This document shows positions 1 through 64,000 of a stretch of DNA of 64,000 nucleotides, piece by piece (position 1 is the first letter of the stretch; every line of letters starts with the position of its first letter). The stretch is taken from NCBI RefSeq assembly GCF_900230215.1, contig NZ_LT907982.1:1736001-1800000 (forward strand). Direction: 5' to 3'. Under the pieces are notes generated by a model that saw nothing but the letters and a program-made list of their open reading frames with translations, was not told the origin of the DNA and did no database searches. The position numbers and the translations under genes are program-made. This stretch comes from Jatrophihabitans sp. GAS493. Lineage in GTDB: Bacteria; Actinomycetota; Actinomycetes; Mycobacteriales; Jatrophihabitantaceae.

Positions 1-1
1 C

Positions 2-238
2 TTCGCCGGTAACCCGATCGATCAGCATGCGACGTCCGACCAACTCGAACAGATCGCGCTTCTGATACCGGCAGAGTGGTCCGAGGCTGCGGCCGAGGGG
101 AGTGCCGCGCAGTGCGCAGCGGCCGCCCAGCACCAGCTTGACCTCGGCGTGGATGGTGTGATTCTGCACGGGTCGACGCCCACCGAACTCGCGCCGATCG
201 TCGAGGCCTACCGCTCGGCCAACCGGCAACCGGCGTAG
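2..238 (+). CDS. C-terminal part of a luciferase-like (F420/FMN-type) oxidoreductase
   Basis: This is the last ~78 codons of a gene that begins before the window; it is open from base 2 to the TAG at 236-238. The C-terminal text (LDLGVDGVILHGSTPTELAP) is typical of the end of the TIM barrel of luciferase-like monooxygenases, many of which in actinobacteria use coenzyme F420. The next gene starts 18 bases later on the same strand, so it is probably the upstream member of the acyl-CoA ligase operon. Family assignment is by recognition of this short tail only; cofactor and substrate cannot be read. Confidence 0.6.
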   Translation, partial: FAGNPIDQHATSDQLEQIALLIPAEWSEAAAEGSAAQCAAAAQHQLDLGVDGVILHGSTPTELAPIVEAYRSANRQPA

Positions 239-256
239 GAACAGGGAGCACGCGGG

Positions 257-1807
257 ATGTATCCCGGAACCTTCGCCAAGACGACCCCCGACCACCCGGC
301 GATCATCATGGCGACGTCCGGTCAGACGATTACCTACGCCGAGCTCGACCGGCGCTCGATGCGGCTCGCGCAGCTTCTCTACGACCGGGGTCTGCGTCGC
401 GGCGACCGGGTAGCCGTCCTGGCCGAGAACCATCCCCGCTATTTCGAGGTGTTCTGGGCCGCGGTGCGCAGCGGGCTATACCTCGTCGCCGTGAATCGCC
501 ATCTGGCCCTTGAGGAGGCCAACTACATCGTCCGCAACTCGGGTGCGTCGGCGTTCGTCTCGACGGCGGCACTGGCCGAGACCGCAAGTCGCATGCTGCT
601 CGAGCTCGACGCCTGCCCGACGCGGCTGATGATCGATGGTGTCGTCGCCGGCTTCGAGCCGTACGAGCAGGCCATCGCGGCGTACCCGGCGCAGCCGCTG
701 ATCGAGCAGTGGCGTGGCGACTTCCTCCTTTACTCCTCGGGCACAACCGGACGGCCCAAGGGTGTGATGCGGGCGCTGCCGGAGACCCGGGTCGACACGA
801 CGCCCGGCATCGTTTCGCCGATGGAAAAGCACGTACTCGGCATGGACGCGAGCACCATCTACCTCAGCCCGGCACCGCTCTATCACGCAGCTCCGCTCGG
901 TTGGTGCAGTGGCGTCCATGAACTCGGCGGCACGGCGATCGTGATGGAGCACTTCGACGCCGAGCAGTACCTGGCGACCGTGGAGAAGTACCGCGTCACC
1001 CACTCGCAGGTGGTACCGACGATGTTCGTGCGGATGCTCAAGCTGGCAGAGAGCGCTCGCCGTCGCTACGACTTGTCGAGCCTTCAGCAGGTCATCCATG
1101 CGGCCGCCCCGTGCCCGCCCGAGCTGAAGCGGCAGATGATCGACTGGCTCGGCCCGATCGTGTCCGAGTACTACTCCTCGACGGAGGGCAACGGGTTCAC
1201 GTTCATCACCGCGCAGGAGTGGCTGGCTCACCCGGGGTCGGTGGGCCGACCGCTGCTGGGCGAGCCGCACATCTGCGACGACCTCGGCGTGGAGTTGCCG
1301 CCTGGACAATTGGGCACCCTGTACTTCAACCGCCCCGACCTGACGTTCGAGTACTTCGGCGACGTCGACAAGACGGCGTCCACCCGACACCCGGTCAACC
1401 CGGAGTGGACCACCCTTGGCGACATCGGCTACCTCGACGAGGAAGGTTATCTGTACCTCACCGACCGCAAGGCGTTCATGATCATCTCCGGTGGGGTGAA
1501 CATCTACCCGGCCGAGATCGAATCGTGCTTGATCACCCACCCCGCGGTCGCTGACGTCGCGGTGTTCGGCCTGCCCAATCCCGAGATGGGCGAGTCCGTC
1601 CACGCGGCGGTGCAGCTCGAACCCGGATACGAGCCGTCAGAAGATCTGAGTACGGCGCTGCGCGCATTCGCGCACGAGAACCTCGCCGGCTACAAGGTGC
1701 CTCGAACACTCGACTTCCGCGACGAGCTGCCGCGGCTCCCCACCGGCAAGCTGGCCAAGGGACGGCTGCGCGACGAGTATCTGACCGCGAACATCGGGGC
1801 CGTATGA
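257..1807 (+). CDS. acyl-CoA synthetase (AMP-forming, FadD type)
   Basis: 516-residue ANL-superfamily ligase that should activate a carboxylic acid as acyl-AMP and then acyl-CoA in the cytoplasm. The phosphate-binding loop YSSGTTGRPKG lies near residue 159, the hinge/A8 region TDRKAFMIISGGVNIYPAEIE near 402, and the A10 motif PTGKLAKG with the adenylation lysine near 498. The length is normal for the family. The ATG at 257 follows a GGGAG box. Its last codons overlap the next gene by ATGA, which indicates translational coupling in an operon with the lipocalin-like protein, P450 and ferredoxin downstream. The exact substrate is unknown; the company of a P450 suggests an oxidised alkyl or terpenoid acid. 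Confidence 0.9.
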   Translation: MYPGTFAKTTPDHPAIIMATSGQTITYAELDRRSMRLAQLLYDRGLRRGDRVAVLAENHPRYFEVFWAAVRSGLYLVAVNRHLALEEANYIVRNSGASAFVSTAALAETASRMLLELDACPTRLMIDGVVAGFEPYEQAIAAYPAQPLIEQWRGDFLLYSSGTTGRPKGVMRALPETRVDTTPGIVSPMEKHVLGMDASTIYLSPAPLYHAAPLGWCSGVHELGGTAIVMEHFDAEQYLATVEKYRVTHSQVVPTMFVRMLKLAESARRRYDLSSLQQVIHAAAPCPPELKRQMIDWLGPIVSEYYSSTEGNGFTFITAQEWLAHPGSVGRPLLGEPHICDDLGVELPPGQLGTLYFNRPDLTFEYFGDVDKTASTRHPVNPEWTTLGDIGYLDEEGYLYLTDRKAFMIISGGVNIYPAEIESCLITHPAVADVAVFGLPNPEMGESVHAAVQLEPGYEPSEDLSTALRAFAHENLAGYKVPRTLDFRDELPRLPTGKLAKGRLRDEYLTANIGAV

Positions 1808-2934
1808 GCATCCGCAAGCCGTCCTCCGAGCACTCGCCACTGAGCGGGCTCGACGAACTGCCGATTCATCAGATCGGCCAGCCAATCCGGGTCGTCGCTA
1901 CCAGCGACGCCCGCGCGTACGAGCGCTACTGGTTCTCCGCGCAGGACGTCGACGGCGATTTCCTTCTCATGACCGGCATGGGCTTCTATCCGAACCTGGG
2001 CACGGTCGATGGTTTCGCCGCGATCTCCTACGAGAATCGCCATACCTCGGTTCGAGCGCACCGGTCGCTGGCCGAGGATCGCAGCCTCATCGCGGTTGGC
2101 CCGATCAAGTTCGAGGTCGTGGAGCCGTTTCGCCAGTGGCACCTGAGCGTCGGGCCGAACGAGCAGGACCTCGAGTTCGACCTCGTCTGGCGTGATCGCA
2201 AGCGCGCCCGCTTCCAGCGATACTGGCCCGACGCCGGCGCAGGCCGGATCCAGCCGGAGACCACCGGTTACGAATCATTCGGCACGATAGAGGGAGAAAT
2301 TCGGGTCGGCGGCCGTTGCTTCGTGCTCGACCCCAGCCGCACGACCGGCAGCCGGGACCACCACTGGGGAGTCCGCAACGGGGTCGGCGGCCCGGCCCTG
2401 CTTGACTGCGATCCGCGCGCGTCCCATGTCGGGCAATGGGTCGAGTTCGCCGACTGGGCGATCTGGGGCGGCCGGGTGCTGTACAACCTCGACAGTGGTT
2501 CGCCGCTCGCTACCCAGATCATCGGCCAGGACTATGCCCTCCGGTTCGATCCCGAGACCAAGCAGCTGACCGGGGCGAAGATCGTCAACCGGCTCCTGAC
2601 TGGCGAGACGAAGACGATCCGCTACGAGCTGATCGGCAACCGTACCGTCTATCTCCGCACCGGCATGTACATGGGCCCGGACGGCAAGGGCGAGCCCGAG
2701 AACAACTACTTCCACGGAACGTACGTGGGTGAAGACGTTGTAGGCGGCGCCAGCTACGACACCTCCGATCCAGCGACCCGGATCCGAATCGCCGGTTTCG
2801 ACGACCATCTGATGCGAGCAACCTGCGACGGTGAAACCACGACGGGATTGATCGAGTGCCTGAACCCGGTGCCGTACGAGTACTGCGAGGCCGGTGTGCC
2901 CGGCTACACCTTCTGGACCGACGAACCTAGCTGA
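1804..2934 (+). CDS. lipocalin-like protein of the CrtC/AttH (DUF7064/7065-type) family
   Basis: 376 residues, overlapping the ligase stop by four bases (ATGA). The central segment (G-x-I-x-V-G-G-R-C-F near residue 160, then SRDHHWGVRNG near 182) matches the pattern of hydroxyneurosporene-synthase/AttH-like double lipocalin proteins, where the R-D-x-x-W-G block is the hallmark. Such proteins are common in actinobacterial steroid and terpenoid gene clusters; some relatives hydrate or cyclise isoprenoids but most are uncharacterised. A second copy lies at 16073-17161 and a diverged third at 19002-19967. Family assignment is from the motif; reaction unknown. Confidence 0.65.
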   Translation: MSIRKPSSEHSPLSGLDELPIHQIGQPIRVVATSDARAYERYWFSAQDVDGDFLLMTGMGFYPNLGTVDGFAAISYENRHTSVRAHRSLAEDRSLIAVGPIKFEVVEPFRQWHLSVGPNEQDLEFDLVWRDRKRARFQRYWPDAGAGRIQPETTGYESFGTIEGEIRVGGRCFVLDPSRTTGSRDHHWGVRNGVGGPALLDCDPRASHVGQWVEFADWAIWGGRVLYNLDSGSPLATQIIGQDYALRFDPETKQLTGAKIVNRLLTGETKTIRYELIGNRTVYLRTGMYMGPDGKGEPENNYFHGTYVGEDVVGGASYDTSDPATRIRIAGFDDHLMRATCDGETTTGLIECLNPVPYEYCEAGVPGYTFWTDEPS

Positions 2935-2947
2935 CCCGGAGACCCTC

Positions 2948-4285
2948 ATGACCGCCATCCAGCCCTTCAAGCCGTTTCGTACCCAGCACGCATTCACCAC
3001 GGAGGAGGACATTTCCTCGCCGTCATTCTGGGCGCAGACGTTCGACGAGCGAGACGAGACGTTTGCCCGGCTGCGGGGCGACGCACCGGTCAGCTGGCAC
3101 CCGCCGTTCGTGGACCCGCTGGTGCCACCGGAGGTGCACGGCGAAGTGGGGTTCTGGGCGGTGACCAGGGCCGCCGACATCAAACACGTCAGCATGAACA
3201 ACGAGCAGTTCAGTTCCCAGACCCTCGTCGAGGCGGCCACCAAGCCGGGCAGCAACGAACCCTCCCTCACCTACTATCACCCGGTCCCGCTCAAGCCGCA
3301 GCATCCGGACCTCGACCAGCCGCCTACGTTCCTGGAGATGGATCCGCCCCAGCACACCCAGTACCGGCAGGCGATCAGCAGGGCGTTCACCCCGCGCTAC
3401 ATACGCCTAATGGAGGAGAAGATCCACAAGCGGGCCGCCGAAATCGTCGGCCGGGTCGCCGGCGCGGGCGACTTCGACTTCGTCGCCGAGGTGTCCGGCA
3501 GGCTGCCCATGCTCACGATCGCCGACATGCTCGGCGTTCCGGACAGTCTCAGCGAGGACTTTGCACGGGCCGCGAACAACTTCATCGGAGCGAGTGATCC
3601 GGACATCCTCCCGCCCGGGGCCGATCCGCTGGCGTTTACTTTCGAGCAGATCACCATCGTGCGCGAGATCGGGATCGACCTGGTGCACTCACGTCGCAAG
3701 CACCCCGCCGAGGACGTGCTCAGCTCGCTGGCCACCTACACCGTAGACGGCCAGCCGCTGTCCGACGACGAGATCTCGGCGATGCTGCTGCTGCTCGCGG
3801 TGGCGGGGAACGACACGACCAAGCAGACGACCTCCCACACCGCGCTGGCCCTGGATCGCAACCCAGAGCAGCGAGCGTGGCTGGCGGCCGACTTCGATGC
3901 CCGCATCGGCCGCTCGCTCGATGAGTTCCTGCGCTACGCCAGCCCGGTGTTGGAGTTCGGGCGGATGGCCACCGAGGACGTCGTCCTGGGCGGGCAGCAG
4001 GTCAGCCGCGGCGACAAGGTCGTCATGTTCTACTGCTCCGGTAACCGCGACGAGTCCCTCTTCGCCGACCCGGGGCGCTTCGACCTGCAGCGTGAACAGC
4101 ATCCGAACGTGGCCTTCGGCGGTGGTGGCGTCCACTACTGTCTTGGCAGCAACCTGGCCAAGATGCAGTTACGGGCGATCTTCGCTGAGCTTCTGACGAA
4201 GCTGCCCGGCCTCGGCATCGGTGATCCGGAGTACCTGGCCAGCGAGTTCATTCACGGAATCCGGAAGCTGCCGGCCAGTGCATAG
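2948..4285 (+). CDS. cytochrome P450
   Basis: 445-residue soluble bacterial P450. Visible motifs are the I-helix oxygen-activation block AGNDTT near residue 286, the K-helix E-x-x-R in DEFLRYASP, and the heme loop FGGGGVHYCLG with the thiolate Cys398. The open frame extends upstream to 2894 inside the preceding gene, but the ATG at 2948 lies 13 bases after the previous stop with GGAG just upstream and gives a normal N-terminus, so I prefer it. A [3Fe-4S] ferredoxin gene follows at once and is the likely electron donor. The sequence resembles actinobacterial sterol/alkyl P450s (CYP125/CYP142 group) in general style; the subfamily cannot be fixed by eye. Confidence 0.9.
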   Translation: MTAIQPFKPFRTQHAFTTEEDISSPSFWAQTFDERDETFARLRGDAPVSWHPPFVDPLVPPEVHGEVGFWAVTRAADIKHVSMNNEQFSSQTLVEAATKPGSNEPSLTYYHPVPLKPQHPDLDQPPTFLEMDPPQHTQYRQAISRAFTPRYIRLMEEKIHKRAAEIVGRVAGAGDFDFVAEVSGRLPMLTIADMLGVPDSLSEDFARAANNFIGASDPDILPPGADPLAFTFEQITIVREIGIDLVHSRRKHPAEDVLSSLATYTVDGQPLSDDEISAMLLLLAVAGNDTTKQTTSHTALALDRNPEQRAWLAADFDARIGRSLDEFLRYASPVLEFGRMATEDVVLGGQQVSRGDKVVMFYCSGNRDESLFADPGRFDLQREQHPNVAFGGGGVHYCLGSNLAKMQLRAIFAELLTKLPGLGIGDPEYLASEFIHGIRKLPASA

Positions 4286-4292
4286 GCCGGAC

Positions 4293-4583
4293 ATGCCCGC
4301 GGACGTGCCCGCGGACGTGCCCGCGGACGTGCCCGCGGACGTGCCCGCGGACGTGCCCGCGGACGTTGCTGCTGAGTCGACGCCACGGGTCTTCGTCGAC
4401 CGGAACCGCTGCTCGGGCAACGGGGTATGCGGGCTCAGCGCACCCGAGTACTTCGAGATCAGTGACGACGGCGCAATGTCGCTTCTGCGCGAGGAGATAG
4501 ACCCCGCTGACCGAAGCAGGCTCGATCAGGCGGTGCTCCACTGTCCGGCGGGCGCGCTCAGTCTGCGCGAGGAACGGCGCTAG
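4293..4583 (+). CDS. [3Fe-4S] ferredoxin with PADV-repeat N-terminus
   Basis: Small ferredoxin that should hand electrons to the P450 encoded just upstream. The cluster ligands are CSGNGVC and a later CPAGAL, the C-x2-x-x2-C...CP pattern of P450-linked [3Fe-4S] ferredoxins; Asn occupies the variable central position. The ATG at 4293 is the first in-frame start after the P450 stop, and gives an odd N-terminus of six PADV tetrapeptides (4296-4367) before the ferredoxin fold begins near RVFVDRN. Every repeat unit ends in GTG or GTT, so initiation at an internal GTG is also possible. The stop codon shares the bases CTAG with the stop of the convergent dehydrogenase gene. Confidence 0.85.
   Translation: MPADVPADVPADVPADVPADVPADVAAESTPRVFVDRNRCSGNGVCGLSAPEYFEISDDGAMSLLREEIDPADRSRLDQAVLHCPAGALSLREERR
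4296..4367 (+). repeat. 12-bp tandem repeat, six units, in ferredoxin N-terminus
   Basis: Six perfect or near-perfect copies of CCCGCGGACGTG (the last ends GTT), in frame, each encoding Pro-Ala-Asp-Val. The repeat lies between the P450 stop and the conserved ferredoxin core, where copy number could change without breaking the frame. Confidence 0.95.
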
Positions 4584-5617
4584 GGTACGAGTACCGCGCG
4601 GCCGCGCACCTTGCCCGCCTCCAAGTCGTCGAACGCCCGAATACCGTCCGCAAGCGCGTATTGGGTCGTCTCGACCGTTACCCGGCCCGTCTGGGCCAGT
4701 TCGAGTACCTGCCGCTGATCGGTGCGCGTCCCACCGTACGAGCGCCGCACATCGACCCCCCATGGCAGCGGCGTCGACTCCGAATCGGCGGCGTAGCTGA
4801 AGCCGCCACCACCGAGCCCGACGAAGCGCAGCACTCCGTCGGGGGCGATCACCTGACACGCGAGATCGACGGTCGCCTGGACGCCGCTGAAGTCGAAGAC
4901 GGCATCCGCGCCGTAGCCCGAGGTCAGGTCCAGAATCGCGCGGCTCGCCTGCTCATCGCTGATCACGACCTCATCGGCGCCGTGTTCGCGGGCGAGGTCG
5001 AGCTTGCCCCGGTCCGTGTCCACGGCGATGATGCGAACGCCGGTGGTGGCGCGCAGGATCTGCAATCCCATGTGCCCGAGGCCGCCGACTCCAATCACGA
5101 CGGCGGTCGCACCCTCGGTCAACCGGTACCGAGCTCCGTTGACCGCGTGCATGGGCGTGAGTCCGGCGTCGGCCAGCGGCGCGGCGGCGATCGGATCGAG
5201 ATTGCCGAGCGGCTCGAGGAAGCGGGCCGGCACCTTGATGTATTCAGCCATCCCGCCGTCTGGTCCGAGCCCCGGACATGGAGGCAGTCCGACCCGCCCG
5301 GCGATCGCCTGGCAGACGTTGTCGCGACCCTCCAGACACGGACGACACGAACCGCAGGCCCAGACCAGGTACACCAGTACCGGATCGCCTTCGTGCACGG
5401 TGGTGACGCCTGCGCCGAGCGTGGCCACTCGGCCGGATGTTTCGTGTCCCAGAATCATTCCAGGCAGCGGCCACGCGGGTAGGTGCCGCACGTGCAGGTC
5501 GGATTGACACAGTCCGGCACCGGCCACCTTCACCAGCGCCTCTCCCGGACCCGGCTCGGGAACCGGTACATCGTTGATCTCCAGCTGGCCGGGACCCATC
5601 AGACGTAGTGCGCGCAT
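4580..5617 (-). CDS. zinc-dependent alcohol dehydrogenase (MDR family)
   Basis: 345-residue medium-chain dehydrogenase. The catalytic zinc ligands sit in GLCQSDLH and GHETSG, the structural zinc site is CGSCRPC-x7-C, and the Rossmann loop is GVGGLGHMG. It should oxidise an alcohol or reduce an aldehyde with NAD(P). The open frame runs upstream to 5680, but the ATG at 5617 begins the conserved MRALRL N-terminus one base after the stop of the SDR upstream, so the two form a tight operon. It converges on the ferredoxin and the stops overlap in CTAG at 4580-4583. Probably part of the same catabolic pathway; substrate unknown. Confidence 0.88.
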   Translation of the reverse strand: MRALRLMGPGQLEINDVPVPEPGPGEALVKVAGAGLCQSDLHVRHLPAWPLPGMILGHETSGRVATLGAGVTTVHEGDPVLVYLVWACGSCRPCLEGRDNVCQAIAGRVGLPPCPGLGPDGGMAEYIKVPARFLEPLGNLDPIAAAPLADAGLTPMHAVNGARYRLTEGATAVVIGVGGLGHMGLQILRATTGVRIIAVDTDRGKLDLAREHGADEVVISDEQASRAILDLTSGYGADAVFDFSGVQATVDLACQVIAPDGVLRFVGLGGGGFSYAADSESTPLPWGVDVRRSYGGTRTDQRQVLELAQTGRVTVETTQYALADGIRAFDDLEAGKVRGRAVLVP

Positions 5618-5618
5618 C

Positions 5619-6395
5619 TCAACCCCACAGAGCCTCACTGGCCCCGATGGGAACCGGAGATCCGGCGGACCAGCCGCCATCGATGACGAACTCGGAACCG
5701 GTGCAGTAGGCGGCGTCCTCGGATGCGACGAACAGCACCATCTTGGTGACCTCCTCGGACTCGGCCATCCGGACGATCGCCAGCTTGTTGCGGAGCCCGG
5801 CCATCTCCGGCGTCAGGCCGGTGAGAGCAGGTGTTGCCACATAGCCTGGATGAATGGAATTGACCCGGATGTTGTCGCAGCCGAGTTCCATGGCGGCCAC
5901 TCGGGTCAGGCCTCGGAGCGCGAACTTGCTGGTCGTGTACGAGCCTGACAACGGTGTTCCCGCGAGCCCGGCGTAGGACGAGATGTTGATGATGGCGCCG
6001 CCCCCGTTGCGGCGGATCGACGGCACCGCGGCCCTGATCCCGTAGAAGGTTCCGTCGATGATCACCGACAGCACGCCGCGCCAGTCTTCGGTCGAGGTAT
6101 CGGCGAGAAGCGATGCGGTACCGAACCCGGCGTTGTTTATCAGGACAGCGATCGGACCGTATTTGGCTTCTGTTGCCGTGACCGCCGCTGCCCACTGGTC
6201 GGGATCGCTCACATCCAGATGTAGGTAGTGACAGCGCGGACCGAGCTCTGCGGCCACCGTGTGGCCTTCATCGTCGAGCACGTCGCCGATGACGACGTTG
6301 GCCCCTTCGGCGATGAAGCCGCGCGCATGGCTTGCACCCATTCCGCGCGATCCTCCAGTGATGAGAATGGTCTGCCCATCAAATCGACCTGTCAC
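5619..6395 (-). CDS. short-chain dehydrogenase/reductase
   Basis: 258-residue classical SDR: cofactor loop TGGSRGMG near the N-terminus, LINNAGFG, and catalytic Ser plus YTTSK. It should interconvert a hydroxyl and a keto group, perhaps a beta-hydroxyacyl-CoA or a ring alcohol. I choose the GTG at 6395 because GAGGAG lies four bases upstream; an ATG at 6431 in the same frame would add 12 residues without a clear ribosome site. It is first in a two-gene operon with the Zn dehydrogenase and is divergent from the luciferase-like gene at 6675. Confidence 0.85.
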   Translation of the reverse strand: MTGRFDGQTILITGGSRGMGASHARGFIAEGANVVIGDVLDDEGHTVAAELGPRCHYLHLDVSDPDQWAAAVTATEAKYGPIAVLINNAGFGTASLLADTSTEDWRGVLSVIIDGTFYGIRAAVPSIRRNGGGAIINISSYAGLAGTPLSGSYTTSKFALRGLTRVAAMELGCDNIRVNSIHPGYVATPALTGLTPEMAGLRNKLAIVRMAESEEVTKMVLFVASEDAAYCTGSEFVIDGGWSAGSPVPIGASEALWG

Positions 6396-6507
6396 GGGAC
6401 TCCTCGTAAACGTCGGCCGCGCGGGCGGCATGGACCTACAACATCGATGATTGACCGAACTGCAAGATCGCCGAACGTGCGAATGCTACGCGCAGCGATC
6501 GAGGTTT

Positions 6508-6525
6508 GTCGACCATCTAGTTGGG
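6508..6525. promoter_or_regulatory. weak copy of the CCAACY-N4-RGTTGG operator
   Basis: The right arm AGTTGGG is perfect but the left arm GTCGACC matches only 4 of 7 positions. It lies about 110 bases upstream of the SDR start on the minus strand, in a divergent promoter region that has a better copy at 6586-6603. Only the context makes it worth listing. Confidence 0.3.
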
Positions 6526-6585
6526 TACGGTTGGCGGGTCTTGCGCAGACCAATCGTGCATCGGCGTTCGTCTCTCCTCTTCACA

Positions 6586-6603
6586 GTCAACCCCTCGGTT
6601 GGG
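6586..6603. promoter_or_regulatory. candidate regulon operator (GTCAACC-N4-GGTTGGG)
   Basis: Inverted repeat GTCAACCCCTCGGTTGGG; five of seven arm positions pair. It is one of seven similar 18-bp sites in the 5.6-21 kb island and lies 71 bases before the TTG start of the luciferase-like gene. Confidence 0.55.
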
Positions 6604-6674
6604 TACGCTCGCTCGAAGAGGCACGGCCGGGCCCCGGACGGAACCCGGCCTCCCGAAGTCAACGGAGGATTTCC

Positions 6675-7538
6675 TTGAAGCTTGCCGGTACGGGCGTATG
6701 GAGCTTTCCGCTTCGCTACGGCGATCCGGCGGAGGCCGCGGAGGCGACGACTGAGCTGGAGGAACTCGGGTTCAGTGCGGTGTGGATTCCCGACGTCGGT
6801 GGGCCGCTATTCGATGCGCTCGACAGCATGTTGCGGGCCACCGATCGCATTGTCATCGCGAGCGGAATCCTGAATCTCTGGATGCATACCCCGCAAGAGA
6901 CCGCCGAACAGTTCTCGATCCTGACCTCGAAGTACGGCGATCGCTTCCTCATGGGCATCGGGGTGAGTCATGCGCCGGCGATCGACGCGATCGTTGAACC
7001 GGGGCTCTACCGCAACCCGCTGGGTGCGATGGTGACGTTCCTGGACGGCCTCGATGCGGCCGATACGCCAGTTCCGCGGGAGTCCCGGCTGCTCGCTGCG
7101 CTCGGGCCGAAGATGCTCGGACTCGCCGCCAGCCGAGCCGGCGGTGCACACCCCTACCTGGTGAGTCCGGAGCACACCGCGCTGGCCCGGGAGGCTCTTG
7201 GCCCCGGCGCGCTGCTGGCGCCGGAGCAGACGGTCATCTTCTGCAAGGACCGGCAAGGGGCACGCGACATCGGCGCCCACTGGCTCGGCCAGTACCTGCA
7301 GATGCCGAACTACGCGAACAGCGTGCAGCGGCTGGGATTCACTCGAGAGGATGTCGACACCGTCTCGGATCGACTCTTCGACTCCCTCATCGCGTGGGGC
7401 GATGAAGACGACATTGTGGCTCGGATTTCCGAGCACACTGACGCCGGTGCGGATCACGTATGTGCGCAAGTTCTGACGGCTGATCTCACCGCACTGCCGC
7501 GGGTCGAGTGGCGCCGGTTGGCCGCTGCGGTGGCATAG
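6675..7538 (+). CDS. luciferase-like F420-type oxidoreductase
   Basis: 287 residues, luciferase-like TIM-barrel family. The opening LKLAGTGVWS, the LEELGFSAVWIPD segment and IVIASGILN are typical of actinobacterial putative F420-dependent oxidoreductases. The start is TTG at 6675, preceded at six bases by GGAGGA; the open frame continues far upstream but that part has no family resemblance. Monocistronic, between divergent and convergent neighbours. Likely a hydride-transfer step on a pathway intermediate; the cofactor (F420 or FMN) is inferred from family only. Confidence 0.8.
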   Translation: MKLAGTGVWSFPLRYGDPAEAAEATTELEELGFSAVWIPDVGGPLFDALDSMLRATDRIVIASGILNLWMHTPQETAEQFSILTSKYGDRFLMGIGVSHAPAIDAIVEPGLYRNPLGAMVTFLDGLDAADTPVPRESRLLAALGPKMLGLAASRAGGAHPYLVSPEHTALAREALGPGALLAPEQTVIFCKDRQGARDIGAHWLGQYLQMPNYANSVQRLGFTREDVDTVSDRLFDSLIAWGDEDDIVARISEHTDAGADHVCAQVLTADLTALPRVEWRRLAAAVA

Positions 7539-7567
7539 GCCGTGCTGCCGCCGGTAGAGGAGATTCG

Positions 7568-8371
7568 CTAGTAGCGGGTTAGCAGACGTCGCCTAAGGGC
7601 ACTCGCGTCCGCGTCGGTCCAGCCCTGGGATCGTAGCCACTCCGAGACGCCGCCGTGGATCTCATCGGCCCGCTCCAAGAAGCCGCGCATCGTCTCCGGA
7701 CGGGGGCGCTGTTGCTCGATCAGGTCGTCGTCAATGGTGATTGCCGCCCTGCCCGCGTAGGTCGGCTTCGCCGCGAGTCGGGTGATGATGAGCTCGATCC
7801 GCTCCGCGGTCAGGGCGTAGTCCGCAACGACGGCATCCCGGTCGACCCCGACCTCGGTGAGCGCCATGGCGACGACGACACCGGTGCGGTCCTTACCGGC
7901 GGCGCAGTGCACCAGAGTCGCACCGTCGGTTCGGGCGATCAGCCGTAGCGCCTGCAGTATGGAGTCCGGCCGCTCGTCAAGGTACTTGAAGTACACGCTG
8001 CCCGCACTGCGATCGGCCTCCCTATCACCGGTGGGGGTGCGGCCCTGCCAGGGGAGAACCGCCGGCTCGTCGTCGCCCGCGGTGATCTCCGGTTCGTCGA
8101 AGAGGGAGAGGTGATGGACGGTGACCAGTGGTTCCTCGCGTAGCGGTCCGTGACCCTCGCCGTTCACCTCGAAGCTGGTGCGCAGATCGACGATGGTGCG
8201 CACGCCGACCTCGTCGACGAGCCGGCGCACGTCCGGATTGCTCAGCTCCTGGACACTGTCCGAGCGCAGCAGCGCCCGTGGCCGCACCACTTGGCCGTCA
8301 GTGGCCGGCAGTGAGCCCAGGTCGCGGACGTTCACCGCCCCGTCCAGTTCGATCCATCGAATTGCCGTCAT
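7568..8371 (-). CDS. tyrosine/lipid phosphatase (Y_phosphatase3 type)
   Basis: 267 residues. The phosphatase loop HCAAGKDRTG (His155, Cys156) is the C-x5-R signature of the PtpB/LipA-like dual-specificity and phosphoinositide phosphatases, and the N-terminal N-V-R-D-L-G motif is also typical. Acts on phosphotyrosine, phosphoserine or lipid phosphate; the target here is unknown. A nearly perfect regulon operator lies 40 bases upstream of its ATG, so it appears to be co-controlled with the catabolic genes, which is unexpected for a phosphatase. No signal peptide is evident. Confidence 0.85.
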   Translation of the reverse strand: MTAIRWIELDGAVNVRDLGSLPATDGQVVRPRALLRSDSVQELSNPDVRRLVDEVGVRTIVDLRTSFEVNGEGHGPLREEPLVTVHHLSLFDEPEITAGDDEPAVLPWQGRTPTGDREADRSAGSVYFKYLDERPDSILQALRLIARTDGATLVHCAAGKDRTGVVVAMALTEVGVDRDAVVADYALTAERIELIITRLAAKPTYAGRAAITIDDDLIEQQRPRPETMRGFLERADEIHGGVSEWLRSQGWTDADASALRRRLLTRY

Positions 8372-8410
8372 GACCTGAAACTATAGGACAAATGTGAATC
8401 CCAGATTAAT

Positions 8411-8428
8411 GCCAACTGTCTAGTTGGC
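8411..8428. promoter_or_regulatory. best copy of the regulon operator
   Basis: GCCAACTGTCTAGTTGGC: perfect 7-bp inverted arms around a 4-base centre. It lies 40 bases upstream of the phosphatase ATG and defines the consensus of the other sites. Confidence 0.7.
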
Positions 8429-8441
8429 AACTGGCAACGGT

Positions 8442-9470
8442 TCAGGATGCGCGGTCGATGGTGTCGCGCAGACGCTGTGCACGTTCCACGATCATTGGAA
8501 TCACCAGCGGCCAGAACGACAGTCGCTCATCAGAGATCTCGCCGGCCTCATGGGCGACGACCCCGCGAAGCACGATGGAGCCGATCTTCGCCGCCTCGGC
8601 TACTTCATACCACTGCACGTCGTCCGCGGCGCGGCCGGTGATCCGCTGCCAGATGTCGATCGCTTCGGCGCGCGGGGGGAAACCGGGCAGAGAGTAGAAG
8701 TCGAAGCCGGGCAGTCCCATCTCATTCAGGCTCGGGTCCGCGGGCAGCCAATACAGCATGTAGGCCAGATCGGCCAGCGGATCGCCGTTGTAGCACATTT
8801 CCCAGTCAAGCAGTGCGCTGAGCTTGCCGTCTCTCCACATGACATTCGCAATCTTGCTGTCACCGTGGACCAAGGTGGCCGGTCCGCTGGCCTTCAGGCC
8901 GCGAGCGAAGATCTCGTCCAGCAGTTCGATGAGAATCCGGCCGTACTTGGCTGACGCGGTGCCTTTTGCGGTGTCCGCGACGGTGAGGTCATACCAACGG
9001 CGGTATGCCTCGGTAGCCGACAGCGGGCTGCCGAGCGTGGCCGCCGGAGGCGCCTTCGAGACATTCGAGAATGCACTTATCCACTGCTCGCCGACCGAGT
9101 GCCGAAGTTCAGGCGTGCCATCGGTCAGCCACGCGGGCGCCTCCAGTTCGAAGGACGCTCCGGGAAGGAGTTCCAGCAGGTAGAACGGTCGTCCGATGTA
9201 GGACGGGTCCTCCGACCAGCCGAACACTTTCGGGACCGGCAGTCCTGGCAGCGCTGCCCCCACCGCGGCCAGCACGTCGTGCTGCGCGTGCATGTCGTAC
9301 GGCGGCAACAGTCCGGTACCGGACGGCGGCATGCGAACGACCACGTCCGTGCCGCGCAGTAGGTAAGTCTCGTTCGAGAATCCGGCGGAGACCGTGACCA
9401 CCTCGGTGACCGATCCGGGACGGCCCAGAAACCGTTCGATACCTGTGATCAGGTTGTTGTCAAGCGACAT
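8442..9470 (-). CDS. APH-type phosphotransferase family protein
   Basis: 342 residues of the aminoglycoside-phosphotransferase/choline-kinase-like fold. Kinase motifs are the catalytic loop VHGDSKIANVMW and the metal-binding DWEMCYNGDPLADLAY. Members of this subfamily often sit in fatty-acid, sterol and terpenoid degradation clusters, sometimes fused or next to acyl-CoA dehydrogenases (FadE36-like), and probably phosphorylate a small hydroxylated metabolite. No acyl-CoA dehydrogenase domain is present here. The ATG at 9470 is in a divergent promoter region with the CoA-transferase gene. Substrate unknown. Confidence 0.8.
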   Translation of the reverse strand: MSLDNNLITGIERFLGRPGSVTEVVTVSAGFSNETYLLRGTDVVVRMPPSGTGLLPPYDMHAQHDVLAAVGAALPGLPVPKVFGWSEDPSYIGRPFYLLELLPGASFELEAPAWLTDGTPELRHSVGEQWISAFSNVSKAPPAATLGSPLSATEAYRRWYDLTVADTAKGTASAKYGRILIELLDEIFARGLKASGPATLVHGDSKIANVMWRDGKLSALLDWEMCYNGDPLADLAYMLYWLPADPSLNEMGLPGFDFYSLPGFPPRAEAIDIWQRITGRAADDVQWYEVAEAAKIGSIVLRGVVAHEAGEISDERLSFWPLVIPMIVERAQRLRDTIDRAS

Positions 9471-9515
9471 AGCCCATACCTCTCAGAAGACTGCGACCGT
9501 CACAGACGCCCCGTT

Positions 9516-9522
9516 CCCAACC
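9516..9522. promoter_or_regulatory. half-site CCCAACC of the regulon motif
   Basis: A good left arm (CCCAACC) 46 bases upstream of the APH-family start; the matching right arm is absent (GAGCGTC). Listed as a weak possible site only. Confidence 0.2.
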
Positions 9523-9656
9523 AACCGAGCGTCTGGAATCACGATGAGAATGCACCACATTTCCAGTGGGGTCAACGTATCGCCTCCGACGCCCGTGAGC
9601 GGGCAGCATTTCGGGGGCCAGCCACTTCGATGAGGTCGCCTCGGCGCTCCGGCGTT

Positions 9657-9674
9657 GCCAACCGGCTGTTTGGT
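9657..9674. promoter_or_regulatory. candidate regulon operator (GCCAACC-N4-GTTTGGT)
   Basis: GCCAACCGGCTGTTTGGT; five of seven arm positions pair. It ends 16 bases before the ATG of the CoA-transferase gene, so a bound repressor would cover the promoter or the transcript start. Confidence 0.5.
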
Positions 9675-9690
9675 CATTAATGTGCGCGTC

Positions 9691-10809
9691 ATGGGACCTC
9701 TAAGTGGCATACGTATTGTCGAACTCGCCGGTATCGGGCCCGGCCCACACGCAGCGATGATCCTGGCCGACCTCGGCGCGGACGTGGTGCGGATCGACCG
9801 GCCGTCCGGTGGCCTCAAGCTCGGGTCCGAGATCGTCGACCCGATGTTGCGCGGCCGGCGTCGGGTAACCGCGGATCTGAAGACACCCGAGGGGCGCGAG
9901 ACAGTGCTGAGCCTGGTCGAGCGCGCGGACGTGCTCATCGAGGGTTACCGGCCCGGCGTGACGGAGCGGCTCGGTGTCGGACCGGAGGACTGCGCCGCCC
10001 GCAACCCGCGCCTGGTGTACGCGCGGATGACCGGCTGGGGTCAGGATGGTCCGCTGGCCAACGCGGTAGGCCATGACATCAACTACATCTCACTCACCGG
10101 GGCGCTGCACGCGATCGGGCGCCCCGGCGAGAAGCCGGTCGTACCCCTGAACCTGATCGGCGACTTTGGTGGCGGCTCGATGTTGCTGGTCATCGGGGTG
10201 CTGGCCGGTGTCCTGGAGGCGCGGCTGTCAGGGCAGGGGCAGGTCGTCGACGCTGCGATGATCGATGGCGCCTCGATCCTCACGCAGATGGTGTGGGCGC
10301 TGCTGCCGACCGGCGATTGGGTCGATGAGCCCGGCAGTAACCTCCTCGACGGGGCCGCGCCGTTCTATGACACCTATACCTGCTCCGACGGACGACACAT
10401 CGCGGTCGGCGCTATCGAGCCGCAGTTCTATAGCGCGCTGCTGGACGGACTTGGACTGGATGCGGCCGAACTGGCACCACAGATGGAGCGAGAACACTGG
10501 CCCGCGACCAAGGCAAGGTTCGCCGAGATCTTCGCGACCAAGACCCGCGACGAATGGTCCGCCCAGTTCGCGGACGTGGACGCGTGCGTGACGCCGGTTC
10601 TCGGCTTCACCGAGGTTGCGGCGAATGAGCAGGTCGCGGCTCGCAAGATCCTGGTGGAGCAGGACGGCCTGTTGCAGGTCGCTCCGGCACCACGGTTCTC
10701 TCGCACTGTGCCCCGGATGCCGGAGATCGATGACACGATCTTTGATGTCCGCGACGTCCTGGACGGCTGGTCCACCGCGCCGCATATGGCAGCGGCGGTG
10801 ACGTCATGA
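9691..10809 (+). CDS. CaiB/BaiF CoA-transferase family, alpha-methylacyl-CoA racemase-like
   Basis: 372-residue family III CoA-transferase fold. [31 protein letters not shown] opens the protein, and [11 protein letters not shown] plus [10 protein letters not shown] correspond to the His and Asp catalytic region of alpha-methylacyl-CoA racemase, the enzyme that epimerises 2-methylacyl-CoA thioesters before beta-oxidation of isoprenoid and steroid side chains. The ATG at 9691 is chosen because the upstream in-frame ATG at 9655 would put the operator motif inside the gene; there is no strong ribosome site, so leaderless translation is possible. It overlaps the ferredoxin gene by ATGA. Confidence 0.85.
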
Positions 10810-11042
10810 GCGGCCAGTCGGCCGGTACCGAATTGCGGCTGGATGGGATCTGCGAGGGCAATGAACTCTGCGTTCACGCCGCGCCGGATCTGGTCGTCTT
10901 CGATGAGGACGCGGGACGCATCGAAGTGCTCGTCGCGCACCCGGACGCCGAGCAGTTGCCCCGCGCGCAGCGCGCCGTCGATTCCTGCCCGTTGCGTGCG
11001 CTGAGCTTGTCGGCGCCCCTAGCTCAGGGGTCGACTCCGTAA
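10806..11042 (+). CDS. [3Fe-4S] ferredoxin
   Basis: 78 residues, ATG overlapping the CoA-transferase stop. Cluster ligands CEGNELC and CPLRAL give the C-x2-x-x2-C...CP pattern of P450-linked [3Fe-4S] ferredoxins, again with Asn at the variable site. No P450 is adjacent on this side; the P450 at 14754-15989 in the next transcription unit is the most likely partner. It has no repeat extension, unlike the ferredoxin at 4293. Confidence 0.85.
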
Positions 11043-11082
11043 CTCATTGACCGGGTCGTCCGGCCGCGAGTACTGTGCGAAG

Positions 11083-11100
11083 TCCAACCAACCGGTTGGG
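11083..11100. promoter_or_regulatory. candidate regulon operator (TCCAACC-N4-GGTTGGG)
   Basis: TCCAACCAACCGGTTGGG, six of seven arm positions paired; it also contains the 12-bp perfect palindrome CCAACCGGTTGG. It lies 26 bases before the SDR ATG, heading the SDR-ligase-NDMA dehydrogenase-P450 operon. Confidence 0.65.
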
Positions 11101-11126
11101 TAAAACGATATTTTTTGGAGTGGTAG

Positions 11127-11966
11127 ATGACAGAGTCGGCAGCGATTCCGCAGCGGTTTGACGGTCGGGCGGCGTTGGTCACCGGCGGCGGCTCCGGAAT
11201 CGGGTTCGGCTGCGCCCAGCGGTTGCTCGCGGAGGGTGCCCACGTAACGATCGCCGGTCGCAACGAGGTCAAGCTCAAGGCAGCCGTCGACGCCCTCGGC
11301 GAGCGAGCGCAGTACGTCGTTGCCGACATCTCTGACGAGGACGCGGTTCTGCGTGCCGTGGAGATCGCCGGGCAGCCGCTCGGCGCGCTGCACCATGCGG
11401 TCGCCAATGCTGGCTTCGGCACCGGCGCCCCGGTTCTGGTCCACCCATTGGACTCCTGGAAGTCCGTTCTGGACACCAATCTCAACGGCACCATGTTGAC
11501 GCTCAAACACGCCGGGCGTGCGATCGCCGAGTCGGGCGGCGGGTCGATCGTGGCGATGTCGTCGATCGCCGGGATCCTGACCCACCGCTTCATGGCGGCC
11601 TACAACGTCTCCAAGGCTGGCATCGAGATGCTGGTGCGAACCGCTGCTGACGAACTCGGCGTGCTCAACGTGCGGGTCAACGCGCTACGCCCGGGCCTGG
11701 TTCCCACCGACGCCTCGGTCGACCTGACCGACAGCCCAGACGTTCGGCAGGACTACCTGAACAAGATGCCGATCCCGCGGATCGGTACGACTGCGGACAT
11801 CGGCGCAGCCGCGGCCTTCCTGCTCTCCGATGAGGCCTCCTGGATCACGGGTGTCGCCCTTAGCGTCGATGGCGGGCACCACCTGCGTGGTGGCCCGAAT
11901 ATCGACTCGATCATCGAGAGCGCGACGAGCCACGACTTCGTGGCCACCGTCGGATTGCGGATGTAG
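11127..11966 (+). CDS. short-chain dehydrogenase/reductase
   Basis: 279-residue classical SDR: TGGGSGIG cofactor loop, VANAGFG, catalytic Ser and YNVSK, and the C-terminal S-x-D-G-G block. TTTTTTGGAGTGG lies just before the ATG at 11127 (GGAG at eight bases). First gene of a four-gene operon with a FadD19-like ligase, NDMA-dependent alcohol dehydrogenase and P450, under a regulon operator. Likely oxidises a hydroxyacyl-CoA or ring hydroxyl of the same substrate; exact specificity is not readable. Confidence 0.87.
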   Translation: MTESAAIPQRFDGRAALVTGGGSGIGFGCAQRLLAEGAHVTIAGRNEVKLKAAVDALGERAQYVVADISDEDAVLRAVEIAGQPLGALHHAVANAGFGTGAPVLVHPLDSWKSVLDTNLNGTMLTLKHAGRAIAESGGGSIVAMSSIAGILTHRFMAAYNVSKAGIEMLVRTAADELGVLNVRVNALRPGLVPTDASVDLTDSPDVRQDYLNKMPIPRIGTTADIGAAAAFLLSDEASWITGVALSVDGGHHLRGGPNIDSIIESATSHDFVATVGLRM

Positions 11967-11978
11967 GGAAGCGCGAAC

Positions 11979-13607
11979 GTGGCAAACTTCAATTTCGCGC
12001 GGCTGATCGAGGCGGTCGCCGATCAGGCGCCTGACCGGATCGCCGTCTCGGCCTCCGATGGTACGAGTTACAGCTACGGCGAACTCGACGTCCGCGGCAA
12101 TCGATTCGGACACACGCTGATGAGTCTGGGCGCCGGCTACGGCGATCGGGTGGCCATCCTGGCGCACAACCGGGCCGAGTGGCTCGACGTCATGATCGGC
12201 TGCTTCAAGCTCGGTGCTCTGATCGTCAACGTCAACTATCGCTATACCGCCGGTGAGATAGCCCATGTACTGCGCGACAGTGGTGCGGCGGTGGTCGTCG
12301 CGGAGGCTGAGTTCGCCGGTGTGCTGCACGATGCGCTACAGCAGGCGGGTACAAGTCCGCGCATTCTCTTCCTGGATCAGGATGCCCCGGAGGAGTCGGC
12401 CTACTCGGCCCGGGTGGCGTCGGCTGATGCCGGACGGGACTTTCCCCCGCACGAGGGTGTCGATGAGTACCTGCTGTACACCGGGGGCACGACCGGGTTG
12501 CCAAAGGGCGTCGTGTGGACGCAGGAGGATCTGGTCAACGGCGCTGTCGCCTACGGCTGGGCCGTCGGCGGGACCGGGTTCACCGACCCATCCGCGATCG
12601 CGCAGCGGCTCACCGAAGAGGTGCCGGTGGTGATGGCGGTGGCACCGCTGATGCATGGCAACGGCCAGTGGGCGATGCTGCGCGCCTGGACGCTGGCCGG
12701 CACCGCAGCTATCTGGGCCGGTCGCCGATTCGAGGCGGACAAGTTGCTGGATTCGCTGGAGCGGATGCAGGTCAACATCGTGTCCTTGGTGGGTGACTCG
12801 ATGGCCAAGCCCCTGTTGGCCGAGATCGAACGCGACCCGAACCGGTGGGATCTCTCCGCGCTGAGTGCGATCGGCTCCGGCGGCGCCGTGATGTCGCCGC
12901 AGACGAAGGCCGCGATCCGGCGAATGCTTCCGCACGTGACCGTCATCGACGGCTACGGGGGCTCCGAGTTCGGCACCGCCGGCACGTTGACCGGTGAGGA
13001 CGACGCGACATTCCCCAGATTTGACGCCGCGGCCGACCGCGTTCAAGTGGTGCGCGACGATCTGTCTCCGGTGACGGCCGGCGAACAGGGTCTGGTCGCG
13101 GTCGGCGGCGCGGTCGCCAGCCGATACTGGAACGACCCGGTCAAGTCAGCGCAGGTGTTCCGCGTCGACGGCACCGGCAAGCGCTGGGCGACACCCGGCG
13201 ATTCGGCGATCCGCAATAGTGACGGCACTTTCTCCCTGTTGGGCCGCGGATCTCTCGCGATCAACACCGGCGGCGAGAAGGTCTACCCGGACGAGGTCGA
13301 AACCGCGCTAAAGACCTACCCGGCCATCCGCGACGCGCTCGTGGTCGGCGTGCCCGATCCGCTGTACGGGCAGCGGATCGCCGCTGTCGTCAGCCGTAAC
13401 GAGAGCGCGGAGGGCGTGTACGGTGCCGACCTCTCAGTGGCGCAGCTGCAGGACCACCTGCGCTCGCGGCTGGCCGGCTTCAAGATCCCGCGCCTGGTCG
13501 CAGTGGTCAGCGAGATCCGACGTTCGCCGGCCGGCAAGGCCGACTACCTCTGGGCCCGCCAACAGGTGACCCAGGACGCAATCACGACGAGTGGGAGTAC
13601 GAAATGA
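11979..13607 (+). CDS. acyl-CoA synthetase, FadD19-like
   Basis: 542-residue ANL ligase. The P-loop variant LLYTGGTTGLPKGVVW and the INTGGEKVYPDEVE hinge resemble FadD19 and related actinobacterial ligases that activate C26-type steroid or isoprenoid side-chain acids. The start is GTG at 11979, 12 bases after the SDR stop. Its stop overlaps the ATG of the alcohol dehydrogenase (ATGA). It probably makes the CoA thioester after the P450/dehydrogenase pair has oxidised a terminal methyl group to the acid. The substrate is inferred from family and context, not shown. Confidence 0.88.
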   Translation: MANFNFARLIEAVADQAPDRIAVSASDGTSYSYGELDVRGNRFGHTLMSLGAGYGDRVAILAHNRAEWLDVMIGCFKLGALIVNVNYRYTAGEIAHVLRDSGAAVVVAEAEFAGVLHDALQQAGTSPRILFLDQDAPEESAYSARVASADAGRDFPPHEGVDEYLLYTGGTTGLPKGVVWTQEDLVNGAVAYGWAVGGTGFTDPSAIAQRLTEEVPVVMAVAPLMHGNGQWAMLRAWTLAGTAAIWAGRRFEADKLLDSLERMQVNIVSLVGDSMAKPLLAEIERDPNRWDLSALSAIGSGGAVMSPQTKAAIRRMLPHVTVIDGYGGSEFGTAGTLTGEDDATFPRFDAAADRVQVVRDDLSPVTAGEQGLVAVGGAVASRYWNDPVKSAQVFRVDGTGKRWATPGDSAIRNSDGTFSLLGRGSLAINTGGEKVYPDEVETALKTYPAIRDALVVGVPDPLYGQRIAAVVSRNESAEGVYGADLSVAQLQDHLRSRLAGFKIPRLVAVVSEIRRSPAGKADYLWARQQVTQDAITTSGSTK

Positions 13608-14737
13608 AGACACGCGCTGCGATCCTTGCCGGAGTGGGCGAGAAGTGGATAGTCGACGAAGTGGAGCTCGGGACCCCCGGGGCGAACGACGTGATCGTGG
13701 AGATCAAGGCCGCCGGGCTCTGCCACTCCGAGGAACACATGGCCAGTGGCGACATGGTGTTCACGCAGGACATCCTCGACGCCATGGGGATGCCCGAGCA
13801 GTTCCCGTTGATCGGCGGCCACGAAGGTTCCGGCGTGGTGGTCGAGGTCGGCGCGGACGTCCGAAAGGTCAAGGTCGGCGATCACGTCTCGACGAGTTTC
13901 ATCCCGTCCTGTGGGATCTGTCGGGCCTGCGTGGGCGGTCGTCAGTATCTGTGTGACCAGGGCTTTGACCTGATGACCACACAGGCTGAGCCCAAGCACT
14001 TCTGGCAAGGCAAGCCGGCGAACACCTACTCCAACCTCGGTACCTTCGCCGAGCACGCCCTCGTGCACGAGAACTCGCTGGTGAAGATCGAGGACCACTT
14101 CCCGTTCGACATCGCGGCGCTGGTCTCCTGCGGTGTGCCGACGGGCTGGGGCTCCGCGGTTGACCGGGCCGGCACTCAGCCGGGCGACGTCGTGGCCGTC
14201 ATCGGCATCGGTGGCATCGGGATCAACGCTGTGCAGGGCGCGAAATCTGTCGGCGCACAGGTAATCATGGCGATCGACCCAGTCGAGTTCAAGAGGCAGA
14301 AGGCCATGGAGTTCGGTGCCACCCACACCGCGGCCACGGTCGAGGAGGCGATGCCGCTTATCCAGGAGCTTTCCCGCGGACGGCTCTGCGACCGGGTCAT
14401 CGTCACTCCGAGCGTGCTGTACGGCGATATTCTCGCGGCCGCCATGTCGATCACCGGCAAGGGCTCCACCTGTGTCGCGACCGCAGTCGCGCCCTATGCA
14501 CAGGCGGAGGTGCCGCTGTCGCTGGTCGACCTCACACTGTGGAACAAGGAGCTCAAGGGCTCGCTCTACGGTTCGACCAACCCGCGCGCGCAGATCCCCA
14601 AGCTGCTGTCGCTCTACGAGTCGGGGCAGCTCAAGTTGGACGAGCTCATCACGCACCGGTACCCGCTCGACGACATCAATTCCGGCTACGACGATCTGCG
14701 CGAGGGCCTGATCCTCCGCGGCGTCATCACCTTCTAA
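13604..14737 (+). CDS. NDMA-dependent (nicotinoprotein) alcohol dehydrogenase
   Basis: 377-residue zinc MDR. GLCHSEEHMASGD and GGHEGSG supply the catalytic zinc ligands and CGICRACVGGRQYLC the structural zinc site. The block G-F-D-L-M-T-T-Q with a following W-Q-G is the pattern of the NDMA-dependent alcohol dehydrogenase family, whose members hold NAD tightly and are known to depend on mycofactocin as the external redox carrier. The mycofactocin biosynthesis cluster is 11 kb downstream. In the operon it follows the ligase and precedes a P450, suggesting oxidation of the P450-made alcohol to the aldehyde. Confidence 0.88.
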   Translation: MKTRAAILAGVGEKWIVDEVELGTPGANDVIVEIKAAGLCHSEEHMASGDMVFTQDILDAMGMPEQFPLIGGHEGSGVVVEVGADVRKVKVGDHVSTSFIPSCGICRACVGGRQYLCDQGFDLMTTQAEPKHFWQGKPANTYSNLGTFAEHALVHENSLVKIEDHFPFDIAALVSCGVPTGWGSAVDRAGTQPGDVVAVIGIGGIGINAVQGAKSVGAQVIMAIDPVEFKRQKAMEFGATHTAATVEEAMPLIQELSRGRLCDRVIVTPSVLYGDILAAAMSITGKGSTCVATAVAPYAQAEVPLSLVDLTLWNKELKGSLYGSTNPRAQIPKLLSLYESGQLKLDELITHRYPLDDINSGYDDLREGLILRGVITF

Positions 14738-14753
14738 GAATCGGAAGTCAGCC

Positions 14754-15989
14754 ATGACAGCTACAGCCACCGAAACGCGAGTCCCGATCGACCTATGGAG
14801 TTCCAGCTCCTTCGCTCACGGTCATCCGGTTGAGCAGTACCACTGGTTGCAGGAGAACGCACCGGTGTACTGGCACGAGGAACCGGACGGCGGTCGTGGG
14901 TTCTGGGCGGTCACCTCGGCCCAGTTGCTCAAAGACGCCAGCGTTCGCCCCAAGACGTTCTCCAGCGCGTCCGGCATGACTATGTACGACCTGCCGCCCG
15001 AGGTGCTGGAGGGCTTGAGGAACTTCCTGATGTTCATGGATCCGCCGCGCCACACCGGTCTTCGCAAGCTCGTCAACTCCGAGTTCACCCCGCGCGGAGC
15101 CCAGCGATGGGCTGAGCCGATCGACAAGGTGGCCGACTCGATCATCGACAGTGTCTGCGAGAAGGGCGAATGCGAGCTGATGTCCGAGGTCGCGGCACTG
15201 CTGCCCACCTCGGTGGTCACTACTCTGCTCGGGGTCGATCGCGAGCAGGGCATCAAGCTCTACGAGCTGGTCGAGATCATGCACTCGGCGCAGGACACCG
15301 TAACCGAGGAGCAGCGCACTGTGGCCCGGGAGGAGATGGTCGCCTTCGGCATGGCGCTACATGCCGCCAAGCTCGCGACGCCGGACGACTCGATGGCCAG
15401 TAACCTCGTGCACGCCGAGCTCGAGGGCCAGGAGCTCAGCGCACTCGACTTTGCCTTGTTCATCCTGCTTCTAGTCAACGCCGGCGAGGACACGGTGCGC
15501 AACCTGACCGGCGGAGCCGTGATCACCCTGCTGGAGCACCCCGAAGTCCTCGCGCGGCTGCGCGATGACACCGAGGCGCTCATGCCTAAGGCTGTCGAGG
15601 AGTTCATCCGCTATCAGAGCCCGGTGACCTACCAGCGCCGGACCGCGACGGAGGACACGCACCTCGGCGACGCCGAGATCAAGCGAGGTGACAAGGTCCT
15701 GCTGTATTACGGCGCGGCCAATCGCGACCCGGCGCTGATCTCTGACCCGGACGCGTTCATCATCGACCGTGACCCGAACCCGCACATGGGATTCGGTGGC
15801 GGCGGCCCGCACTTCTGCCTCGGCGCGCACATAGCTCGCCTGCAGATCAGGGCGATCATGTCACGCATCGTCACCCGCCTGCCGGACCTGCAGCTCGCGG
15901 GCGAGCCGACCTGGTTGGCTTCGAACTTCATCTCGGGTCCGACCTACGTGCCGTTGCGGTTCACGCCGACGCCCAAACGTGGTCTCTAG
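14754..15989 (+). CDS. cytochrome P450
   Basis: 411-residue P450. The I-helix block is AGEDTV near residue 243 (Val where Thr/Ser is usual after the conserved Thr), the K-helix is EEFIRYQSP, and the heme loop is FGGGGPHFCLG with Cys355. It is last in the SDR-ligase-NDMA dehydrogenase operon, 16 bases after the dehydrogenase stop, and ends at a strong bidirectional terminator. In style it fits the group of actinobacterial P450s that hydroxylate terminal methyls of sterol or isoprenoid chains. The ferredoxin at 10806 is a plausible donor. Confidence 0.9.
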   Translation: MTATATETRVPIDLWSSSSFAHGHPVEQYHWLQENAPVYWHEEPDGGRGFWAVTSAQLLKDASVRPKTFSSASGMTMYDLPPEVLEGLRNFLMFMDPPRHTGLRKLVNSEFTPRGAQRWAEPIDKVADSIIDSVCEKGECELMSEVAALLPTSVVTTLLGVDREQGIKLYELVEIMHSAQDTVTEEQRTVAREEMVAFGMALHAAKLATPDDSMASNLVHAELEGQELSALDFALFILLLVNAGEDTVRNLTGGAVITLLEHPEVLARLRDDTEALMPKAVEEFIRYQSPVTYQRRTATEDTHLGDAEIKRGDKVLLYYGAANRDPALISDPDAFIIDRDPNPHMGFGGGGPHFCLGAHIARLQIRAIMSRIVTRLPDLQLAGEPTWLASNFISGPTYVPLRFTPTPKRGL

Positions 15990-16002
15990 CCACAACGACG
16001 AA

Positions 16003-16045
16003 AATCCGCTCGGGGAGTGCCTGCCAGGCACTCCCCGAGCGGATT
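16003..16045. terminator. bidirectional hairpin terminator
   Basis: A perfect palindrome of two 21-base arms around one central base, running from AATCCGCTCG to CGAGCGGATT, between two convergent stop codons (15989 and 16073). T-rich bases follow on each side (TTCGTTT on plus, TTTTCG on minus), so it should end transcription in both directions. Confidence 0.9.
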
Positions 16046-16072
16046 CTTCGTTTGCCAGCCACGCTGGCATGG

Positions 16073-17161
16073 CTACTCGCGCTCGTACTTGCCGGCCTCT
16101 ACGGACGCTGAGAACTTGAACGGCGTGGTCCAGCCATAGGGCTGGTAGTCGAGAGCGATGAGCTCCCATACGCCGTATCCGACCTCGTCGCCGATGCGGA
16201 ACTCGCACAACGCGTCGTGAAGATAGCCATAGGTTCGTGCGTCCTCGGCGTATTCGGCGTTCGACCAGCGTTCCCAACCGTTCTCCGGACGCCCGAGCGC
16301 GGAAGCATACGGATGCGCCAGGTCGACCGGCTTGGGCGCGAAGTAGTTGACGATCGGACCGATCGGCTTGAAGTCCATTGTGAGCTTTTCGCCGGATTCG
16401 GTCTCCAGCACCACCGATCCGCTACGTGGTACCCGCTCGCCGGGGACCAATTCGAAGTCGTGGGAGAGGATGCGCAGGCTCGGCCCCGTACTGTCGGCGT
16501 CGGCGAAACCTCCATTGGAGTACAGGGTTTTCCCGTCCGGGCTCTCAAAGTGGTAGAGGCTCAGCGTCCGGCTCGGGAAGTGGACGCAAGACCAGATCCA
16601 GAACTCCAATGCCTCCCGGATACCCCAAGTGCGATCGCGCACGCCGTACCAGTCGTCAACTTCGTACTTCTTACCGTCGATCTTGAACCAGCCCCGGTGG
16701 GTGCCGGACTGGTGCAGGTGCGCGAAGTCCAGGGAAACATCGCCGTTGTCGTCCTGTACGAAGACCTTCTCGAACTCGAATGGCTGGTGGCGTGCGGTCC
16801 AAAGTAGGTCGATCTCGATGCCCGAGGGGTTCGGAGCCAGCGTGATGCGCCATTGCTTCATCGGTTCGACGATCTCGAAGGCGAATTCGCCGACATCCAT
16901 CCGGGTTCGCTCGCCGGCAATCGGTCGAACGCCGCGCCAGTCGGTCTGGCCGCCGTCGGGGCCGGTGGTGTGCGCTATGACGTAGACGCTTGCGAGGTCG
17001 GTATTGGGCGTCGTGCCCATTCCGCACACAAGAAGCGCCTCTCCATCTGCGCTGTGGACATTGAAGTAGTTGCGTTCCTGCCATTTTGTCGAGCCACCCC
17101 CCGGGACGGCGATGCTATCGCTGCTCTGGTGGATGAAGTAGTCGTCGAGTGGAACCAGCAC
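16073..17161 (-). CDS. lipocalin-like protein of the CrtC/AttH (DUF7064/7065-type) family
   Basis: 362 residues, paralogous to the product at 1804-2934. It carries the same central pattern: G-W-F-K-I-D-G-K-K-Y-E-V followed by the R-D-R-T-W-G-I-R hallmark near residue 180. The start is GTG at 17161 with GAGGAG eight to nine bases upstream. Monocistronic, divergent from the solute-binding lipoprotein, with a regulon operator 54 bases upstream. Relatives act on isoprenoid-type molecules in some cases, but most have no proven reaction; a binding or hydratase role in the pathway is inference. Confidence 0.65.
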   Translation of the reverse strand: MLVPLDDYFIHQSSDSIAVPGGGSTKWQERNYFNVHSADGEALLVCGMGTTPNTDLASVYVIAHTTGPDGGQTDWRGVRPIAGERTRMDVGEFAFEIVEPMKQWRITLAPNPSGIEIDLLWTARHQPFEFEKVFVQDDNGDVSLDFAHLHQSGTHRGWFKIDGKKYEVDDWYGVRDRTWGIREALEFWIWSCVHFPSRTLSLYHFESPDGKTLYSNGGFADADSTGPSLRILSHDFELVPGERVPRSGSVVLETESGEKLTMDFKPIGPIVNYFAPKPVDLAHPYASALGRPENGWERWSNAEYAEDARTYGYLHDALCEFRIGDEVGYGVWELIALDYQPYGWTTPFKFSASVEAGKYERE

Positions 17162-17214
17162 GTGGCTCGTCTCCTCACTGTGGATGCACGGTGGTGAAGG
17201 GGCATATGGGATTT

Positions 17215-17232
17215 CCCAACTGGGTGGTTGGT
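17215..17232. promoter_or_regulatory. candidate regulon operator (CCCAACT-N4-GGTTGGT)
   Basis: CCCAACTGGGTGGTTGGT, five of seven arm positions paired, 54 bases upstream of the lipocalin-like gene on the minus strand. Confidence 0.5.
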
Positions 17233-17368
17233 AACGCTACTGACGGTCAGGGGTTGAGTCAAGTGAAAAGGCGGGATTCCTGCCCTCCTGACGGTCGGGT
17301 GAGACACGACGGTGTAACGGGATCGGTGAAGTGCTTGACAAGGCGACCAGGTCTCGCGATAGTTCGTA

Positions 17369-17386
17369 CCCAACCAGTTAGTTGGG
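17369..17386. promoter_or_regulatory. candidate regulon operator (CCCAACC-N4-AGTTGGG)
   Basis: CCCAACCAGTTAGTTGGG, six of seven arm positions paired, 41 bases before the ATG of the solute-binding lipoprotein. With 17215-17232 it gives each arm of this divergent promoter its own site. Confidence 0.65.
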
Positions 17387-17427
17387 AGGCGTGCGTCACA
17401 GCGACGCCGCCGTGAGAGAGGAATCCA

Positions 17428-18639
17428 ATGATCCGCAGACAGTTCAAATTGGCTACGTTGGCTGTGGGTGGCGTCGCGCTCGCCGCCTCGCTGGCAGCGT
17501 GCAGTTCCTCGGGGGCTTCGAGCGCAGGTTCGGGAAGCAGTGGGGCGACTGCGACGCCGGTGAAGATTATGGTCACGGGGACCCTGTCGAGCCCGAACCT
17601 GTCCTACCCTCAGCAGCAGTCGGGCGCTGAGGCGGCGGCCAAGGCGATCAACGCCAACGGAGGCATCGACGGCCATCCGATTCAAATCGTCGTGTGCAAT
17701 GACGGGCTGGACCCCAACAAGGCCATCGCCTGTGCACAGAAGGCCAAGGATGAGGGCGTCGTCGCGCTCGACGGCGGGATCGAGGAGTTCAGCGCCCAGA
17801 TGTGGCCGAAACTCGAGGCTTCAAACATCCCTTGGGTGGCGCCGGTCGTTATCGCCGCTGACCAGGGCACCAACAAGATGTCCTTCCCGCTCTCGGGCGG
17901 AATCACTGCGGCGTTCATGCAGACAGGCCGTCTGGCCGTCGAGAAGGGCGGCAAGAACGTCGTCATTTTCGAGCACGAGAACTCGCAGGCCAAGTTCACC
18001 GGCGACATCATTGCGCAGGGCGTGAAGTTGGCGGGGGGGACGGTCGTCAAGACCGTCATCTCGAAGCTCGGTAGCACCGACACGTCGGCCGCCGCAGCGC
18101 AGGCAATTGCGGCGCACCCGGACGCGATCGGCTGTGCTTGCAACCAGGGTGACGCGGCCCGGCTCCTGCAGAGCGTTGTCCAGGCCGGCTTCAAGGGCCC
18201 GTTTGCCGGGTCGATCTCCAGCTTCACCAACTCGGATCTGTCGTCGTTGGGCTCGGCCGCGAACCAGATCGTCGCCGGTGCGGACATGCTTGGCCCGGAT
18301 GCGCCAGCTGCGGCCCAGTGGGTCTCGGAGATGAACGCCAATGATTCCAAGGCTGAGCAGGACAACATCTCCGGTGGCGCCTGGCTGGCTGTGCATGTCG
18401 TCGCGGATCTGCTCAAGGGGCAGTCCGACCTGTCGTCCAAGAATCTGACGAGCATCCTCAACACCTCGCCGTCGATCAACATCTACGGCATGGCCGGTGA
18501 CAGCGTTACCTTCACCAAGCCCGGCCCGATTCCCGCGACGCCGCGCGTCGTGAACATGAACGCCATGTCCTATGGCGTCAAGGACGGGAAGTTCGCCGCG
18601 ACTGCGACGACGTTCACCAACCCGCTGACCGGCCAGTAG
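17428..18639 (+). CDS. ABC transporter solute-binding lipoprotein (branched-chain amino-acid/LivK type)
   Basis: 403 residues. A lipoprotein signal peptide ends in the lipobox LAAC with Cys25, followed by a Ser/Gly-rich linker. The mature part has the type I periplasmic-binding fold (VKIMVTGTLSS, A-x-x-AINANGGIDG, repeated Rossmann-like segments), as in receptors for branched-chain amino acids, amides and, in actinobacteria, many aromatic or terpenoid substrates. GAGAGGAA precedes the ATG. It should capture substrate outside the membrane. No permease or ATPase gene is nearby, so it is an orphan in this window. A regulon operator lies just upstream. Confidence 0.88.
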   Translation: MIRRQFKLATLAVGGVALAASLAACSSSGASSAGSGSSGATATPVKIMVTGTLSSPNLSYPQQQSGAEAAAKAINANGGIDGHPIQIVVCNDGLDPNKAIACAQKAKDEGVVALDGGIEEFSAQMWPKLEASNIPWVAPVVIAADQGTNKMSFPLSGGITAAFMQTGRLAVEKGGKNVVIFEHENSQAKFTGDIIAQGVKLAGGTVVKTVISKLGSTDTSAAAAQAIAAHPDAIGCACNQGDAARLLQSVVQAGFKGPFAGSISSFTNSDLSSLGSAANQIVAGADMLGPDAPAAAQWVSEMNANDSKAEQDNISGGAWLAVHVVADLLKGQSDLSSKNLTSILNTSPSINIYGMAGDSVTFTKPGPIPATPRVVNMNAMSYGVKDGKFAATATTFTNPLTGQ

Positions 18640-18656
18640 CCTCAACAGCCCGGCAC

Positions 18657-18689
18657 GGCCGGATCGGCGTCTTCACTGCCGATCCGGCC
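18657..18689 (+). terminator. hairpin terminator after the solute-binding gene
   Basis: Inverted repeat GGCCGGATCGGC / GCCGATCCGGCC with a 9-base loop, 18 bases after the stop. There is no T-run, as is common in high-GC actinobacteria. Confidence 0.75.
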
Positions 18690-19001
18690 ATGCTGCGTGT
18701 GACGACCGTTGGTGCGGGGATGAGTATCGCTCGACGTGGGCGGTCCAGGACCGTACCGATGCCGGGCATCGGTACGGTCCGAATAGTGACGAGTCGGCCG
18801 AGATCAACGGCTTAAGCGGGAGAACGCGGAGCCGCGGGAAGCGCGCCGAAATGCGTGGGGCCGGGACGATCTGCGCAGTCCGGGGTTGAGTCGAAGCGTG
18901 ATTGTCGATGGCATTGTGGCGTCGCGCTCGGACTGGTTCGGGGATCGGCCGACGCACGAATGGCGGAGCCCAGCCGGGTTAGGTTGCAGGGACCCGCTGG
19001 C
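18690..19001. other. no gene seen
   Basis: About 310 bases between the terminator and the stop of the minus-strand gene. Short open frames exist on both strands but none has a ribosome site or recognisable text. Confidence 0.5.
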
Positions 19002-19967
19002 TCAGTACGGATCCGGCAGTCCGGCGTCCCGTACTGCGACGGGCTCGCGAGTGGACACCTGAGTGACCTGCTCGAGTATTCCGAACCCGGTCACCCCGGA
19101 TCGCACGAAGTCGAACGGGGTGAAGGCGCGCCGCACCCAACCGTCGCCGTCTTCGCTGGGCCGTACCAGGGCGAGGTGCTGATCCGGGCTGCGCAACCCG
19201 CCGAGCACGGTGACGTCTGTCCGTCCGCGCAGCTGGCAGATCATGCGTTGCGGAGCACTGCGCTCAGCTCCTGCGGTACGTAGGGCCGACACCGCCAACA
19301 AGGCAATATCGGTCTGCGCCTGCAGTGCCGCTGCCCCGGTGTGTCCGCCGGCTCCGTTGGATCCAGCGGAGCCATCGGCTGTGTCGGGACAGGCTACGAG
19401 CATTGCCGACCCGTCCTGAAACGCGGCTTGCAGCCGGACACCGGCCTGGTTGGTTGAAGCGCCGAAGTCCCCGGGTTCTATCCATGCCTGCCCGCTGATC
19501 GCATAGACGACACTGCCAGGCGCGAACGATCCGGTGACGCGGTAGTTCCGGGAACCCTGCAACACGTTCTCTGAGGAATCGCCCATTCGTGGGACGGGCT
19601 GGGAGTTGGGCTCCAGTGTCAGGTCCGCCGTGAGCGGAACACGGAATTGCACCTCTGCGTCGCCATCACGCCGATGCTCCGCGCAGGAAAGGTCCTCCGC
19701 GGTGTGGGCCATCAGCTTGATGTGCTGGGTGGCTCCTTCGACGGACCAGCTGATATCGGGGCGGTGTCTTGCAGGCGCGATATCCGCGTCGTACCACAAG
19801 GTCACCCCGTCCGCGATGAACACCACGATCCGCGCGAGCGACGCGCGGGGGCCCCCTGAAAATGTCAGGGCGATGATCGCTCCGGACTGGTCATCCATCA
19901 GGACCAGATCAAGCGCGCCGCTCCCGGGCTCTATGTCTGTCGAGCTACTGATTTCAGCGGCACTCAA
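19002..19967 (-). CDS. hypothetical protein, possible diverged lipocalin-like paralogue
   Basis: 321 residues, TTG start at 19967 with GAGGAG five bases upstream. I do not recognise it firmly. Its middle segment (YRVTGSFAPGSVVYAISG then EPGDFG) follows the layout G-x-V-x-G-x-x-Y-x-V-x-G of the lipocalin-like proteins at 1804 and 16073, but the R-D-x-x-W-G hallmark is replaced by E-P-G-D-F-G. A Gly/Ser/Ala-rich stretch (DGSAGSNGAGGHTG) lies near residue 200. It is divergent from the Rieske oxygenase gene across an operator site. Relation to the family is inference. Confidence 0.6.
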   Translation of the reverse strand: MSAAEISSSTDIEPGSGALDLVLMDDQSGAIIALTFSGGPRASLARIVVFIADGVTLWYDADIAPARHRPDISWSVEGATQHIKLMAHTAEDLSCAEHRRDGDAEVQFRVPLTADLTLEPNSQPVPRMGDSSENVLQGSRNYRVTGSFAPGSVVYAISGQAWIEPGDFGASTNQAGVRLQAAFQDGSAMLVACPDTADGSAGSNGAGGHTGAAALQAQTDIALLAVSALRTAGAERSAPQRMICQLRGRTDVTVLGGLRSPDQHLALVRPSEDGDGWVRRAFTPFDFVRSGVTGFGILEQVTQVSTREPVAVRDAGLPDPY

Positions 19968-20040
19968 TGCGACTCCTCGGTAAATTTAACGGGTGTGGGC
20001 GTGCGGCATGTTGACGCGCGCCCCGATCTAGCTCATGATA

Positions 20041-20058
20041 GCCAACTATACAGTTGGT
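20041..20058. promoter_or_regulatory. candidate regulon operator (GCCAACT-N4-AGTTGGT)
   Basis: GCCAACTATACAGTTGGT, six of seven arm positions paired. It sits between the divergent hypothetical gene (19967) and the Rieske gene (20084), 25 bases from the latter. Confidence 0.65.
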
Positions 20059-20083
20059 AAAAAGCTAGAGTATGGAGATTGAG

Positions 20084-21163
20084 ATGAAAGATTGGCCCTA
20101 CGAGGTCTTCCCGACCGGGTGGTACCAGATCGGGTTCTCGGCCGAGCTTGCGCCTGGAGACGTGCGCGCGGTCAAATACTTCGATCAAGACCTGGTGCTG
20201 TTCCGGACTGAGGATGGCGAGGTCTCGCTGCTTGATGCGTACTGCCAGCATCTGGGGGCCCATCTCGGCCACGGCGGGAAGGTCAAGGGTGACTGCATCG
20301 AGTGCCCGTTCCACGCATGGCAGTGGAAGGCCGATGGCTCGCTCCACGACATTCCCTATGCACCGAAAGCCAAGCGCAAAGTTGGCCTAGAGCGGCTGCA
20401 CACCCGTGAGGTGCAGGGCCTGCTCCTCGCCTGGTACGACGGCTACGGCCGCGCACCGTTCTGGGAGTGGCCCGGTATCCCGGAGTTCGGGGACCAGGTC
20501 AACAACTACCCGATCTACCCCTACGGTGCCGACCACGTCGGCATCCGCAAGATCGTTGTACAGTCGCCGATCGAGAACACCCCGGACTACTTCCACTTCC
20601 CCGTGGTCCACGGAGCCGGGCAGCCCGGCCGCCCGCTGCTCTGGGCGGAAGACGAGCACTACTTGCGTACCCGGATGGGCTACTGGTTCGGCTATGGCAA
20701 GGAGGCGACCTGGCTGACGCCCAACGGCCCAGTAGATGGTGAGACCGAGACCGAAGCCTGGGGCTTGGGCCTTTCGCTGGCTCGGTTCCACATCGATGAC
20801 TTCATTACCAATCAGCTCACCGCAACCACCCCGGTGGATCAGGAACATTCCCAGATCTTCTGCACCATGACCGTGTCGCGTGAGCCCGGTGCGAGTCTCG
20901 ACGACCCGCCAACCGGGCGAGCCGAGAACATGCTCCGTTTCCAGGACGCGCAGATCCGACGGGACTTCGCGATCTGGGAGAACCAGCGCTATATCGAGCA
21001 CCCCCCGTTCGCGGGCGGCGAGGAGCTCTACTATTCGCGATTCCGCAGATGGTCCAAGCAGTTCTACTTCGACCGGCCATACAGTGCCGGCGAGACCATC
21101 GAGGGTGACCTGCGTAAAGCTGACGAATGGGTGACGCCGACGTACGACCACAATCCAGTGTAA
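20084..21163 (+). CDS. Rieske non-heme iron oxygenase, terminal oxygenase component (KshA-like)
   Basis: 359 residues. The Rieske [2Fe-2S] ligands are Cys54-x-His56 and Cys74-x2-His77, and the mononuclear iron site is in NTPDYFHFPVVHG (D-x2-H-x4-H). The overall form (short Rieske domain, then a long catalytic domain with no beta subunit gene) resembles KshA 3-ketosteroid 9-alpha-hydroxylase and related hydroxylases or demethylases. I prefer the ATG at 20084 (GGAG six bases upstream) to the ATG at 20072, which has none. No matching reductase gene is in the window. Regulon operator 25 bases upstream. Confidence 0.85.
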   Translation: MKDWPYEVFPTGWYQIGFSAELAPGDVRAVKYFDQDLVLFRTEDGEVSLLDAYCQHLGAHLGHGGKVKGDCIECPFHAWQWKADGSLHDIPYAPKAKRKVGLERLHTREVQGLLLAWYDGYGRAPFWEWPGIPEFGDQVNNYPIYPYGADHVGIRKIVVQSPIENTPDYFHFPVVHGAGQPGRPLLWAEDEHYLRTRMGYWFGYGKEATWLTPNGPVDGETETEAWGLGLSLARFHIDDFITNQLTATTPVDQEHSQIFCTMTVSREPGASLDDPPTGRAENMLRFQDAQIRRDFAIWENQRYIEHPPFAGGEELYYSRFRRWSKQFYFDRPYSAGETIEGDLRKADEWVTPTYDHNPV

Positions 21164-21983
21164 TTAGTGGAGGAACTCGCCCCACGAGATTGGTGCGGGT
21201 TGCAGCAGATCGGCGTTGGTGAGGCGGTGAACGGCGTGGCGGCGCCGGAACCGGCAATTACTCCCTCTGGGTGATTTCAGCGGGCCGCTACCGACACCGA
21301 CACGGGTTGGCGGCGCTCCTGGCTACCCTGAGGGGAAGAGGTTGACGACGGTGCCATCGCCGCCATGGCGCTCGATTTCTGCAGACAGCGGACAGGGTAA
21401 TCGAATTGTGGCGGCAGTGGTGGGGCACCGCTAAGACTGTGAAGGTTCCGGCAGCAGTCGAACTCATCTTTCGGATGATCTTCCCGTTGGCGTTGCATGC
21501 GCTCAACAGTGTCACCGTTGCGATGGATCTCTCGGATCGAACGCCCTGGGTCGCCACAGATTTATCCGGATCACGTTCGAACATGCTCTCACTGCACACT
21601 GGGACTTGCTCACCCACGATGGCGAGCAGCAGGTGCGTCTTGAACTTCAAAGCGAAGCGCACAGGCGTACGGCAGTGTTCCACAGAGGCCTCGGCTCGCT
21701 CCAGGATTACGCCGCGATGGTCGGTGACAAGCGCACGACGAGCAGTTCGAGCGTCTTAACGCCTGCGCTCGGTTTACCGACTGTCCTCAGCTGTCTTTCG
21801 CCGTCTACCGCAATTTAAACGGAGCCGCGCACCCCTCCTGCGGGACGGTCATGGCTCATCTCCCCGGTTCCTTGACCGCACTTGGTGAGGGAGGTGGCCC
21901 GTTCGAGGCGGGCCAGAGTGGGCTTTCACAGTCGAAGCGGAGACTTCGGCGTGTGACTGGTAACGATCGGGTGCGACACTGCG
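21164..21983. other. gene-poor stretch with possible decayed coding remnants
   Basis: Some 820 bases without a convincing gene. Near 21561-21740 one plus frame reads protein-like (HWDLLTHDGEQQVRLELQ, HRGLGSLQDYAAMVGDKR), and another frame continues in a similar vein from about 21738 (HDEQFERLNACARFTDC). That would fit a frameshifted remnant, but I recognise no family and cannot exclude chance. Confidence 0.35.
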
Positions 21984-22754
21984 ATGGTGTCAGAACGTGT
22001 TTTGCTTCAGGGCTCACCGGTTCCGCGGATTGTGATGGCGGCCTACTTCGGCGCGATCGGCATCATCGGCGGCATCGCCGGCGCGCTCCACTCCGACAAT
22101 GCCTTGAAGTGGATCGCCAGCATCGCGCTACTGATAGCGGGCGTTGCGGCCTCGATCAGGATCTTGGCCGCGGGATTCATCGTCTCCGATTCGGGTGTGC
22201 GGGTACGTGCAGTGTGGCGCACATGGACTGTGCCCTGGGCCGAGGTCTATCACATCTCGATTGAGCCGATGTCGTCCCATTCGTTGACCGGTCCGATTGG
22301 CAGCCTCCAACTCACCACTACTGCTGGCCAGCGCTTGCGCAGCCAAGCGATCACCGCGCCGAAGCCGACCTCGCCACAACTTGTCGCGGCGTTGGCGAGC
22401 CTTGAAGACGCGCGGCAGAGCTGGGAGATAGCTCACCCCGGTGCGGTCGCGCCAACTCTTGTGCATGGTCGCTCGCCACGCGTGCAGTTCACGGTGTTGT
22501 GGTATCCGGGAACAGCCGAACCTCCATCGGATGAACTGTGGGTGGCGATCTCGATGCGGGTTCTGCCGGGCGAGGCTACCCTCCACCTAGCAGTCGGCTA
22601 TACCGAACGCCTCCAGCAAGGCAGCCTCCGCGACGCCACCGCGAACCCCAATGCCGGTGACGTGACGTTTCACGTTCACACCGACAGCGGAGTCGACGGG
22701 CGCGTGCGCACGACACGCGCCGACGCACGCCTGATCGCACACGAACTTGACTGA
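21984..22754 (+). CDS. membrane protein with bacterial PH-like domain
   Basis: 256 residues. Two hydrophobic segments near the N-terminus (about residues 12-30 and 38-60) form a hairpin, followed by a soluble part beginning FIVSDSGVRVRAVWRTWTVPWAEV. That is the pattern of bPH_2/YdbS-type domains, where the tryptophan-rich strand after a membrane hairpin is typical. The rest has no motif I know. No ribosome site is evident before the ATG at 21984, and there are no close neighbours. Function unknown; likely an inner-membrane protein. Confidence 0.6.
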   Translation: MVSERVLLQGSPVPRIVMAAYFGAIGIIGGIAGALHSDNALKWIASIALLIAGVAASIRILAAGFIVSDSGVRVRAVWRTWTVPWAEVYHISIEPMSSHSLTGPIGSLQLTTTAGQRLRSQAITAPKPTSPQLVAALASLEDARQSWEIAHPGAVAPTLVHGRSPRVQFTVLWYPGTAEPPSDELWVAISMRVLPGEATLHLAVGYTERLQQGSLRDATANPNAGDVTFHVHTDSGVDGRVRTTRADARLIAHELD

Positions 22755-23191
22755 CCCTGGCAGCCTTCGATGGATATTCGTTGAACCGTACTGGGCAAGG
22801 AGAGGTGCGCGAGAAGCGACCGCGAGTGATCGACGATGCCCCCGAGATGTCCCCGCACCGCTCAGAACAGGTCGGACTGCCCACTCTCAACCAATACCCA
22901 TTCGCAATGAAACACTGGGGAGGGCGGCGAACCGGGCCGCCGGATGGGACTCGTAATAGGGTTGTCTGGAGTCCCATTCTCCGAGGCGGCTCCACAGAGG
23001 CCCCGTATTTGGTGGCCTAGAAGCACCTGGCATCTATTCGCCCGGCTCGCACTATTCGGGGAGTGTCACAAGCTGTCACACTTGCCCGGTCGCTGGGTCG
23101 TGCGCACCACCACTGGCGCGCGCGGCTCACGAGCGAACGGAGGGAGCGAGCGGGGCACCACTCGCTCCAGCAGATACGGAATGGGCAGCTC
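22755..23191. other. no gene seen
   Basis: About 440 bases. Overlapping short frames on both strands lack ribosome sites and family resemblance. The stretch before 23192 should contain the promoter of the small membrane protein. Confidence 0.45.
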
Positions 23192-23614
23192 ATGAATGAA
23201 ATTCCAACAAGGGACCATCCTGGCGATTCCTGGCGTGAGTTTTTCCGCCGGGGGGCGCTCAATCGGGTGGCACTTTCGTTAGGTCTATTGGTCGTTGTCG
23301 AAATTTCAGTGCTGACACCCACGGCTCGCGCGCAATCTGATCTAGCGGGCGCTGGGCTATCGGCCTACTTGGTTCCTGTAGTCATTGGTGAAGGCTTCTA
23401 CGTTCTACGCAACTCCGAGCGATTCAGACTACTAGCAAACGTGCTCATTTCGATTGTGGCCATTCAGCAGGGGGCCGCATCGGCGTACGAGGTCTTACGG
23501 AATGGGATGAATTCGACGGACGTGCACTCCTCGGTACAGGCTGCAATTATCATTTTTACCGCACTGACCATGGACCTTGCCCAGATTCTGCTTCACCGGG
23601 TTAGGCGCACGTAG
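23192..23614 (+). CDS. small membrane protein, function unknown
   Basis: 140 residues with three or four hydrophobic segments (about 27-45, 55-70, 80-95 and 112-132). The frame is open upstream to 23063, but that part is Arg/His-rich and unlike a protein N-terminus; the ATG at 23192 gives a hydrophilic cap before the first membrane segment. Codon choice is less GC-biased than in the catabolic genes. No family recognised and no operon partner. Confidence 0.5.
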   Translation: MNEIPTRDHPGDSWREFFRRGALNRVALSLGLLVVVEISVLTPTARAQSDLAGAGLSAYLVPVVIGEGFYVLRNSERFRLLANVLISIVAIQQGAASAYEVLRNGMNSTDVHSSVQAAIIIFTALTMDLAQILLHRVRRT

Positions 23615-24101
23615 GTACGACGCCAGACCAAGCTAGCCCTGACGTGGCGCTTCACAGTTGACGGCGTAGTCGGGTTTCGAGCGGCTGGTCACGGAAGTGG
23701 TCGGGCGAGGGTCTCGACCGTCTCGTCTAAATCGCTTCGAAGGGTGGGATGCCAGGTGACTGATATGTCCCGCCTCATGGAGGATCAGTCGATCGCCAAA
23801 GGTCACGGCCACCCGGCGACCGTTGATGCGGCGCCGGTGCCACCAATCTGCGGATAGTCGTGCGCGACGAATGCTGCAAGCAGATTCGGCTGGGCATAGA
23901 CGCAGTGAAGTCCCTCGACGCGGACCTTCTGGCCGGACCCCGTGAATTGATCAGCATCGCCGGGAAACCTGGTGGTGTCGCATCTTTTCAATCGCCCGCT
24001 TCGCGATCTCAACGTTCCCGCCAACCGTCTCACCTTGGAATGACGATCATCGTGGGACAGGCGATGGTGTTGGGATCATTGCCGGGGTGCGGTGCTCCGG
24101 A
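23615..24101. other. no intact gene seen
   Basis: About 490 bases. On the minus strand two frames carry fragments (GDADQFTGSGQKVRVEGLH..., then RRINGRRVAVTFGDRLILHEAGH) vaguely like the C-terminal region of an IS-type transposase broken by a frameshift. The match is too loose to call a pseudogene. Confidence 0.35.
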
Positions 24102-24509
24102 CTATTTGGTCACACGAAGACGCCGGAACTCACCGCCGTGCAATTCCACGGCGGTGAGCGCAACCGCCGAAACGGCGATCAGGATCCGGGTAACTACAAC
24201 GCCTCCCGGCGAAAGCGCTGCCCAGACTAAGCCAACCGCCCGACTGCCGACCGGAACGGAAACTACGGTTATCAGCACCATCAGCACTCGACCAACCAAG
24301 GTGCCCCAGGTGGTGCTACACAACACCTGATGCGCGATCGCAGCTGAACAGACGGTCGCGAACGTAAGTATCGCCAAGAAGAGGGCGAGCCATCCAGGCG
24401 CGGAGAAGCTCCAGACCACAACGTCACGATTCAGCACCGCGAAGAAGACGAACGGGATGCACCCCAGCACGCACGCGGCCGTCGTCCGTGCAATCCTCAA
24501 GCCCAGCAT
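24102..24509 (-). CDS. small membrane protein, function unknown
   Basis: 135 residues, ATG at 24509, with four strongly hydrophobic segments (about 10-28, 35-60, 75-92 and 98-118) and a short basic C-terminal tail. No motif recognised. It stands alone between gene-poor stretches, upstream (in map order) of the mycofactocin cluster and on the same strand as mftR but about 200 bases beyond mftR's stop. Confidence 0.5.
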   Translation of the reverse strand: MLGLRIARTTAACVLGCIPFVFFAVLNRDVVVWSFSAPGWLALFLAILTFATVCSAAIAHQVLCSTTWGTLVGRVLMVLITVVSVPVGSRAVGLVWAALSPGGVVVTRILIAVSAVALTAVELHGGEFRRLRVTK

Positions 24510-24711
24510 GACGGCAGCGTCTCACGAGGTTGGACGCGGTGCACGACGAACACTGCGAGGAAGCCGACATCGGATATCCATATCCGAGTCCTGCCTCGCC
24601 ACTGTCCGACGGGAGTATCGCGAATCAGCACAGCGATCCCACTCTCGATTGCGCTCGGCGCTACCTACGACCGTAGCGACGACGAAGTTCGTGCCGACGG
24701 CGGTGGGCAGC

Positions 24712-25365
24712 TCAGGTCTGCGGGGCCGGTGGGCGGGCGAAGCCGTCGGCGAGGGCTTGCAGGGCCTCGTCGAGGTAGAGCGTCAGGTCGTTGTCGGCTC
24801 GGGTGACCCAGAGATCGTAGGCCGCCCGGCAGGCGGCGAGGGTGGTGCGTCCGATGGCCAGCGGGTAGAGCGAGTCGGCCGGCAGCCCGGTGCGCGCGGC
24901 GGCGTAGTCGCTGACGGCTCGCTCCCAGGCGTCGTAGTGCGGGGCGGCGCTGGCCTGGAGGGCGGGTATGGAACCGATCAGGTTCATTCGGGCTCGCAGT
25001 TCGGGGACGTCTTCGGCCCGGTACTGGTTGACGCCGACCACAACCTGGCGGATTCCGTCCATCACCGACACCTCCCCGCCGAGCGCGGCGAAGGCGGCGC
25101 GCAGGGACTCGACCTCGGTGTCGAAATCGCTCCAAAGCACCGCGCTCTTGGAGTCGAAGTAGCGGAAGAAGGTGCGACGGTTGACGTGGGCGGCGTCGGC
25201 GATGTCGTCGACGGTGGTGTTGTCGAAGCCGCGTTCAGTGAACAGTTGCAGGGCGATGAGTTCCAGTTCGCGGCGACTGGTGGCCGGTGGGCGACCGCGT
25301 CGGGCCGCGCGATCGCCCGGCGGTCGGTCGCTGGATTCGCCGCTCGGAACCCTTGTATTCGTCAC
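24712..25365 (-). CDS. mftR: TetR-family regulator of mycofactocin cluster, MftR
   Basis: 217 residues. The N-terminal helix-turn-helix (ALQLFTERGFDNTTVDDIADAAHVNRRTFFRYFDSKSAVL, about residues 40-76) with the R-R-T-F-F-R-Y-F recognition helix is characteristic of MftR and its close relatives. It is transcribed divergently from mftA, the usual place for mftR. The start is GTG at 25365, inside one of two matching palindromes, which suggests autorepression. MftR of mycobacteria is known to respond to long-chain acyl-CoA; whether this one does is not visible. Confidence 0.88.
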   Translation of the reverse strand: MTNTRVPSGESSDRPPGDRAARRGRPPATSRRELELIALQLFTERGFDNTTVDDIADAAHVNRRTFFRYFDSKSAVLWSDFDTEVESLRAAFAALGGEVSVMDGIRQVVVGVNQYRAEDVPELRARMNLIGSIPALQASAAPHYDAWERAVSDYAAARTGLPADSLYPLAIGRTTLAACRAAYDLWVTRADNDLTLYLDEALQALADGFARPPAPQT

Positions 25366-25374
25366 GCGGTGACG
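25360..25374. promoter_or_regulatory. candidate MftR operator 1
   Basis: CGTCACGCGGTGACG: perfect 6-bp arms around GCG, covering the mftR GTG start codon. Its centre is 33 bases (about three helical turns) from that of operator 2. Confidence 0.6.
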
Positions 25375-25392
25375 ATAACGTATCCGCTATTC

Positions 25393-25407
25393 CGTCATCG
25401 AGTGACG
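25393..25407. promoter_or_regulatory. candidate MftR operator 2
   Basis: CGTCATCGAGTGACG: the same pattern as operator 1 with one arm mismatch, between mftR and mftA and 45 bases before the mftA start. Confidence 0.6.
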
Positions 25408-25451
25408 AATACTGAGTTCGCACCGATCCGATGTTGAGAAGGAGAACCGAG

Positions 25452-25595
25452 ATGAACGCCACCCCCGCTGCCACCGTCACCCCCGTTGTCGAACAGGCCG
25501 AGTCCGCCACCCCGATCGAGCCGGCGCCGGAGGTGTTGGTCGAGGAGCTGTTGGTGGAGGAGGTCTCGATCGACGGCATGTGCGGTGTCTACTAG
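25452..25595 (+). CDS. mftA: mycofactocin precursor peptide MftA
   Basis: 47-residue ribosomal precursor of mycofactocin, too short for most gene finders. The C-terminus reads EELLVEEVSIDGMCGVY; IDGMCGVY is the conserved core, and the terminal Val46-Tyr47 is the pair that MftC decarboxylates and cross-links and MftE releases. The leader is acidic (several Glu before the core), as expected for binding MftB. AAGGAGA stands eight bases before the ATG. It is first gene of the biosynthetic operon, overlapping mftB by 11 bases. Confidence 0.95.
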   Translation: MNATPAATVTPVVEQAESATPIEPAPEVLVEELLVEEVSIDGMCGVY

Positions 25596-25905
25596 CACCC
25601 TGCGTCCTGAGCGCGCTGATGCCGTTCAGAACGCCTTTGACTTCGACGGTGCCTGGCAATTGAACGAGCAGGTCTCGATCCGCCCGGAGCGGTTCGGGGC
25701 GCTGCTGTACCACTTTGGCACCCGGCGCCTGTCGTTCCTGAAGGACGTGACGCTGGTGGAGATCACCCGATCGCTGGTTTCGCAGCCGAGCGCGCGAGCG
25801 GCTTGCCTGGCCGCCGGCGTCGCGCCGGGTGACCTGGGCCAGTACGAGCGTGCCCTGGCCACCCTGGCCGCGTCCTCGACCATCTCCGAAAGAAGCCCAT
25901 CATGA
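25585..25905 (+). CDS. mftB: mycofactocin peptide chaperone MftB
   Basis: 106 residues, a RiPP recognition element-type protein (PqqD-like) that presents MftA to MftC. The segment FDFDGAWQLNEQVSIRPERFGALLYHFGTRRLSFLKD is typical: a strand-rich start, G-A-L-L-Y, then R-x-L-x-F-L. The likely start is GTG at 25585, which lies inside the last codons of mftA (Gly-Val-Tyr-stop); the frame upstream of it is Arg-rich noise. ATGA overlap with mftC. Confidence 0.88.
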   Translation: MSTSTLRPERADAVQNAFDFDGAWQLNEQVSIRPERFGALLYHFGTRRLSFLKDVTLVEITRSLVSQPSARAACLAAGVAPGDLGQYERALATLAASSTISERSPS

Positions 25906-27146
25906 CCACTGTTGCCCCGAAGCCGGTAGGTTCGCTGGTCGATCAGTTCCAGTTCGGGCTCGATGCCCCGATCTGTCTGACCTGGGAACTGACGTACGCC
26001 TGCAATCTGTCGTGCGTGCACTGCCTCTCCAGTTCGGGACGGCGGGACCCGCGTGAGTTGTCGACGGCGGAGTGCAAGGCAGTGATCGACGAGCTGCAAC
26101 GGATGCAGGTCTTCTATGTGAACATCGGCGGCGGCGAACCGACCGTCCGCGCCGACTTCTGGGAGCTGGTGGACTATGCCACCGCGCACCAGGTTGGGGT
26201 GAAGTTCTCGACCAACGGTGTGAAGATCACTCCGGACGTCGCCCGACGGTTGGCGGCCAGTGACTACGTCGACGTGCAGATCTCCCTCGACGGCGCGACG
26301 GCTGAGGTCAACGACGCCGTCCGCGGCGATGGTTCGTACGCCACCGCCCTGAAAGCTATGGAGAATCTCCAGGCCGCCGGGTTCACCGGGTTCAAGATCT
26401 CGGTCGTCGTGACCCGGCAGAACGCCGGACAGTTGGACGAGTTCAAGGCGATCGCCGACCGCTTCGATGCCCAGCTTCGGTTGACCCGATTGCGTCCCTC
26501 CGGCCGTGGCGCCGACGTGTGGGACGAGCTGCATCCGACCGCCCAGCAGCAGCGGCAGCTGTATGACTGGTTGCTGGCCAACGGGGAGCAGGTGCTGACC
26601 GGGGACTCCTTCTTCCACCTGGCCGGTTTCGGTGAGTCGCTGCCCGGGCTGAACCTCTGTGGGGCCGGACGGGTGGTCTGCCTCATCGATCCGGTCGGTG
26701 ACGTCTATGCATGCCCGTTCGCCATTCATGACAACTTTCTGGCCGGCAACGTCCGTAGCCCCGGTGGTTTTCAGCAGGTCTGGCAGCACTCGGATCTCTT
26801 CGCCGAGTTGCGTAGTCCGCAGACCGGCGGGGCCTGCACCAGTTGTTCGGCGTTCGACGCCTGCCGCGGTGGCTGCATGGCGGCGAAGTTCTTCACCGGT
26901 CTGCCGTTGGACGGTCCGGACCCCGAGTGTGTCAAGGGAAACGCCGACTCCGCGCTGCTCAGCGTCGGTGCCGGGTCAACGCCGAAGCCATCGCTGGACC
27001 ACTCACACCGCACCCGTCCGGCGGCAAAGCTGGTGCCGTTGACGATCGGTCCGCGACCAGTGCAGCGCCTCGCTCCGGAGAAGGCCTGCGACGAGAACCC
27101 GCTCGCCGGCCTGGTCCTTTCCGAAGTTCGTGCGCGGCGTGATTGA
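25902..27146 (+). CDS. mftC: mycofactocin radical SAM maturase MftC
   Basis: 414-residue radical SAM/SPASM enzyme. Cys34-x3-Cys38-x2-Cys41 binds the SAM cluster, NIGGGEPT is the glycine-rich SAM loop, and the C-terminal part has the SPASM cysteines (CGAGRVVCLIDPVGDVYACPF, then CTSC, CRGGC). MftC oxidatively decarboxylates the C-terminal Tyr of MftA and then forms the Val-Tyr lactam. The ATG overlaps the mftB stop. The length is about normal; a Pro/Arg-rich tail follows the last Cys. Confidence 0.94.
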   Translation: MTTVAPKPVGSLVDQFQFGLDAPICLTWELTYACNLSCVHCLSSSGRRDPRELSTAECKAVIDELQRMQVFYVNIGGGEPTVRADFWELVDYATAHQVGVKFSTNGVKITPDVARRLAASDYVDVQISLDGATAEVNDAVRGDGSYATALKAMENLQAAGFTGFKISVVVTRQNAGQLDEFKAIADRFDAQLRLTRLRPSGRGADVWDELHPTAQQQRQLYDWLLANGEQVLTGDSFFHLAGFGESLPGLNLCGAGRVVCLIDPVGDVYACPFAIHDNFLAGNVRSPGGFQQVWQHSDLFAELRSPQTGGACTSCSAFDACRGGCMAAKFFTGLPLDGPDPECVKGNADSALLSVGAGSTPKPSLDHSHRTRPAAKLVPLTIGPRPVQRLAPEKACDENPLAGLVLSEVRARRD

Positions 27147-27846
27147 CCGAAATCAACTCGCCGATCTGACCTCGCCTGAAGCAGGAGGACGGGCTCGGGA
27201 AGGAGTGGTGCTAGTCGTGCCGGTGGGCTCGACCGAGCAGCACGGACCGCATCTTCCGCTCTCCACCGATACCGATATCGCGGTTGCGCTCTGTGCCCAC
27301 CTGGCCCGTGCCCGCACCGACGTCGTGGTCGCGCCCCCGGTGCCGTATGGGTCGAGTGGGGAACATGCCGGTTTTCCCGGGTCGTTGTCCATCGGTCAGG
27401 CGGCACTCGAGTTCCTGATCACTGAAGTCTGCCGGTCAGCGTTCGACACGTTCGACCATGTTCTGCTGGTCAATGGGCACGGCGGCAACGTGGAGCCACT
27501 AACACGGGCGGTGACGACGCTGCGCAACGAGTCCCGAGACGTCTGCCTCTTCCTGCCCCGCTGGGAAGGCGATCCGCACGCCGGGCATGAGGAGACTTCG
27601 ATGCAGTTGGCGTTGCGCCCGGAACGCGTGCAGATGCAGCATGCCGTGCCCGGTGACACCCGCCCGCTGTCGGTGACCCTGCCACTGATGCGGCGCGGCG
27701 GGGTGCGGGCGGCCAGCCGAAACGGCATCCTTGGCGACCCGACCCACAGCACGGCCCAAGCCGGGGCTCGGCTGCTGGCGCAGCTGGGCGCCGACCTGTT
27801 TCGTGCCGTTGATGAGTGGCGACGGTCGATGGTGGCAATCCGATGA
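27130..27846 (+). CDS. mftE: mycofactocin precursor peptidase MftE
   Basis: 238 residues, creatininase-fold metallopeptidase. Metal ligands are visible in STEQHGPHLPLSTDTDIA (Glu36, His38, Asp47/49), NGHGGN and EETS. MftE cuts the modified Val-Tyr unit off the peptide to free the cofactor core. It overlaps mftC by 17 bases from the GTG at 27130, or by 8 from a second GTG at 27139. Its stop overlaps the SDR start. In many genomes mftD lies between mftC and mftE; here it does not. Confidence 0.92.
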   Translation: MRGVIDRNQLADLTSPEAGGRAREGVVLVVPVGSTEQHGPHLPLSTDTDIAVALCAHLARARTDVVVAPPVPYGSSGEHAGFPGSLSIGQAALEFLITEVCRSAFDTFDHVLLVNGHGGNVEPLTRAVTTLRNESRDVCLFLPRWEGDPHAGHEETSMQLALRPERVQMQHAVPGDTRPLSVTLPLMRRGGVRAASRNGILGDPTHSTAQAGARLLAQLGADLFRAVDEWRRSMVAIR

Positions 27847-28652
27847 CGATGCAAGGTCGGACCGCGATCGTGACCGGGGCGGCGAGAGGCATTGGCGCGG
27901 CGACGGTGCTGCTGCTGGCCGCCGAAGGCTGGTCGGTGCTGGCCGTCGACCGGGCCACGGACGACCCGGCACTGCCCTATCCGCTGGGTACTTCGGTCGA
28001 CCTCGAGGGTGTCGTCGCCGACGCGACACGGCTGTCGGCCGGGCGTGGGCGAATCGGGCTGCTGCTGGCCGATGTTCGCGATCTGGCTGCGTTGGAACGC
28101 GCCGTGGTCGACGTGGAGACGCGCTGGGGCGGACTGGACGCGGCTATCGGCTGCGCCGCGGTGATCGCCGGGGGAGTGCCGTTTTGGGAGGTGCCGGTCG
28201 CGCAGGAGCAGGCGATACTGGATATCGACCTCGGCGGAGTGCTAAACCTGGCCCGCGCCGCGATCCCGGCGCTGCTTCGGCGCCCGGAGCCGAGGCAGGG
28301 CCGGTTCATCGCCGTCGCCTCCACCGCGGCGACACGAGGGCTGCCGATGCTCGCTGCCTACTGTGCCGCGAAGGCCGGAGTCGCCGGTCTCATCCGGGCG
28401 TTGGGTGCCGAGCTGGGTGGCACCGGCGTAACGGCGAATGCGGTCAGCCCGGGCTCGACGAACACCGATCTCCTGGTGGAGAGTGCGCGACTCTACGACC
28501 TGCCCTCATCCGATGCCTTCGCGGCGCAGCAGCCGATGGGTCGGCTGCTCGAGCCTTCCGAGATTGCTGCCACTATCTCCTTCCTGGCCGGACCGGGCAG
28601 CAGCGCCATGACCGGTGCCGTGATTCCGGTCGACGGTGGACTGGCGCTATGA
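27843..28652 (+). CDS. mycofactocin-cluster SDR oxidoreductase
   Basis: 269 residues. The SDR cofactor loop TGAARGIG and catalytic YCAAK are clear; the usual N-N-A-G is GCAAV. The ATG at 27843 overlaps the mftE stop and its own stop overlaps the mftF start, so it is fully embedded in the biosynthetic operon. SDRs coupled to mycofactocin clusters are known; they may be dehydrogenases that use the cofactor rather than make it. Its substrate is not readable. The frame extends upstream to 27816 inside mftE, which I reject. Confidence 0.85.
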   Translation: MTMQGRTAIVTGAARGIGAATVLLLAAEGWSVLAVDRATDDPALPYPLGTSVDLEGVVADATRLSAGRGRIGLLLADVRDLAALERAVVDVETRWGGLDAAIGCAAVIAGGVPFWEVPVAQEQAILDIDLGGVLNLARAAIPALLRRPEPRQGRFIAVASTAATRGLPMLAAYCAAKAGVAGLIRALGAELGGTGVTANAVSPGSTNTDLLVESARLYDLPSSDAFAAQQPMGRLLEPSEIAATISFLAGPGSSAMTGAVIPVDGGLAL

Positions 28653-30124
28653 CGGCGAAGGCCGATGCGGCCGTCGGGCTACCGATTGGCTTCGGCGTGG
28701 AGATCGACGCCGACACCAAACAGGTCGACGAGGTCACTCTGTTTGGAGGTTCACCGGCGCGGCTCATGCGCCTATCGGCGGCGGGCGGGGTGGCCTGGCG
28801 GGAGCTCACCGCCGGGCCGATCGTCACGTCGGCCGCCGCCGTGCTGAGCCGGAGCCTGTCGGACGCGGGAGTGATCCACCCGGTACCGCCGCCGATGGCG
28901 ACGCGGCCCGACATCACGGCGGTGATTCCGGTCCGCGACCGGGTGACGATGCTTGGCCGCTGTCTGGATGCGATCGAGCCGGGACTGCGGGTCGTCGTCG
29001 TCGATGACGGCTCGCGCGATCCTTCGGCAATCGCTGCCGTCTGCCGCCGTCGCGGTGTCGAGCTGATTCGACGGCCGCAGAGCGGCGGCGCCGGCGCAGC
29101 CCGCAATTCGGGTCTGGTCGGTCTCGACACCGACTTCGTCGCGTTCCTGGACAGCGACTGCATCCCTACCCCGGGTTGGTTGACCGCACTGGCGGCGCAC
29201 CTCGTGGATCCGATGGTCGGCGCGGTCGCCCCCCGCATCGTCGCGACCCCGACAACGGCCGCTCGCTCCGCGGTGGCGAGGTACACGGCGGTCGCGGGCA
29301 GTCTGGATCTGGGGGAGCGTCCGGCCCGGGTGCAGCCAGGAACCCGGGTGGCCTACGTGCCGACCGCGGCCCTGCTGGTCCGGACCACCGCGCTACAGGA
29401 CGTCCTCACCGACGGGCAGGTCTTCGATCCGGCGCTGCGCTACGGCGAGGACGTGGATCTGATCTGGCGGTTGCACAAGGCGGGGTGGCGGATCCGCTAC
29501 GACCCGACAGTGCTGGTCGAGCACCACGAACCGCAGACCTGGACCCAGCTCCTGAGTCGCCGCTACCGCTACGGCACCTCGGCCGGCCCGCTGGCCGTGC
29601 GGCATCCGAGCGCCATGGTGCCGCTGGTGCTCCAACCCTGGCCAGCGCTGGCCGTCGGTGCCGCGCTGACCGGCCGGCGGCGGACCGCTCTCCTCGGCGC
29701 TGCCGGCGCGGTGGTGTCACTGGCGATCAACCTGAAAAAGGCGGGACTTCCGCCGGCATCGGCCGTCCAGCCAACCGGCATCGCAGTGCAGCAGACCTGG
29801 CTCGGGATCGGCCGCTACCTCACCCAGTTCGCCGCGCCGACCCTGCTGGCCTCGCTCGTCGCCCCATCGCGGGGCGGCCGTGCGAGGTGGCGACGGCTGG
29901 CATTGGTCTCGCTTCTGGTGGGCGGACCACTGACCCGATGGTGGACGACCCGGCCGGAGGTCGACCCGTTCCGCTTCGTCGCCGCGAGCATCGCCGACGA
30001 CGTCTGCTACGGCGCCGGTGTCTACGCCGGTTGCCGAGACGCCCACACCCTGATCCCGCTGCGCCCGCGAATCTCGTGGCGCCCCTACCGGTTTCCCGCA
30101 CGTTCTAAGAGAGGTTCTGACTGA
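28649..30124 (+). CDS. mftF: mycofactocin glycosyltransferase MftF
   Basis: 491 residues. About 85 N-terminal residues precede a GT2 glycosyltransferase domain (ITAVIPVRDR, VVVDDGSRD, the metal-binding FLDSD near 169, GEDVDLIWR). The C-terminal third has hydrophobic segments that may bind the membrane. MftF adds beta-1,4-linked glucose units to the cofactor. An open frame in the same phase reaches back to 27731, but the ATG at 28649, overlapping the SDR stop, gives the proper family length. One-base overlap with mftD (TGATG). Confidence 0.92.
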   Translation: MTAKADAAVGLPIGFGVEIDADTKQVDEVTLFGGSPARLMRLSAAGGVAWRELTAGPIVTSAAAVLSRSLSDAGVIHPVPPPMATRPDITAVIPVRDRVTMLGRCLDAIEPGLRVVVVDDGSRDPSAIAAVCRRRGVELIRRPQSGGAGAARNSGLVGLDTDFVAFLDSDCIPTPGWLTALAAHLVDPMVGAVAPRIVATPTTAARSAVARYTAVAGSLDLGERPARVQPGTRVAYVPTAALLVRTTALQDVLTDGQVFDPALRYGEDVDLIWRLHKAGWRIRYDPTVLVEHHEPQTWTQLLSRRYRYGTSAGPLAVRHPSAMVPLVLQPWPALAVGAALTGRRRTALLGAAGAVVSLAINLKKAGLPPASAVQPTGIAVQQTWLGIGRYLTQFAAPTLLASLVAPSRGGRARWRRLALVSLLVGGPLTRWWTTRPEVDPFRFVAASIADDVCYGAGVYAGCRDAHTLIPLRPRISWRPYRFPARSKRGSD

Positions 30125-31305
30125 TGACCAACGAATGGTTCGAGACGGTCGCCGAGGCGCAGCGTCGCGCGCAGAAGCGCCTGCCGAAGTCGGTGTACGG
30201 CGCGCTGATCGCCGGGTCGGAGAAGGGGATCACCCTGGCCGACAACCTCGCGGCCTTCGGCGAACTGGGATTCGCGCCGCATGTGGCCGGACTCAGCGCC
30301 CAGCGCGACCTGAGTACCTCGGTGATGGGTCAGTCGATCTCGATGCCGGTGCTCATCTCACCCACCGGAGTCCAGGCCGTCCACCCGGATGGTGAGGTCG
30401 CGGTGGCCCGGGCCGCCGCGGCCCGCGGGACCGCGATGGGGCTGAGCTCCTTTGCCAGCAAGCCGGTCGAGGAGGTTGTGGCCGCCAACCCGCAGACCTT
30501 CTTCCAGCTCTACTGGGCCGGAACCCGCGACCAGATGCTGCAGCGGATGCAGCGGGCCAAGGACGCCGGCGCCGTCGGCCTGATCGTCACACTGGATTGG
30601 TCTTTCTCCCACGGCCGGGACTGGGGCAGCCCGGCCATCCCGGAGAAGATCGATCTCAAGGCGATGATCAAGTACGCGCCGGAGGCGCTCACCCACCCGA
30701 AGTGGTTCGCCGCCTTCGCCCGGACGAAGAAGATCCCCGATCTCACCGTCCCGAACATGGGCCTCCCCGGGGCGCCCGGGCCGACGTTCTTCGGCGTCTA
30801 CGGCGAGTGGATGCAGACCCCGCCGCCGAGCTGGGAGGACGTCGCGTGGCTGCGGGAGCAGTGGGGCGGCCCGTTCATGCTCAAGGGCATCGGTCGCATC
30901 GACGACGCGTACAAGGCGGTCGAGGCCGGGGTCACCGCGATCTCCGTCTCCAACCACGGCGGCAACAACCTCGACTCCACCCCGGCCAGCATCCGCCTTC
31001 TGCCCGGCATCGCCGCCGCGGTCGGTGATCAGATCGAAGTCGTGCTGGACGGTGGAGTCCGTCGCGGCAGCGACGTCATCAAGGCCGTCGCCCTCGGTGC
31101 CCGGGCGGTGATGATCGGCCGGGCCTACCTCTGGGGGCTGGCCGCCAACGGTCAGGCCGGTGTCGAGAACGTCCTGGACATCCTGCGCAGCGGCATCGAC
31201 TCGGCCCTGCTCGGTCTCGGCCACTCCTCGATCAAGGAACTAAGCCCGGACGACCTCGTCATCCCCACCGGATTCACTCGCACCGCCGGAGAACTCCGCC
31301 CCTAA
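30124..31305 (+). CDS. mftD: mycofactocin FMN-dependent oxidase MftD
   Basis: 393 residues of the lactate-dehydrogenase-like FMN alpha-hydroxyacid oxidase family. SPTGVQ, the TLDWSFSHGRDW region and the substrate/FMN block SNHGGNNLDSTPAS (His near 278) with VLDGGVRRGSDVIKA and GARAVMIGRAYLW are all present. MftD oxidises the amine of the released core to the redox-active alpha-keto lactam. The ATG overlaps the mftF stop by one base. It is last in this operon, whereas it usually follows mftC. Confidence 0.93.
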   Translation: MTNEWFETVAEAQRRAQKRLPKSVYGALIAGSEKGITLADNLAAFGELGFAPHVAGLSAQRDLSTSVMGQSISMPVLISPTGVQAVHPDGEVAVARAAAARGTAMGLSSFASKPVEEVVAANPQTFFQLYWAGTRDQMLQRMQRAKDAGAVGLIVTLDWSFSHGRDWGSPAIPEKIDLKAMIKYAPEALTHPKWFAAFARTKKIPDLTVPNMGLPGAPGPTFFGVYGEWMQTPPPSWEDVAWLREQWGGPFMLKGIGRIDDAYKAVEAGVTAISVSNHGGNNLDSTPASIRLLPGIAAAVGDQIEVVLDGGVRRGSDVIKAVALGARAVMIGRAYLWGLAANGQAGVENVLDILRSGIDSALLGLGHSSIKELSPDDLVIPTGFTRTAGELRP

Positions 31306-31390
31306 CGCACCGAATCAGGCACGGGACGGCCGATATCGACTGGTCGCCTCGAAGGTGTTCCGCATTGAGGGCTGTGCGTTCAGAAAATAT

Positions 31391-31412
31391 GCAGAATCTG
31401 CAATATTGCAGA
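31391..31412. promoter_or_regulatory. candidate operator upstream of TetR-MmpL operon
   Basis: A perfect 16-bp palindrome TCTGCAATATTGCAGA at 31397-31412 overlaps GCAGA-A-TCTGC at 31391-31401. It sits 18 bases before the TetR start in an AT-rich promoter-like stretch, so autoregulation is likely. Confidence 0.65.
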
Positions 31413-31429
31413 GGTGGTAGCATTTTGAG

Positions 31430-32086
31430 GTGGTCAACTCTTCCGTCGTAGGGGCATCTCTGCGCGAGCGTTCAAAGGCGAAGCGTCGCGAGATGATCCG
31501 GCGAACCGGAATCCGGCTATTCGCCGAGCGGGGATACGAGGCGACGACCATCGCTGAGATCGCTGAGGCCGTCGAGCTGTCGCCGCGAACCATCTCGCTC
31601 TACTTCCCAACCAAGGCCGATATCGCGCTGTCGGTTTCAGATGATTTGGCCGCCCGTCTCATCGCGACGTTTCGAGACCACCCCGACGCGGACTTCGTAA
31701 CCGCGATCGATCTGTGGTTGGCGGGTATGGAGCGCGACATTGACCCCGAGCTGATCACGCTGAACGCCGCTCTGTTCGAGGCAAACCCCGCCCTGCAGTC
31801 ACTGAGCAGTCGGCATCTTGCGGCCGCAGCCCAACATGGCCACGGGCTGCTGTTAAGACAGCTTGGGCTGCCCGCCAACCATCCGATGGTTGCCTACGCA
31901 GGAGGTGCCATCGGCGGAGCGATCATGGAGTACAGCAACAACCTCGTCGCCCTACGAACGAACCCCGACCTTCATCAATCGTTCATTGGCTATCTGCGAG
32001 CAATCATCGACGCGGCGCGCCCGAAGTGCGTTCCACCGATGTCGCCTCTACGGCGGCGGCCCAGCCCCACCGACAGCACAATCTGA
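31430..32086 (+). CDS. TetR-family regulator
   Basis: 218 residues, GTG start at 31430 (TTTTGAG just upstream). The N-terminal helix-turn-helix is clear (FAERGYEATTIAEIAEAVELSPRTISLYFPTKADI, about residues 30-65), with an unclassified ligand domain and a Pro/Arg-rich end. The MmpL transporter gene starts eight bases after its stop, so it most likely controls that exporter in response to a lipophilic compound. Own palindromic operator upstream. Confidence 0.87.
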   Translation: MVNSSVVGASLRERSKAKRREMIRRTGIRLFAERGYEATTIAEIAEAVELSPRTISLYFPTKADIALSVSDDLAARLIATFRDHPDADFVTAIDLWLAGMERDIDPELITLNAALFEANPALQSLSSRHLAAAAQHGHGLLLRQLGLPANHPMVAYAGGAIGGAIMEYSNNLVALRTNPDLHQSFIGYLRAIIDAARPKCVPPMSPLRRRPSPTDSTI

Positions 32087-32094
32087 GGAGCAAT

Positions 32095-34281
32095 GTGACC
32101 AGCCTGCTTTACAAACTCGGTGCGTGGAGTGCCCGCCGTCGGCTGTTGATGATCGGCGGCTGGGTGATGCTCTTGGCGGTCCTGGGAGTTCTGGCCGGTA
32201 CGGTCGCCGGGTCGACGGACAGTTCCTTCTCAATTCCGGGGACTCAGTCGCAGAAGGCGCTTGACCTCCTTTCTCAGAAATTCCCTGGAACTGGTGGCGC
32301 GAGCGCGCGGATTGTGGTGGCTGCACCCGAGGGCCACACTTTGAACGAACCCGCCTACACGGCTGCGGCGAAGGAGTCGCTCGCCCTAGCCGCGAAGGTT
32401 CCCGACGTCATCGCAGTGACGCCATACGAAAACGCGACTGTTAGCAAGGACAAGCGCATCGCATTTGTCGATGTTGCCTATGGCGTCCCGGTAGACCAGA
32501 TCAGCCAGGAATCGAAGGACGCCTTGCAAGCGGCCGCCCAGCCGGCCAAGGACGCCGGCCTGCAGATCGAGTACTCCGGCGGAGTGATCGCCACGGCGAC
32601 CAAAGCGGGAAACACCGAGCTATACGGTGTGATCATCGCCTTCTTCGTGCTGACGATCACTTTCGGGTCACTCGTCGCCGCCGGGATGCCGCTGCTCATG
32701 GCGTTGGTCGGTGTCGGCGTCGGGCTGCTCGGAATCTCCGCGCTCTCGGGCGTCATATCCCTCAACTCGACTGCTCCGACGCTCGCCCTGATGCTCGGGT
32801 TGGCAGTAGGTATCGACTACACGCTGTTCATTCTCTCGCGGCATCGACAGCATTTGCGTGATGGCATGGACGTTGGGGAGTCGATTCCGCTGGCTGTCGC
32901 AACCGCTGGCGGGGCCGTCGTCTTCGCCGGCTTGACGGTGGTCATCGCCCTCTGTGCGCTGACCGTCGTCGGAGTCCCGTTTCTGACTGTCATGGGCCTG
33001 GCCGCGGCCGGAACCGTTGCCGTGACCGTGCTCCTGTCGCTGACGCTGCTTCCGGCTGTGCTCTCGTTGCTTGGCCCGCGGATCAACAAGGGCTCGATTG
33101 GATTCCTCGCCCGACGTCATGAGCGCAACGCGACAAAGCCGAATGGCGGTGAGCGATGGTCGAAGCTCGTCACTGCGAAGCCGTGGCTGACGCTCGTCGT
33201 CGGTGTGGTCGGGATCGGGATCATCGCTCTCCCCGTGCTGGATCTGAATCTTGGCCTGCCCGACGACAGCAGCAAGCCGGCGTCAACCACCGAGCGTCGG
33301 GCCTACGATCTGCTGACCGAAGGCTTCGGAGCCGGGTTCAACGGTCCGCTCACGCTGGTGATCTACGCCCCCGGCCGAACCGATGTCGCCACACTCGCCG
33401 CGCAAGCAGCGACGGATTTACAGAAGGCACCGGATGTGGCATCTGTAGGCACCCCGATTCCGAACAAGGCCGGCGATGTGGCGATCCTTTCGGTGACTCC
33501 GGCGTCGAGCCCGTCGTCTGATGCCACCAAAGCGCTCGTCGGTGACATCCGCACGGCAGCCGATCAGGCGGAGAAAGAGTCAGGCGTAAGCGCCTATGTC
33601 ACCGGTACGACGGCCGTCAATATCGACGTCTCGAACAAGCTCAGCTCGGCCCTTCCGGTGTTCATCATCGTTATCGTCGGCTTGGCGTTGATCCTGCTCA
33701 TGCTCGTCTTCCGGTCGATTCTCGTACCGATCAAGGCGGTGGTCGGATTCCTGCTGTCGATCGCGGCATCGTTTGGCAGCATCGTCTGGATCTTCCAGCA
33801 GGGCCACTTCGGCAGTCTCTTCGACGTACAGTCGCAGGCGCCGATCGTGAGCTTCCTGCCCATCCTGGTTGTTGGCATTCTCTTCGGACTGGCGATGGAC
33901 TATGAGGTCTTCCTCGTCTCGCGAATCCACGAGGACTACACCCATCATCGAGACCCGAGTCAAGCCATTCGCAGGGGCATGTCCAATAGCGCCCGCGTGG
34001 TTACCGCAGCCGCGTTGATCATGACGGGCGTGTTTGGTGGCTTCATCTTCGGTGACGACACTGTCATTAAGTCCCTCGGATTCGCCTTGGCGTTCGGTGT
34101 GCTGATCGACGCCTTCGTCGTGCGTATGACGCTCGTTCCAGCGGTGCTCAAACTGCTCGGGCACTCCGCGTGGGCGTTGCCTCGTTGGCTCGATCGCATC
34201 CTGCCCGATCTGGATCTCGAAGGCTCCAAACTCACCCACCGCCAGCCGGCGGTTCCAACAGACGCCGAAGCTCAGGTCTAG
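32095..34281 (+). CDS. MmpL-family RND transporter
   Basis: 728 residues of the MMPL/RND group. One membrane helix near 20-40 is followed by an extracytoplasmic domain, a block of helices (GVIIAFFVLTITFGSL... GLAVGIDYTLFILSRHR), a second extracytoplasmic domain, and a second block (GLAMDYEVFLVSRI). The paired G-x-x-x-D-Y motifs carry the proton-relay residues. Such proteins export lipids or hydrophobic drugs. The GTG at 32095 with GAGGAG upstream is preferred to the longer frame starting inside the TetR gene. Confidence 0.9.
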   Translation: MTSLLYKLGAWSARRRLLMIGGWVMLLAVLGVLAGTVAGSTDSSFSIPGTQSQKALDLLSQKFPGTGGASARIVVAAPEGHTLNEPAYTAAAKESLALAAKVPDVIAVTPYENATVSKDKRIAFVDVAYGVPVDQISQESKDALQAAAQPAKDAGLQIEYSGGVIATATKAGNTELYGVIIAFFVLTITFGSLVAAGMPLLMALVGVGVGLLGISALSGVISLNSTAPTLALMLGLAVGIDYTLFILSRHRQHLRDGMDVGESIPLAVATAGGAVVFAGLTVVIALCALTVVGVPFLTVMGLAAAGTVAVTVLLSLTLLPAVLSLLGPRINKGSIGFLARRHERNATKPNGGERWSKLVTAKPWLTLVVGVVGIGIIALPVLDLNLGLPDDSSKPASTTERRAYDLLTEGFGAGFNGPLTLVIYAPGRTDVATLAAQAATDLQKAPDVASVGTPIPNKAGDVAILSVTPASSPSSDATKALVGDIRTAADQAEKESGVSAYVTGTTAVNIDVSNKLSSALPVFIIVIVGLALILLMLVFRSILVPIKAVVGFLLSIAASFGSIVWIFQQGHFGSLFDVQSQAPIVSFLPILVVGILFGLAMDYEVFLVSRIHEDYTHHRDPSQAIRRGMSNSARVVTAAALIMTGVFGGFIFGDDTVIKSLGFALAFGVLIDAFVVRMTLVPAVLKLLGHSAWALPRWLDRILPDLDLEGSKLTHRQPAVPTDAEAQV

Positions 34282-34397
34282 GCGCCCGTATCCGCCCGGC
34301 TGGCTGGCGGGGCTATGTGTGCTCAGTCGTGCCTGCGTAGCTGACTGCTTGAGGCCCAGCGGCCAATAGGGGCGGGTACGTTCTTGCTGATCTGTGC

Positions 34398-35081
34398 TTA
34401 ATTCAGGTAGCGCGCGGGCCTCTCGTTCGGCCCGCGCTCGGTGCTTGCTCTCCTTCGCGCAAAGACGTCATCCCTAACGCTGGCTGGTCGCGGTAGAGCG
34501 GTGTTCGTGTCAGAGGCGCGGAATGCGTCTATGGCGAGGGCTGCGAAGCGGCGGGCCGCCGCGGCCCGTCGAGGAAGTGGCGTCGCCGAGAGTCCCCGGC
34601 CGGCGAGTAGGACGAGTACGAGGTCGTCGATGACGAAGTCGCTGCGCAGGTCTCCGGCCTTTTGAGCACGTCCGGCCAGTCGTCTGAGGAGCCCGAGCAG
34701 GTGGATGCGGTGTGCGGTGAAGGCGTCGACGCCGGGGTTCGCGGACATGAACGCGTCGACGAAGCCTTGGTTACGCACGTTCAGTGCGGTGATTCGCTCG
34801 ATGATCGAACAGAACCCTCGCCATGGGTCGGGATCCGCGCAGCCGTCTTCCACGATTGACTGACAGGTGCGGAGTTCCCCGGCGAGTGCTTCTTCGACCA
34901 GGGATTGCTTGGTCGGGAATCGTCGGTATAGCGTCGCCGGCCCGACCTCGGCGCGGCGGGCAACGGCCCGCATCGTGACGTCGATCCCCTCTGCGGAGAA
35001 CAGTTCTCGGGCCGCCGCGAGGATCCGGTCGCGATTGTCCTGTGCGTCGGTGCGCAGTATGTGGGGCAAGAGGTCGGTCAT
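34398..35081 (-). CDS. TetR-family regulator
   Basis: 227 residues. Helix-turn-helix ELFSAEGIDVTMRAVARRAEVGPATLYRRFPTKQSL near the N-terminus, of the T-L-Y-R-R-F type common in regulators of reductases. I choose the ATG at 35081 (MTDLLPH...); a longer frame to 35129 would run through the operator region. Divergent from the quinone-oxidoreductase-like gene, which it probably represses via repeats at 35115-35151. Confidence 0.86.
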   Translation of the reverse strand: MTDLLPHILRTDAQDNRDRILAAARELFSAEGIDVTMRAVARRAEVGPATLYRRFPTKQSLVEEALAGELRTCQSIVEDGCADPDPWRGFCSIIERITALNVRNQGFVDAFMSANPGVDAFTAHRIHLLGLLRRLAGRAQKAGDLRSDFVIDDLVLVLLAGRGLSATPLPRRAAAARRFAALAIDAFRASDTNTALPRPASVRDDVFARRRASTERGPNERPARYLN

Positions 35082-35114
35082 GGTTCTCACTTCGCGGAAG
35101 TGGACGGTGGCGTC

Positions 35115-35151
35115 CTTTACCGTCTTCACGGTAGCGGTCCTGACGGTAAAG
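35115..35151. promoter_or_regulatory. candidate operators for the divergent TetR/oxidoreductase pair
   Basis: TACCGT-CTTC-ACGGTA (35118-35133) is a perfect palindrome. A further half-site, GACGGTAAAG (35142-35151), mirrors CTTTACCGTC (35115-35124), giving a nested pair of inverted repeats between the two start codons. Confidence 0.65.
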
Positions 35152-35163
35152 GTGGAGGCAGTT

Positions 35164-36126
35164 GTGCGCGCAGTAACGATTCAGCGATTCGGCGATCCGA
35201 GTGGCATGGTGGTCATCGACACCTCCGCTGCGGCTGCGGGGCCCGGGCAGGTGGTTATTGACGTCGAGGCGATCGGGGTCGGCGGGGTCGATGCCGTCAT
35301 TCGACGTGGGACTCTGAGCGGTTACGGCTTCAGCGAAGGCCTCATCCCCGGAAGCGAGGTTGCGGGGACGGTGACTGCGGTCGGTGCGGACGTCGACGAG
35401 TCATGGGTGGGCCGACGTGTGTGGGCCTTTACGGGGACGAGCGGTGGCTACGCCGATCGGGCCGTAGCCAAGGTTGGTGACGTGGTCGTACTACCTGGTG
35501 AGCTGACCTCGATTGACGCAGTGACGCTCGGCAGCGCGGCGCCGGTCGCGCACTTCGCATTGGCCCATGCCCACCACGCGCCTGGCGAATCGGTGCTCGT
35601 GCGTGGCGCGGCGGGCAGTATCGGCATCGCGACCGTCGAGCTCGCGGCGCGCGCCGGCGCGAGCACGATCGCCGTTACGACGTCGTCGCCCGAGCGTGGG
35701 AACCGGCTACGGGGATTCGGGGCGACGCATGTGCTGGACCGTGACGGCGGGGGTGACTCGGCCGGACCCTTGTTCTATGACGTCATCATCGACATCGTCG
35801 GCGGAGCTGGGCTGCCGGCGTTCATCGACAGCCTCGCGCCGAATGGGCGGATGGTCGTCGTCGGCGTCGTCGCCGGCTTGCCGCCGGCGGACTTCGGGAT
35901 GCGCTTGCTGGCCGGGTTCCAACAGTCACGGTCAATCGCAACGTTCAGCCTTGACACCATCGCCGTGCCGACCCGGGACGCCGCCCGGGCCGAGCTCTTC
36001 GCCGCAGCAACACGAGGCGAGTTGCATGCTGTCGTCCATGACATCCTGCCGCTGGAACAGGCGGCCGAGGCCCACCGTCAGATGGACGCCGGCACAGTGT
36101 TTGGACGTATCGTCCTCGTCCCTTAG
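35164..36126 (+). CDS. zinc-independent quinone oxidoreductase-like MDR protein
   Basis: 320 residues. It has the MDR fold without the zinc cysteines, and the NADPH loop is VRGAAGSIG near residue 142, as in NADPH:quinone reductases and enoyl reductases. The start is GTG at 35164 with GGAGG six bases upstream; the frame is open much further upstream but overlaps the TetR gene there. Divergent from TetR with shared palindromes, a common arrangement for inducible quinone or aldehyde detoxification. A hairpin terminator follows. Confidence 0.87.
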   Translation: MRAVTIQRFGDPSGMVVIDTSAAAAGPGQVVIDVEAIGVGGVDAVIRRGTLSGYGFSEGLIPGSEVAGTVTAVGADVDESWVGRRVWAFTGTSGGYADRAVAKVGDVVVLPGELTSIDAVTLGSAAPVAHFALAHAHHAPGESVLVRGAAGSIGIATVELAARAGASTIAVTTSSPERGNRLRGFGATHVLDRDGGGDSAGPLFYDVIIDIVGGAGLPAFIDSLAPNGRMVVVGVVAGLPPADFGMRLLAGFQQSRSIATFSLDTIAVPTRDAARAELFAAATRGELHAVVHDILPLEQAAEAHRQMDAGTVFGRIVLVP

Positions 36127-36172
36127 GGGCTTGAAGGCTCGACGGCCTGAGAGCTCGAAGGCTGACGTGGAT

Positions 36173-36210
36173 GTGGAGAACCGCCCCACTTCCGCGAGGC
36201 GGTTCTCCAC
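36173..36210 (+). terminator. hairpin terminator
   Basis: Inverted repeat GTGGAGAACCGCC / GGCGGTTCTCCAC (13-bp stem, 12-base loop) between the convergent oxidoreductase gene and the CsbD-like pseudogene; probably works for both. Confidence 0.85.
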
Positions 36211-36229
36211 GTCCTGCGCCAAGGTTCAC

Positions 36230-36466
36230 TCAGTTTTGGTGGGACCGTTCGTTGGCTTCGGCGGCCGCGGCTTCGGCGCGGGCCTTCTCGGCCTGAGCTT
36301 CGTGTCCGGCGACCTCGCGCTCGGCTGCAGCCTTCTCCTGCTGCGCCTGGCCCTCGTGCTTAAGTGACTCATTGCCGACGACGGCGCCGACACCTTCCTT
36401 CAACTTTCCCTTGGCGTCTTAGACGACGCCGCTGATGCCCGCTTCGGGCCCAGATTCACCTGGCAT
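36230..36466 (-). pseudogene. CsbD-like / microaggregate-binding protein gene broken by a stop codon
   Basis: An ATG at 36466 with GGAGG upstream starts MPGESGPEAGISGVV and is then cut by TAA at 36421-36419. The same frame continues as DAKGKLKEGVGAVVGN and a Glu/Ala-rich helix to TGA at 36230. Joined, the 78 codons form a normal small CsbD-type stress protein with an acidic, heptad-like tail. Homologues have Glu before D-A-K-G-K-x-K-E, so one base change, GAA to TAA, explains it. It is either a recent nonsense mutation or a sequencing error. Confidence 0.85.
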
Positions 36467-36566
36467 GATTCCTCCACTCTGTCTCGAAAGGGCTGGCCTG
36501 CCCCCTCGAAGAAGCGATACCCAGAACGACGCCGACCTACACCGCCAGTGACAGGTTCGACTCGGG

Positions 36567-38153
36567 TCAAGTGCGCAGGAATGTGTCTGCGCTCGCCGCG
36601 GCCCAGTCTGGTGCCCAGTCCTCAGACGGTTGCTCCAGTAGCTGCTTGGGAGCGAGCCAGTCATACAGTTGCGCGTAGCTGTCGGTGCGGACGTGGTCGA
36701 TCCGGCGCATCAGCATGGCCGGGTGCAGCTCCTGCGGACCGGAGAGTCCGAGCGAGGCGATCATCTGCTGGGCCTGGGCGACGGTCGCTTGCTGGTAGCG
36801 CACCACCCGCTCGGTCTTATCGGCGACATCCAACGCGCGCGCCCGTCGGGGATCCTGGGTCGCGACTCCGACCGGGCACTCGTTGGTGTGGCACTTCTGG
36901 GCCTGAATGCATCCGACCGCCATCATCATCGCGCGTGCCGCGTTCGTGTAGTCGGCGCCTTGCATCAGCCGCTTGACGATGTCGGTGCCGGTGGCGACCT
37001 TGCCGCTGGCGCCGAGCTTGATCCGATCCCGCAGTCCGGTTCCGACCAGCGCGTTGTGCATCATGATCAGGCCATCGGTGAGCGGCGTACCGACGTGGTC
37101 CTCGTATTCGAGCGGAGCGGCGCCGGTGCCACCTTCGGAACCGTCGATGACGATGAAGTCAGGGGTGATCTGCTCGGCGAGCATCGCCTTGCAGATGGCC
37201 AACAATTCGTGTCGGTAACCTACGCAGAGTTTGAAGCCCACTGGCTTGCCGTCGGCCAGCTCGCGCATGCGGGCAACGAACTGAACCAACTCCCGCGGTG
37301 TGGCGAAGACCCTGTGCGCGGCCGGGCTCACGCACTTCTCGCCCTGCGGCACCCCACGGGCCTGCGCAATCTCCTTCGTCACCTTCGCTGCCGGCAGCAC
37401 ACCGCCGATGCCCGGCTTCGCGCCCTGGCTCAGCTTCAATGACACACATTTGACCTGATCGTGGGCCGCCTTGTCGCGAAACATTTCCGGGTCGAAGTCG
37501 CCGCTTTTGGTGCGAGCACCGAAGTAGCCGCTGCCCAACTCCCAGATCTGGTCGCCGCCATTCTCCAGGTGGTACTTCGTCAGCCCACCCTCGCCGGTGT
37601 CGTGGGCGAAGCCTCCGCGCGCGGCGCCGGCGTTCAGGGCGCGCAGCGCGTTCGCCGACAACGCTCCGAAGCTCATTGCGGAAACGTTGAGAAGTGCCAT
37701 CTCATACGGTCTTCGGCACTCAGGCCCGCCGATGTGCACCCGCGGCTGCTCCTTCGGCGGTTCCTTGGGCGCGGAGGAGTGCAGCACCCATTCGTAGCCG
37801 ACCTCATTGACCTCACGTTCGGTACCGAATGCCTGCTCGCCGTGAATGCCCTTCGCGCGTTCGTAGATGACGGTGCGGGTGTCCCGGTCATACGGCCGTC
37901 CGTCGTAATTGCGTTCGATGAAGTACTGCTGGAGCTCTGGACGAGCCTTCTCCAGCAGGTAGCGCAGATGTCCGACGACGGGATAGTTGCGCAGCACCGA
38001 ATGCCGGCGCTGGGTCACGTCGTAGACGGCGACCGCGGCTGCCGCGATGAGGAGGACGGCTAAGGTCCAGCACCAGGCTGACCAGGCCAGAGCGGCCAGC
38101 ACCGAGGCAATGGCGAGTAGCAGAAGTACCGCTGCCACCCCCACGGTTAGCAT
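36567..38153 (-). CDS. FMN-binding glutamate-synthase-like protein (GltB-domain, membrane-anchored)
   Basis: 528 residues. One or two N-terminal hydrophobic helices (about 5-45) are followed by the FMN/[3Fe-4S] core of glutamate synthase: ECRRPYEMALLNVSAMSFGALS, GEGGLTKYH, IDGSEGGTGAAP, and the cysteine cluster QKCHTNECPVGVATQDP. There is no glutaminase domain. Such stand-alone proteins are widespread and their substrate is unsettled. The ATG at 38153 with GGAG eight bases upstream is preferred to the TTG at 38168. Confidence 0.88.
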   Translation of the reverse strand: MLTVGVAAVLLLLAIASVLAALAWSAWCWTLAVLLIAAAAVAVYDVTQRRHSVLRNYPVVGHLRYLLEKARPELQQYFIERNYDGRPYDRDTRTVIYERAKGIHGEQAFGTEREVNEVGYEWVLHSSAPKEPPKEQPRVHIGGPECRRPYEMALLNVSAMSFGALSANALRALNAGAARGGFAHDTGEGGLTKYHLENGGDQIWELGSGYFGARTKSGDFDPEMFRDKAAHDQVKCVSLKLSQGAKPGIGGVLPAAKVTKEIAQARGVPQGEKCVSPAAHRVFATPRELVQFVARMRELADGKPVGFKLCVGYRHELLAICKAMLAEQITPDFIVIDGSEGGTGAAPLEYEDHVGTPLTDGLIMMHNALVGTGLRDRIKLGASGKVATGTDIVKRLMQGADYTNAARAMMMAVGCIQAQKCHTNECPVGVATQDPRRARALDVADKTERVVRYQQATVAQAQQMIASLGLSGPQELHPAMLMRRIDHVRTDSYAQLYDWLAPKQLLEQPSEDWAPDWAAASADTFLRT

Positions 38154-38259
38154 TCCTGGTCTCCGCAAGCGCCGATTCTGTGATGAGAGTGGTTCACGCT
38201 GGTGGGTCTACCCATTTGAGCCGGATTTCAGTCGCCTCGGCGGCGCGGCGGCTGCACGA

Positions 38260-38676
38260 TCAGCCTACGGTGAGAGTGCCATGCATGTTGGCGTGGAAGT
38301 TGCAGTGAAATTTGTAGGTGCCGGCCTTGGCCGGGGCGGTCAGGGTGGCCGTCGAGGAGGCCGGCACATTGACGTCGAAGGCGTTACCGCTGTCAGCGGT
38401 GACGGTGTGCGCTTCACTGTCCTCGTTGTGGATCATCACTTTCTGACCCGGCGTGATCGGCCCGACCACGGTGAAGCCGAAGTTCTTGATCGTGATCATT
38501 GCGGTGTTAGCGGGCATGGCGGTGTTCGCCGGCATGGACGACGACCCAGCCGAGACCGAGGCCGACGTTGCCACGCTACTCGCGGGCGCCGCGTTCGAAT
38601 GCGTCGCGCTCGAGCTGCACGCGGTTAAGATGCCGGCCAGAACTAGGGTCGAAGCGATGGTTGACGTACGTTTCAT
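38260..38676 (-). CDS. cupredoxin-domain lipoprotein
   Basis: 138 residues. A lipoprotein signal ends at Cys20 (LTAC), then a Ser/Ala/Met-rich linker leads to a blue-copper-like domain with ligands His90, Cys125, His128 and Met131 (FHCNFHANMHG). It should bind copper at the outer face of the membrane and may carry electrons or sequester metal. AGAGGA precedes the ATG at 38676. Last gene of a four-gene minus-strand operon with a lipoprotein, class F sortase and CHRD protein. Confidence 0.87.
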   Translation of the reverse strand: MKRTSTIASTLVLAGILTACSSSATHSNAAPASSVATSASVSAGSSSMPANTAMPANTAMITIKNFGFTVVGPITPGQKVMIHNEDSEAHTVTADSGNAFDVNVPASSTATLTAPAKAGTYKFHCNFHANMHGTLTVG

Positions 38677-38717
38677 TGTCGTTCCTCTGGGTGTCGGCGA
38701 TCGATGGGTTCGAGCGG

Positions 38718-39356
38718 TCAGGATGAGTCGCCGGTCCAGCAGCCGAGTACGTCGGAGGCAACTTCGTAGGCGAAGTCGGTGCGCTTCTCGTCTTGCGATC
38801 CGAATTGAGCCGGGAGTCTCGTCGCGTCTATCTGGAGGGTGTCGTTGTCCTTGACGAGGGCCAATCTGCCGTTGGGAGTCGCGAATGCAGTTGTGGTGAG
38901 CCCGGCGACGTTGTGCGCATCGGCTAGGTGGGTTCGCAGCGTGGCGGCGAAGGTTTGGGCCGCGGCATCGTCGGCCGCTTCGGTGACTGAGAGGACGAGC
39001 ATCCCCATCGGCAGCTGATACGTGCAGGTGTAGACGTGCTCGGCCCACGTCGCAGACGGTGCCGGGATCGACTTCAGCGCCAGAACCTGGGCTATGTCGT
39101 TGCGGATCTCCGTCGAACAGATCTCTCGCGCGGCCTCGGACGGACCGACCGCAGCAGCAGACGGTAGCGGTGTGGGCACCCCCATGGTGGAGCCATCCGG
39201 CATCACCATGCCGGGGGTCATCGCCATTCCGCTCGTTGATCGGCCCGCGCCGGCCGACGCCAGCGTCTGGACCGGGTCGGCGTGTGAGGACGCGCAGCCG
39301 GCCAGCAGTATCGCGCCACCGAGTAGCAACGCACTTGCGCGCAGGCGAGGTGTCAT
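38718..39356 (-). CDS. lipoprotein of unknown function
   Basis: 212 residues. The signal peptide ends in LAGC (Cys21), followed by a Met/Ser/Gly/Pro-rich linker (TSGMAMTPGMVMPDGSTMG) that could bind copper, then a globular domain of about 130 residues with two conserved-looking cysteines (CSTE, YTCTY) and a final GCW. I do not recognise the domain. It lies between sortase and cupredoxin genes with gaps of about 40 bases, so all are probably co-transcribed. A Met-rich linker beside a cupredoxin suggests a copper-related role, by inference only. Confidence 0.7.
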   Translation of the reverse strand: MTPRLRASALLLGGAILLAGCASSHADPVQTLASAGAGRSTSGMAMTPGMVMPDGSTMGVPTPLPSAAAVGPSEAAREICSTEIRNDIAQVLALKSIPAPSATWAEHVYTCTYQLPMGMLVLSVTEAADDAAAQTFAATLRTHLADAHNVAGLTTTAFATPNGRLALVKDNDTLQIDATRLPAQFGSQDEKRTDFAYEVASDVLGCWTGDSS

Positions 39357-39393
39357 GTCAGAACTCCAGGTTGAGCGTCGATGGCGACGCGGG

Positions 39394-40119
39394 TCATGAT
39401 CGTGCGGCCGCGGGATGCGACGAGATCAGCGAGGCATACACGACGATGTTGTCCTCGTAACTCTTGGCCTTCGGATCGAACCGGCCGCCGCAGGTGATCA
39501 GCCGTAGGCCGGCGTGATCAAGATTTCCGTAGACCTCATAGGTCGGGAAGTGCGCCTTCGGATACTCCACGACCCGTTCGATCGCGAAGACCGCGACGGT
39601 GTTGTCGGCCCGGGTGATCGACACCTGTTCGCGTTGGCGCAGGTTACCGAGCTTGAAGAACACGCCTGGTCCGTACTTGGCCGAGTCGACGTGGCCGAGC
39701 AGGATCGCCGGTCCTACCTGGCCCGGCGTCGGCGAGTACTTGTACCAGCCGGCATGGGAGTCACGCCCCAGTGGTGGCACCTGCACCGAGCCGTCGGAGG
39801 CGAGCCCCAGCTGTTGCACGGTCGTCGACACTCCGATCGCCGGGATGTCGAGTCGAACGGGATCCGATCGAGTCATCACTGGACCACTGGTCACGGTGGT
39901 CGGAGTCGACCCGGTACGTGCAGCGTTGCTGGGGGTCGGTGAAGTCGGCGGCCCGGTCGACGGGATGACGGCAACGGGACTGGCCGCGGAGACCGGCGGG
40001 CTGGGTGCGTGATTCTGCGCCCGCCAGCCGACGAACAGCGCGACGAGAGCTGCTATGAGCAGCGCCCCGCCCGTCGCACTCAAGATTCTCGCGCGTCGGA
40101 CCGGGCTGCCGCTGCTCAT
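39394..40119 (-). CDS. class F sortase
   Basis: 241 residues. One N-terminal membrane helix (about 12-32), a Ser/Thr/Pro-rich spacer to about 85, then the sortase barrel with catalytic His143 (LGHVDS) and Cys210 (LITCGGRFD), ending in DNIVVYA. The size and the T-C-G-G block fit class F of actinobacteria. It would cut a sorting signal and link a surface protein to the wall. The gene just upstream encodes a CHRD protein with a C-terminal membrane helix, the obvious candidate substrate. Confidence 0.9.
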   Translation of the reverse strand: MSSGSPVRRARILSATGGALLIAALVALFVGWRAQNHAPSPPVSAASPVAVIPSTGPPTSPTPSNAARTGSTPTTVTSGPVMTRSDPVRLDIPAIGVSTTVQQLGLASDGSVQVPPLGRDSHAGWYKYSPTPGQVGPAILLGHVDSAKYGPGVFFKLGNLRQREQVSITRADNTVAVFAIERVVEYPKAHFPTYEVYGNLDHAGLRLITCGGRFDPKAKSYEDNIVVYASLISSHPAAARS

Positions 40120-40137
40120 AGCTGTGACTACCTTCGA

Positions 40138-40914
40138 TCAGCTCTGGCGAGCTACGCGACGGCGTAGAGCGAAAGCGGTACCGGCTGAGGCCAGCAGGCC
40201 ACCGCCAATGAAGAGAACGCCCTGATCCTCTATGCCTGATGTGCTCCCGCCACCAGTCTGCGGGGCACCCCCGGGCATGCTCGACATCTGTGACGCGGTC
40301 AGCACGCCGCACAGCGCCGGCGAGGTCGCCGCCAGCGGCAGCGACGGAACCAGGTCGCTCTTCTCGGCCTGGGCTGTCGGGCTCAGCGTCGCCGGATCAA
40401 GTCCGTGGACGACGATGACTGCGGTCCCGGCCTTGATCGAGGACAACGTGGCGCTGTCGAGAGTGAAACTGCGACTGTAGGTGAAGCTACCGCCGCTCGG
40501 CGCGACGGTCAGCGTCGTGCCCGCCTTCGGACTGGTGTCGCCCGAGGTCGAGAGCGTGGTGCCGATCGCGCCGTAGGCCGGGCCGCCTTCAGTGGTGCTG
40601 ATGACGCCGTCCTTGTTGGTGTCAGCCGCCGTGGTCGGGCACTGGCCCTTCGCGCCGATGTGGATGTGCTGCACGTGCGGGTAGGCCGCACTGCTGAACG
40701 TGGCCGCCAAACCAGTTACATGTTCGGTAATCGTCGCTGTGCTGCCGTCGAGCATCAGCATGAAGTCGCCCGAACCCGTGGCGTGGTTCAACGCTTTCAG
40801 ATTCGCCTGATAGCTGGTCGAGGTGGCAGCTGACGCCGATCCTGGTAAGGCAAAGGCGAGCGCGGCAACCCCGAGAGCGGCAGCTGGCACCGCCCAACGC
40901 AATGAGTTCTTCAT
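40138..40914 (-). CDS. secreted CHRD-domain surface protein, likely sortase substrate
   Basis: 258 residues. A signal peptide ends near residue 29 (SASA). A CHRD-like beta domain follows (YQANLKALNHATGSGDFMLML... VQHIHIGAKGQCP), then a linker, and finally a hydrophobic helix plus RRR tail. Before the helix there is APQTGGG rather than a clean L-P-x-T-G, so it looks like a variant sorting signal. It is 18 bases upstream of the class F sortase gene and first in the operon. A D-x-N-x-D-G stretch (ADTNKDGVIS) may bind calcium. Confidence 0.8.
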   Translation of the reverse strand: MKNSLRWAVPAAALGVAALAFALPGSASAATSTSYQANLKALNHATGSGDFMLMLDGSTATITEHVTGLAATFSSAAYPHVQHIHIGAKGQCPTTAADTNKDGVISTTEGGPAYGAIGTTLSTSGDTSPKAGTTLTVAPSGGSFTYSRSFTLDSATLSSIKAGTAVIVVHGLDPATLSPTAQAEKSDLVPSLPLAATSPALCGVLTASQMSSMPGGAPQTGGGSTSGIEDQGVLFIGGGLLASAGTAFALRRRVARQS

Positions 40915-41015
40915 ATGATCTCCTTCTCCGCTCGGCCAGGACGATCCCGGCCAACTACCACGTCATGAGTTCGACGAGTAGCGCCCGATCGGTTTCTTTT
41001 TCTAGCGATTCGTTC

Positions 41016-41465
41016 TCACCCGGCGCGGCGACGGTTGCGCAACGCACCGGCGAGCAAGCCGATGGCAGCCGCCAACGCGACGGCTTCACCGACCGCGCTC
41101 CATGACTTCTCCGTGAACCACAACGGCTCGTACATGTTCGGTAGTGGGCCCAGCTGACCGACATCGACGTAGCGGTAGAGCAGCAGCAGCGCCAAGCCGC
41201 CGCCGGCAACCGCGATCGCCAACAGAGCCGTCCAGACGTTGGCCCGCACGATGACCGCCAGAGCCGCGAGAACAGCGAGCAGACCCTCGATCCGAAACAG
41301 GGTCTCCTGACTCACCGTCGACGTCCGGTTGAACTGGTACTGGCCAGCCAGGTCGAAGTGGGTATACGCGTCAACCACCAACCCGACAACGACAAGACTG
41401 GTCAGGATCCACCGCGCGGTCGCATTCACAACCGCTATTCGGTCCGAGCCGCCTCTTCGGTTCAC
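41016..41465 (-). CDS. four-helix membrane protein, paralogue of 55138-55656
   Basis: About 149 residues with four hydrophobic segments. The signature text is VVGLVVDAYTHFDLA in helix 1 and LYRYVDVGQLGPLPNMYEPLW between helices 3 and 4; both recur almost unchanged in the protein at 55138. The start is uncertain: GTG at 41465 is used here, TTG at 41522 or GTG at 41429 are alternatives, and none has a strong ribosome site. Function unknown. It lies 100 bases beyond the sortase operon on the same strand. Confidence 0.7.
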   Translation of the reverse strand: MNRRGGSDRIAVVNATARWILTSLVVVGLVVDAYTHFDLAGQYQFNRTSTVSQETLFRIEGLLAVLAALAVIVRANVWTALLAIAVAGGGLALLLLYRYVDVGQLGPLPNMYEPLWFTEKSWSAVGEAVALAAAIGLLAGALRNRRRAG

Positions 41466-41585
41466 GGCGAGGATCTCTGACTCGCGGTCGGTGAGTCCTT
41501 CTCCTCGTCCCGACCGATCCAAACTCGGCTACCGCGACGGCAGACCGCAGCGGCCGCCAACCGGTCGTGATGTTTGACTGAGCAC

Positions 41586-42266
41586 ATGCGATCCGCTCAG
41601 CGTCCTGGTGCCCGACCCGTCGGCGGGTGGAAGTCAGCCTCCACCCGGCTGCGCCTCGCGGTGATGTTCGTCTTCGGTGTGCTGGCCGCGGTGGGTACTG
41701 GCCTGCTCGGCGCGTGGCCGTACTCCCCGCTGGTTGGGTGGGATACGGCCGCGGTCATCTTCTCTGCCTGGGTATGGGCGTTGATAGTGTCGATGACCGC
41801 TTCAGAGACGAATACCCATGCGACGCGGGAAGACCCGGGTCGCGCCCAGGCCGACCTGATAGTCATCGTCGCGGCGGTGGCGAGTCTGGTGGCCGTGGGT
41901 TTCGTTCTGGTGCAGGCGAGTTCGGCGAGCGGTGCCAGCCAGGACCTGCTGGCCGGCTTGGGCGTAGTGAGCGTCGTGGTGTCCTGGCTGGCGGTGCATT
42001 CGTTGTACGCCCTGCGCTACGCGAGTCTGTATTACTCGGGGAATCCGGGCGGCATTGACTTCAATCAGACCATTCCCCCGAGATATCTGGACTTCGCGTA
42101 CTTGGCCTTCACGATCGGCATGACGTTTCAGGTCTCCGACACCGATCTGCAGACGCCCACCATCCGGGCGACCGCACTTCGGCAGGGTCTGCTGGCATAC
42201 CTGTTCGGGGCCATCGTGCTGGGCACGACCATCAATCTCATCGCCGGGCTGGCCAGCGGCGGCTAA
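41586..42266 (+). CDS. DUF1345 membrane protein
   Basis: 226 residues with about six hydrophobic segments. The C-terminal half has the DUF1345 signature: GIDFNQTIPPRYLDFAYLAFTIGMTFQVSDTDLQTPTIR. The ATG at 41586 is preferred to a TTG at 41574. Members are inner-membrane proteins without a known activity. About 105 bases upstream of the phosphate transporter gene, same strand. Confidence 0.8.
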   Translation: MRSAQRPGARPVGGWKSASTRLRLAVMFVFGVLAAVGTGLLGAWPYSPLVGWDTAAVIFSAWVWALIVSMTASETNTHATREDPGRAQADLIVIVAAVASLVAVGFVLVQASSASGASQDLLAGLGVVSVVVSWLAVHSLYALRYASLYYSGNPGGIDFNQTIPPRYLDFAYLAFTIGMTFQVSDTDLQTPTIRATALRQGLLAYLFGAIVLGTTINLIAGLASGG

Positions 42267-42371
42267 CCGCCCGACTGCGCTGCGTGAACGTCAGGTGGCA
42301 TGAGTCTGTCCATCGGGTGAATTGATCTCGGAAGCGGCATCGGCACGGCCTGAGCTGGGTATCGCCTGGTC

Positions 42372-43526
42372 ATGGCGAATGATTTCCTTCTGATCATCGT
42401 GGTGATCACAGCGTTGGCGTTCGATTTCACCAACGGGTTCCACGACACCGCGAACGCGATGGCGACCTCGATCGCGACCGGTGCGCTCCGACCTAAGGTG
42501 GCGGTCGCAGTCTCGGGCGCGCTGAATCTGGTTGGCGCATTTCTCTCCTTGAGTGTGGCGGCGACCATCGCCAGTGGCCTGGTCAATACGCATCTGGTGA
42601 CCCTGACGGTGGTCTTCGGCGGCTTGGTCGGCGGGATCACGTGGAACCTGGCCACCTGGTTTCTGGGGATTCCGTCGAGCTCGTCACATTCACTGATCGG
42701 AGGGGTCGTCGGCGCGACGATCGCGGCGGCCGGCGGCAGCGCGGTGAAGTGGCAAGGCTTGGTTTCAAAGGTGATCATCCCGGCCGGTCTATCACCGATC
42801 ATCGCCGGGTTGATCGCGACCACCGGCACCTACTTGATCTACCGGATCAGTCGCGGCGTGCCACCGAAGGCCCGGTCGCACGGCTTCCGCCTCGGTCAGA
42901 TCGGATCCGCGTCGATGGTGTCGCTGGCTCATGGAACCAATGACGCGCAGAAGACGATGGGGATCATCACGCTGGCCTTGATCGTCAACGGCAACCTTCC
43001 TTCAGACGCCCAGGCCCCCTTCTGGGTTGTCCTGTCTTGCGCCTTGGCGATCAGCCTGGGGACCTATATCGGTGGATGGCGGGTCATCCGCACGATGGGG
43101 AAAGGCCTGGTGGAGATCGACTCACCACAGGGGATGGCGGCGGAGTCGGCTTCGGCGGTGACGATCCTGCTCTCCAGCAGCTTCGGCTATTCGTTGTCGA
43201 CCACCCATGTGGCGACCGGCTCAATTCTTGGCACCGGACTCGGGCGGCGGGGGGCCCAGGTCAGATGGGGAGTGGCCGGTCGGATGGCGATGGCCTGGCT
43301 GGTAACGCTGCCGGCTTCGGGTCTGGTCGGCGCGGCGTCCTACTTCGTCGCCGACCGCCTTGGCACCCCGGCCGGAGTGCTGGTGATGTCGGCGGTGTTG
43401 GTGGCCTTCGCCGCTGTGTTGTACGCGCGGTCGCGCCGAACGTCGGTGCATCCGGGCAACGTCAACGACGAGTGGGCGGGCTCAGGCGGTTCGGCCCGAC
43501 CTGTTCCCGTTGCGGCCACGAGCTAG
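42372..43526 (+). CDS. inorganic phosphate transporter, PiT family
   Basis: 384 residues, polytopic. The duplicated PiT signatures are FDFTNGFHDTANAMATSIATGAL near the N-terminus and AHGTNDAQKTMGI in the second half, with GIPSSSSHSLIGG between them and a matching S-T-T-H-V later. It should take up phosphate as metal complexes with protons. The small membrane protein gene follows 11 bases later and a DUF3349 gene after that, likely one operon. Confidence 0.92.
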   Translation: MANDFLLIIVVITALAFDFTNGFHDTANAMATSIATGALRPKVAVAVSGALNLVGAFLSLSVAATIASGLVNTHLVTLTVVFGGLVGGITWNLATWFLGIPSSSSHSLIGGVVGATIAAAGGSAVKWQGLVSKVIIPAGLSPIIAGLIATTGTYLIYRISRGVPPKARSHGFRLGQIGSASMVSLAHGTNDAQKTMGIITLALIVNGNLPSDAQAPFWVVLSCALAISLGTYIGGWRVIRTMGKGLVEIDSPQGMAAESASAVTILLSSSFGYSLSTTHVATGSILGTGLGRRGAQVRWGVAGRMAMAWLVTLPASGLVGAASYFVADRLGTPAGVLVMSAVLVAFAAVLYARSRRTSVHPGNVNDEWAGSGGSARPVPVAATS

Positions 43527-43537
43527 GAGGAATCATC

Positions 43538-43789
43538 ATGAATCAGTGGATAAACCTGCACGCGCTGTGGCAGATTCTCATCCTCGGGATGATCTGCGGC
43601 GCCGGGCTGCCGGCCCTCTTCGCGCTCGGGTTGCGGGCGCTGAGCGCGACTGGGGGACATGCGGACGATTCGCGAACCGACCGCATAGTCGGCGGCAGCG
43701 CCGTCGGCATCGCAACGGCCGTGGTGTGTTTCGCGGTCGTCATCGTCGCGATCGGGTGGGGCCTGTACCTCATTGTGTCCAGTAGTTGA
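43538..43789 (+). CDS. small membrane protein linked to phosphate transporter
   Basis: 83 residues with two hydrophobic helices (about 10-30 and 58-80) around a polar loop. AGGAGG stands seven bases before the ATG at 43538. Small proteins of this kind commonly follow pit genes in actinobacteria; a role as accessory subunit is inference. The frame is open far upstream but inside the transporter gene. Confidence 0.75.
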   Translation: MNQWINLHALWQILILGMICGAGLPALFALGLRALSATGGHADDSRTDRIVGGSAVGIATAVVCFAVVIVAIGWGLYLIVSSS

Positions 43790-43818
43790 CCGACCAGACC
43801 GATAGGAGGAGACCAGGC

Positions 43819-44190
43819 ATGGCTGTGCCGACGTTCGTGGAGTCGATCGTGATGTTTCTTCGCGCCGGATACCCGGACGGGGTTCCCGAGCACGACTACA
43901 TTCCACTCTTTGCGTTGCTGGCCCGACAACTCACGAATGACGAGGTGAGCGAGGTCGCCGGTGTCCTCTCCGATGACCTGCTGCGTACTGGGCAGCCAAC
44001 CTCCGTCGGCGCGATCGGCCGGGCAATCGCTGACCTGACCCGGGAGAAGCCGCTGGAGGCCGACATCGCAAGGGTGAGTGCCCACCTCGCCGCGGGTGGA
44101 TGGCCGCTGGCGCCCGCGCACAGCCCTCATACCGGCCTCGACTCCGGTGCCTCAACCGACGGAACCGACGGAACGGGCGGAACGAGCTGA
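43819..44190 (+). CDS. DUF3349 protein
   Basis: 123 residues. FLRAGYPDGVPEHDYIPLFALLARQLTNDEV is the DUF3349 signature of actinobacteria (small helical protein, function unknown). GGAGGAG seven bases before the ATG at 43819 decides the start over the upstream frame at 43786. The C-terminus is a low-complexity Ser/Thr/Asp/Gly tail (TDGTDGTGGT) encoded by 9-bp repeats. Probably co-transcribed with the phosphate transporter. Confidence 0.83.
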   Translation: MAVPTFVESIVMFLRAGYPDGVPEHDYIPLFALLARQLTNDEVSEVAGVLSDDLLRTGQPTSVGAIGRAIADLTREKPLEADIARVSAHLAAGGWPLAPAHSPHTGLDSGASTDGTDGTGGTS

Positions 44191-44219
44191 ACGGGCTGAA
44201 TGGGCTGAATGGGCTGAAC
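44184..44219. repeat. 9-bp tandem repeat at the end of the DUF3349 gene
   Basis: Four units of GRGCTGAAY run through the stop codon into the spacer; related GACGGAACN units precede them in the coding tail. A simple-sequence tract, probably slippage-prone. Confidence 0.85.
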
Positions 44220-44232
44220 GGACGCCCACGGG

Positions 44233-44643
44233 CTAAGGCAGGTCGCTGATGCGGGGGCCTGCGTGTCCGGCTAGGCATCGCCACTTGCCGGACTCTCGAA
44301 CCCATGTCTGAGTCACCGGCATCCGGTAGACCTCATCGGCCGGCGGAGCAGCCGCTTCCTGGGCGACGACGTCGCGGACGATGCACCGCAGGACGGCCGT
44401 GTCGGCGACTACCTGTACCGATGGATGCTCCAGTTCCTGGCGGTGCCAGCGCAGATCCCCGCCGATATTTGCCGCCAGGTACTCGTCCCGGTTGAACCGG
44501 TCGCCGCGGTGCGAGGTCCAGACGAAGCGTTCGTGCGTTAGCCGGCGGAGAGCGGTCGCGTCGCCGGCCACCAGCGCGTCGGCCCGCGCCCGGGCCGCCG
44601 AGACAACATCCGTCTCAGCGCTTGGTAGGCCCGGTGCCGACAT
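44233..44643 (-). CDS. SnoaL/DUF4440-like protein (NTF2 fold)
   Basis: 136 residues. The layout is a helical start (ARARADALVAGDATALRRLTHERFVWTSHRGD), then N-R-D-E-Y, alternating strands and W-V-R-E-S-G-K-W-R-C-L-A-G-H, typical of DUF4440 proteins of the NTF2 superfamily. The frame is open to 44796, but the ATG at 44643 starts the family text. Small enzyme or binding protein; no substrate evident. Confidence 0.8.
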   Translation of the reverse strand: MSAPGLPSAETDVVSAARARADALVAGDATALRRLTHERFVWTSHRGDRFNRDEYLAANIGGDLRWHRQELEHPSVQVVADTAVLRCIVRDVVAQEAAAPPADEVYRMPVTQTWVRESGKWRCLAGHAGPRISDLP

Positions 44644-44963
44644 GGACACCACCCTGCCAGGAAGCTGGCAACGTGAGAAGCCGACCGCGCAACCGAGCAA
44701 ACCCACGGCGTGTCGAGGGTTGCCTAAATTAGTTGCCCAAGAAACAATCGCTCTGCAGTGTCCTGGGGCATTGTCATAGGGCCACCTGCCCGTCACTTCA
44801 TTCTCGTCCTACGGGGGAGGCAGCTGCCGGCGATCGGGGGATCGTCGCGGCTAGCAGTGATGGCCAGGGGCACTGGTTGCGGCGGCGCGGTTCCGACCTT
44901 CACCGGTCGGGGCCGCGTTCTGCTCTGGCCCGCGGTGTCGTTGATCGGTGAGATGCTGGGCTT
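44644..44963. other. divergent intergenic region, no gene seen
   Basis: About 320 bases between the DUF4440 gene (minus) and the DUF6328 gene (plus). It contains an AT-richer patch near 44720-44745 with a direct repeat GTTGCC-N7-GTTGCC. No operator or small gene is convincing. Confidence 0.45.
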
Positions 44964-45500
44964 GTGTCAGATGAAGACAACGCAGCCGACAATCCAGCAG
45001 GCCCTGGGGTCGGCGCAGCCGACGCGGCATGGAACGAACAGGCGCGGGGCGAGACGCCGCTGGAGCGTCTGGATCGAAACTGGACTGATCTGTTGCAAGA
45101 ACTACGGGTCGTGCAGACCGGCGTCCAGTTCTTGACCGGATTCCTGCTGACCCTGCCCTTCCAAGCGCGTTTCGCGTCCCTCACCACCGCCCAGCAGAAT
45201 CTCTACCTCGCGACGGTCGCGGTGTCGGTCGCCGCCACCGGCTTTCTCATCGCCCCGGTGAGCCTGCACCGGGTGCTGTTTCGCCGCCACGAGAGACGAG
45301 TGACGGTCGCGGTAGCGCATCGGCTGGCTCTGATCGGCGTCACCCTGCTCGGGCTGGCGATCGTCGGTGTCGTGTGGCTCATCTTCGATGTCGTGCGGGG
45401 GAGGGCCTATGGTCTCGCCTTCGGCGCCGGGACGGCCGTAGTGCTGCTTCTGCTCTGGGTCGCGCTGCCCTGGTCACTACGGACCCGCGCCGAGCGCTGA
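44964..45500 (+). CDS. DUF6328 membrane protein
   Basis: 178 residues. A polar start is followed by ERLDRNWTDLLQELRVVQTGVQFLTGFLLTLPFQARF and four hydrophobic segments, the pattern of DUF6328. GTG start at 44964. Function unknown; members are small inner-membrane proteins of actinobacteria. No clear operon partner. Confidence 0.78.
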   Translation: MSDEDNAADNPAGPGVGAADAAWNEQARGETPLERLDRNWTDLLQELRVVQTGVQFLTGFLLTLPFQARFASLTTAQQNLYLATVAVSVAATGFLIAPVSLHRVLFRRHERRVTVAVAHRLALIGVTLLGLAIVGVVWLIFDVVRGRAYGLAFGAGTAVVLLLLWVALPWSLRTRAER

Positions 45501-45621
45501 CCGACCGAACGCTCTCGAAGTTCGTCGCCCGCCGGCCAATGGATGCATCGTTTGCATCTGAGCGCTAACGGGTACGAGAAGAGACGTCCGCAGTGCTTCT
45601 GGGAGGTCCGGTGCCGCCGAA

Positions 45622-46542
45622 ATGACTGATGGGTCCGTCGGTGGCTCCGTCGGTGGCTTGTTCGGTGGCTTCTTCGATGGGTTCGACGTGCGCTGGGTTG
45701 ACGTCGCCGACGGGGTTCGGTTGCGGGTCCGGGTTGGCGGTCAGGGGCCGGCAGTCGTTCTGCTCCATGGTCATCCCCGCACGCACACCACCTGGCACCG
45801 GGTGGCCGGTAAGCTGGTCGCCGCCGGGTTCAGCGTTGTCTGTCCGGATCTGCGCGGCTACGGTCGCTCGTCGGCGCCCCCTCCCCAGGAGGATCATGCC
45901 CAGGCGTCGAAGCGGGCGATGGCGGCGGATGTCGTTCGTTTGATGGACATTCTGGGGCATGAACGCTTCGCCGTCGTCGGCCATGACCGCGGCAGCTACG
46001 TCGCGCAGCGAACTGCGATGGACTACCCGCAGCGGGCCACGCATCTCGCCGCTCTCGACTCCGTACCGCTCGGTGAGGCGTTGGCCCGGGCCGACGCCCG
46101 CTTCGCCTCGCTGTGGTGGCACTGGTTCTTCTTCGCTCAACCCGAGAAGCCGGAGCGAGCGATCGGCGCTGACCCCGAATCGTGGTACGGCTGCGGCCCG
46201 GCCAAGCAGGCGCTGATGGGGCCGGAGAACTACGCGGACTTTCTGGCCGCGATTCACACTCCGGCCGTCGTGCGGGCGATGCTCGAGGACTACCGCGCCG
46301 GCCTCGGCGTTGATCGAGCGGCCGATGACGACGACCGAGCCGCCGGGCGACGCGTCCAGTGTCCGACGCTGGTCCTCTGGTCGACCCGCGATGACATGGA
46401 GCTGCTCTACGGCGACGTGCTGGAGGTTTGGCGACCCTGGACCACCGAACTCTTCGGCGCGCCGGTGGAGAGCGGTCATCACATGGCGGAGGAGGCACCG
46501 GACGCACTGGCCGCGCTCATCGTCACGCACCTGCGGCGATGA
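45622..46542 (+). CDS. alpha/beta hydrolase, haloacetate-dehalogenase/epoxide-hydrolase-like
   Basis: 306 residues. Oxyanion motif LLHGHPRTHTTW, nucleophile Asp122 in GHDRGSY, and a C-terminal His in ESGHHMAEE. An Arg follows the nucleophile and HWFFFAQP matches the halide-binding His-Trp region of fluoroacetate dehalogenases, but the second carboxylate-binding Arg (two after Gly) is Tyr here, so the substrate may differ. The N-terminus has a Gly-rich repeat (GSVGGSVGGLFGG). The zinc dehydrogenase gene follows 84 bases later. Confidence 0.85.
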   Translation: MTDGSVGGSVGGLFGGFFDGFDVRWVDVADGVRLRVRVGGQGPAVVLLHGHPRTHTTWHRVAGKLVAAGFSVVCPDLRGYGRSSAPPPQEDHAQASKRAMAADVVRLMDILGHERFAVVGHDRGSYVAQRTAMDYPQRATHLAALDSVPLGEALARADARFASLWWHWFFFAQPEKPERAIGADPESWYGCGPAKQALMGPENYADFLAAIHTPAVVRAMLEDYRAGLGVDRAADDDDRAAGRRVQCPTLVLWSTRDDMELLYGDVLEVWRPWTTELFGAPVESGHHMAEEAPDALAALIVTHLRR

Positions 46543-46626
46543 GACGCCTGCGGCGAGTTTCGGCGACGGTTACGCAATGCCGCCGATGGGCACCCTGAGC
46601 TCACCCCCCGATCGAAGGAGCTCCAC

Positions 46627-47808
46627 ATGAAGGCTGTGACTTGGCAGGGTAAGCGTGATGTCCGCGTGGAAGAGGTAGCTGATCCGACGATCCAGGAACC
46701 GACTGATGCGATCATCCGGATCACGAGCACCAATATCTGTGGCTCGGACCTGCATCTGTATGAGACGCTCGGCGCGTTCATGGATGCCGGTGACGTGATG
46801 GGTCACGAGCCGATGGGCGTCGTCGAGGAGGTCGGCTCGCAGGTGGGTGACCTGTCGATCGGTGATCGAGTGGTGATTCCGTTTCAGATTTCGTGTGGTC
46901 ACTGCTTCATGTGCGATCAGACGCTGTACACGCAGTGCGAGACGACGCAGGTGCGTGATCAGGGGATGGGGGCCGCGCTGTTCGGGTTCTCCAAGTTATA
47001 CGGCCAGATACCGGGCGGGCAGGCGGAGTTTCTGCGCGTTCCGCAGGCCCAGTTCACGCACATCAAGGTCCCGGAGGGCCCGGCCGATGAGCGGTTCGTC
47101 TACCTCTCGGACGTGCTGCCGACGGCATTCCAGTCGGTTCGTTACGCCGACATTCCGGACGGGGGCTCGGTGACGGTTTTCGGCTTGGGTCCGATTGGTG
47201 ACATGGCGACCCGGATCGCACAGCAGGAAGGCAAGCGGGTACTAGCGGTTGACCTGGTCCCGGAGCGGCTCGAGCGGGCCCGAGCTCGTGGCATTGAGGT
47301 CTTCGACGTCACCGAACACGGGAAGGATCTGGGTGATGCCGTCCGCGAGGTGACTGACGGGCGGGGCACCGACTCGGTGATCGACGCGGTCGGTATGGAG
47401 GCCCACGGCTCGCCGGTTGCCCGGGCCATGCTGCAGGCGACGTCGATGCTTCCCGATGCGATCGCCGCGCCGCTGGCGAAGGTGGCCGGGGTGGATCAGC
47501 TCACTGCGTTGCACTCGGCGATTGATGTCGTGCGCCGCGGCGGCACGGTGTCGCTGATCGGCGTCTACGCCGGCAACGCCGACCCGATGCCGATAGCCAC
47601 CATGTTCGACAAGCAGATTCAGTTCCGGATGGGCCAGGCCAACGTCAAGAAGTGGGTTCCGGACATCCTGCCGCTGCTCACCGATGACGACCCACTCGGC
47701 GTGGAGGAGTTCGCGACCCACCGCCTCCCACTGGCCGACGCCGCCCATGCCTACGAGATCTTCCAGAAGAAGCAGGACGGCGCCATCAAGATCGTCCTGC
47801 AGCCATAG
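46627..47808 (+). CDS. zinc-dependent alcohol dehydrogenase, formaldehyde-dehydrogenase-like
   Basis: 393 residues, the long MDR form close to glutathione-independent formaldehyde dehydrogenase. Catalytic zinc ligands in NICGSDLH and GHEPMG, structural zinc CGHCFMC-x7-C, and NAD loop GLGPIGDMA. GGAGC lies six bases upstream of the ATG. The YihY gene starts 19 bases after its stop on the same strand. Exact alcohol or aldehyde unknown. Confidence 0.88.
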   Translation: MKAVTWQGKRDVRVEEVADPTIQEPTDAIIRITSTNICGSDLHLYETLGAFMDAGDVMGHEPMGVVEEVGSQVGDLSIGDRVVIPFQISCGHCFMCDQTLYTQCETTQVRDQGMGAALFGFSKLYGQIPGGQAEFLRVPQAQFTHIKVPEGPADERFVYLSDVLPTAFQSVRYADIPDGGSVTVFGLGPIGDMATRIAQQEGKRVLAVDLVPERLERARARGIEVFDVTEHGKDLGDAVREVTDGRGTDSVIDAVGMEAHGSPVARAMLQATSMLPDAIAAPLAKVAGVDQLTALHSAIDVVRRGGTVSLIGVYAGNADPMPIATMFDKQIQFRMGQANVKKWVPDILPLLTDDDPLGVEEFATHRLPLADAAHAYEIFQKKQDGAIKIVLQP

Positions 47809-47827
47809 CCGACTCGAGAAAGCTGAT

Positions 47828-48835
47828 ATGGCCACCACTCACCGCGCCGTCGAAGAACCGCGCACGCCGACCGACATCCCCCGGGCCGGCTGGCGCGCGA
47901 TCCTGAAACGCTCGCTTCAACAATTCACCCACGACGACATCACCGATCGAGCCGCCGCGCTCACCTACTACGGCGTGCTCGCGCTCTTCCCCGCCGTGCT
48001 GGTCCTGGTCTCGCTGCTGGGACTGGTTGGCAGCAGCACGACCGACAAGGTCCTCGCCAACGTCGACCAGTTGGCTCCGGGCGAGGTGCGGTCGTTCGTC
48101 AACGGCGTCGTCGAACAGACGCAGGGCCGGGCCGCAAGTGCCGGTGTAGCCGCCATCATCGGGATTCTGCTCGCCATCTGGTCAGCCTCCAGCTACGTGG
48201 CTGCGTTCATGCGGGCCATCAACACCATCTATGGAGTCGACGAAGGTCGTCCCATTTGGAAGACCACACCGGTGCGTCTCGGCGTCACCCTCGCGATCAT
48301 GTTCCTGCTGGTGGCCAGTGCCCTCATTGTCGTGCTCACCGGGCCGATCGCGACCCAGGTCGGGCACAGTCTCGGGATCGGCGACACGGCCGTGCTGCTC
48401 TGGGACGTGCTGAAGTGGCCGGTGCTGCTGCTGTTCGTCAGCGGGATGTTCTCACTTCTGTACTGGGCCTGCCCCAATGTCAAGCAGCCCGGCGTCCGAT
48501 GGATCACGCCCGGCGGCGTCCTTGCCGTTGTCATCTGGCTCATCGCATCGGCCGGATTCGCGGTGTACGTCTCGCTCGCCGGTTCCTACAACAAGACCTA
48601 CGGGTCGCTGGCCACCGTCATCATCTTTCTGGTCTGGCTCTGGATCACGAACATTGCCATCCTCCTCGGCGCCGAGTTCAACGCCGAGACCGAACACCAA
48701 CGCGCGATTCAGGACGGTCTGCCCGAAGACGTCGAGCCATTCGTTGCCGTTCGCGACACTCGCAAGCTGGATGCCGACGAGCTGCAGCGGGTTGCTGAGG
48801 CGGAGCGGGTGCAGTCGCTCACTGACCGGTCGTGA
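47828..48835 (+). CDS. YihY/BrkB-family membrane protein
   Basis: 335 residues with six hydrophobic segments. DDITDRAAALTYYGVLALFPAVLVLVSLLGL and YKTYGSLATVIIFLVWLWITNIAILLGAEFNAE are signatures of the YihY/BrkB family (once called ribonuclease BN). The family is of uncertain function. The tail overlaps the convergent SRPBCC gene by 17 bases. Confidence 0.9.
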   Translation: MATTHRAVEEPRTPTDIPRAGWRAILKRSLQQFTHDDITDRAAALTYYGVLALFPAVLVLVSLLGLVGSSTTDKVLANVDQLAPGEVRSFVNGVVEQTQGRAASAGVAAIIGILLAIWSASSYVAAFMRAINTIYGVDEGRPIWKTTPVRLGVTLAIMFLLVASALIVVLTGPIATQVGHSLGIGDTAVLLWDVLKWPVLLLFVSGMFSLLYWACPNVKQPGVRWITPGGVLAVVIWLIASAGFAVYVSLAGSYNKTYGSLATVIIFLVWLWITNIAILLGAEFNAETEHQRAIQDGLPEDVEPFVAVRDTRKLDADELQRVAEAERVQSLTDRS

Positions 48836-49292
48836 GGTGGCGGTGCTCGACCCGATCCTTCAGCCTGCGCAGCGACTCGACGTTGCGAGCGCGAAGTCCC
48901 CAGCGAAATCCAGGGTTGTCCAACCACTTGCCCGGGCCGCCGGTCGGCGCCTCACCTAGCGTGACCCGGGTCCGGTCGGGACTCTCGGCCTCGACGACGA
49001 TATCGACCGTGGCCTCGCCCAGGGGCCAGCCACGGGCGCGCAGCACCAGCCGCATGTTCGGGACGCACTCGAGGGACTCGGTGTCGTCGGTGAGCACGAC
49101 CGGCCACGATCCGATCTTGTGGTGAATCTTGTTTCCTCGCGCGGGCCAACCGGGGTCGACGTCGCGAATGTGAGTTGCTCCGACGACCCAACCGGCGTAG
49201 GCCCAACCGTCGCTGAGTTCAGCGAAGACTCGCTCTGCGGTTGCATTGACCGTCACGCTCACTTCGGTCATACCAGGCCCGGTTCTGCTCAT
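48819..49292 (-). CDS. SRPBCC-family protein
   Basis: 157 residues of the START/Bet v 1-like fold (VSVTVNATAERVFAELSDGWAYAGWVVGATHIRDVDPGWP...), a ligand-binding cavity protein. The ATG at 49292 has AGGAAGG upstream; the frame is open to 49466 but that portion is Arg/Ala-rich. Tail-to-tail overlap with the YihY gene. Role unknown. Confidence 0.82.
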   Translation of the reverse strand: MSRTGPGMTEVSVTVNATAERVFAELSDGWAYAGWVVGATHIRDVDPGWPARGNKIHHKIGSWPVVLTDDTESLECVPNMRLVLRARGWPLGEATVDIVVEAESPDRTRVTLGEAPTGGPGKWLDNPGFRWGLRARNVESLRRLKDRVEHRHLTTGQ

Positions 49293-49444
49293 CTCTGCCT
49301 TCCTAGGCGACGGTCGGGCAGTTCGCCGGCTGGCGGCGAGCCGATTTCCGCGGTCGGCCCGGTTGTACCCGGCGGATGCGCGATCGAAACCCGCCCGCGC
49401 CGACCGGTCAACTTCGACGGCGGCAACTAGCAACTTGCCGAGCG

Positions 49445-51025
49445 TCACGACCTCCGAGGCTCCCACCCCTGGGCGACGACGGCGGTCGGGGGCGCCATCG
49501 GGGCGGGCTGCTGGAGTTCGGGACTGCGATACGCGCTGACGACCGTGATGTCGTCGCGGTGCCGGTGGCTCCCGGTATGTGACTCCAACAGCGCCAGCAC
49601 GACGTCGACGACCTGCGGGGCTGACGTCGTTCCACGAACTGCCTGCACCAACGCGGCCTCACTGAGCGTGACGTCGTGCTGGTCGGGGGATTCGATGAGG
49701 CCGTCGCTATAAGCGAGCAGCGAATCTCCCGGGCCGAAAGCGATGGTGCGTCGGGTAGTGCCGGAGGTGACCGGGTTGATCAGCGGCCCGGTCGGGTCGA
49801 GTTGATGAACCTGGCCGTCTGCCGTGAGCAGCAGCGGTGGGGGGTGCCCCGCGTTGGCCCAGTGCAGCTGATTGGCGGTGGGGTCGAACTCGATGATGAC
49901 GGCAGTGGCGAACATGGCCGGCTGCGCGGTGAAGACGTCGCGGGCCGGGCGGTCGAGGAGTTCGGCCGAGTTCTGCCCGGTGCGGACACCCGCGCGCAGC
50001 ACCGCCTTGAGAGCGACGGCCAGGAGGGCCGCGGCGGGGCCGTGACCGGACACGTCGGCGAGCAGCAGGGTGACGCGCCCGTCGGGATGGCGAATGGTGT
50101 CCCACCAGTCGCCGGCGATCTCGCCCTCAGCGGGCACCATCTCTCCGGCGATCTGAAGCCCCCGCTCGCTGGTCGGCACCGGGGAGGGTTGCAGAGCCTG
50201 GCGCAGTTCCACCACCACCGGCGCTTGCTGGACCAGCCCTTCGGTGGCCCGTTGGGCGTTGTCAATCTGCGCGACGAGGTGGGCGCGCATGGCCTCCGCG
50301 TCACGTCCCAGTTCACGGATCTCGGTCGGGCCGCTGGCCGTGATCACGCTGTGCACGGCACCATCGCTGACCAGGTGGAGCCGGGCCCCCAGCGCGGCCA
50401 GTGGGGTGATGATGCCGCGAAAAGCGCCGACACTGAGCACCAGGACGGCGAGTACCGCCAACGCCCCGGCCGCGAAGAGGGTCATGGCCAGGGCCGCCGT
50501 CGCGTTGGCCTCGGTGCGCTGCTCGCTGCTGCGGGCCGCGTCCACGCTCGCCTGCAGATGTTCAAGCCGCATTCGCAGCGCGTCGAAGGCCGCCTTTCCG
50601 GCGCCGGCGGCGACCAGGCGATCTGCTCGTGCGTCATCGCCGTCGCGGCGGGCGTCCAACTCGGGTGCGCTGGCCGCCGCCCAGTCCCCGCCGGCCGCCC
50701 GGACCGCATCGAGTTCCGCGATGGCTGAGCCGACCAGTAGCTTGGCCAGCTTGGCCGTATCGGTGCGGGCCGCGGCCAAACCGTCGGTGTAGGGCTGCAG
50801 GAACGTCGGGTCGCCGGTGATGAGGTAGCCCCGCTCGCCGGTCTCTTGGTTGACGTAATCGCCGAGCAATTGCCGGCTCACCAGCGCCGCCGGGTCCCAG
50901 ACTGTCTGCAACCGCTGCTGCGAGCGATGCACAGCGACGGCCTGAACCGCGACCAGGACGCCCGCGAGGGCGAAGAGGGCCACAACGGCGGTCAGCACCG
51001 ACACGACCAGCCGTTTCACAGACAT
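49445..51025 (-). CDS. membrane PP2C/SpoIIE-type phosphatase with CHASE3-like sensor
   Basis: 526 residues. Membrane helix (about 8-30), extracytoplasmic CHASE3-like helices (QETGERGYLITGDPTFLQPY), second helix near 185-210, HAMP-like linker, then a SpoIIE/PP2C domain (GEIAGDWWD, LLLADVSGHGPAAAL, YSDGLIE, DDITVV). It should dephosphorylate an anti-sigma-factor antagonist in response to an outside signal. No anti-sigma partners are adjacent. The ATG at 51025 gives a good membrane start. Confidence 0.88.
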   Translation of the reverse strand: MSVKRLVVSVLTAVVALFALAGVLVAVQAVAVHRSQQRLQTVWDPAALVSRQLLGDYVNQETGERGYLITGDPTFLQPYTDGLAAARTDTAKLAKLLVGSAIAELDAVRAAGGDWAAASAPELDARRDGDDARADRLVAAGAGKAAFDALRMRLEHLQASVDAARSSEQRTEANATAALAMTLFAAGALAVLAVLVLSVGAFRGIITPLAALGARLHLVSDGAVHSVITASGPTEIRELGRDAEAMRAHLVAQIDNAQRATEGLVQQAPVVVELRQALQPSPVPTSERGLQIAGEMVPAEGEIAGDWWDTIRHPDGRVTLLLADVSGHGPAAALLAVALKAVLRAGVRTGQNSAELLDRPARDVFTAQPAMFATAVIIEFDPTANQLHWANAGHPPPLLLTADGQVHQLDPTGPLINPVTSGTTRRTIAFGPGDSLLAYSDGLIESPDQHDVTLSEAALVQAVRGTTSAPQVVDVVLALLESHTGSHRHRDDITVVSAYRSPELQQPAPMAPPTAVVAQGWEPRRS

Positions 51026-51114
51026 CAGGTGACTTTATTCGACTCAGCCCGCGCGTGCCGCGTTCAAACGGTGCGGCCACCCGGCCTGCCTCAATTCGTG
51101 GTCGCCCGACCGGC

Positions 51115-53415
51115 TCAGGTGACGGTGAAGGTGGCGGTGAGCGTGGCCTCGGAGCTGCTGCCGACGTACACCTCGATCTGACCCGGCTCGACCAGGAAGC
51201 GGGCGTTGTTGTCATAGAAGCCGACGTCATCGGTGCCGAGCGTGAACTTGACCGTCTTGGTCTGCCCAGGGGCGAGGGTGACCCGGCTGAAGCCCCGCAG
51301 CCGGCGCACCGGCTGGGCCAGACTCGCCACCGGGTCGTGAATGTAGAGCTGCACGACCTCGTCACCGCTTCTCGAACCGGTGTTACGGACATCAGCCGAG
51401 ACGGTGATCTTGCCGCCGCGGCGACTGAGCCGCCCTGAACTCAACCGCAGATTGTTGATCGCGAAGGTGGTGTAGCTGAGGCCGAACCCGAACGGATACA
51501 GCGGACCGCTGGGGAGGTCGAGGTACTTCGACGTGTACTTGTTGTTCGGGTCGGCCGGACGGCCGGTGTTCAGGTGGTTGTAGTAGATCGGCACCTGCCC
51601 GACGGCCCGCGGAAAGGAGACCGGCAGCTTGGCGCCCGGATTCACCTTTCCGTACAGCACATCGGCCACCGCATTGCCGCCCTCGACGCCGGGGGCCCAC
51701 GCCTCCACTATCGCCGTCGCGGTGTCATGTGTGGACTGCAGCGTCAGCGGACGGCCGTTGAAGAGCACCACGACGACCGGCTTCTTCGTAGCCACGATCG
51801 CCGCCAGCAGGTCCGCCTGGACGCCGGGGAGGTCGATGTTGCTACGCGCAGACGCCTCGCCACTCATCGCCGCGCTCTCGCCGAGGGCCAGCACCACCAC
51901 GTCGGCGCCCCGGGCGGTCGCCACCGCCGCGGCGAACTGGGAGGTGTCGGAGGACTCGATATCGCAGCCGGGCGCGTAGCTGACGTTCGAGGCGTTGGCG
52001 CTGATGCCGTCGAAGACGGTCACCGGTGCTGTGGTGCCGGCTCCGGTTCCCAGGCCCGACCAGGTGCCGTTGAGGTCGAAGGTGGCTTTGGCCAGCGGGC
52101 CGATCAGCGCGACCCGTGCGCTCTTCTTCAGTGGCAGCAGGGAGTTGTCGTTCTTGAGCAGGACGATGCTCCGGCCGGCGGTGCTGCGCGCCTGCGCACG
52201 GGCCGCGGGGGAGACCGCGGTCACCTCGCCGGTCTCGTCGACGTAGGGGTTGTCGAATAGGCCGAGTGCGAACTTCACCCGCAGAATCCGGCGCACCGCG
52301 TCGTCGATCTGCTGCTCGGTGATGCGGTGCTGAGCGAGCAGCTGTACCGCGTTGTCGAAGTAATCGGTCGAGACCATCTCCATGTCGACGCCGGCGGTGA
52401 TGCCGGCGGCCGCAGCGTCGGCTCCGTTACCGGCGACGCCGTGATTGATGAGCTCGTGAATTCCGGTGTAGTCACTCACCACGAAGCCGTCAAAGTGGTA
52501 ACTGCCTTTCAAAACCTGGCGAATCGTGTAGGAGTTGGCGTGCGCGGGCACTCCGGCCACCGCGTTGAAGGAGGCCATCAGGGTGGCCACGCCGGCCTGC
52601 ACCGCGGCCTTGAACGGCGGCAGATAGTGGTTGTGCAGCTCGGAGATCGAGACGTCGACGGTGTTGTAGTCGCGGCCGCCCTCCGTACCGCCGTAGGCGA
52701 CGAAATGCTTCGCGCAGGCGGCCAGTTTGTCGCCGGCCGAGTAGTCGCTGCCCTGGTAGGCCTGCACCTTCGCCACCGCCATCTGGCTGGCCAGGTACGG
52801 ATCCTCTCCATCTCCTTCGGCGATGCGACCCCATCGCGGCTCATGGGTCACATCCATCATCGGCGCGTAGGTCCAGGTGATCCCACTCCGGCGCGCCTCG
52901 GCGGCTGAGACAGTGGCATCGGTGGTCGCCACTGCGGGGTCGAAGCTCGACGCCTGGCCGAGCGGGATCGGGAAGTTGGTGGTGTAACCGTGGATCACGT
53001 CGAGCCCGAAGATCAGCGGAATGCCGAGGCGCGTCTGCTCCACTGCTTGATGCTGCAGGGAGTTCAGCGTCGCCGCGCCGACGACGGAGAAGACGCCGCC
53101 GCACGGCGTCGTGCTCAACGCCTGCCGGGCGAGATCGGGAGTGTTCACCAGCTGTAACTGCCCGAGTTTCTCGGCCAATGTCATCCGGCGAAGCAGGCTG
53201 CTTATCTTCCGTTCGTCCGCGCCCGGTCTTGGCTTGGGCAGCGGTGGGGACCCGTTCGCGGATGGTTCGGCGACGATCGGCTCGGCGGCCGCAGGGGCGG
53301 CGCCCAGGAGCCCGGTCGAGAGAGCGGTGCCCATGACAGCGAGTCCGCCCATGCCCGCCAGCGCCGCGCGCCGGGAGATCTCGAGCTGCCTGGATTCGGT
53401 GATCTGTTCAGTCAT
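51115..53415 (-). CDS. secreted glycoside hydrolase family 3 (beta-glucosidase type)
   Basis: 766 residues. A twin-arginine signal (SRRAALAGMGGLAVMG...APAAA) directs export by Tat. The GH3 N-terminal barrel has the nucleophile Asp in GFVVSDYTGIHEL; the alpha/beta sandwich domain (KNDNSLLPLKKSARVALIGPLA, VVVVLFNGRPL) and a C-terminal fibronectin-III-like domain follow. The ATG at 53415 has GGAG six bases upstream; the longer frame to 53523 lacks this. It should release glucose or related sugars from oligosaccharides outside the cell. Confidence 0.92.
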   Translation of the reverse strand: MTEQITESRQLEISRRAALAGMGGLAVMGTALSTGLLGAAPAAAEPIVAEPSANGSPPLPKPRPGADERKISSLLRRMTLAEKLGQLQLVNTPDLARQALSTTPCGGVFSVVGAATLNSLQHQAVEQTRLGIPLIFGLDVIHGYTTNFPIPLGQASSFDPAVATTDATVSAAEARRSGITWTYAPMMDVTHEPRWGRIAEGDGEDPYLASQMAVAKVQAYQGSDYSAGDKLAACAKHFVAYGGTEGGRDYNTVDVSISELHNHYLPPFKAAVQAGVATLMASFNAVAGVPAHANSYTIRQVLKGSYHFDGFVVSDYTGIHELINHGVAGNGADAAAAGITAGVDMEMVSTDYFDNAVQLLAQHRITEQQIDDAVRRILRVKFALGLFDNPYVDETGEVTAVSPAARAQARSTAGRSIVLLKNDNSLLPLKKSARVALIGPLAKATFDLNGTWSGLGTGAGTTAPVTVFDGISANASNVSYAPGCDIESSDTSQFAAAVATARGADVVVLALGESAAMSGEASARSNIDLPGVQADLLAAIVATKKPVVVVLFNGRPLTLQSTHDTATAIVEAWAPGVEGGNAVADVLYGKVNPGAKLPVSFPRAVGQVPIYYNHLNTGRPADPNNKYTSKYLDLPSGPLYPFGFGLSYTTFAINNLRLSSGRLSRRGGKITVSADVRNTGSRSGDEVVQLYIHDPVASLAQPVRRLRGFSRVTLAPGQTKTVKFTLGTDDVGFYDNNARFLVEPGQIEVYVGSSSEATLTATFTVT

Positions 53416-53598
53416 CATTGACTCCAACTGTGCACTTGTGTTGCCAGGTTTCCCGCAAACCGACTCTGTCACTCTCCAGGTCAAGTCCTCGTGATGCGGC
53501 GAATCCCGATCGTGGCGTGGCAAGACGCGCCCCCGGTCACGTTCGGTGCTATGGGCTGCGCTGTTCAGATGGCTCGTGTTTTGGGGAGGTTGGACTAC

Positions 53599-54075
53599 GT
53601 GAACACGTTCTCTGCGACGAATGAATCCACCGCGGTGGTCCCGGCCGAACGGGAGGCCATCTGGGGTCTCCTGACCGATCCGGCGGCGCTTACCCGGCTG
53701 ACTCCGCTACTGAGCCGCATCGATGCCGACGGCGACCACTGGACTTGGCACCTGCAGAGAATCGCCGCCTTGGGGGTGAACATCAGCCCGACCTTCACCG
53801 AGCGGATGTCCTTCGAGCCGCTCAGTCAGATCGTCTACGCCCACGACCCGCCGGCAGGGGTCCGTGAGCGCACCGGCGTTGCGGGGCGATACGACCTTCA
53901 CGCGGTGGAGGGCGGCACTTCGCTCGCCATTCGCATAACGATCAGTATCGAACTTCCCTTGCCGAAGGCCGCCGGACCCGCGGTCACCCGGGTGATCTCC
54001 TCGACGATGCAGCGCACCGGAGAGAAGTTCGCGGCGAACCTGCTGCGCGAACTCGCCGGCAACCGGGCGCGTTAG
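53599..54075 (+). CDS. SRPBCC-family protein
   Basis: 158 residues, START-like fold (FSATNESTAVVPAEREAIWGLLTDPAALTRLTPLLSRIDADGDHWTWHL). GTG start at 53599 with GGGGAGG nine bases upstream; the longer frame to 53491 lacks one. Similar proteins bind hydrophobic ligands or act as cyclases. Standing between GH3 (divergent) and a coiled-coil membrane protein gene. Confidence 0.8.
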   Translation: MNTFSATNESTAVVPAEREAIWGLLTDPAALTRLTPLLSRIDADGDHWTWHLQRIAALGVNISPTFTERMSFEPLSQIVYAHDPPAGVRERTGVAGRYDLHAVEGGTSLAIRITISIELPLPKAAGPAVTRVISSTMQRTGEKFAANLLRELAGNRAR

Positions 54076-54217
54076 CCGGGACGGCGGGCAGCGAATGGGC
54101 GATGCCGGTAGCGCACGCAGCTACGGTGTTTGCCGTTCGGTGAGGCTGGGTAACACGTTCCTGGCGCCGCGCGCCCCACCGTGGGGTGCCTCCGGGCCAG
54201 ATGTCGAGGTGCACACC

Positions 54218-54766
54218 GTGAAATCGTTGTTGATCGTAGTTCTGGTGATTGTCGTTCTCTTCGTGCTGATAGCTGCGCTCGTGCTGCCCCGCCAGCGCCG
54301 ACGCTCGGCCGAACGTAGCCGGCTGGAGACGGAACGCAAGCAGGCTGAGGCACGTGAACATCTCTCCAACGCTCGTGAGAGCGCCACCCGGGCCGACATG
54401 GAGCGCGCTACGGCGCAGGAGCAGGTGGCGCGAGCCGAGCGCGAGCGCGCGGAGGCGGAGTTGCAGGCCCGCGAGCGGGAACGTGAAGCGCGGGAACGCC
54501 TCGCGGTCGCCGACGAGCACACCGCCGAGTCGGAGAAGCTGCGTGCCCGGGCCGTTGAGCTCGACCCGACACTGAGCGATGACGGACAGCCGCAGGAGAC
54601 GTACAACGGGGTAAACAACGGGGTAAACAACGCAGCGACCGACGGGGTGACTCAGTCGGGTCAGCCGCAGGAGACCTACAACGCTGCGCCGGCGGCCGAC
54701 GCTGCGCCAACGACCCAGCCGACCTACGACGCTGAGGCGCGCCCCGAGGCAACGCACCGCGCATAG
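54218..54766 (+). CDS. membrane-anchored coiled-coil protein
   Basis: 182 residues, GTG start with GAGGTG six bases upstream. One N-terminal helix (SLLIVVLVIVVLFVLIAALVL) anchors a long charged coiled coil (RQRRRSAERSRLETERKQAEAR..., about 27-110). The C-terminal tail is polar and repetitive: GQPQETYN occurs twice and GVNNGVNN once. No catalytic motif; a structural or stress-related envelope protein is possible. The frame is open upstream to 54095, without protein-like text. Confidence 0.72.
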   Translation: MKSLLIVVLVIVVLFVLIAALVLPRQRRRSAERSRLETERKQAEAREHLSNARESATRADMERATAQEQVARAERERAEAELQAREREREARERLAVADEHTAESEKLRARAVELDPTLSDDGQPQETYNGVNNGVNNAATDGVTQSGQPQETYNAAPAADAAPTTQPTYDAEARPEATHRA

Positions 54767-54818
54767 TCGTCGCGTGTCGTGAAGCTGCCCGACCGGGCAT
54801 CGGAGATTAGGGAGAAAT

Positions 54819-55085
54819 ATGAACGCGGCCAAGCGAAATTCCTTGCAGAAGTCCGACTTCGTGTACCCACCTGGCTCACCGATCGGCGGCAGCCAGGGGA
54901 AGTACCCGATTGACACCAAGAAGCGCGCGCGGGCGGCGCTGCGGTACTCGGCCCGGTCGGATACTGCTGGAACGTATCGGACGGTGTCGCGTCGGGTGGC
55001 CAAGCGCTATCCCAGCTTGGCTACCAAAGGCGCGACTAAATCCGCCGCCAAAGCCGCCGCCAAAGCCGCCACCAAAGCCGCCTGA
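54819..55085 (+). CDS. small basic protein with Ala/Lys-rich tail
   Basis: 88 residues, AGGGAGAA before the ATG. The N-terminal part (SDFVYPPGSPIGGSQGKYPIDTKKRARAALRYSARS) looks like a small conserved domain found in phage-like or stress proteins. The C-terminus AAKAAAKAATKAA is a histone H1-like basic helix that might bind nucleic acid. Family not firmly recognised. Confidence 0.7.
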   Translation: MNAAKRNSLQKSDFVYPPGSPIGGSQGKYPIDTKKRARAALRYSARSDTAGTYRTVSRRVAKRYPSLATKGATKSAAKAAAKAATKAA

Positions 55086-55137
55086 ATGTGAACCAGATCC
55101 GGCCGGACTACGTATGAAGGGGTAGGGCTCCACGTCG

Positions 55138-55656
55138 GTGGCTGGGCCGGCAACCGACTTGACCACGAGTCCGGGTGGAGGTGCTGGTCCGGTGAACGGT
55201 CAACGCAGTCATACGACGCAGTTGTTCCTGATCGGCATAGCCGTCGTCGGCTTAGCCATCGACGCCTATGTCCATCTGGACCTCGCTTCGGCTTTCGAGC
55301 ACGTGAAGACGAGCACGCTGAGTCAGGCGGATCTGTTCCGAGTTGAGGCGGTGGCGGCGATCGTCGCCGCAGTCGCGCTGCTGCTACGCCCGCGGCGCTA
55401 CACGGCAGCATTCGCCGCCCTGGTTGCCGCCGCCGGAACGGTCGCGGTGGTCCTGTACCGGTACGTCGACGTCGGTGCGATCGGGCCGATTCCCAACATG
55501 TATGACCCCTACTGGCAGCCGACCGGCAAGTGGGTGAGCGCGCTCGCCGAAGCCGTGGCGGCCATCGCGGCGGTGGCACTCTTCGTGATCTATGACCGGC
55601 GGGCGCGCGGTGCCCGGACGCGCCCGGTCGAAGCCGCGGAACCGTCCCGACGCTGA
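55138..55656 (+). CDS. four-helix membrane protein, paralogue of 41016-41465
   Basis: 172 residues from the GTG at 55138, or 154 from the GTG at 55192, which has GGAGG ten bases upstream. Four hydrophobic segments; AVVGLAIDAYVHLDLA and LYRYVDVGAIGPIPNMYDPYW match the protein at 41016 nearly word for word. The second block sits outside or inside the membrane between helices 3 and 4 and is the most conserved part, so it probably carries the function, which is unknown. The 3' end overlaps the convergent regulator remnant. Confidence 0.75.
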   Translation: MAGPATDLTTSPGGGAGPVNGQRSHTTQLFLIGIAVVGLAIDAYVHLDLASAFEHVKTSTLSQADLFRVEAVAAIVAAVALLLRPRRYTAAFAALVAAAGTVAVVLYRYVDVGAIGPIPNMYDPYWQPTGKWVSALAEAVAAIAAVALFVIYDRRARGARTRPVEAAEPSRR

Positions 55657-56679
55657 TTTTCGCGCGCGGCGCCGCCGGCGCTAAGTCTTGTCTCGGGGCC
55701 ACCGGCGGGCAATCCGGCCCTTCCGGCAACGAGTTGATCGCCAAGGGCTGAGCGTAGATAGAGCATCGAGCGTCCGTGGCGGGCGGAGATGAGCAGCCCG
55801 GCATCCCGTAGCGGCCGCAGATGTTGGTTCACGGCCGACGGGCTGACACCTAGCCGCAGCGCCAGTTCGGTCGAGGAGGCCGGCGATGCCAGTAGGTTCA
55901 GCAGGCCGGCCCGCACCCCGCCGAGCACCGCCTCCAATGCTGCTGGTGCCGTAGTCCGCTCACTCTCCCAGAGCGTCCCGATGCCGCGCGCCGCGTACAT
56001 CAGCAGCGGTGGCTCCTGGGGCGTGATCGGAGTCGATGCGTACCTGACGAAGAGCGATGGAAGAAGGGTCATGCCGTCGCCGGCGGTAGACCGTCGAAAG
56101 CTGATGCGGCTCACCTGCGGGCTGAAATTGCACCACGTTCTCGATCAGCCTCACCCGGGGGCTGACGTCGCCGAGCATCTCCGCCATTCCAAGACGGGCG
56201 ATCATGCGGCCGCGATAGACGATATCGGCCTCGAGTACAGCTCTCATGCGCGGCCACCACGGTTCGAAGCAGGTCGCCCAGTACTCTGCTAGAGCTGCGC
56301 TGATCCGACGAAGTACCTTGCCCGTCGGTCCGCTCAGCACGGGTGGCAGCCCGGTGGGGTGGATCGCCGCCAGGTGTTCGCGGACGACAGCTGTCGGGGT
56401 ATCGCGGATCCGCGCCAGTTCGCCGGCGAAGGCGGTGAGCGGTGAGACCGGCCTAGGGCTGAGAAAGTCAGGGGTCCAGAGATCGGCGTTGGTGAGCGCT
56501 TCGAGCATCTCCCCGTCCAAGGTGGCGCGTGCCGGGCCGGTGGCCCGGAGCCAAGGCAGGTGCAGCGGGTAGCGACCGGGGTCGCGCCAGGTCCGCAGGG
56601 AGAGCGTCAATTCGTTCAACGGCGACACCGCGAAACGGATCTCGCCGAGATCCATTCCTGTGAGCTCGTACTCGATCAT
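55590..56679 (-). pseudogene. DUF5937-ArsR-type transcriptional regulator with a frameshift
   Basis: The N-terminal DUF5937-like part (MIEYELTGMDLGEIRFAVSPLNELTLSLRTW...) is open from 56679, and the C-terminal winged helix (ELALRLGVSPSAVNQHLRPLRDAGLLISARHG) is in another frame ending at 55590. Such regulators are normally one protein of about 330 residues. Dropping one base in the AAA run at 56125-56127 joins them as ENVVQF-SPQVSRISF. Divergent from an MFS transporter gene that it would regulate. Mutation, sequencing error or programmed shift cannot be told apart here. Confidence 0.75.
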
Positions 56680-56735
56680 GAAGCACTACGCTACATCTAT
56701 GGCCCGGCGGCCGGCGTCCTGGAATAACTGGTCAG

Positions 56736-58004
56736 GTGATCCGCCGCCTGCTCCCCGCCGAACCGGTCGAGCGTGCTCTATCGCTCGCGACCGTCACCTC
56801 ATCCCTGTCGAAGGGCGTGTTCTTCACTGTCAGCGCGCTCTATTTCACCCGGGTAGTCGGGCTGCCGGCCACCACGGTCGGTATCGGGCTGACGATCGCC
56901 GGCGCCTGCGGGGTGGCAACCTCCTTTGTCGGTGGTCGATTGAGTGACGTGCTGGGAGCCGACCGGGTGCAGGCCGCCGCGTTGGCGGCCCAGGGCGTCG
57001 CGCTCTTCGCCTACCTGCTCGCCGGCGGCCCAGTCTCGTTCACGCTTATCGCCTGCTGTGCGGTGGGGTTCTCCGGCCTGCAGGGCACGTCGCGTGCGGT
57101 ACTGCTGGCCCGGTGGTTCGTCGGACCGCAGCGGGTCGCCGTGCGGGCGCGAATGCGAGTACTGACCAACGTCTCGATCGGCGTCGGCACCTGCGCCGCC
57201 GGCCTCGCCCTGGTCGCCGGCACCGCCGACAGCTACCGGTTGTCGATGGCGATCGTCGGGGCGTTGACGATCTCGGCCGCCCTGCCGCTGCTCCGGCTGC
57301 GCCGGGACGTGCCGCTGCTGGGGAGGACGCTGCAACCCGACCCAGTCGGGCCGGATGATGACAACGAGGTCTCCCGCACTCACCGGAGGTCGCCCTTCAC
57401 CGACCGGACCTATCTGATCTCCGTCGGGTTCAACTCCGTCATCGCGATGCAGTTCGGTGTGCAGACGGTCGGAGTGCCACTCTGGGTCGCGACCCGTACC
57501 AGCGCGCCCACCGCGATGATCTCCGTCCTGCTGCTGGTCAACACCGTCTTCGTAGCCCTCTTCCAGGTTCGGGCATCGAGGGGCACCCATGACGTCGCCA
57601 TCGCCGGCCGCACGGTGCGTCGAGCCGGTTTCACACTGGCCGTCTCCTGCCTGCTCTACGCCGCCTCGGCCTCGGGCGGCACCGTCGTTGCGATCGTCAT
57701 CCTGCTGCTCGCGGCGCTGGCCGGTGCCCTGGCCGAGGTCTGGGCCGAGGCGGGAGGCTGGGGTCTGGCGTTCGAACTGGCCGATCCGGGCAACGTGGGC
57801 GCGTACCAGGGCCTGTCGCAGACCGGTTACTCCCTGGCCGCGATGCTCGCGCCGGCGGTCGTCGCGGCGACGGCGATCCGGCACGGAACGGCCGGGTGGG
57901 CCATCCTCGGCGCCACCTTTGTGCTCGCCGGCTGCGTGGTGGCGACCGTCGCCGGGTACGCCGCTGCGCGTCGCCCGGAACCAGAGCTCGCTCTCACCGG
58001 GTGA
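56736..58004 (+). CDS. MFS transporter
   Basis: 422 residues with about 12 hydrophobic segments and the MFS loop GGRLSDVLGADRVQ between helices 2 and 3. GTG start at 56736. Drug-efflux-like in layout. Divergent from the DUF5937-ArsR-type regulator gene; in actinobacteria this pairing is common and the regulator represses the pump, so with the regulator frameshifted the pump might be deregulated (inference). Confidence 0.87.
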   Translation: MIRRLLPAEPVERALSLATVTSSLSKGVFFTVSALYFTRVVGLPATTVGIGLTIAGACGVATSFVGGRLSDVLGADRVQAAALAAQGVALFAYLLAGGPVSFTLIACCAVGFSGLQGTSRAVLLARWFVGPQRVAVRARMRVLTNVSIGVGTCAAGLALVAGTADSYRLSMAIVGALTISAALPLLRLRRDVPLLGRTLQPDPVGPDDDNEVSRTHRRSPFTDRTYLISVGFNSVIAMQFGVQTVGVPLWVATRTSAPTAMISVLLLVNTVFVALFQVRASRGTHDVAIAGRTVRRAGFTLAVSCLLYAASASGGTVVAIVILLLAALAGALAEVWAEAGGWGLAFELADPGNVGAYQGLSQTGYSLAAMLAPAVVAATAIRHGTAGWAILGATFVLAGCVVATVAGYAAARRPEPELALTG

Positions 58005-58028
58005 ACGGCCGCGGTAGGACAGCTGCAG

Positions 58029-58448
58029 CTAGCGAAGCCGGGCCGCCACCCGCGGGATCACGATGGCTGCAGCCACGATGTGGGTGCTTAGCAGGGTCAC
58101 CCGGGTGGCCGCGTCGATATGCGGCGTCAGCAGGTCGGGCAGGAATGACAACCCGGTTAGCACTAGCGTGAGGCGCACGAACGCGGTGGCCGGTCGGCCT
58201 ACCCTCCGGCGCAGAAGTGCGGCCAGCGCGACTCCGATCATGGAGAAGATGAAGGTGAGTTGTGCGAATGCCAGGAGCGGGATCACCTCCCCGTCGACCT
58301 CGAGCGAAGCGCCGAGAGCGTGAGCTAGGGCGGCAACGACGATGGTGGCGGCCGCGGCCACGACGGCGTAGCTGACACCGGGCCACCACAGCGACGCGCG
58401 AGTGGATGAGCTGGCGTTGGCGTTCTCGGCAGTGATGGTGTTCGGCAT
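58029..58448 (-). CDS. DUF6069 membrane protein
   Basis: 139 residues, AGGAGG before the ATG at 58448. Four hydrophobic segments with VDGEVIPLLAFAQLTFIFSMIGVALAALLRRR between helices 1 and 2, the DUF6069 pattern. Convergent with the MFS gene 24 bases away. Function unknown. Confidence 0.78.
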   Translation of the reverse strand: MPNTITAENANASSSTRASLWWPGVSYAVVAAAATIVVAALAHALGASLEVDGEVIPLLAFAQLTFIFSMIGVALAALLRRRVGRPATAFVRLTLVLTGLSFLPDLLTPHIDAATRVTLLSTHIVAAAIVIPRVAARLR

Positions 58449-58715
58449 GGGAACCTCCTGTGATGGCGGACGGCCCTTTCGCCGCCTGCTCATCAATAAG
58501 TCGAACGGCCCCAGCCGGATTCGACAGCCCCGTACAGCCCTGTGCAGTTTCGCCAGACGTGCTAGAGCCAGAGTTCTAGAACCGGGGGGACTAAGCATTG
58601 GCCGGCGCTGGGCGATAGGAGAAGGACACATCACACCCCGGAGACCGCGCGACTGGCGTCGACGACCGGCGCGGAGGGACACTGAGCAGCATGTCGGGGA
58701 GCACGGACGGCACGC

Positions 58716-59969
58716 ATGGGTGACGTCATCGTCGGGCGTCAGCCCGTCTTCGACCGCGACCTGGACGTGATCGGCTACGAGCTGCTCTTCCGGTCCGTTC
58801 CGGAGGCGATGGCCGCCACCACTTCGCTGGACGGCGAGGCGATGACCGCGGCGGTCCTGTTCAGCGCGGTGAACATCGGCATCGAGCGCCTGGCCGGTGA
58901 CAAGCTGATGTTCTGCAACGCCGATCGCAGTGTGCTCATCGGCGACGTGATGATCAACCTCCCCCCCGATCAGACGATCATCGAGGTGCTGGAGACCGTC
59001 CACCCGGACGAGGAGGTGCTGGCGGGTTGCCGCACCCTCATCGCCCGCGGCTATCGGCTCGCTCTCGACGACTTCCTCTGGTTCGAGGGCGCCGAACTGC
59101 TCCTCGAGCTCGCTTCCGTCGTCAAGATTGACGTCCAGGCGCTGCCGTGGTCGGACCTCCCCGAACTCGTCACCCGGCTGCGGCAGTACGACGTGCAACT
59201 TCTCGCCGAGAAGGTCGAGACCGACGAGGAGGTGGCGACCTGTCGCGAGCTGGGTTTCGACCTCTTTCAGGGCTTCGCGCTGGCCCGTCCCCGAACCGTC
59301 TCCGGCCGCACACTGGACTCCTCCGAGTTGGGCCGGGTGCGACTGGCCGCCACCCTGCTGGGTGACACGCTCGACACCCGGATGGTCGAGGAGATCATCC
59401 GTTCTGAACCCGGCCTCGCCCTACAACTGATGAAGCTGGCCTCGGTCGGACGCAGCGGACAGACTGGCCGCGAGGTCCGTAGCATTCGCGAGGCCCTCGT
59501 GCTGCTGGGTGATGAGCGGATCCGCAGCTGGCTGACGATCCTGGTGCTGCGCTCCTCCTCCCGCTCCACCGACGATCTGGTCGCGGTGCTGGCCCGTGCC
59601 CGTACCTGCGAACTGACGGCGGTCCACTTCGGGCCGGCCATCGCCTCGTTTGCCTTCACCGCCGGCATGCTGTCGGCCCTGCACTCAATGCTGCACATCG
59701 AGACCGGGGAGCTGCGGGAGATGCTTACCCTCGATCCGGAACTTGAAGAGGCCGCGTTCGGTGCCGATACGCCGATGGGACGGTTGGTGCGCTGCGTCGC
59801 CGCCCACCAGGACGGTGAAGCGATAGCGGTTGACGCGAACGAGTTGACCGAGGCTGGAGTGACCATGCCGGAGCTCCGGTTGGCCGCTGCAATGGGGCTG
59901 GCTTGGGCGGTGCAGACGACGAACTCAATCGAGCCGGCCGGCGTCACGCAGGCCACCGAGGAGCAGTAA
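58716..59969 (+). CDS. EAL-HDOD signalling protein, probably non-catalytic EAL
   Basis: 417 residues. The N-terminal EAL-like domain (GRQPVFDRDLDVIGYELLFR; LALDDF near 115; VKIDV; AEKVET) keeps the fold but has D-D-F-L-W for D-D-F-G-x-G and E-L-L for E-A-L, so phosphodiesterase activity on c-di-GMP is doubtful. The C-terminal half (from about 200) is an HDOD domain (IIRSEPGLALQLMKLASVG, IREALVLLGDERIRSWL). YuxH/CdgJ-type signalling scaffold. Monocistronic; ATG at 58716. Confidence 0.87.
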   Translation: MGDVIVGRQPVFDRDLDVIGYELLFRSVPEAMAATTSLDGEAMTAAVLFSAVNIGIERLAGDKLMFCNADRSVLIGDVMINLPPDQTIIEVLETVHPDEEVLAGCRTLIARGYRLALDDFLWFEGAELLLELASVVKIDVQALPWSDLPELVTRLRQYDVQLLAEKVETDEEVATCRELGFDLFQGFALARPRTVSGRTLDSSELGRVRLAATLLGDTLDTRMVEEIIRSEPGLALQLMKLASVGRSGQTGREVRSIREALVLLGDERIRSWLTILVLRSSSRSTDDLVAVLARARTCELTAVHFGPAIASFAFTAGMLSALHSMLHIETGELREMLTLDPELEEAAFGADTPMGRLVRCVAAHQDGEAIAVDANELTEAGVTMPELRLAAAMGLAWAVQTTNSIEPAGVTQATEEQ

Positions 59970-60230
59970 CTCGCGGAGGCTGACCCCGCCGAGTGACGTG
60001 ATCGCCCTGCGAATCGACTGTGACATTGCCTATTGAACCGATAGAGATACTTGACTCCTAAGGTCGCGATCGGTGAGGCTTGGTGTCGTGAAGTCGGCTT
60101 CGCTTGTCTCGCGTCACCACCTGGACCTGATGCGCACCTGCAGCTCGGCCTGTCGGGCATGACCGCAGTTTCCCCTGCTCGTCAGTGCAAATCCACCGGT
60201 CAAACGCCGTCACCATCCAGGAGTGAACCT

Positions 60231-60815
60231 ATGAGTACCGCCACCGAACTCGTCACCGATCTCGCCGATCACCGCACCCGGCGCAACGAGTTGCGCCCGG
60301 CCCATCCGCCAGCTACCACCGATGCCGATTCGAGCGTAGTCACCGTACTGGTCATTGCCGTTCCCGGCGCGGTCGACCAGCGTTGGTTGCGTGAGGTCGT
60401 CGAGCCCCATCTGCTCTCGCATCGCCAACTTCCGGCCGCCGAGTTGTCGGCCGACCAGCTACTGGCCCAGGTTGCTCCAACGCTGGTGCCGCCGCCGGCA
60501 GCGCAGATCGTCCCCAGAGCGGCCGGGGCGCTCAGTGTCGGCCCGCTCAGCATGGACCTCGACGAGCTGCGGGTCAGCGTCTCGGGACGCCGTATCGAGC
60601 TCACCTATCAGGAGTTCATGCTGCTGAAGACGTTCATGCTCAACCCGAGTCGGGTCTTCAGTCGGCAGCAGTTGCTGGAGCTGGCCTGGGACCACTACGA
60701 CTGGGGGCCCATGCGCACCGTCGACGTCCACGTGCGCCGGGTGCGCGTGAAGCTGGGGCCGGACGCGCCGCGGATCGTCACCGTCCGTGGCTTCGGCTAC
60801 CGATTCGAGCCGTAG
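60231..60815 (+). CDS. winged-helix (OmpR-type) transcriptional regulator without receiver domain
   Basis: 194 residues. The C-terminal 95 or so form an OmpR/PhoB DNA-binding domain (LTYQEFMLLKTFMLNPSRVFSRQQLLELAWDHYDWGPMRTVDVHVRRVRVKLG...VRGFGYRFEP). The N-terminal part (VTVLVIAVPGAVDQRWLREVVEPHLL) is not a phospho-receiver: no Asp-pocket text is seen. AGGAG stands eight bases before the ATG at 60231. No kinase gene is next to it. It converges with metX. Confidence 0.85.
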   Translation: MSTATELVTDLADHRTRRNELRPAHPPATTDADSSVVTVLVIAVPGAVDQRWLREVVEPHLLSHRQLPAAELSADQLLAQVAPTLVPPPAAQIVPRAAGALSVGPLSMDLDELRVSVSGRRIELTYQEFMLLKTFMLNPSRVFSRQQLLELAWDHYDWGPMRTVDVHVRRVRVKLGPDAPRIVTVRGFGYRFEP

Positions 60816-60818
60816 CGG

Positions 60819-61952
60819 CTATCGCCCGGGCTGGGCCATCGCCTCACTGATGACGGCGCCTACCGCTTCGGTCTCGATGAGGAATCCATCGTGTCCATAT
60901 GGGCTTTCGATGCGATGCAGCGCGGCACCGGCGATCCCGTCGGCGAGCTCGTCCTGCTGGGTGGGCAGGTAGAGGCGATCAGAGGAGATCGATACGACGG
61001 TGGTGGCGGCGGAGATCCGGCCGAGGGCTGAGGCGACCGTCCCGCGATCGCGGCCGACGTCATGGGTGTTCATGGCCCTAGTCAGATTCACATAACTACC
61101 CGGGTCGAATCGACGGCCCAGCTTGCCGGCGTGATAATCGAGGTAGGACTCGACGGCGTAGCGTCCGGTGCCGAGAGGGTCCTCCGAGGGCTGGGCGGAG
61201 CGTCCAAAGCGGACTCCGAGCTCGAGCTCCGAGCGGTAACTGATGTGCGCGATCCGTCGCGCGATCCCCATACCGACCAGTGGAGGCCGGCCGGAGCGGC
61301 CCGTCAGGGTGGGCGGGCTGTCGGCGTAGTAGTCACCGCCCTGCCACTGCGGGTCCGCTTCGATCGCATGGACCTGGGTCGAGCAGAGCGCGATCTGCTC
61401 AGCCGTAGCCGCCGCTGCGCAGGCTACTAGGATCAGCCGCTCGACCCGCTCCGGCACCGAGACACCCCACTCCACCGCGCGCATCCCGCCCATTGAGCCG
61501 CCGAGGACCGCACGCCAGCGCGCGATACCGAGCTGGTCGGCCAGGGCGATCTCGGCGGCCACCTGATCGCGTACGGTCAGGCGCGGGAACCGAGAGCCGA
61601 ACGCGGTGCCGTCGGCAGCGAGTGAACTCGGCCCCGTGGTTCCCTGACACCCGCCGAGTACGTTCGTGGCCAGTACGAACCAGTGACGGGTATCGAGCGG
61701 ACGCCCCGGGCCGATGAGACCATCCCACCAACCCGGGGTCGGGTGGCCCGGCTGCGCCGGGCCGGTTACGTGCGAGTCGCCGGTCAGTGCGTGTTCGACG
61801 AGTACCGCGTTGTCTCCGGTGAATTCGCCCCAACTCTCGTAGGCGACTTCGGCATCCGGGAGCTTCTCCCCGGACTCGAGATCCAGCGGTCCCGTCGACA
61901 CGAACTGCCGGCGGCCGATCGGGTCGCCGGCACGCCAATATGAGGTGGGCAC
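60819..61952 (-). CDS. metX: homoserine O-acetyltransferase
   Basis: 377 residues, alpha/beta-hydrolase fold acyltransferase that makes O-acetylhomoserine, the first step of direct sulfhydrylation to methionine. The nucleophile Ser153 is in LGGSMGGMRAVEW, with Asp in SISSDRLYLP and His in GHDGFLIE completing the triad; ATNVLGGCQGTTGP is the family loop. GTG start at 61952. It follows metY by 24 bases on the same strand, forming a two-gene operon. Confidence 0.93.
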   Translation of the reverse strand: MPTSYWRAGDPIGRRQFVSTGPLDLESGEKLPDAEVAYESWGEFTGDNAVLVEHALTGDSHVTGPAQPGHPTPGWWDGLIGPGRPLDTRHWFVLATNVLGGCQGTTGPSSLAADGTAFGSRFPRLTVRDQVAAEIALADQLGIARWRAVLGGSMGGMRAVEWGVSVPERVERLILVACAAAATAEQIALCSTQVHAIEADPQWQGGDYYADSPPTLTGRSGRPPLVGMGIARRIAHISYRSELELGVRFGRSAQPSEDPLGTGRYAVESYLDYHAGKLGRRFDPGSYVNLTRAMNTHDVGRDRGTVASALGRISAATTVVSISSDRLYLPTQQDELADGIAGAALHRIESPYGHDGFLIETEAVGAVISEAMAQPGR

Positions 61953-61976
61953 GGCTAGGCGTTCACGGTCGATGGG

Positions 61977-63296
61977 TCACAGTTTGGCCGCCGCGAAGCC
62001 CTGCTCGAGGTCGGCCAGGATGTCGTCGATTCCCTCGATGCCCACGGCCAGGCGCACCAGGCCAGGCGTGACGCCGGAGGCGAGCTGCTCCTCAGGAGTG
62101 AGTTGTGAGTGCGTCGTGGAGGCCGGGTGGATCACCAGGCTGCGCACATCGCCGATGTTCGCGACATGGCTGTGCAGCGTCAGTGCTTCGACGAACTTCA
62201 CGCCGGCGTCCAGCCCACCGGCGATCTCGAAGGCGAGCACCGCGCCCGCACCCTTCGGCGCGTACTTCTGGGCCAGTTCGTAGTAGGGCGATGATGGCAG
62301 GCTGGCGTACAGTACCTTCTCCACCTGACCGTGCCCCTCCAGGTACTGAGCGACCGCGAGGGCGTTGGCGATGTGCCGCTCCACCCGCAGGCTCAGCGTC
62401 TCCAGGCCCTGGATGAACTGGAACGCGTTGAACGGGGAGACGGCGGGACCGAGGTCGCGTAGTAGCTGGACTCGAGCCTTGAGGATGAAAGCCAGGTTCG
62501 CACCGAGCGGGGATCCGACGCCGAGCGCCTCGGCGTAGACCAGGCCGTGGTAACTCGGGTCGGGCGTGTTGTAGTTCGGGAAGCGCTCCGGGTCCTGGGC
62601 GAAGTCGAAGCGGCCGCCGTCGACGATGACACCGCCGATCGAGGTGCCGTGGCCGCCGATGTACTTCGTCGCCGAGTGGACGACGATGTCAGCACCGTGC
62701 TCGAACGGGCGGATCAGGTATGGGGTGGCGATGGTGTTGTCGACTATGAGCGGGACACCGATCTCGTGGGCCAGATCGGCGACGGCCCGGATGTCGAGCA
62801 GGTCGGACTTGGGGTTGGGGATCGTCTCGCCGAAGAAGAGCTTGGTGTTCGGGCGGACGGCGGCTCGCCAGCTGTCCAGCGAAGCCGGGTCGTCGACGAA
62901 GCTGACCTGGATGCCCAGCTTGGGCAGCGTGTAGTGGAAGAGGTTGTAGGTCCCGCCGTACAGGGAGGACGAGGAGACGATGTGGTCGCCGGCCTCGGCG
63001 ATGTTGAGGATGGCCAGCGTCTCGGCGGCCTGGCCCGAGGCCACCAGCAGCGCCCCGACACCGCCCTCGAGGGCGGCGATGCGCTCCTCGACCACGGCCT
63101 GCGTGGGGTTCTGGATGCGCGTGTAGATGTTGCCGAATTCGCTGAGGGCGAAGAGGTTGCGGGCGTGATCGGATGAGTCGAAGACGTAGGAGGTGGTCTG
63201 GTAGATCGGGACGGCACGCGCGTTCGTGTTGCTGTCCGGTGCGGCACCGGCGTGTACCTGCTTGGTCTCAAACGACCAGTTGGCGGGATCGGTCAT
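61977..63296 (-). CDS. metY: O-acetylhomoserine aminocarboxypropyltransferase (sulfhydrylase)
   Basis: 439 residues, Cys/Met-metabolism PLP enzyme that converts O-acetylhomoserine and sulfide to homocysteine. The PLP lysine lies in HSATKYIGGHGTSIGG; ETIPNPKSDLLDI and QTTSYVF are family blocks, and the long form (over 420 residues) fits MetY rather than MetB. ATG at 63296, GGAG eight bases upstream. First gene of the metY-metX operon; a Cys-containing short ORF precedes it. Confidence 0.93.
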   Translation of the reverse strand: MTDPANWSFETKQVHAGAAPDSNTNARAVPIYQTTSYVFDSSDHARNLFALSEFGNIYTRIQNPTQAVVEERIAALEGGVGALLVASGQAAETLAILNIAEAGDHIVSSSSLYGGTYNLFHYTLPKLGIQVSFVDDPASLDSWRAAVRPNTKLFFGETIPNPKSDLLDIRAVADLAHEIGVPLIVDNTIATPYLIRPFEHGADIVVHSATKYIGGHGTSIGGVIVDGGRFDFAQDPERFPNYNTPDPSYHGLVYAEALGVGSPLGANLAFILKARVQLLRDLGPAVSPFNAFQFIQGLETLSLRVERHIANALAVAQYLEGHGQVEKVLYASLPSSPYYELAQKYAPKGAGAVLAFEIAGGLDAGVKFVEALTLHSHVANIGDVRSLVIHPASTTHSQLTPEEQLASGVTPGLVRLAVGIEGIDDILADLEQGFAAAKL

Positions 63297-63344
63297 GAGT
63301 GTCTCCTGACGGGAAGTACGGATGGGTTCGACGCCACGGCACAG

Positions 63345-63434
63345 CTAGGCCGAGCGGATAACGCAGCTCTCCAACACAGAGGGACAAGAGGCTGAGCTGA
63401 TACGGCCGGACGCGAGTAACAGCCGGCGGCGCAT
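63345..63434 (-). CDS. candidate leader peptide ORF upstream of metY
   Basis: A 29-codon frame MRRRLLLASGRISSASCPSV... ending at TAG 63347-63345, 48 bases before metY. It has two Cys codons and an R-I-S-S-A-S-C stretch that loosely recalls the R-V-S-S-A-x-C leader peptides seen before sulfur genes in actinobacteria. The same frame is open back to an ATG at 63485. Its ribosome site is weak. Speculative. Confidence 0.3.
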   Translation of the reverse strand: MRRRLLLASGRISSASCPSVLESCVIRSA

Positions 63435-63660
63435 GAGGGTGACACGCTCAGCGACGACAACTGCGGCGACAGCCCATGCGGCCATGGAGGACGAGGAATC
63501 CGCTCTGGGCGCAGTACGTACTTGTCACCGGTTGCACCGGTTCAGCGTAGGTCGGCCGATCGGCAATGTCCACTAAAACGATATGGCTACAGCAGGTGCT
63601 CAGGCGAACTCGCAGAGGTTGGATGGATTGCCCTCCCTGGGTCGGAATACTCTTGTCTAC

Positions 63661-63676
63661 TAGTTCGCTAGAACTA
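63661..63676. promoter_or_regulatory. palindrome before the SsuD-like gene
   Basis: TAGTTC-GCTA-GAACTA, perfect 6-bp arms, 22 bases before the GTG at 63699; possible operator for a regulator of sulfonate use. Confidence 0.45.
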
Positions 63677-63698
63677 CTATGACCCTGAGGAATCTATT

Positions 63699-64000
63699 GT
63701 GACGAAGCCAGTCTTTCATTGGTTTTTGCCGACCGGCGGCGATGGGCGCCAGATTGGGGGGTCGGTTCACGGACTGGGAATCGGAGCTACCCAGGTCGAC
63801 CGTCAGCCTCGAACGGCCGGTGAGCGGCCGGCCGCCCTGGAGTACCTGAGTCAGGTGGCCCGAGCCGCCGACCAGCTCGGCTACGAAGGCGTGCTCACCC
63901 CGACCGGGGCGCACTGCGAGGACGCCTGGGTGGTCACGGCCGCGCTGATCGCGCAGACGACCCGGCTGAAGTTCCTGGTCGCCTTCCGGCCGGGCCTGAT
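63699..64000 (+). CDS. alkanesulfonate monooxygenase-like (SsuD/LLM), N-terminal part
   Basis: The gene runs off the window end. The first ~100 residues read [13 protein letters not shown]..., [50 protein letters not shown], the FMNH2-dependent SsuD-type luciferase-like family that frees sulfite from alkanesulfonates. GAGGA stands seven bases before the GTG at 63699. Divergent from metY-metX, which use the sulfide that would be made from such sulfite. Confidence 0.85.

What the first reader, a model, noticed from the sequence alone, without database searches (positions are those of the whole stretch)
6508..20058. A shared 18-bp inverted repeat marks one regulon across the catabolic island
Seven intergenic sites fit yCCAACY-N4-RGTTGGr: 6586, 8411, 9657, 11083, 17215, 17369 and 20041, with weaker copies at 6508 and 9516. 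The one at 8411 has perfect 7-bp arms. All lie 16-71 bases before start codons, and the divergent promoter at 17162-17427 has one site for each gene. The controlled units would be the F420-type oxidoreductase, phosphatase, racemase-ferredoxin, SDR-ligase-NDMA dehydrogenase-P450, a lipocalin-like gene, solute-binding lipoprotein and Rieske oxygenase. None of the TetR genes in the window sits beside such a site; those have different palindromes. I do not recognise this as the KstR or KstR2 box. It looks like a TetR-type regulon whose regulator is outside the window.
Basis: partly seen in the sequence, partly recalled or inferred. Interest (0 to 1): 0.85.

Follow-up and report, generated by a model that had tools for sequence, protein, structure and literature searches.

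The report
One operator controls a catabolic island
A short mirrored DNA sequence repeated before most gene blocks of an 80-kb degradation island is very probably the binding site of one TetR-type switch protein encoded inside that island but just outside the window, and the same switch and sites recur together in other soil actinobacteria.

Summary
The exact core CCAACY-N4-RGTTGG occurs 10 times in the 4.88-Mb genome, all in one 80-kb block, five left of the window. With a fuller 22-bp matrix there are 25 sites, all centred between genes, before 32 of 37 first genes of the island and 0 of 80 in the flanks. One further strong site lies 1.7 Mb away before a ChsH2/thiolase-type operon. The proposed regulator is outside the window: a 194-aa TetR gene 35 kb to the left, inside the island. 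Its orthologues in Dactylosporangium, Nocardia, Actinomadura, Mumia, Actinophytocola, Nakamurella and two metagenome bins lie near such sites in 14 of 15 loci, 8 with one within 150 bp before the regulator gene. Best reading: a KstR2-like repressor of a steroid/terpenoid-type acyl-CoA pathway, probably released by a CoA thioester. Binding, ligand and substrate are inferred. New member of a known kind.

The parts
6506..6527 (.). operator copy TTGTCGACCATCTAGTTGGGTA, second site before the F420 LLM oxidoreductase
   Evidence: 22.7 bits
6584..6605 (.). operator copy CAGTCAACCCCTCGGTTGGGTA before the F420 LLM oxidoreductase
   Evidence: one core mismatch, 18.4 bits
8409..8430 (.). operator copy ATGCCAACTGTCTAGTTGGCAA before the Y_phosphatase3 gene
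   Evidence: exact core, 28.9 bits
9655..9676 (.). operator copy TTGCCAACCGGCTGTTTGGTCA before the CaiB/racemase-type CoA-transferase
   Evidence: one core mismatch, 22.2 bits
11081..11102 (.). operator copy AGTCCAACCAACCGGTTGGGTA before SDR-CoA ligase-NDMA dehydrogenase-P450
   Evidence: exact core, 22.4 bits
17213..17234 (.). operator copy TTCCCAACTGGGTGGTTGGTAA, nearer to the minus-strand DUF7064/7065 gene
   Evidence: exact core, 27.7 bits
17367..17388 (.). operator copy TACCCAACCAGTTAGTTGGGAG, nearer to the plus-strand solute-binding protein gene
   Evidence: exact core, 25.9 bits
20039..20060 (.). operator copy TAGCCAACTATACAGTTGGTAA before the Rieske oxygenase, right-most site of the island (the proposed regulator gene lies left of the window, G000:C1:1700478-1701062, and cannot be given in window coordinates)
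   Evidence: exact core, 31.6 bits
6675..7538 (+). F420-dependent LLM oxidoreductase (start codon uncertain)
   Evidence: Pfam; TIGR03620 over cut-off
7568..8371 (-). Y_phosphatase3 family phosphatase
8442..9470 (-). APH-type kinase
   Evidence: nearest solved chain 9o56
9690..10809 (+). CaiB/racemase-type CoA-transferase (start near 9690 judged by eye)
   Evidence: CoA_transf_3
11127..15989 (+). operon SDR, CoA ligase, NDMA-dependent alcohol dehydrogenase, P450
   Evidence: TIGR03989 over cut-off
16073..17161 (-). DUF7064/7065 protein resembling 25-phosphosteroid lyase
   Evidence: Pfam; PDB 9fzn E 2.4e-29
17428..18639 (+). periplasmic solute-binding protein
   Evidence: Peripla_BP_6
20072..21163 (+). 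Rieske oxygenase related to 3-ketosteroid 9alpha-hydroxylase KshA
   Evidence: KshA_C and Rieske; PDB 4qdc E 1.1e-27

Best explanation
The repeat is the operator of one local regulon. A dimer of the TetR protein g042 (194 aa, encoded 35 kb left of the window at G000:C1:1700478-1701062) sits on the 22-bp site TANYCAACYRNNYRGTTGRNTA close before the start codons and blocks transcription of most units of an 80-kb island plus one distant operon. The fold and the genes suggest that a CoA thioester made in the pathway binds the protein and frees the promoters. The genes suggest breakdown of a steroid- or terpenoid-like compound: a KshA-like Rieske oxygenase, P450s, nine CoA ligases, four pairs of acyl-CoA dehydrogenases (one tested is nearest to steroid-type enzymes), two single-chain acyl-CoA carboxylases, and APH-type kinases with phosphosteroid-lyase-like partners that could dehydrate alcohols by phosphorylation and elimination. 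Shown by computation: site clustering, promoter placement, and co-occurrence of regulator and operator across genera. Inferred: direct binding, repression rather than activation, the ligand class, the substrate.
For: Clustering: 10 of 10 exact cores of the genome lie in 80 kb; of 21 places matching the 22-bp pattern with up to 2 mismatches, 20 lie in the island, two of these being overlapping registers of one site. Held-out test with a matrix from the seven reader sites: 17 sites in the unseen left 60 kb, 0 in 40+83 kb flanks, 0 in 7 control stretches of 20 kb. Placement: 25 of 25 site centres intergenic, before 32 of 37 island first genes versus 0 of 22 and 0 of 58 in the flanks. Regulator: g042 is the only island protein in which the Pfam scans found a DNA-binding domain; of 15 orthologue loci (14 at 50-65% identity, one a 72% fragment) 14 hold at least one site over 18 bits and 8 hold one within 150 bp before the regulator gene; with the seven-site matrix these loci have 45 sites in 270 kb versus 1 in 1.35 Mb of shuffled sequence. 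Of 50 genes behind operators there, 37 (6 of them the regulator itself) have an island homologue of at least 40% identity and 13 do not. Homologues in 25 loci of one unnamed genus that I take for Mycobacterium have a motif-like site of at least 9 bits in their own promoter in 24 of 25 cases, versus 2 of 174 other windows of the 29 loci and 40 of 5,800 shuffles, with best similarity in both directions and a very similar recognition helix. Fold: the model of an orthologue (pLDDT 86.9) has KstR2 as first and AibR with isovaleryl-CoA as third match. Distant site before a CoA ligase-ChsH2 OB fold-thiolase operon.
Against: g042's own promoter in this genome has only a 6.0-bit match, near background, so autoregulation here is weak or absent. 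The operator shape is not exclusive: of 20 lone sites fetched in other genomes, by eye about 8 precede ArsR-like genes and 5 lie beside TetR-MFS pairs. For the M. tuberculosis protein Rv0158, the likely counterpart of the mycobacterial homologues (named by recalled synteny), a ChIP-seq study reports a quite different GC-rich motif, YGGCGGBGMCGGCGG (PMC10501769, passages). In most mycobacterial promoters the site can also be read as CAAC-N2-GTTG, and four further homologue loci of other genera (left out of the 24 of 25) scored -7.0, 10.4, -6.7 and -10.1. Four of the 15 orthologue loci have no site over 13 bits upstream of the regulator gene. Another TetR-like gene of G000 (1208883-1209509) has a one-mismatch core before it, though only 1.2 bits over 22 bp. 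I have no binding or expression data for this organism.
Confidence: 0.88

Rival explanations
1. The operator is real, but another regulator encoded elsewhere in the genome (a different TetR, or a MarR- or ArsR-type protein) binds it; g042 is a passenger gene.
For: g042 has no strong site in its own promoter; the same operator shape precedes ArsR-like and other TetR genes in other actinobacteria; G000 has 58 TetR matches, and one weak one (1208883-1209509) has a one-mismatch core before it. Other regulator families were not searched genome-wide.
Against: None of the 15 places outside the island that match the 22-bp pattern with up to 3 mismatches lies within 4.9 kb of any of the 58 TetR matches; the core near 1208883 scores 1.2 bits. 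Orthologues of g042 in several genera lie near the operators, 8 of 15 with one within 150 bp before them.
Confidence: 0.08
2. The protein acts as an activator or dual regulator rather than a repressor.
For: Some sites lie over 90 bp from the start codon.
Against: Many sites lie 20-70 bp from the start codon, where a promoter would be covered; KstR and KstR2, nearest in theme, are described as repressors (PMC3068626, passages).
Confidence: 0.15
3. The repeats are mobile or replicative sequence elements (small inverted repeats, recombination sites), not operators.
For: Palindromic, many copies in one island.
Against: Only the palindrome is shared in the sites printed, flanks differ; all 25 are centred between genes and 32 of 37 first genes have one; copies recur before homologous genes in other genera.
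Confidence: 0.01
4. The CCAAC/GTTGG repeats are chance in GC-rich DNA.
For: None beyond GC content.
Against: 0 of 100 shuffles; 18 exact CAAC-N6-GTTG in the island versus 1 in 123 kb of flanks, while N4, N5, N7 and N8 spacings give 1, 2, 0, 3 versus 0, 1, 0, 3.
Confidence: 0.001

Closest known systems
KstR2 (TetR repressor of steroid-ring genes)
   Same: TetR protein, palindromic operator between divergent genes, acyl-CoA-type catabolic genes; first Foldseek match of the model of a g042 orthologue (4w97, TM 0.78).
   Different: KstR2 box is AnCAAGnnCTTGnT (PMC3068626, passages), no exact copy in the island; about 24% identity between KstR2 and the modelled orthologue.
KstR (cholesterol regulon)
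   Same: Large TetR regulon of steroid-type catabolic genes.
   Different: No match of this genome reaches the NCBIfam KstR cut-off (best 46.9 of 280 bits); operator half-sites and spacing differ (KstR box recalled).
Rv0158-type TetR of mycobacteria
   Same: Best matches of g042 among 394 sampled genomes of the class (29-34% identity), best similarity in both directions, very similar recognition helix, motif-like site in own promoter.
   Different: Reported ChIP motif is GC-rich and unlike this operator; reported ligand methylmalonyl-CoA; tied to propionate and redox balance (PMC10501769, passages). The name Rv0158 rests on synteny recalled by me.
AibR (isovaleryl-CoA-responsive TetR)
   Same: Similar fold to the orthologue model (5k7h, TM 0.70); suggests an acyl-CoA ligand.
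   Different: 23% identity to the modelled orthologue; its operator and regulon were not compared.
25-hydroxysteroid kinase / 25-phosphosteroid lyase module of anaerobic sterol degradation
   Same: Island gene at 16073-17161 matches 25-phosphosteroid lyase 9fzn (E 2.4e-29); APH/EcKL-type kinase genes lie in the same island.
   Different: Described for an oxygen-independent route in Sterolibacterium denitrificans (PMC8449060, PMC11061730, passages); here it sits with P450 and Rieske oxygenase genes. A second DUF7064/7065 gene (g065) has no PDB match at E 0.01.

Membership tests
TetR family regulator (g042) | TetR_N helix-turn-helix over the curated cut-off | tested here: met
   56.6 bits versus 24
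TetR family regulator (g042) | All-helical two-domain fold | tested here: met
   tested on a 64% identical orthologue, not on g042 itself: AlphaFold2 model with nine helices; top PDB matches are TetR proteins
TetR family regulator (g042) | Binds a palindromic operator | not testable with these tools
   Only co-occurrence of gene and palindrome shown
KstR regulon | KstR protein in the genome | tested here: not met
   Best match 46.9 bits, cut-off 280
KstR2 regulon | Operator AnCAAGnnCTTGnT | tested here: not met
   0 exact copies in the island; 3 one-mismatch copies there and 3 in flanks
Rv0158-type regulators | Best similarity in both directions | tested here: met
   g042 is the best G000 hit of one mycobacterial member (3e-24, next 6.5e-15); members are the best hits of g042 among 394 sampled genomes; closer orthologues exist in other genera
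Rv0158-type regulators | Same operator | tested here: inconclusive
   Motif-like site in 24 of 25 own promoters, but published ChIP motif differs
NDMA-dependent alcohol dehydrogenase, 13604-14737 | TIGR03989 over cut-off | tested here: met
   476 bits versus 440
25-phosphosteroid lyase, 16073-17161 | Sequence similarity to the solved enzyme | tested here: met
   E 2.4e-29, residues 3-184 of 362
25-phosphosteroid lyase, 16073-17161 | Eliminates phosphate from a phosphosteroid | not testable with these tools
   needs enzyme assay
KshA, 20072-21163 | Rieske and KshA_C domains | tested here: met
   both over cut-off
KshA, 20072-21163 | 9alpha-hydroxylation of a 3-ketosteroid | not testable with these tools
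   only moderate similarity, 4qdc E 1.1e-27

The most novel reading that the evidence does not exclude
A so far undescribed, horizontally spread actinobacterial regulon, independent of KstR, in which one TetR protein of the KstR2-like, CoA-sensing type controls most of about 60 genes for aerobic breakdown of an isoprenoid or steroid-like compound, using kinase plus phosphosteroid-lyase-type dehydration together with oxygenases and an NDMA-dependent (mycofactocin-type) dehydrogenase, and whose relative in mycobacteria may have been assigned the wrong operator.
Probability: 0.3. Interest if true: 0.75.

Novelty: new member of a known kind. Interest (0 to 1): 0.6.

Why it matters
It turns an unannotated 80-kb island into one testable unit: one regulator, one 22-bp operator, about 26 sites. 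The same pair marks related clusters in at least six other named genera, so the operator can be used to pick out pathway genes in those genomes, and a derepressed deletion strain could reveal the substrate. It also gives a specific, checkable operator prediction for a group of mycobacterial TetR proteins whose published motif differs, and it places phosphosteroid-lyase-like genes beside oxygenases.

Tried and rejected
Considered and dropped. (1) Rubber-type pathway with latex-clearing protein: the genome has three MPAB_Lcp_cat matches, none in the island. (3) Using the lone operator copies of other genomes to name the regulator: of 20 fetched, by eye about 8 lead to ArsR-like genes, 5 to TetR-MFS pairs and 4 to mycobacterial dehydrogenase pairs, so the operator shape alone does not identify the protein. 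(4) The protein g047 as a regulator: no Pfam domain, PDB similarity to thioesterases. (5) KstR and KstR2 boxes. In one search the recalled KstR-like pattern with 3 mismatches was more frequent than in shuffles (21 versus 5.4, 0 of 100 shuffles), but 18 of 21 matches lie inside called genes and 7 of 21 in the island part; the shorter recalled form shows no excess in the island (0 exact and 11 one-mismatch places, versus 2 and 17 in a 1.5 times longer flank). (6) Weaker matches elsewhere in G000: the best 22-mer scores in the seven other stretches were 9.3-16.7 bits, four of the seven inside called genes. (7) Literature: searches listed no paper that I recognised as describing this operator or regulon. 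Searches returned nothing, one search listed 12 of 1,067, and figure logos (PMC4482099 Table 2, motif X of PMC6593523, of which I read passages and section 8) cannot be read here, so a printed description cannot be excluded. (8) The organism's name was not obtained; may leave out the genome's own record.

Limits. Gene calls come from my own hexamer script with hand corrections; start codons are approximate. In one search I left out three short or weak calls (g086, g088, g090), moved three starts (g083, g085, g087) and added the left-most LLM gene with a start set by hand, because its longest ORF would begin at the operator 1676366; its last in-frame start codon in the stretch examined, at 1676459, also leaves the site outside. 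That gene is not among the 37. One site (1705783) overlaps the called start of g047. The start of the distant operon is uncertain: the site is about 30 bp before the ATG and about 110 bp before the start chosen by my gene finder. Orthologue loci are not all independent (two pairs share a contig). Thresholds were 17.5 bits, 18 bits and 16 bits; the weak copy at 9521 was dropped. ArsR, SRPBCC, MFS and dehydrogenase labels are by eye. The genomes are unnamed samples; some are incomplete.


Full report
WHAT WAS CHECKED. The window is G000:C1:1736001-1800000 of a single-contig 4,879,921-bp genome. In the whole genome the exact core occurs 10 times, all between 1,676,366 and 1,756,057; five of the ten lie left of the window. 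The same pattern read backwards occurs 3 times. With up to one mismatch there are 44 places, 21 of them in those 80 kb and 23 in the remaining 4.8 Mb; the backward control gives 41.

THE FULL MOTIF. Aligning 20 sites gives a symmetric 22-mer, TANYCAACYRNNYRGTTGRNTA. With up to two mismatches this pattern has 21 places in the genome, 20 in the island (two are overlapping registers of one site) and one at 3,453,266. With exactly three mismatches there are 5 more in the island and 14 outside; the backward control has 18 matches at up to three. At 16 bits it finds 17 sites in the 60 kb left of the window, 8 in the 21-kb island part of the window, and none in 40 kb and 83 kb of flanks or in seven 20-kb control stretches. 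The six-base spacer between CAAC and GTTG is specific: 18 exact copies in the island and 1 in 123 kb of flanks, while spacers of 4, 5, 7 and 8 give 1, 2, 0 and 3 versus 0, 1, 0 and 3. A two-base spacer gives 9 versus 2, at least partly because some sites contain an inner CAAC-N2-GTTG.

PLACEMENT. At 17.5 bits there are 25 sites in the island and none in the flanks. All 25 are centred between genes, although only 6,455 of 80,900 bp are intergenic. They lie before 32 of 37 first genes examined in the island, and before 0 of 22 and 0 of 58 first genes left and right of it. The five first genes without a site are g031, g035 and g040 (possibly internal to operons), the TetR gene g042 and its divergent neighbour g043. 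Four of the 25 sites show a second, overlapping register four bases away at over 5 bits, but only one of these is strong (21.4 bits); overlapping registers also recur in orthologue loci and might mean two dimers on one site, which is speculation.

THE DISTANT SITE. The one strong site outside the island (25.4 bits) lies about 30 bp before the ATG of a CoA ligase followed by two ChsH2-type OB-fold proteins and a thiolase-like protein, the last one only weakly matched. ChsH2 and a thiolase-like partner are known from steroid side-chain cleavage (family names from Pfam; the pathway role is recalled). On its other side is an integrase-core transposase piece.

THE REGULATOR. Pfam scans of the island's proteins found enzymes, transporters, a few proteins without a match, and one DNA-binding protein, g042, at 1,700,478-1,701,062. 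A scan of GTDB genomes with g042 gave 16 loci. Fifteen I take as orthologues: 14 at 50-65% identity and one 72% fragment at a contig end. They come from Dactylosporangium (two genomes, two copies each), Actinophytocola, Nocardia (three), Mumia, Actinomadura (three), Nakamurella and two metagenome-assembled genomes. The sixteenth is a 31% match in Roseibium. Of the 15, 14 have at least one site over 18 bits in the fetched DNA (the exception is the fragment on a 6.3-kb contig); the Roseibium locus has none. Eight of 15 have one within 150 bp before the regulator gene: L088, L089, L090, L092, L093, L094, L097, L099. With the seven-site matrix these loci hold 45 sites in 270 kb; five shuffled versions of each hold 1 in 1.35 Mb. 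Of 50 genes behind those sites 37 have island homologues of at least 40% identity, such as g044, g065, g087, g059, g063, g038, g068, g034 and the regulator itself, and 13 have none; g044 homologues are 74-80% identical in L088-L091, L093 and L094. I take this as strong evidence that g042 and its orthologues read this operator. The helix-turn-helix stretch GLNKGTLYHYY is invariant among the 14 orthologues aligned. Against it: g042's own promoter has only a 6.0-bit match.

MYCOBACTERIAL RELATIVES. In 394 sampled genomes of the class the best matches of g042 besides itself (29-34% identity) come mostly from one unnamed genus. By neighbours that look like pntB and Rv0157A I recognise genus and gene as Mycobacterium and Rv0158; that naming is recalled. 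Searched back with one of them, the best G000 protein is g042 (3e-24; next 6.5e-15). Of 25 such promoters 24 hold a site of at least 9 bits, against 2 of 174 other windows of the 29 loci fetched and 40 of 5,800 shuffles; the four loci of other genera scored -7.0, 10.4, -6.7 and -10.1. Most of the mycobacterial sites can also be read with a two-base spacer, so the exact operator there is open. Published work contradicts a simple transfer: passages of PMC10501769 report methylmalonyl-CoA binding and a ChIP motif YGGCGGBGMCGGCGG. PMC4482099 lists a predicted motif for Rv0158 (e-value 5.6e-31), but its logo is not readable here (passages).

OTHER USES OF THE SAME SHAPE. Isolated copies occur in other genomes: 47 of 393 genomes of the class, G000 included, have a place with up to one mismatch; none has more than two except G000 with eight; in the family 4 of 24, G000 included. 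Of 20 such places fetched, by eye about 8 lie before ArsR-like genes, 5 beside TetR-MFS pairs and 4 before mycobacterial aldehyde dehydrogenase-SDR pairs. So the operator shape alone does not prove the protein; co-occurrence does the work.

WHAT IT CONTROLS. The island encodes nine CoA ligases, enoyl-CoA hydratases, four pairs of acyl-CoA dehydrogenases, thiolases, SDRs, two single-chain biotin-dependent carboxylases, LLM oxidoreductases, two P450s, a branched-chain-type ABC transporter, hydantoinase/acetone-carboxylase-like subunits, kinases and a Rieske oxygenase. Nearest solved relatives of those tested: long-chain acyl-CoA carboxylase 4rcn (1089 bits) for g036, KshA for the Rieske protein, the acyl-CoA dehydrogenases Tcur3483 and 4x28 for g044 (I recall 4x28 as a steroid side-chain enzyme), and 25-phosphosteroid lyase for 16073-17161. 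In Sterolibacterium a kinase and a then putative lyase dehydrate a tertiary 25-hydroxysteroid (PMC8449060 and PMC11061730, passages). Hence a steroid- or terpenoid-like substrate with an isoprenoid chain is the best guess, at about even odds. The genome has no KstR over the family cut-off. In the 23 other genomes of the family, several incomplete, the best-scoring matches to g042 have 29-31% identity and none listed exceeds 36%, while distant genera have 50-65% copies, which points to horizontal spread.

MECHANISM. A model of the L087 orthologue (mean pLDDT 86.9) is closest to KstR2 (TM 0.78) and, in third place, to AibR with isovaleryl-CoA; both sense CoA thioesters (for KstR2 recalled). Many sites lie 20-70 bp before start codons, consistent with a repressor covering the promoter. 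My estimate: operator of one regulon 0.97; read by g042 0.88; repressor 0.8; CoA-thioester ligand 0.6; steroid or terpenoid substrate 0.5.

Noticed in passing
window 24712-31305: A mycofactocin-type cluster (MftR by Pfam, radical SAM with SPASM, FMN-dependent dehydrogenase) lies right of the island, whose regulon contains an NDMA-dependent alcohol dehydrogenase; no operator copy over 18 bits occurs there.
   Followed up: partly
L028 3631-7287 (G000:C1 about 3449631-3453287): Distant operon CoA ligase, two ChsH2-type OB-fold proteins, thiolase-like protein with a strong operator before it, next to an integrase-core transposase piece.
   Followed up: partly
L086 and L094; L087 and L093: Two Dactylosporangium genomes carry two different copies of the regulator, each with operators, on one contig a few tens of kb apart.
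   Followed up: no
L044-L047, L052, L053: In several actinobacteria two operator-like palindromes 43-47 bp apart precede an ArsR-like gene and SRPBCC-like genes (judged by eye): an apparently independent use of the same operator shape.
   Followed up: no
L037, L038, L040, L041: Four Mycobacterium-like genomes have one strong operator before an aldehyde dehydrogenase-SDR pair (by eye), on the same contig as the Rv0158-type gene (12-103 kb apart), a possible target of that protein.
   Followed up: no
L015 4722-7529: A 935-aa protein fuses branched-chain-type ABC permease parts and an ATPase; it follows g060, which has an operator before it.
   Followed up: no
L015 11827-16328: HyuA/HyuB-like pair with an acetone-carboxylase gamma-like domain, nearest NCBIfam match acetophenone carboxylase delta (below cut-off), behind an operator.
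   Followed up: no
window 1-64000: The recalled KstR-like pattern TAGAACnnGTTCTA with up to 3 mismatches is more frequent than in shuffles (21 versus 5.4), mostly inside genes; unexplained, perhaps codon usage.
   Followed up: partly
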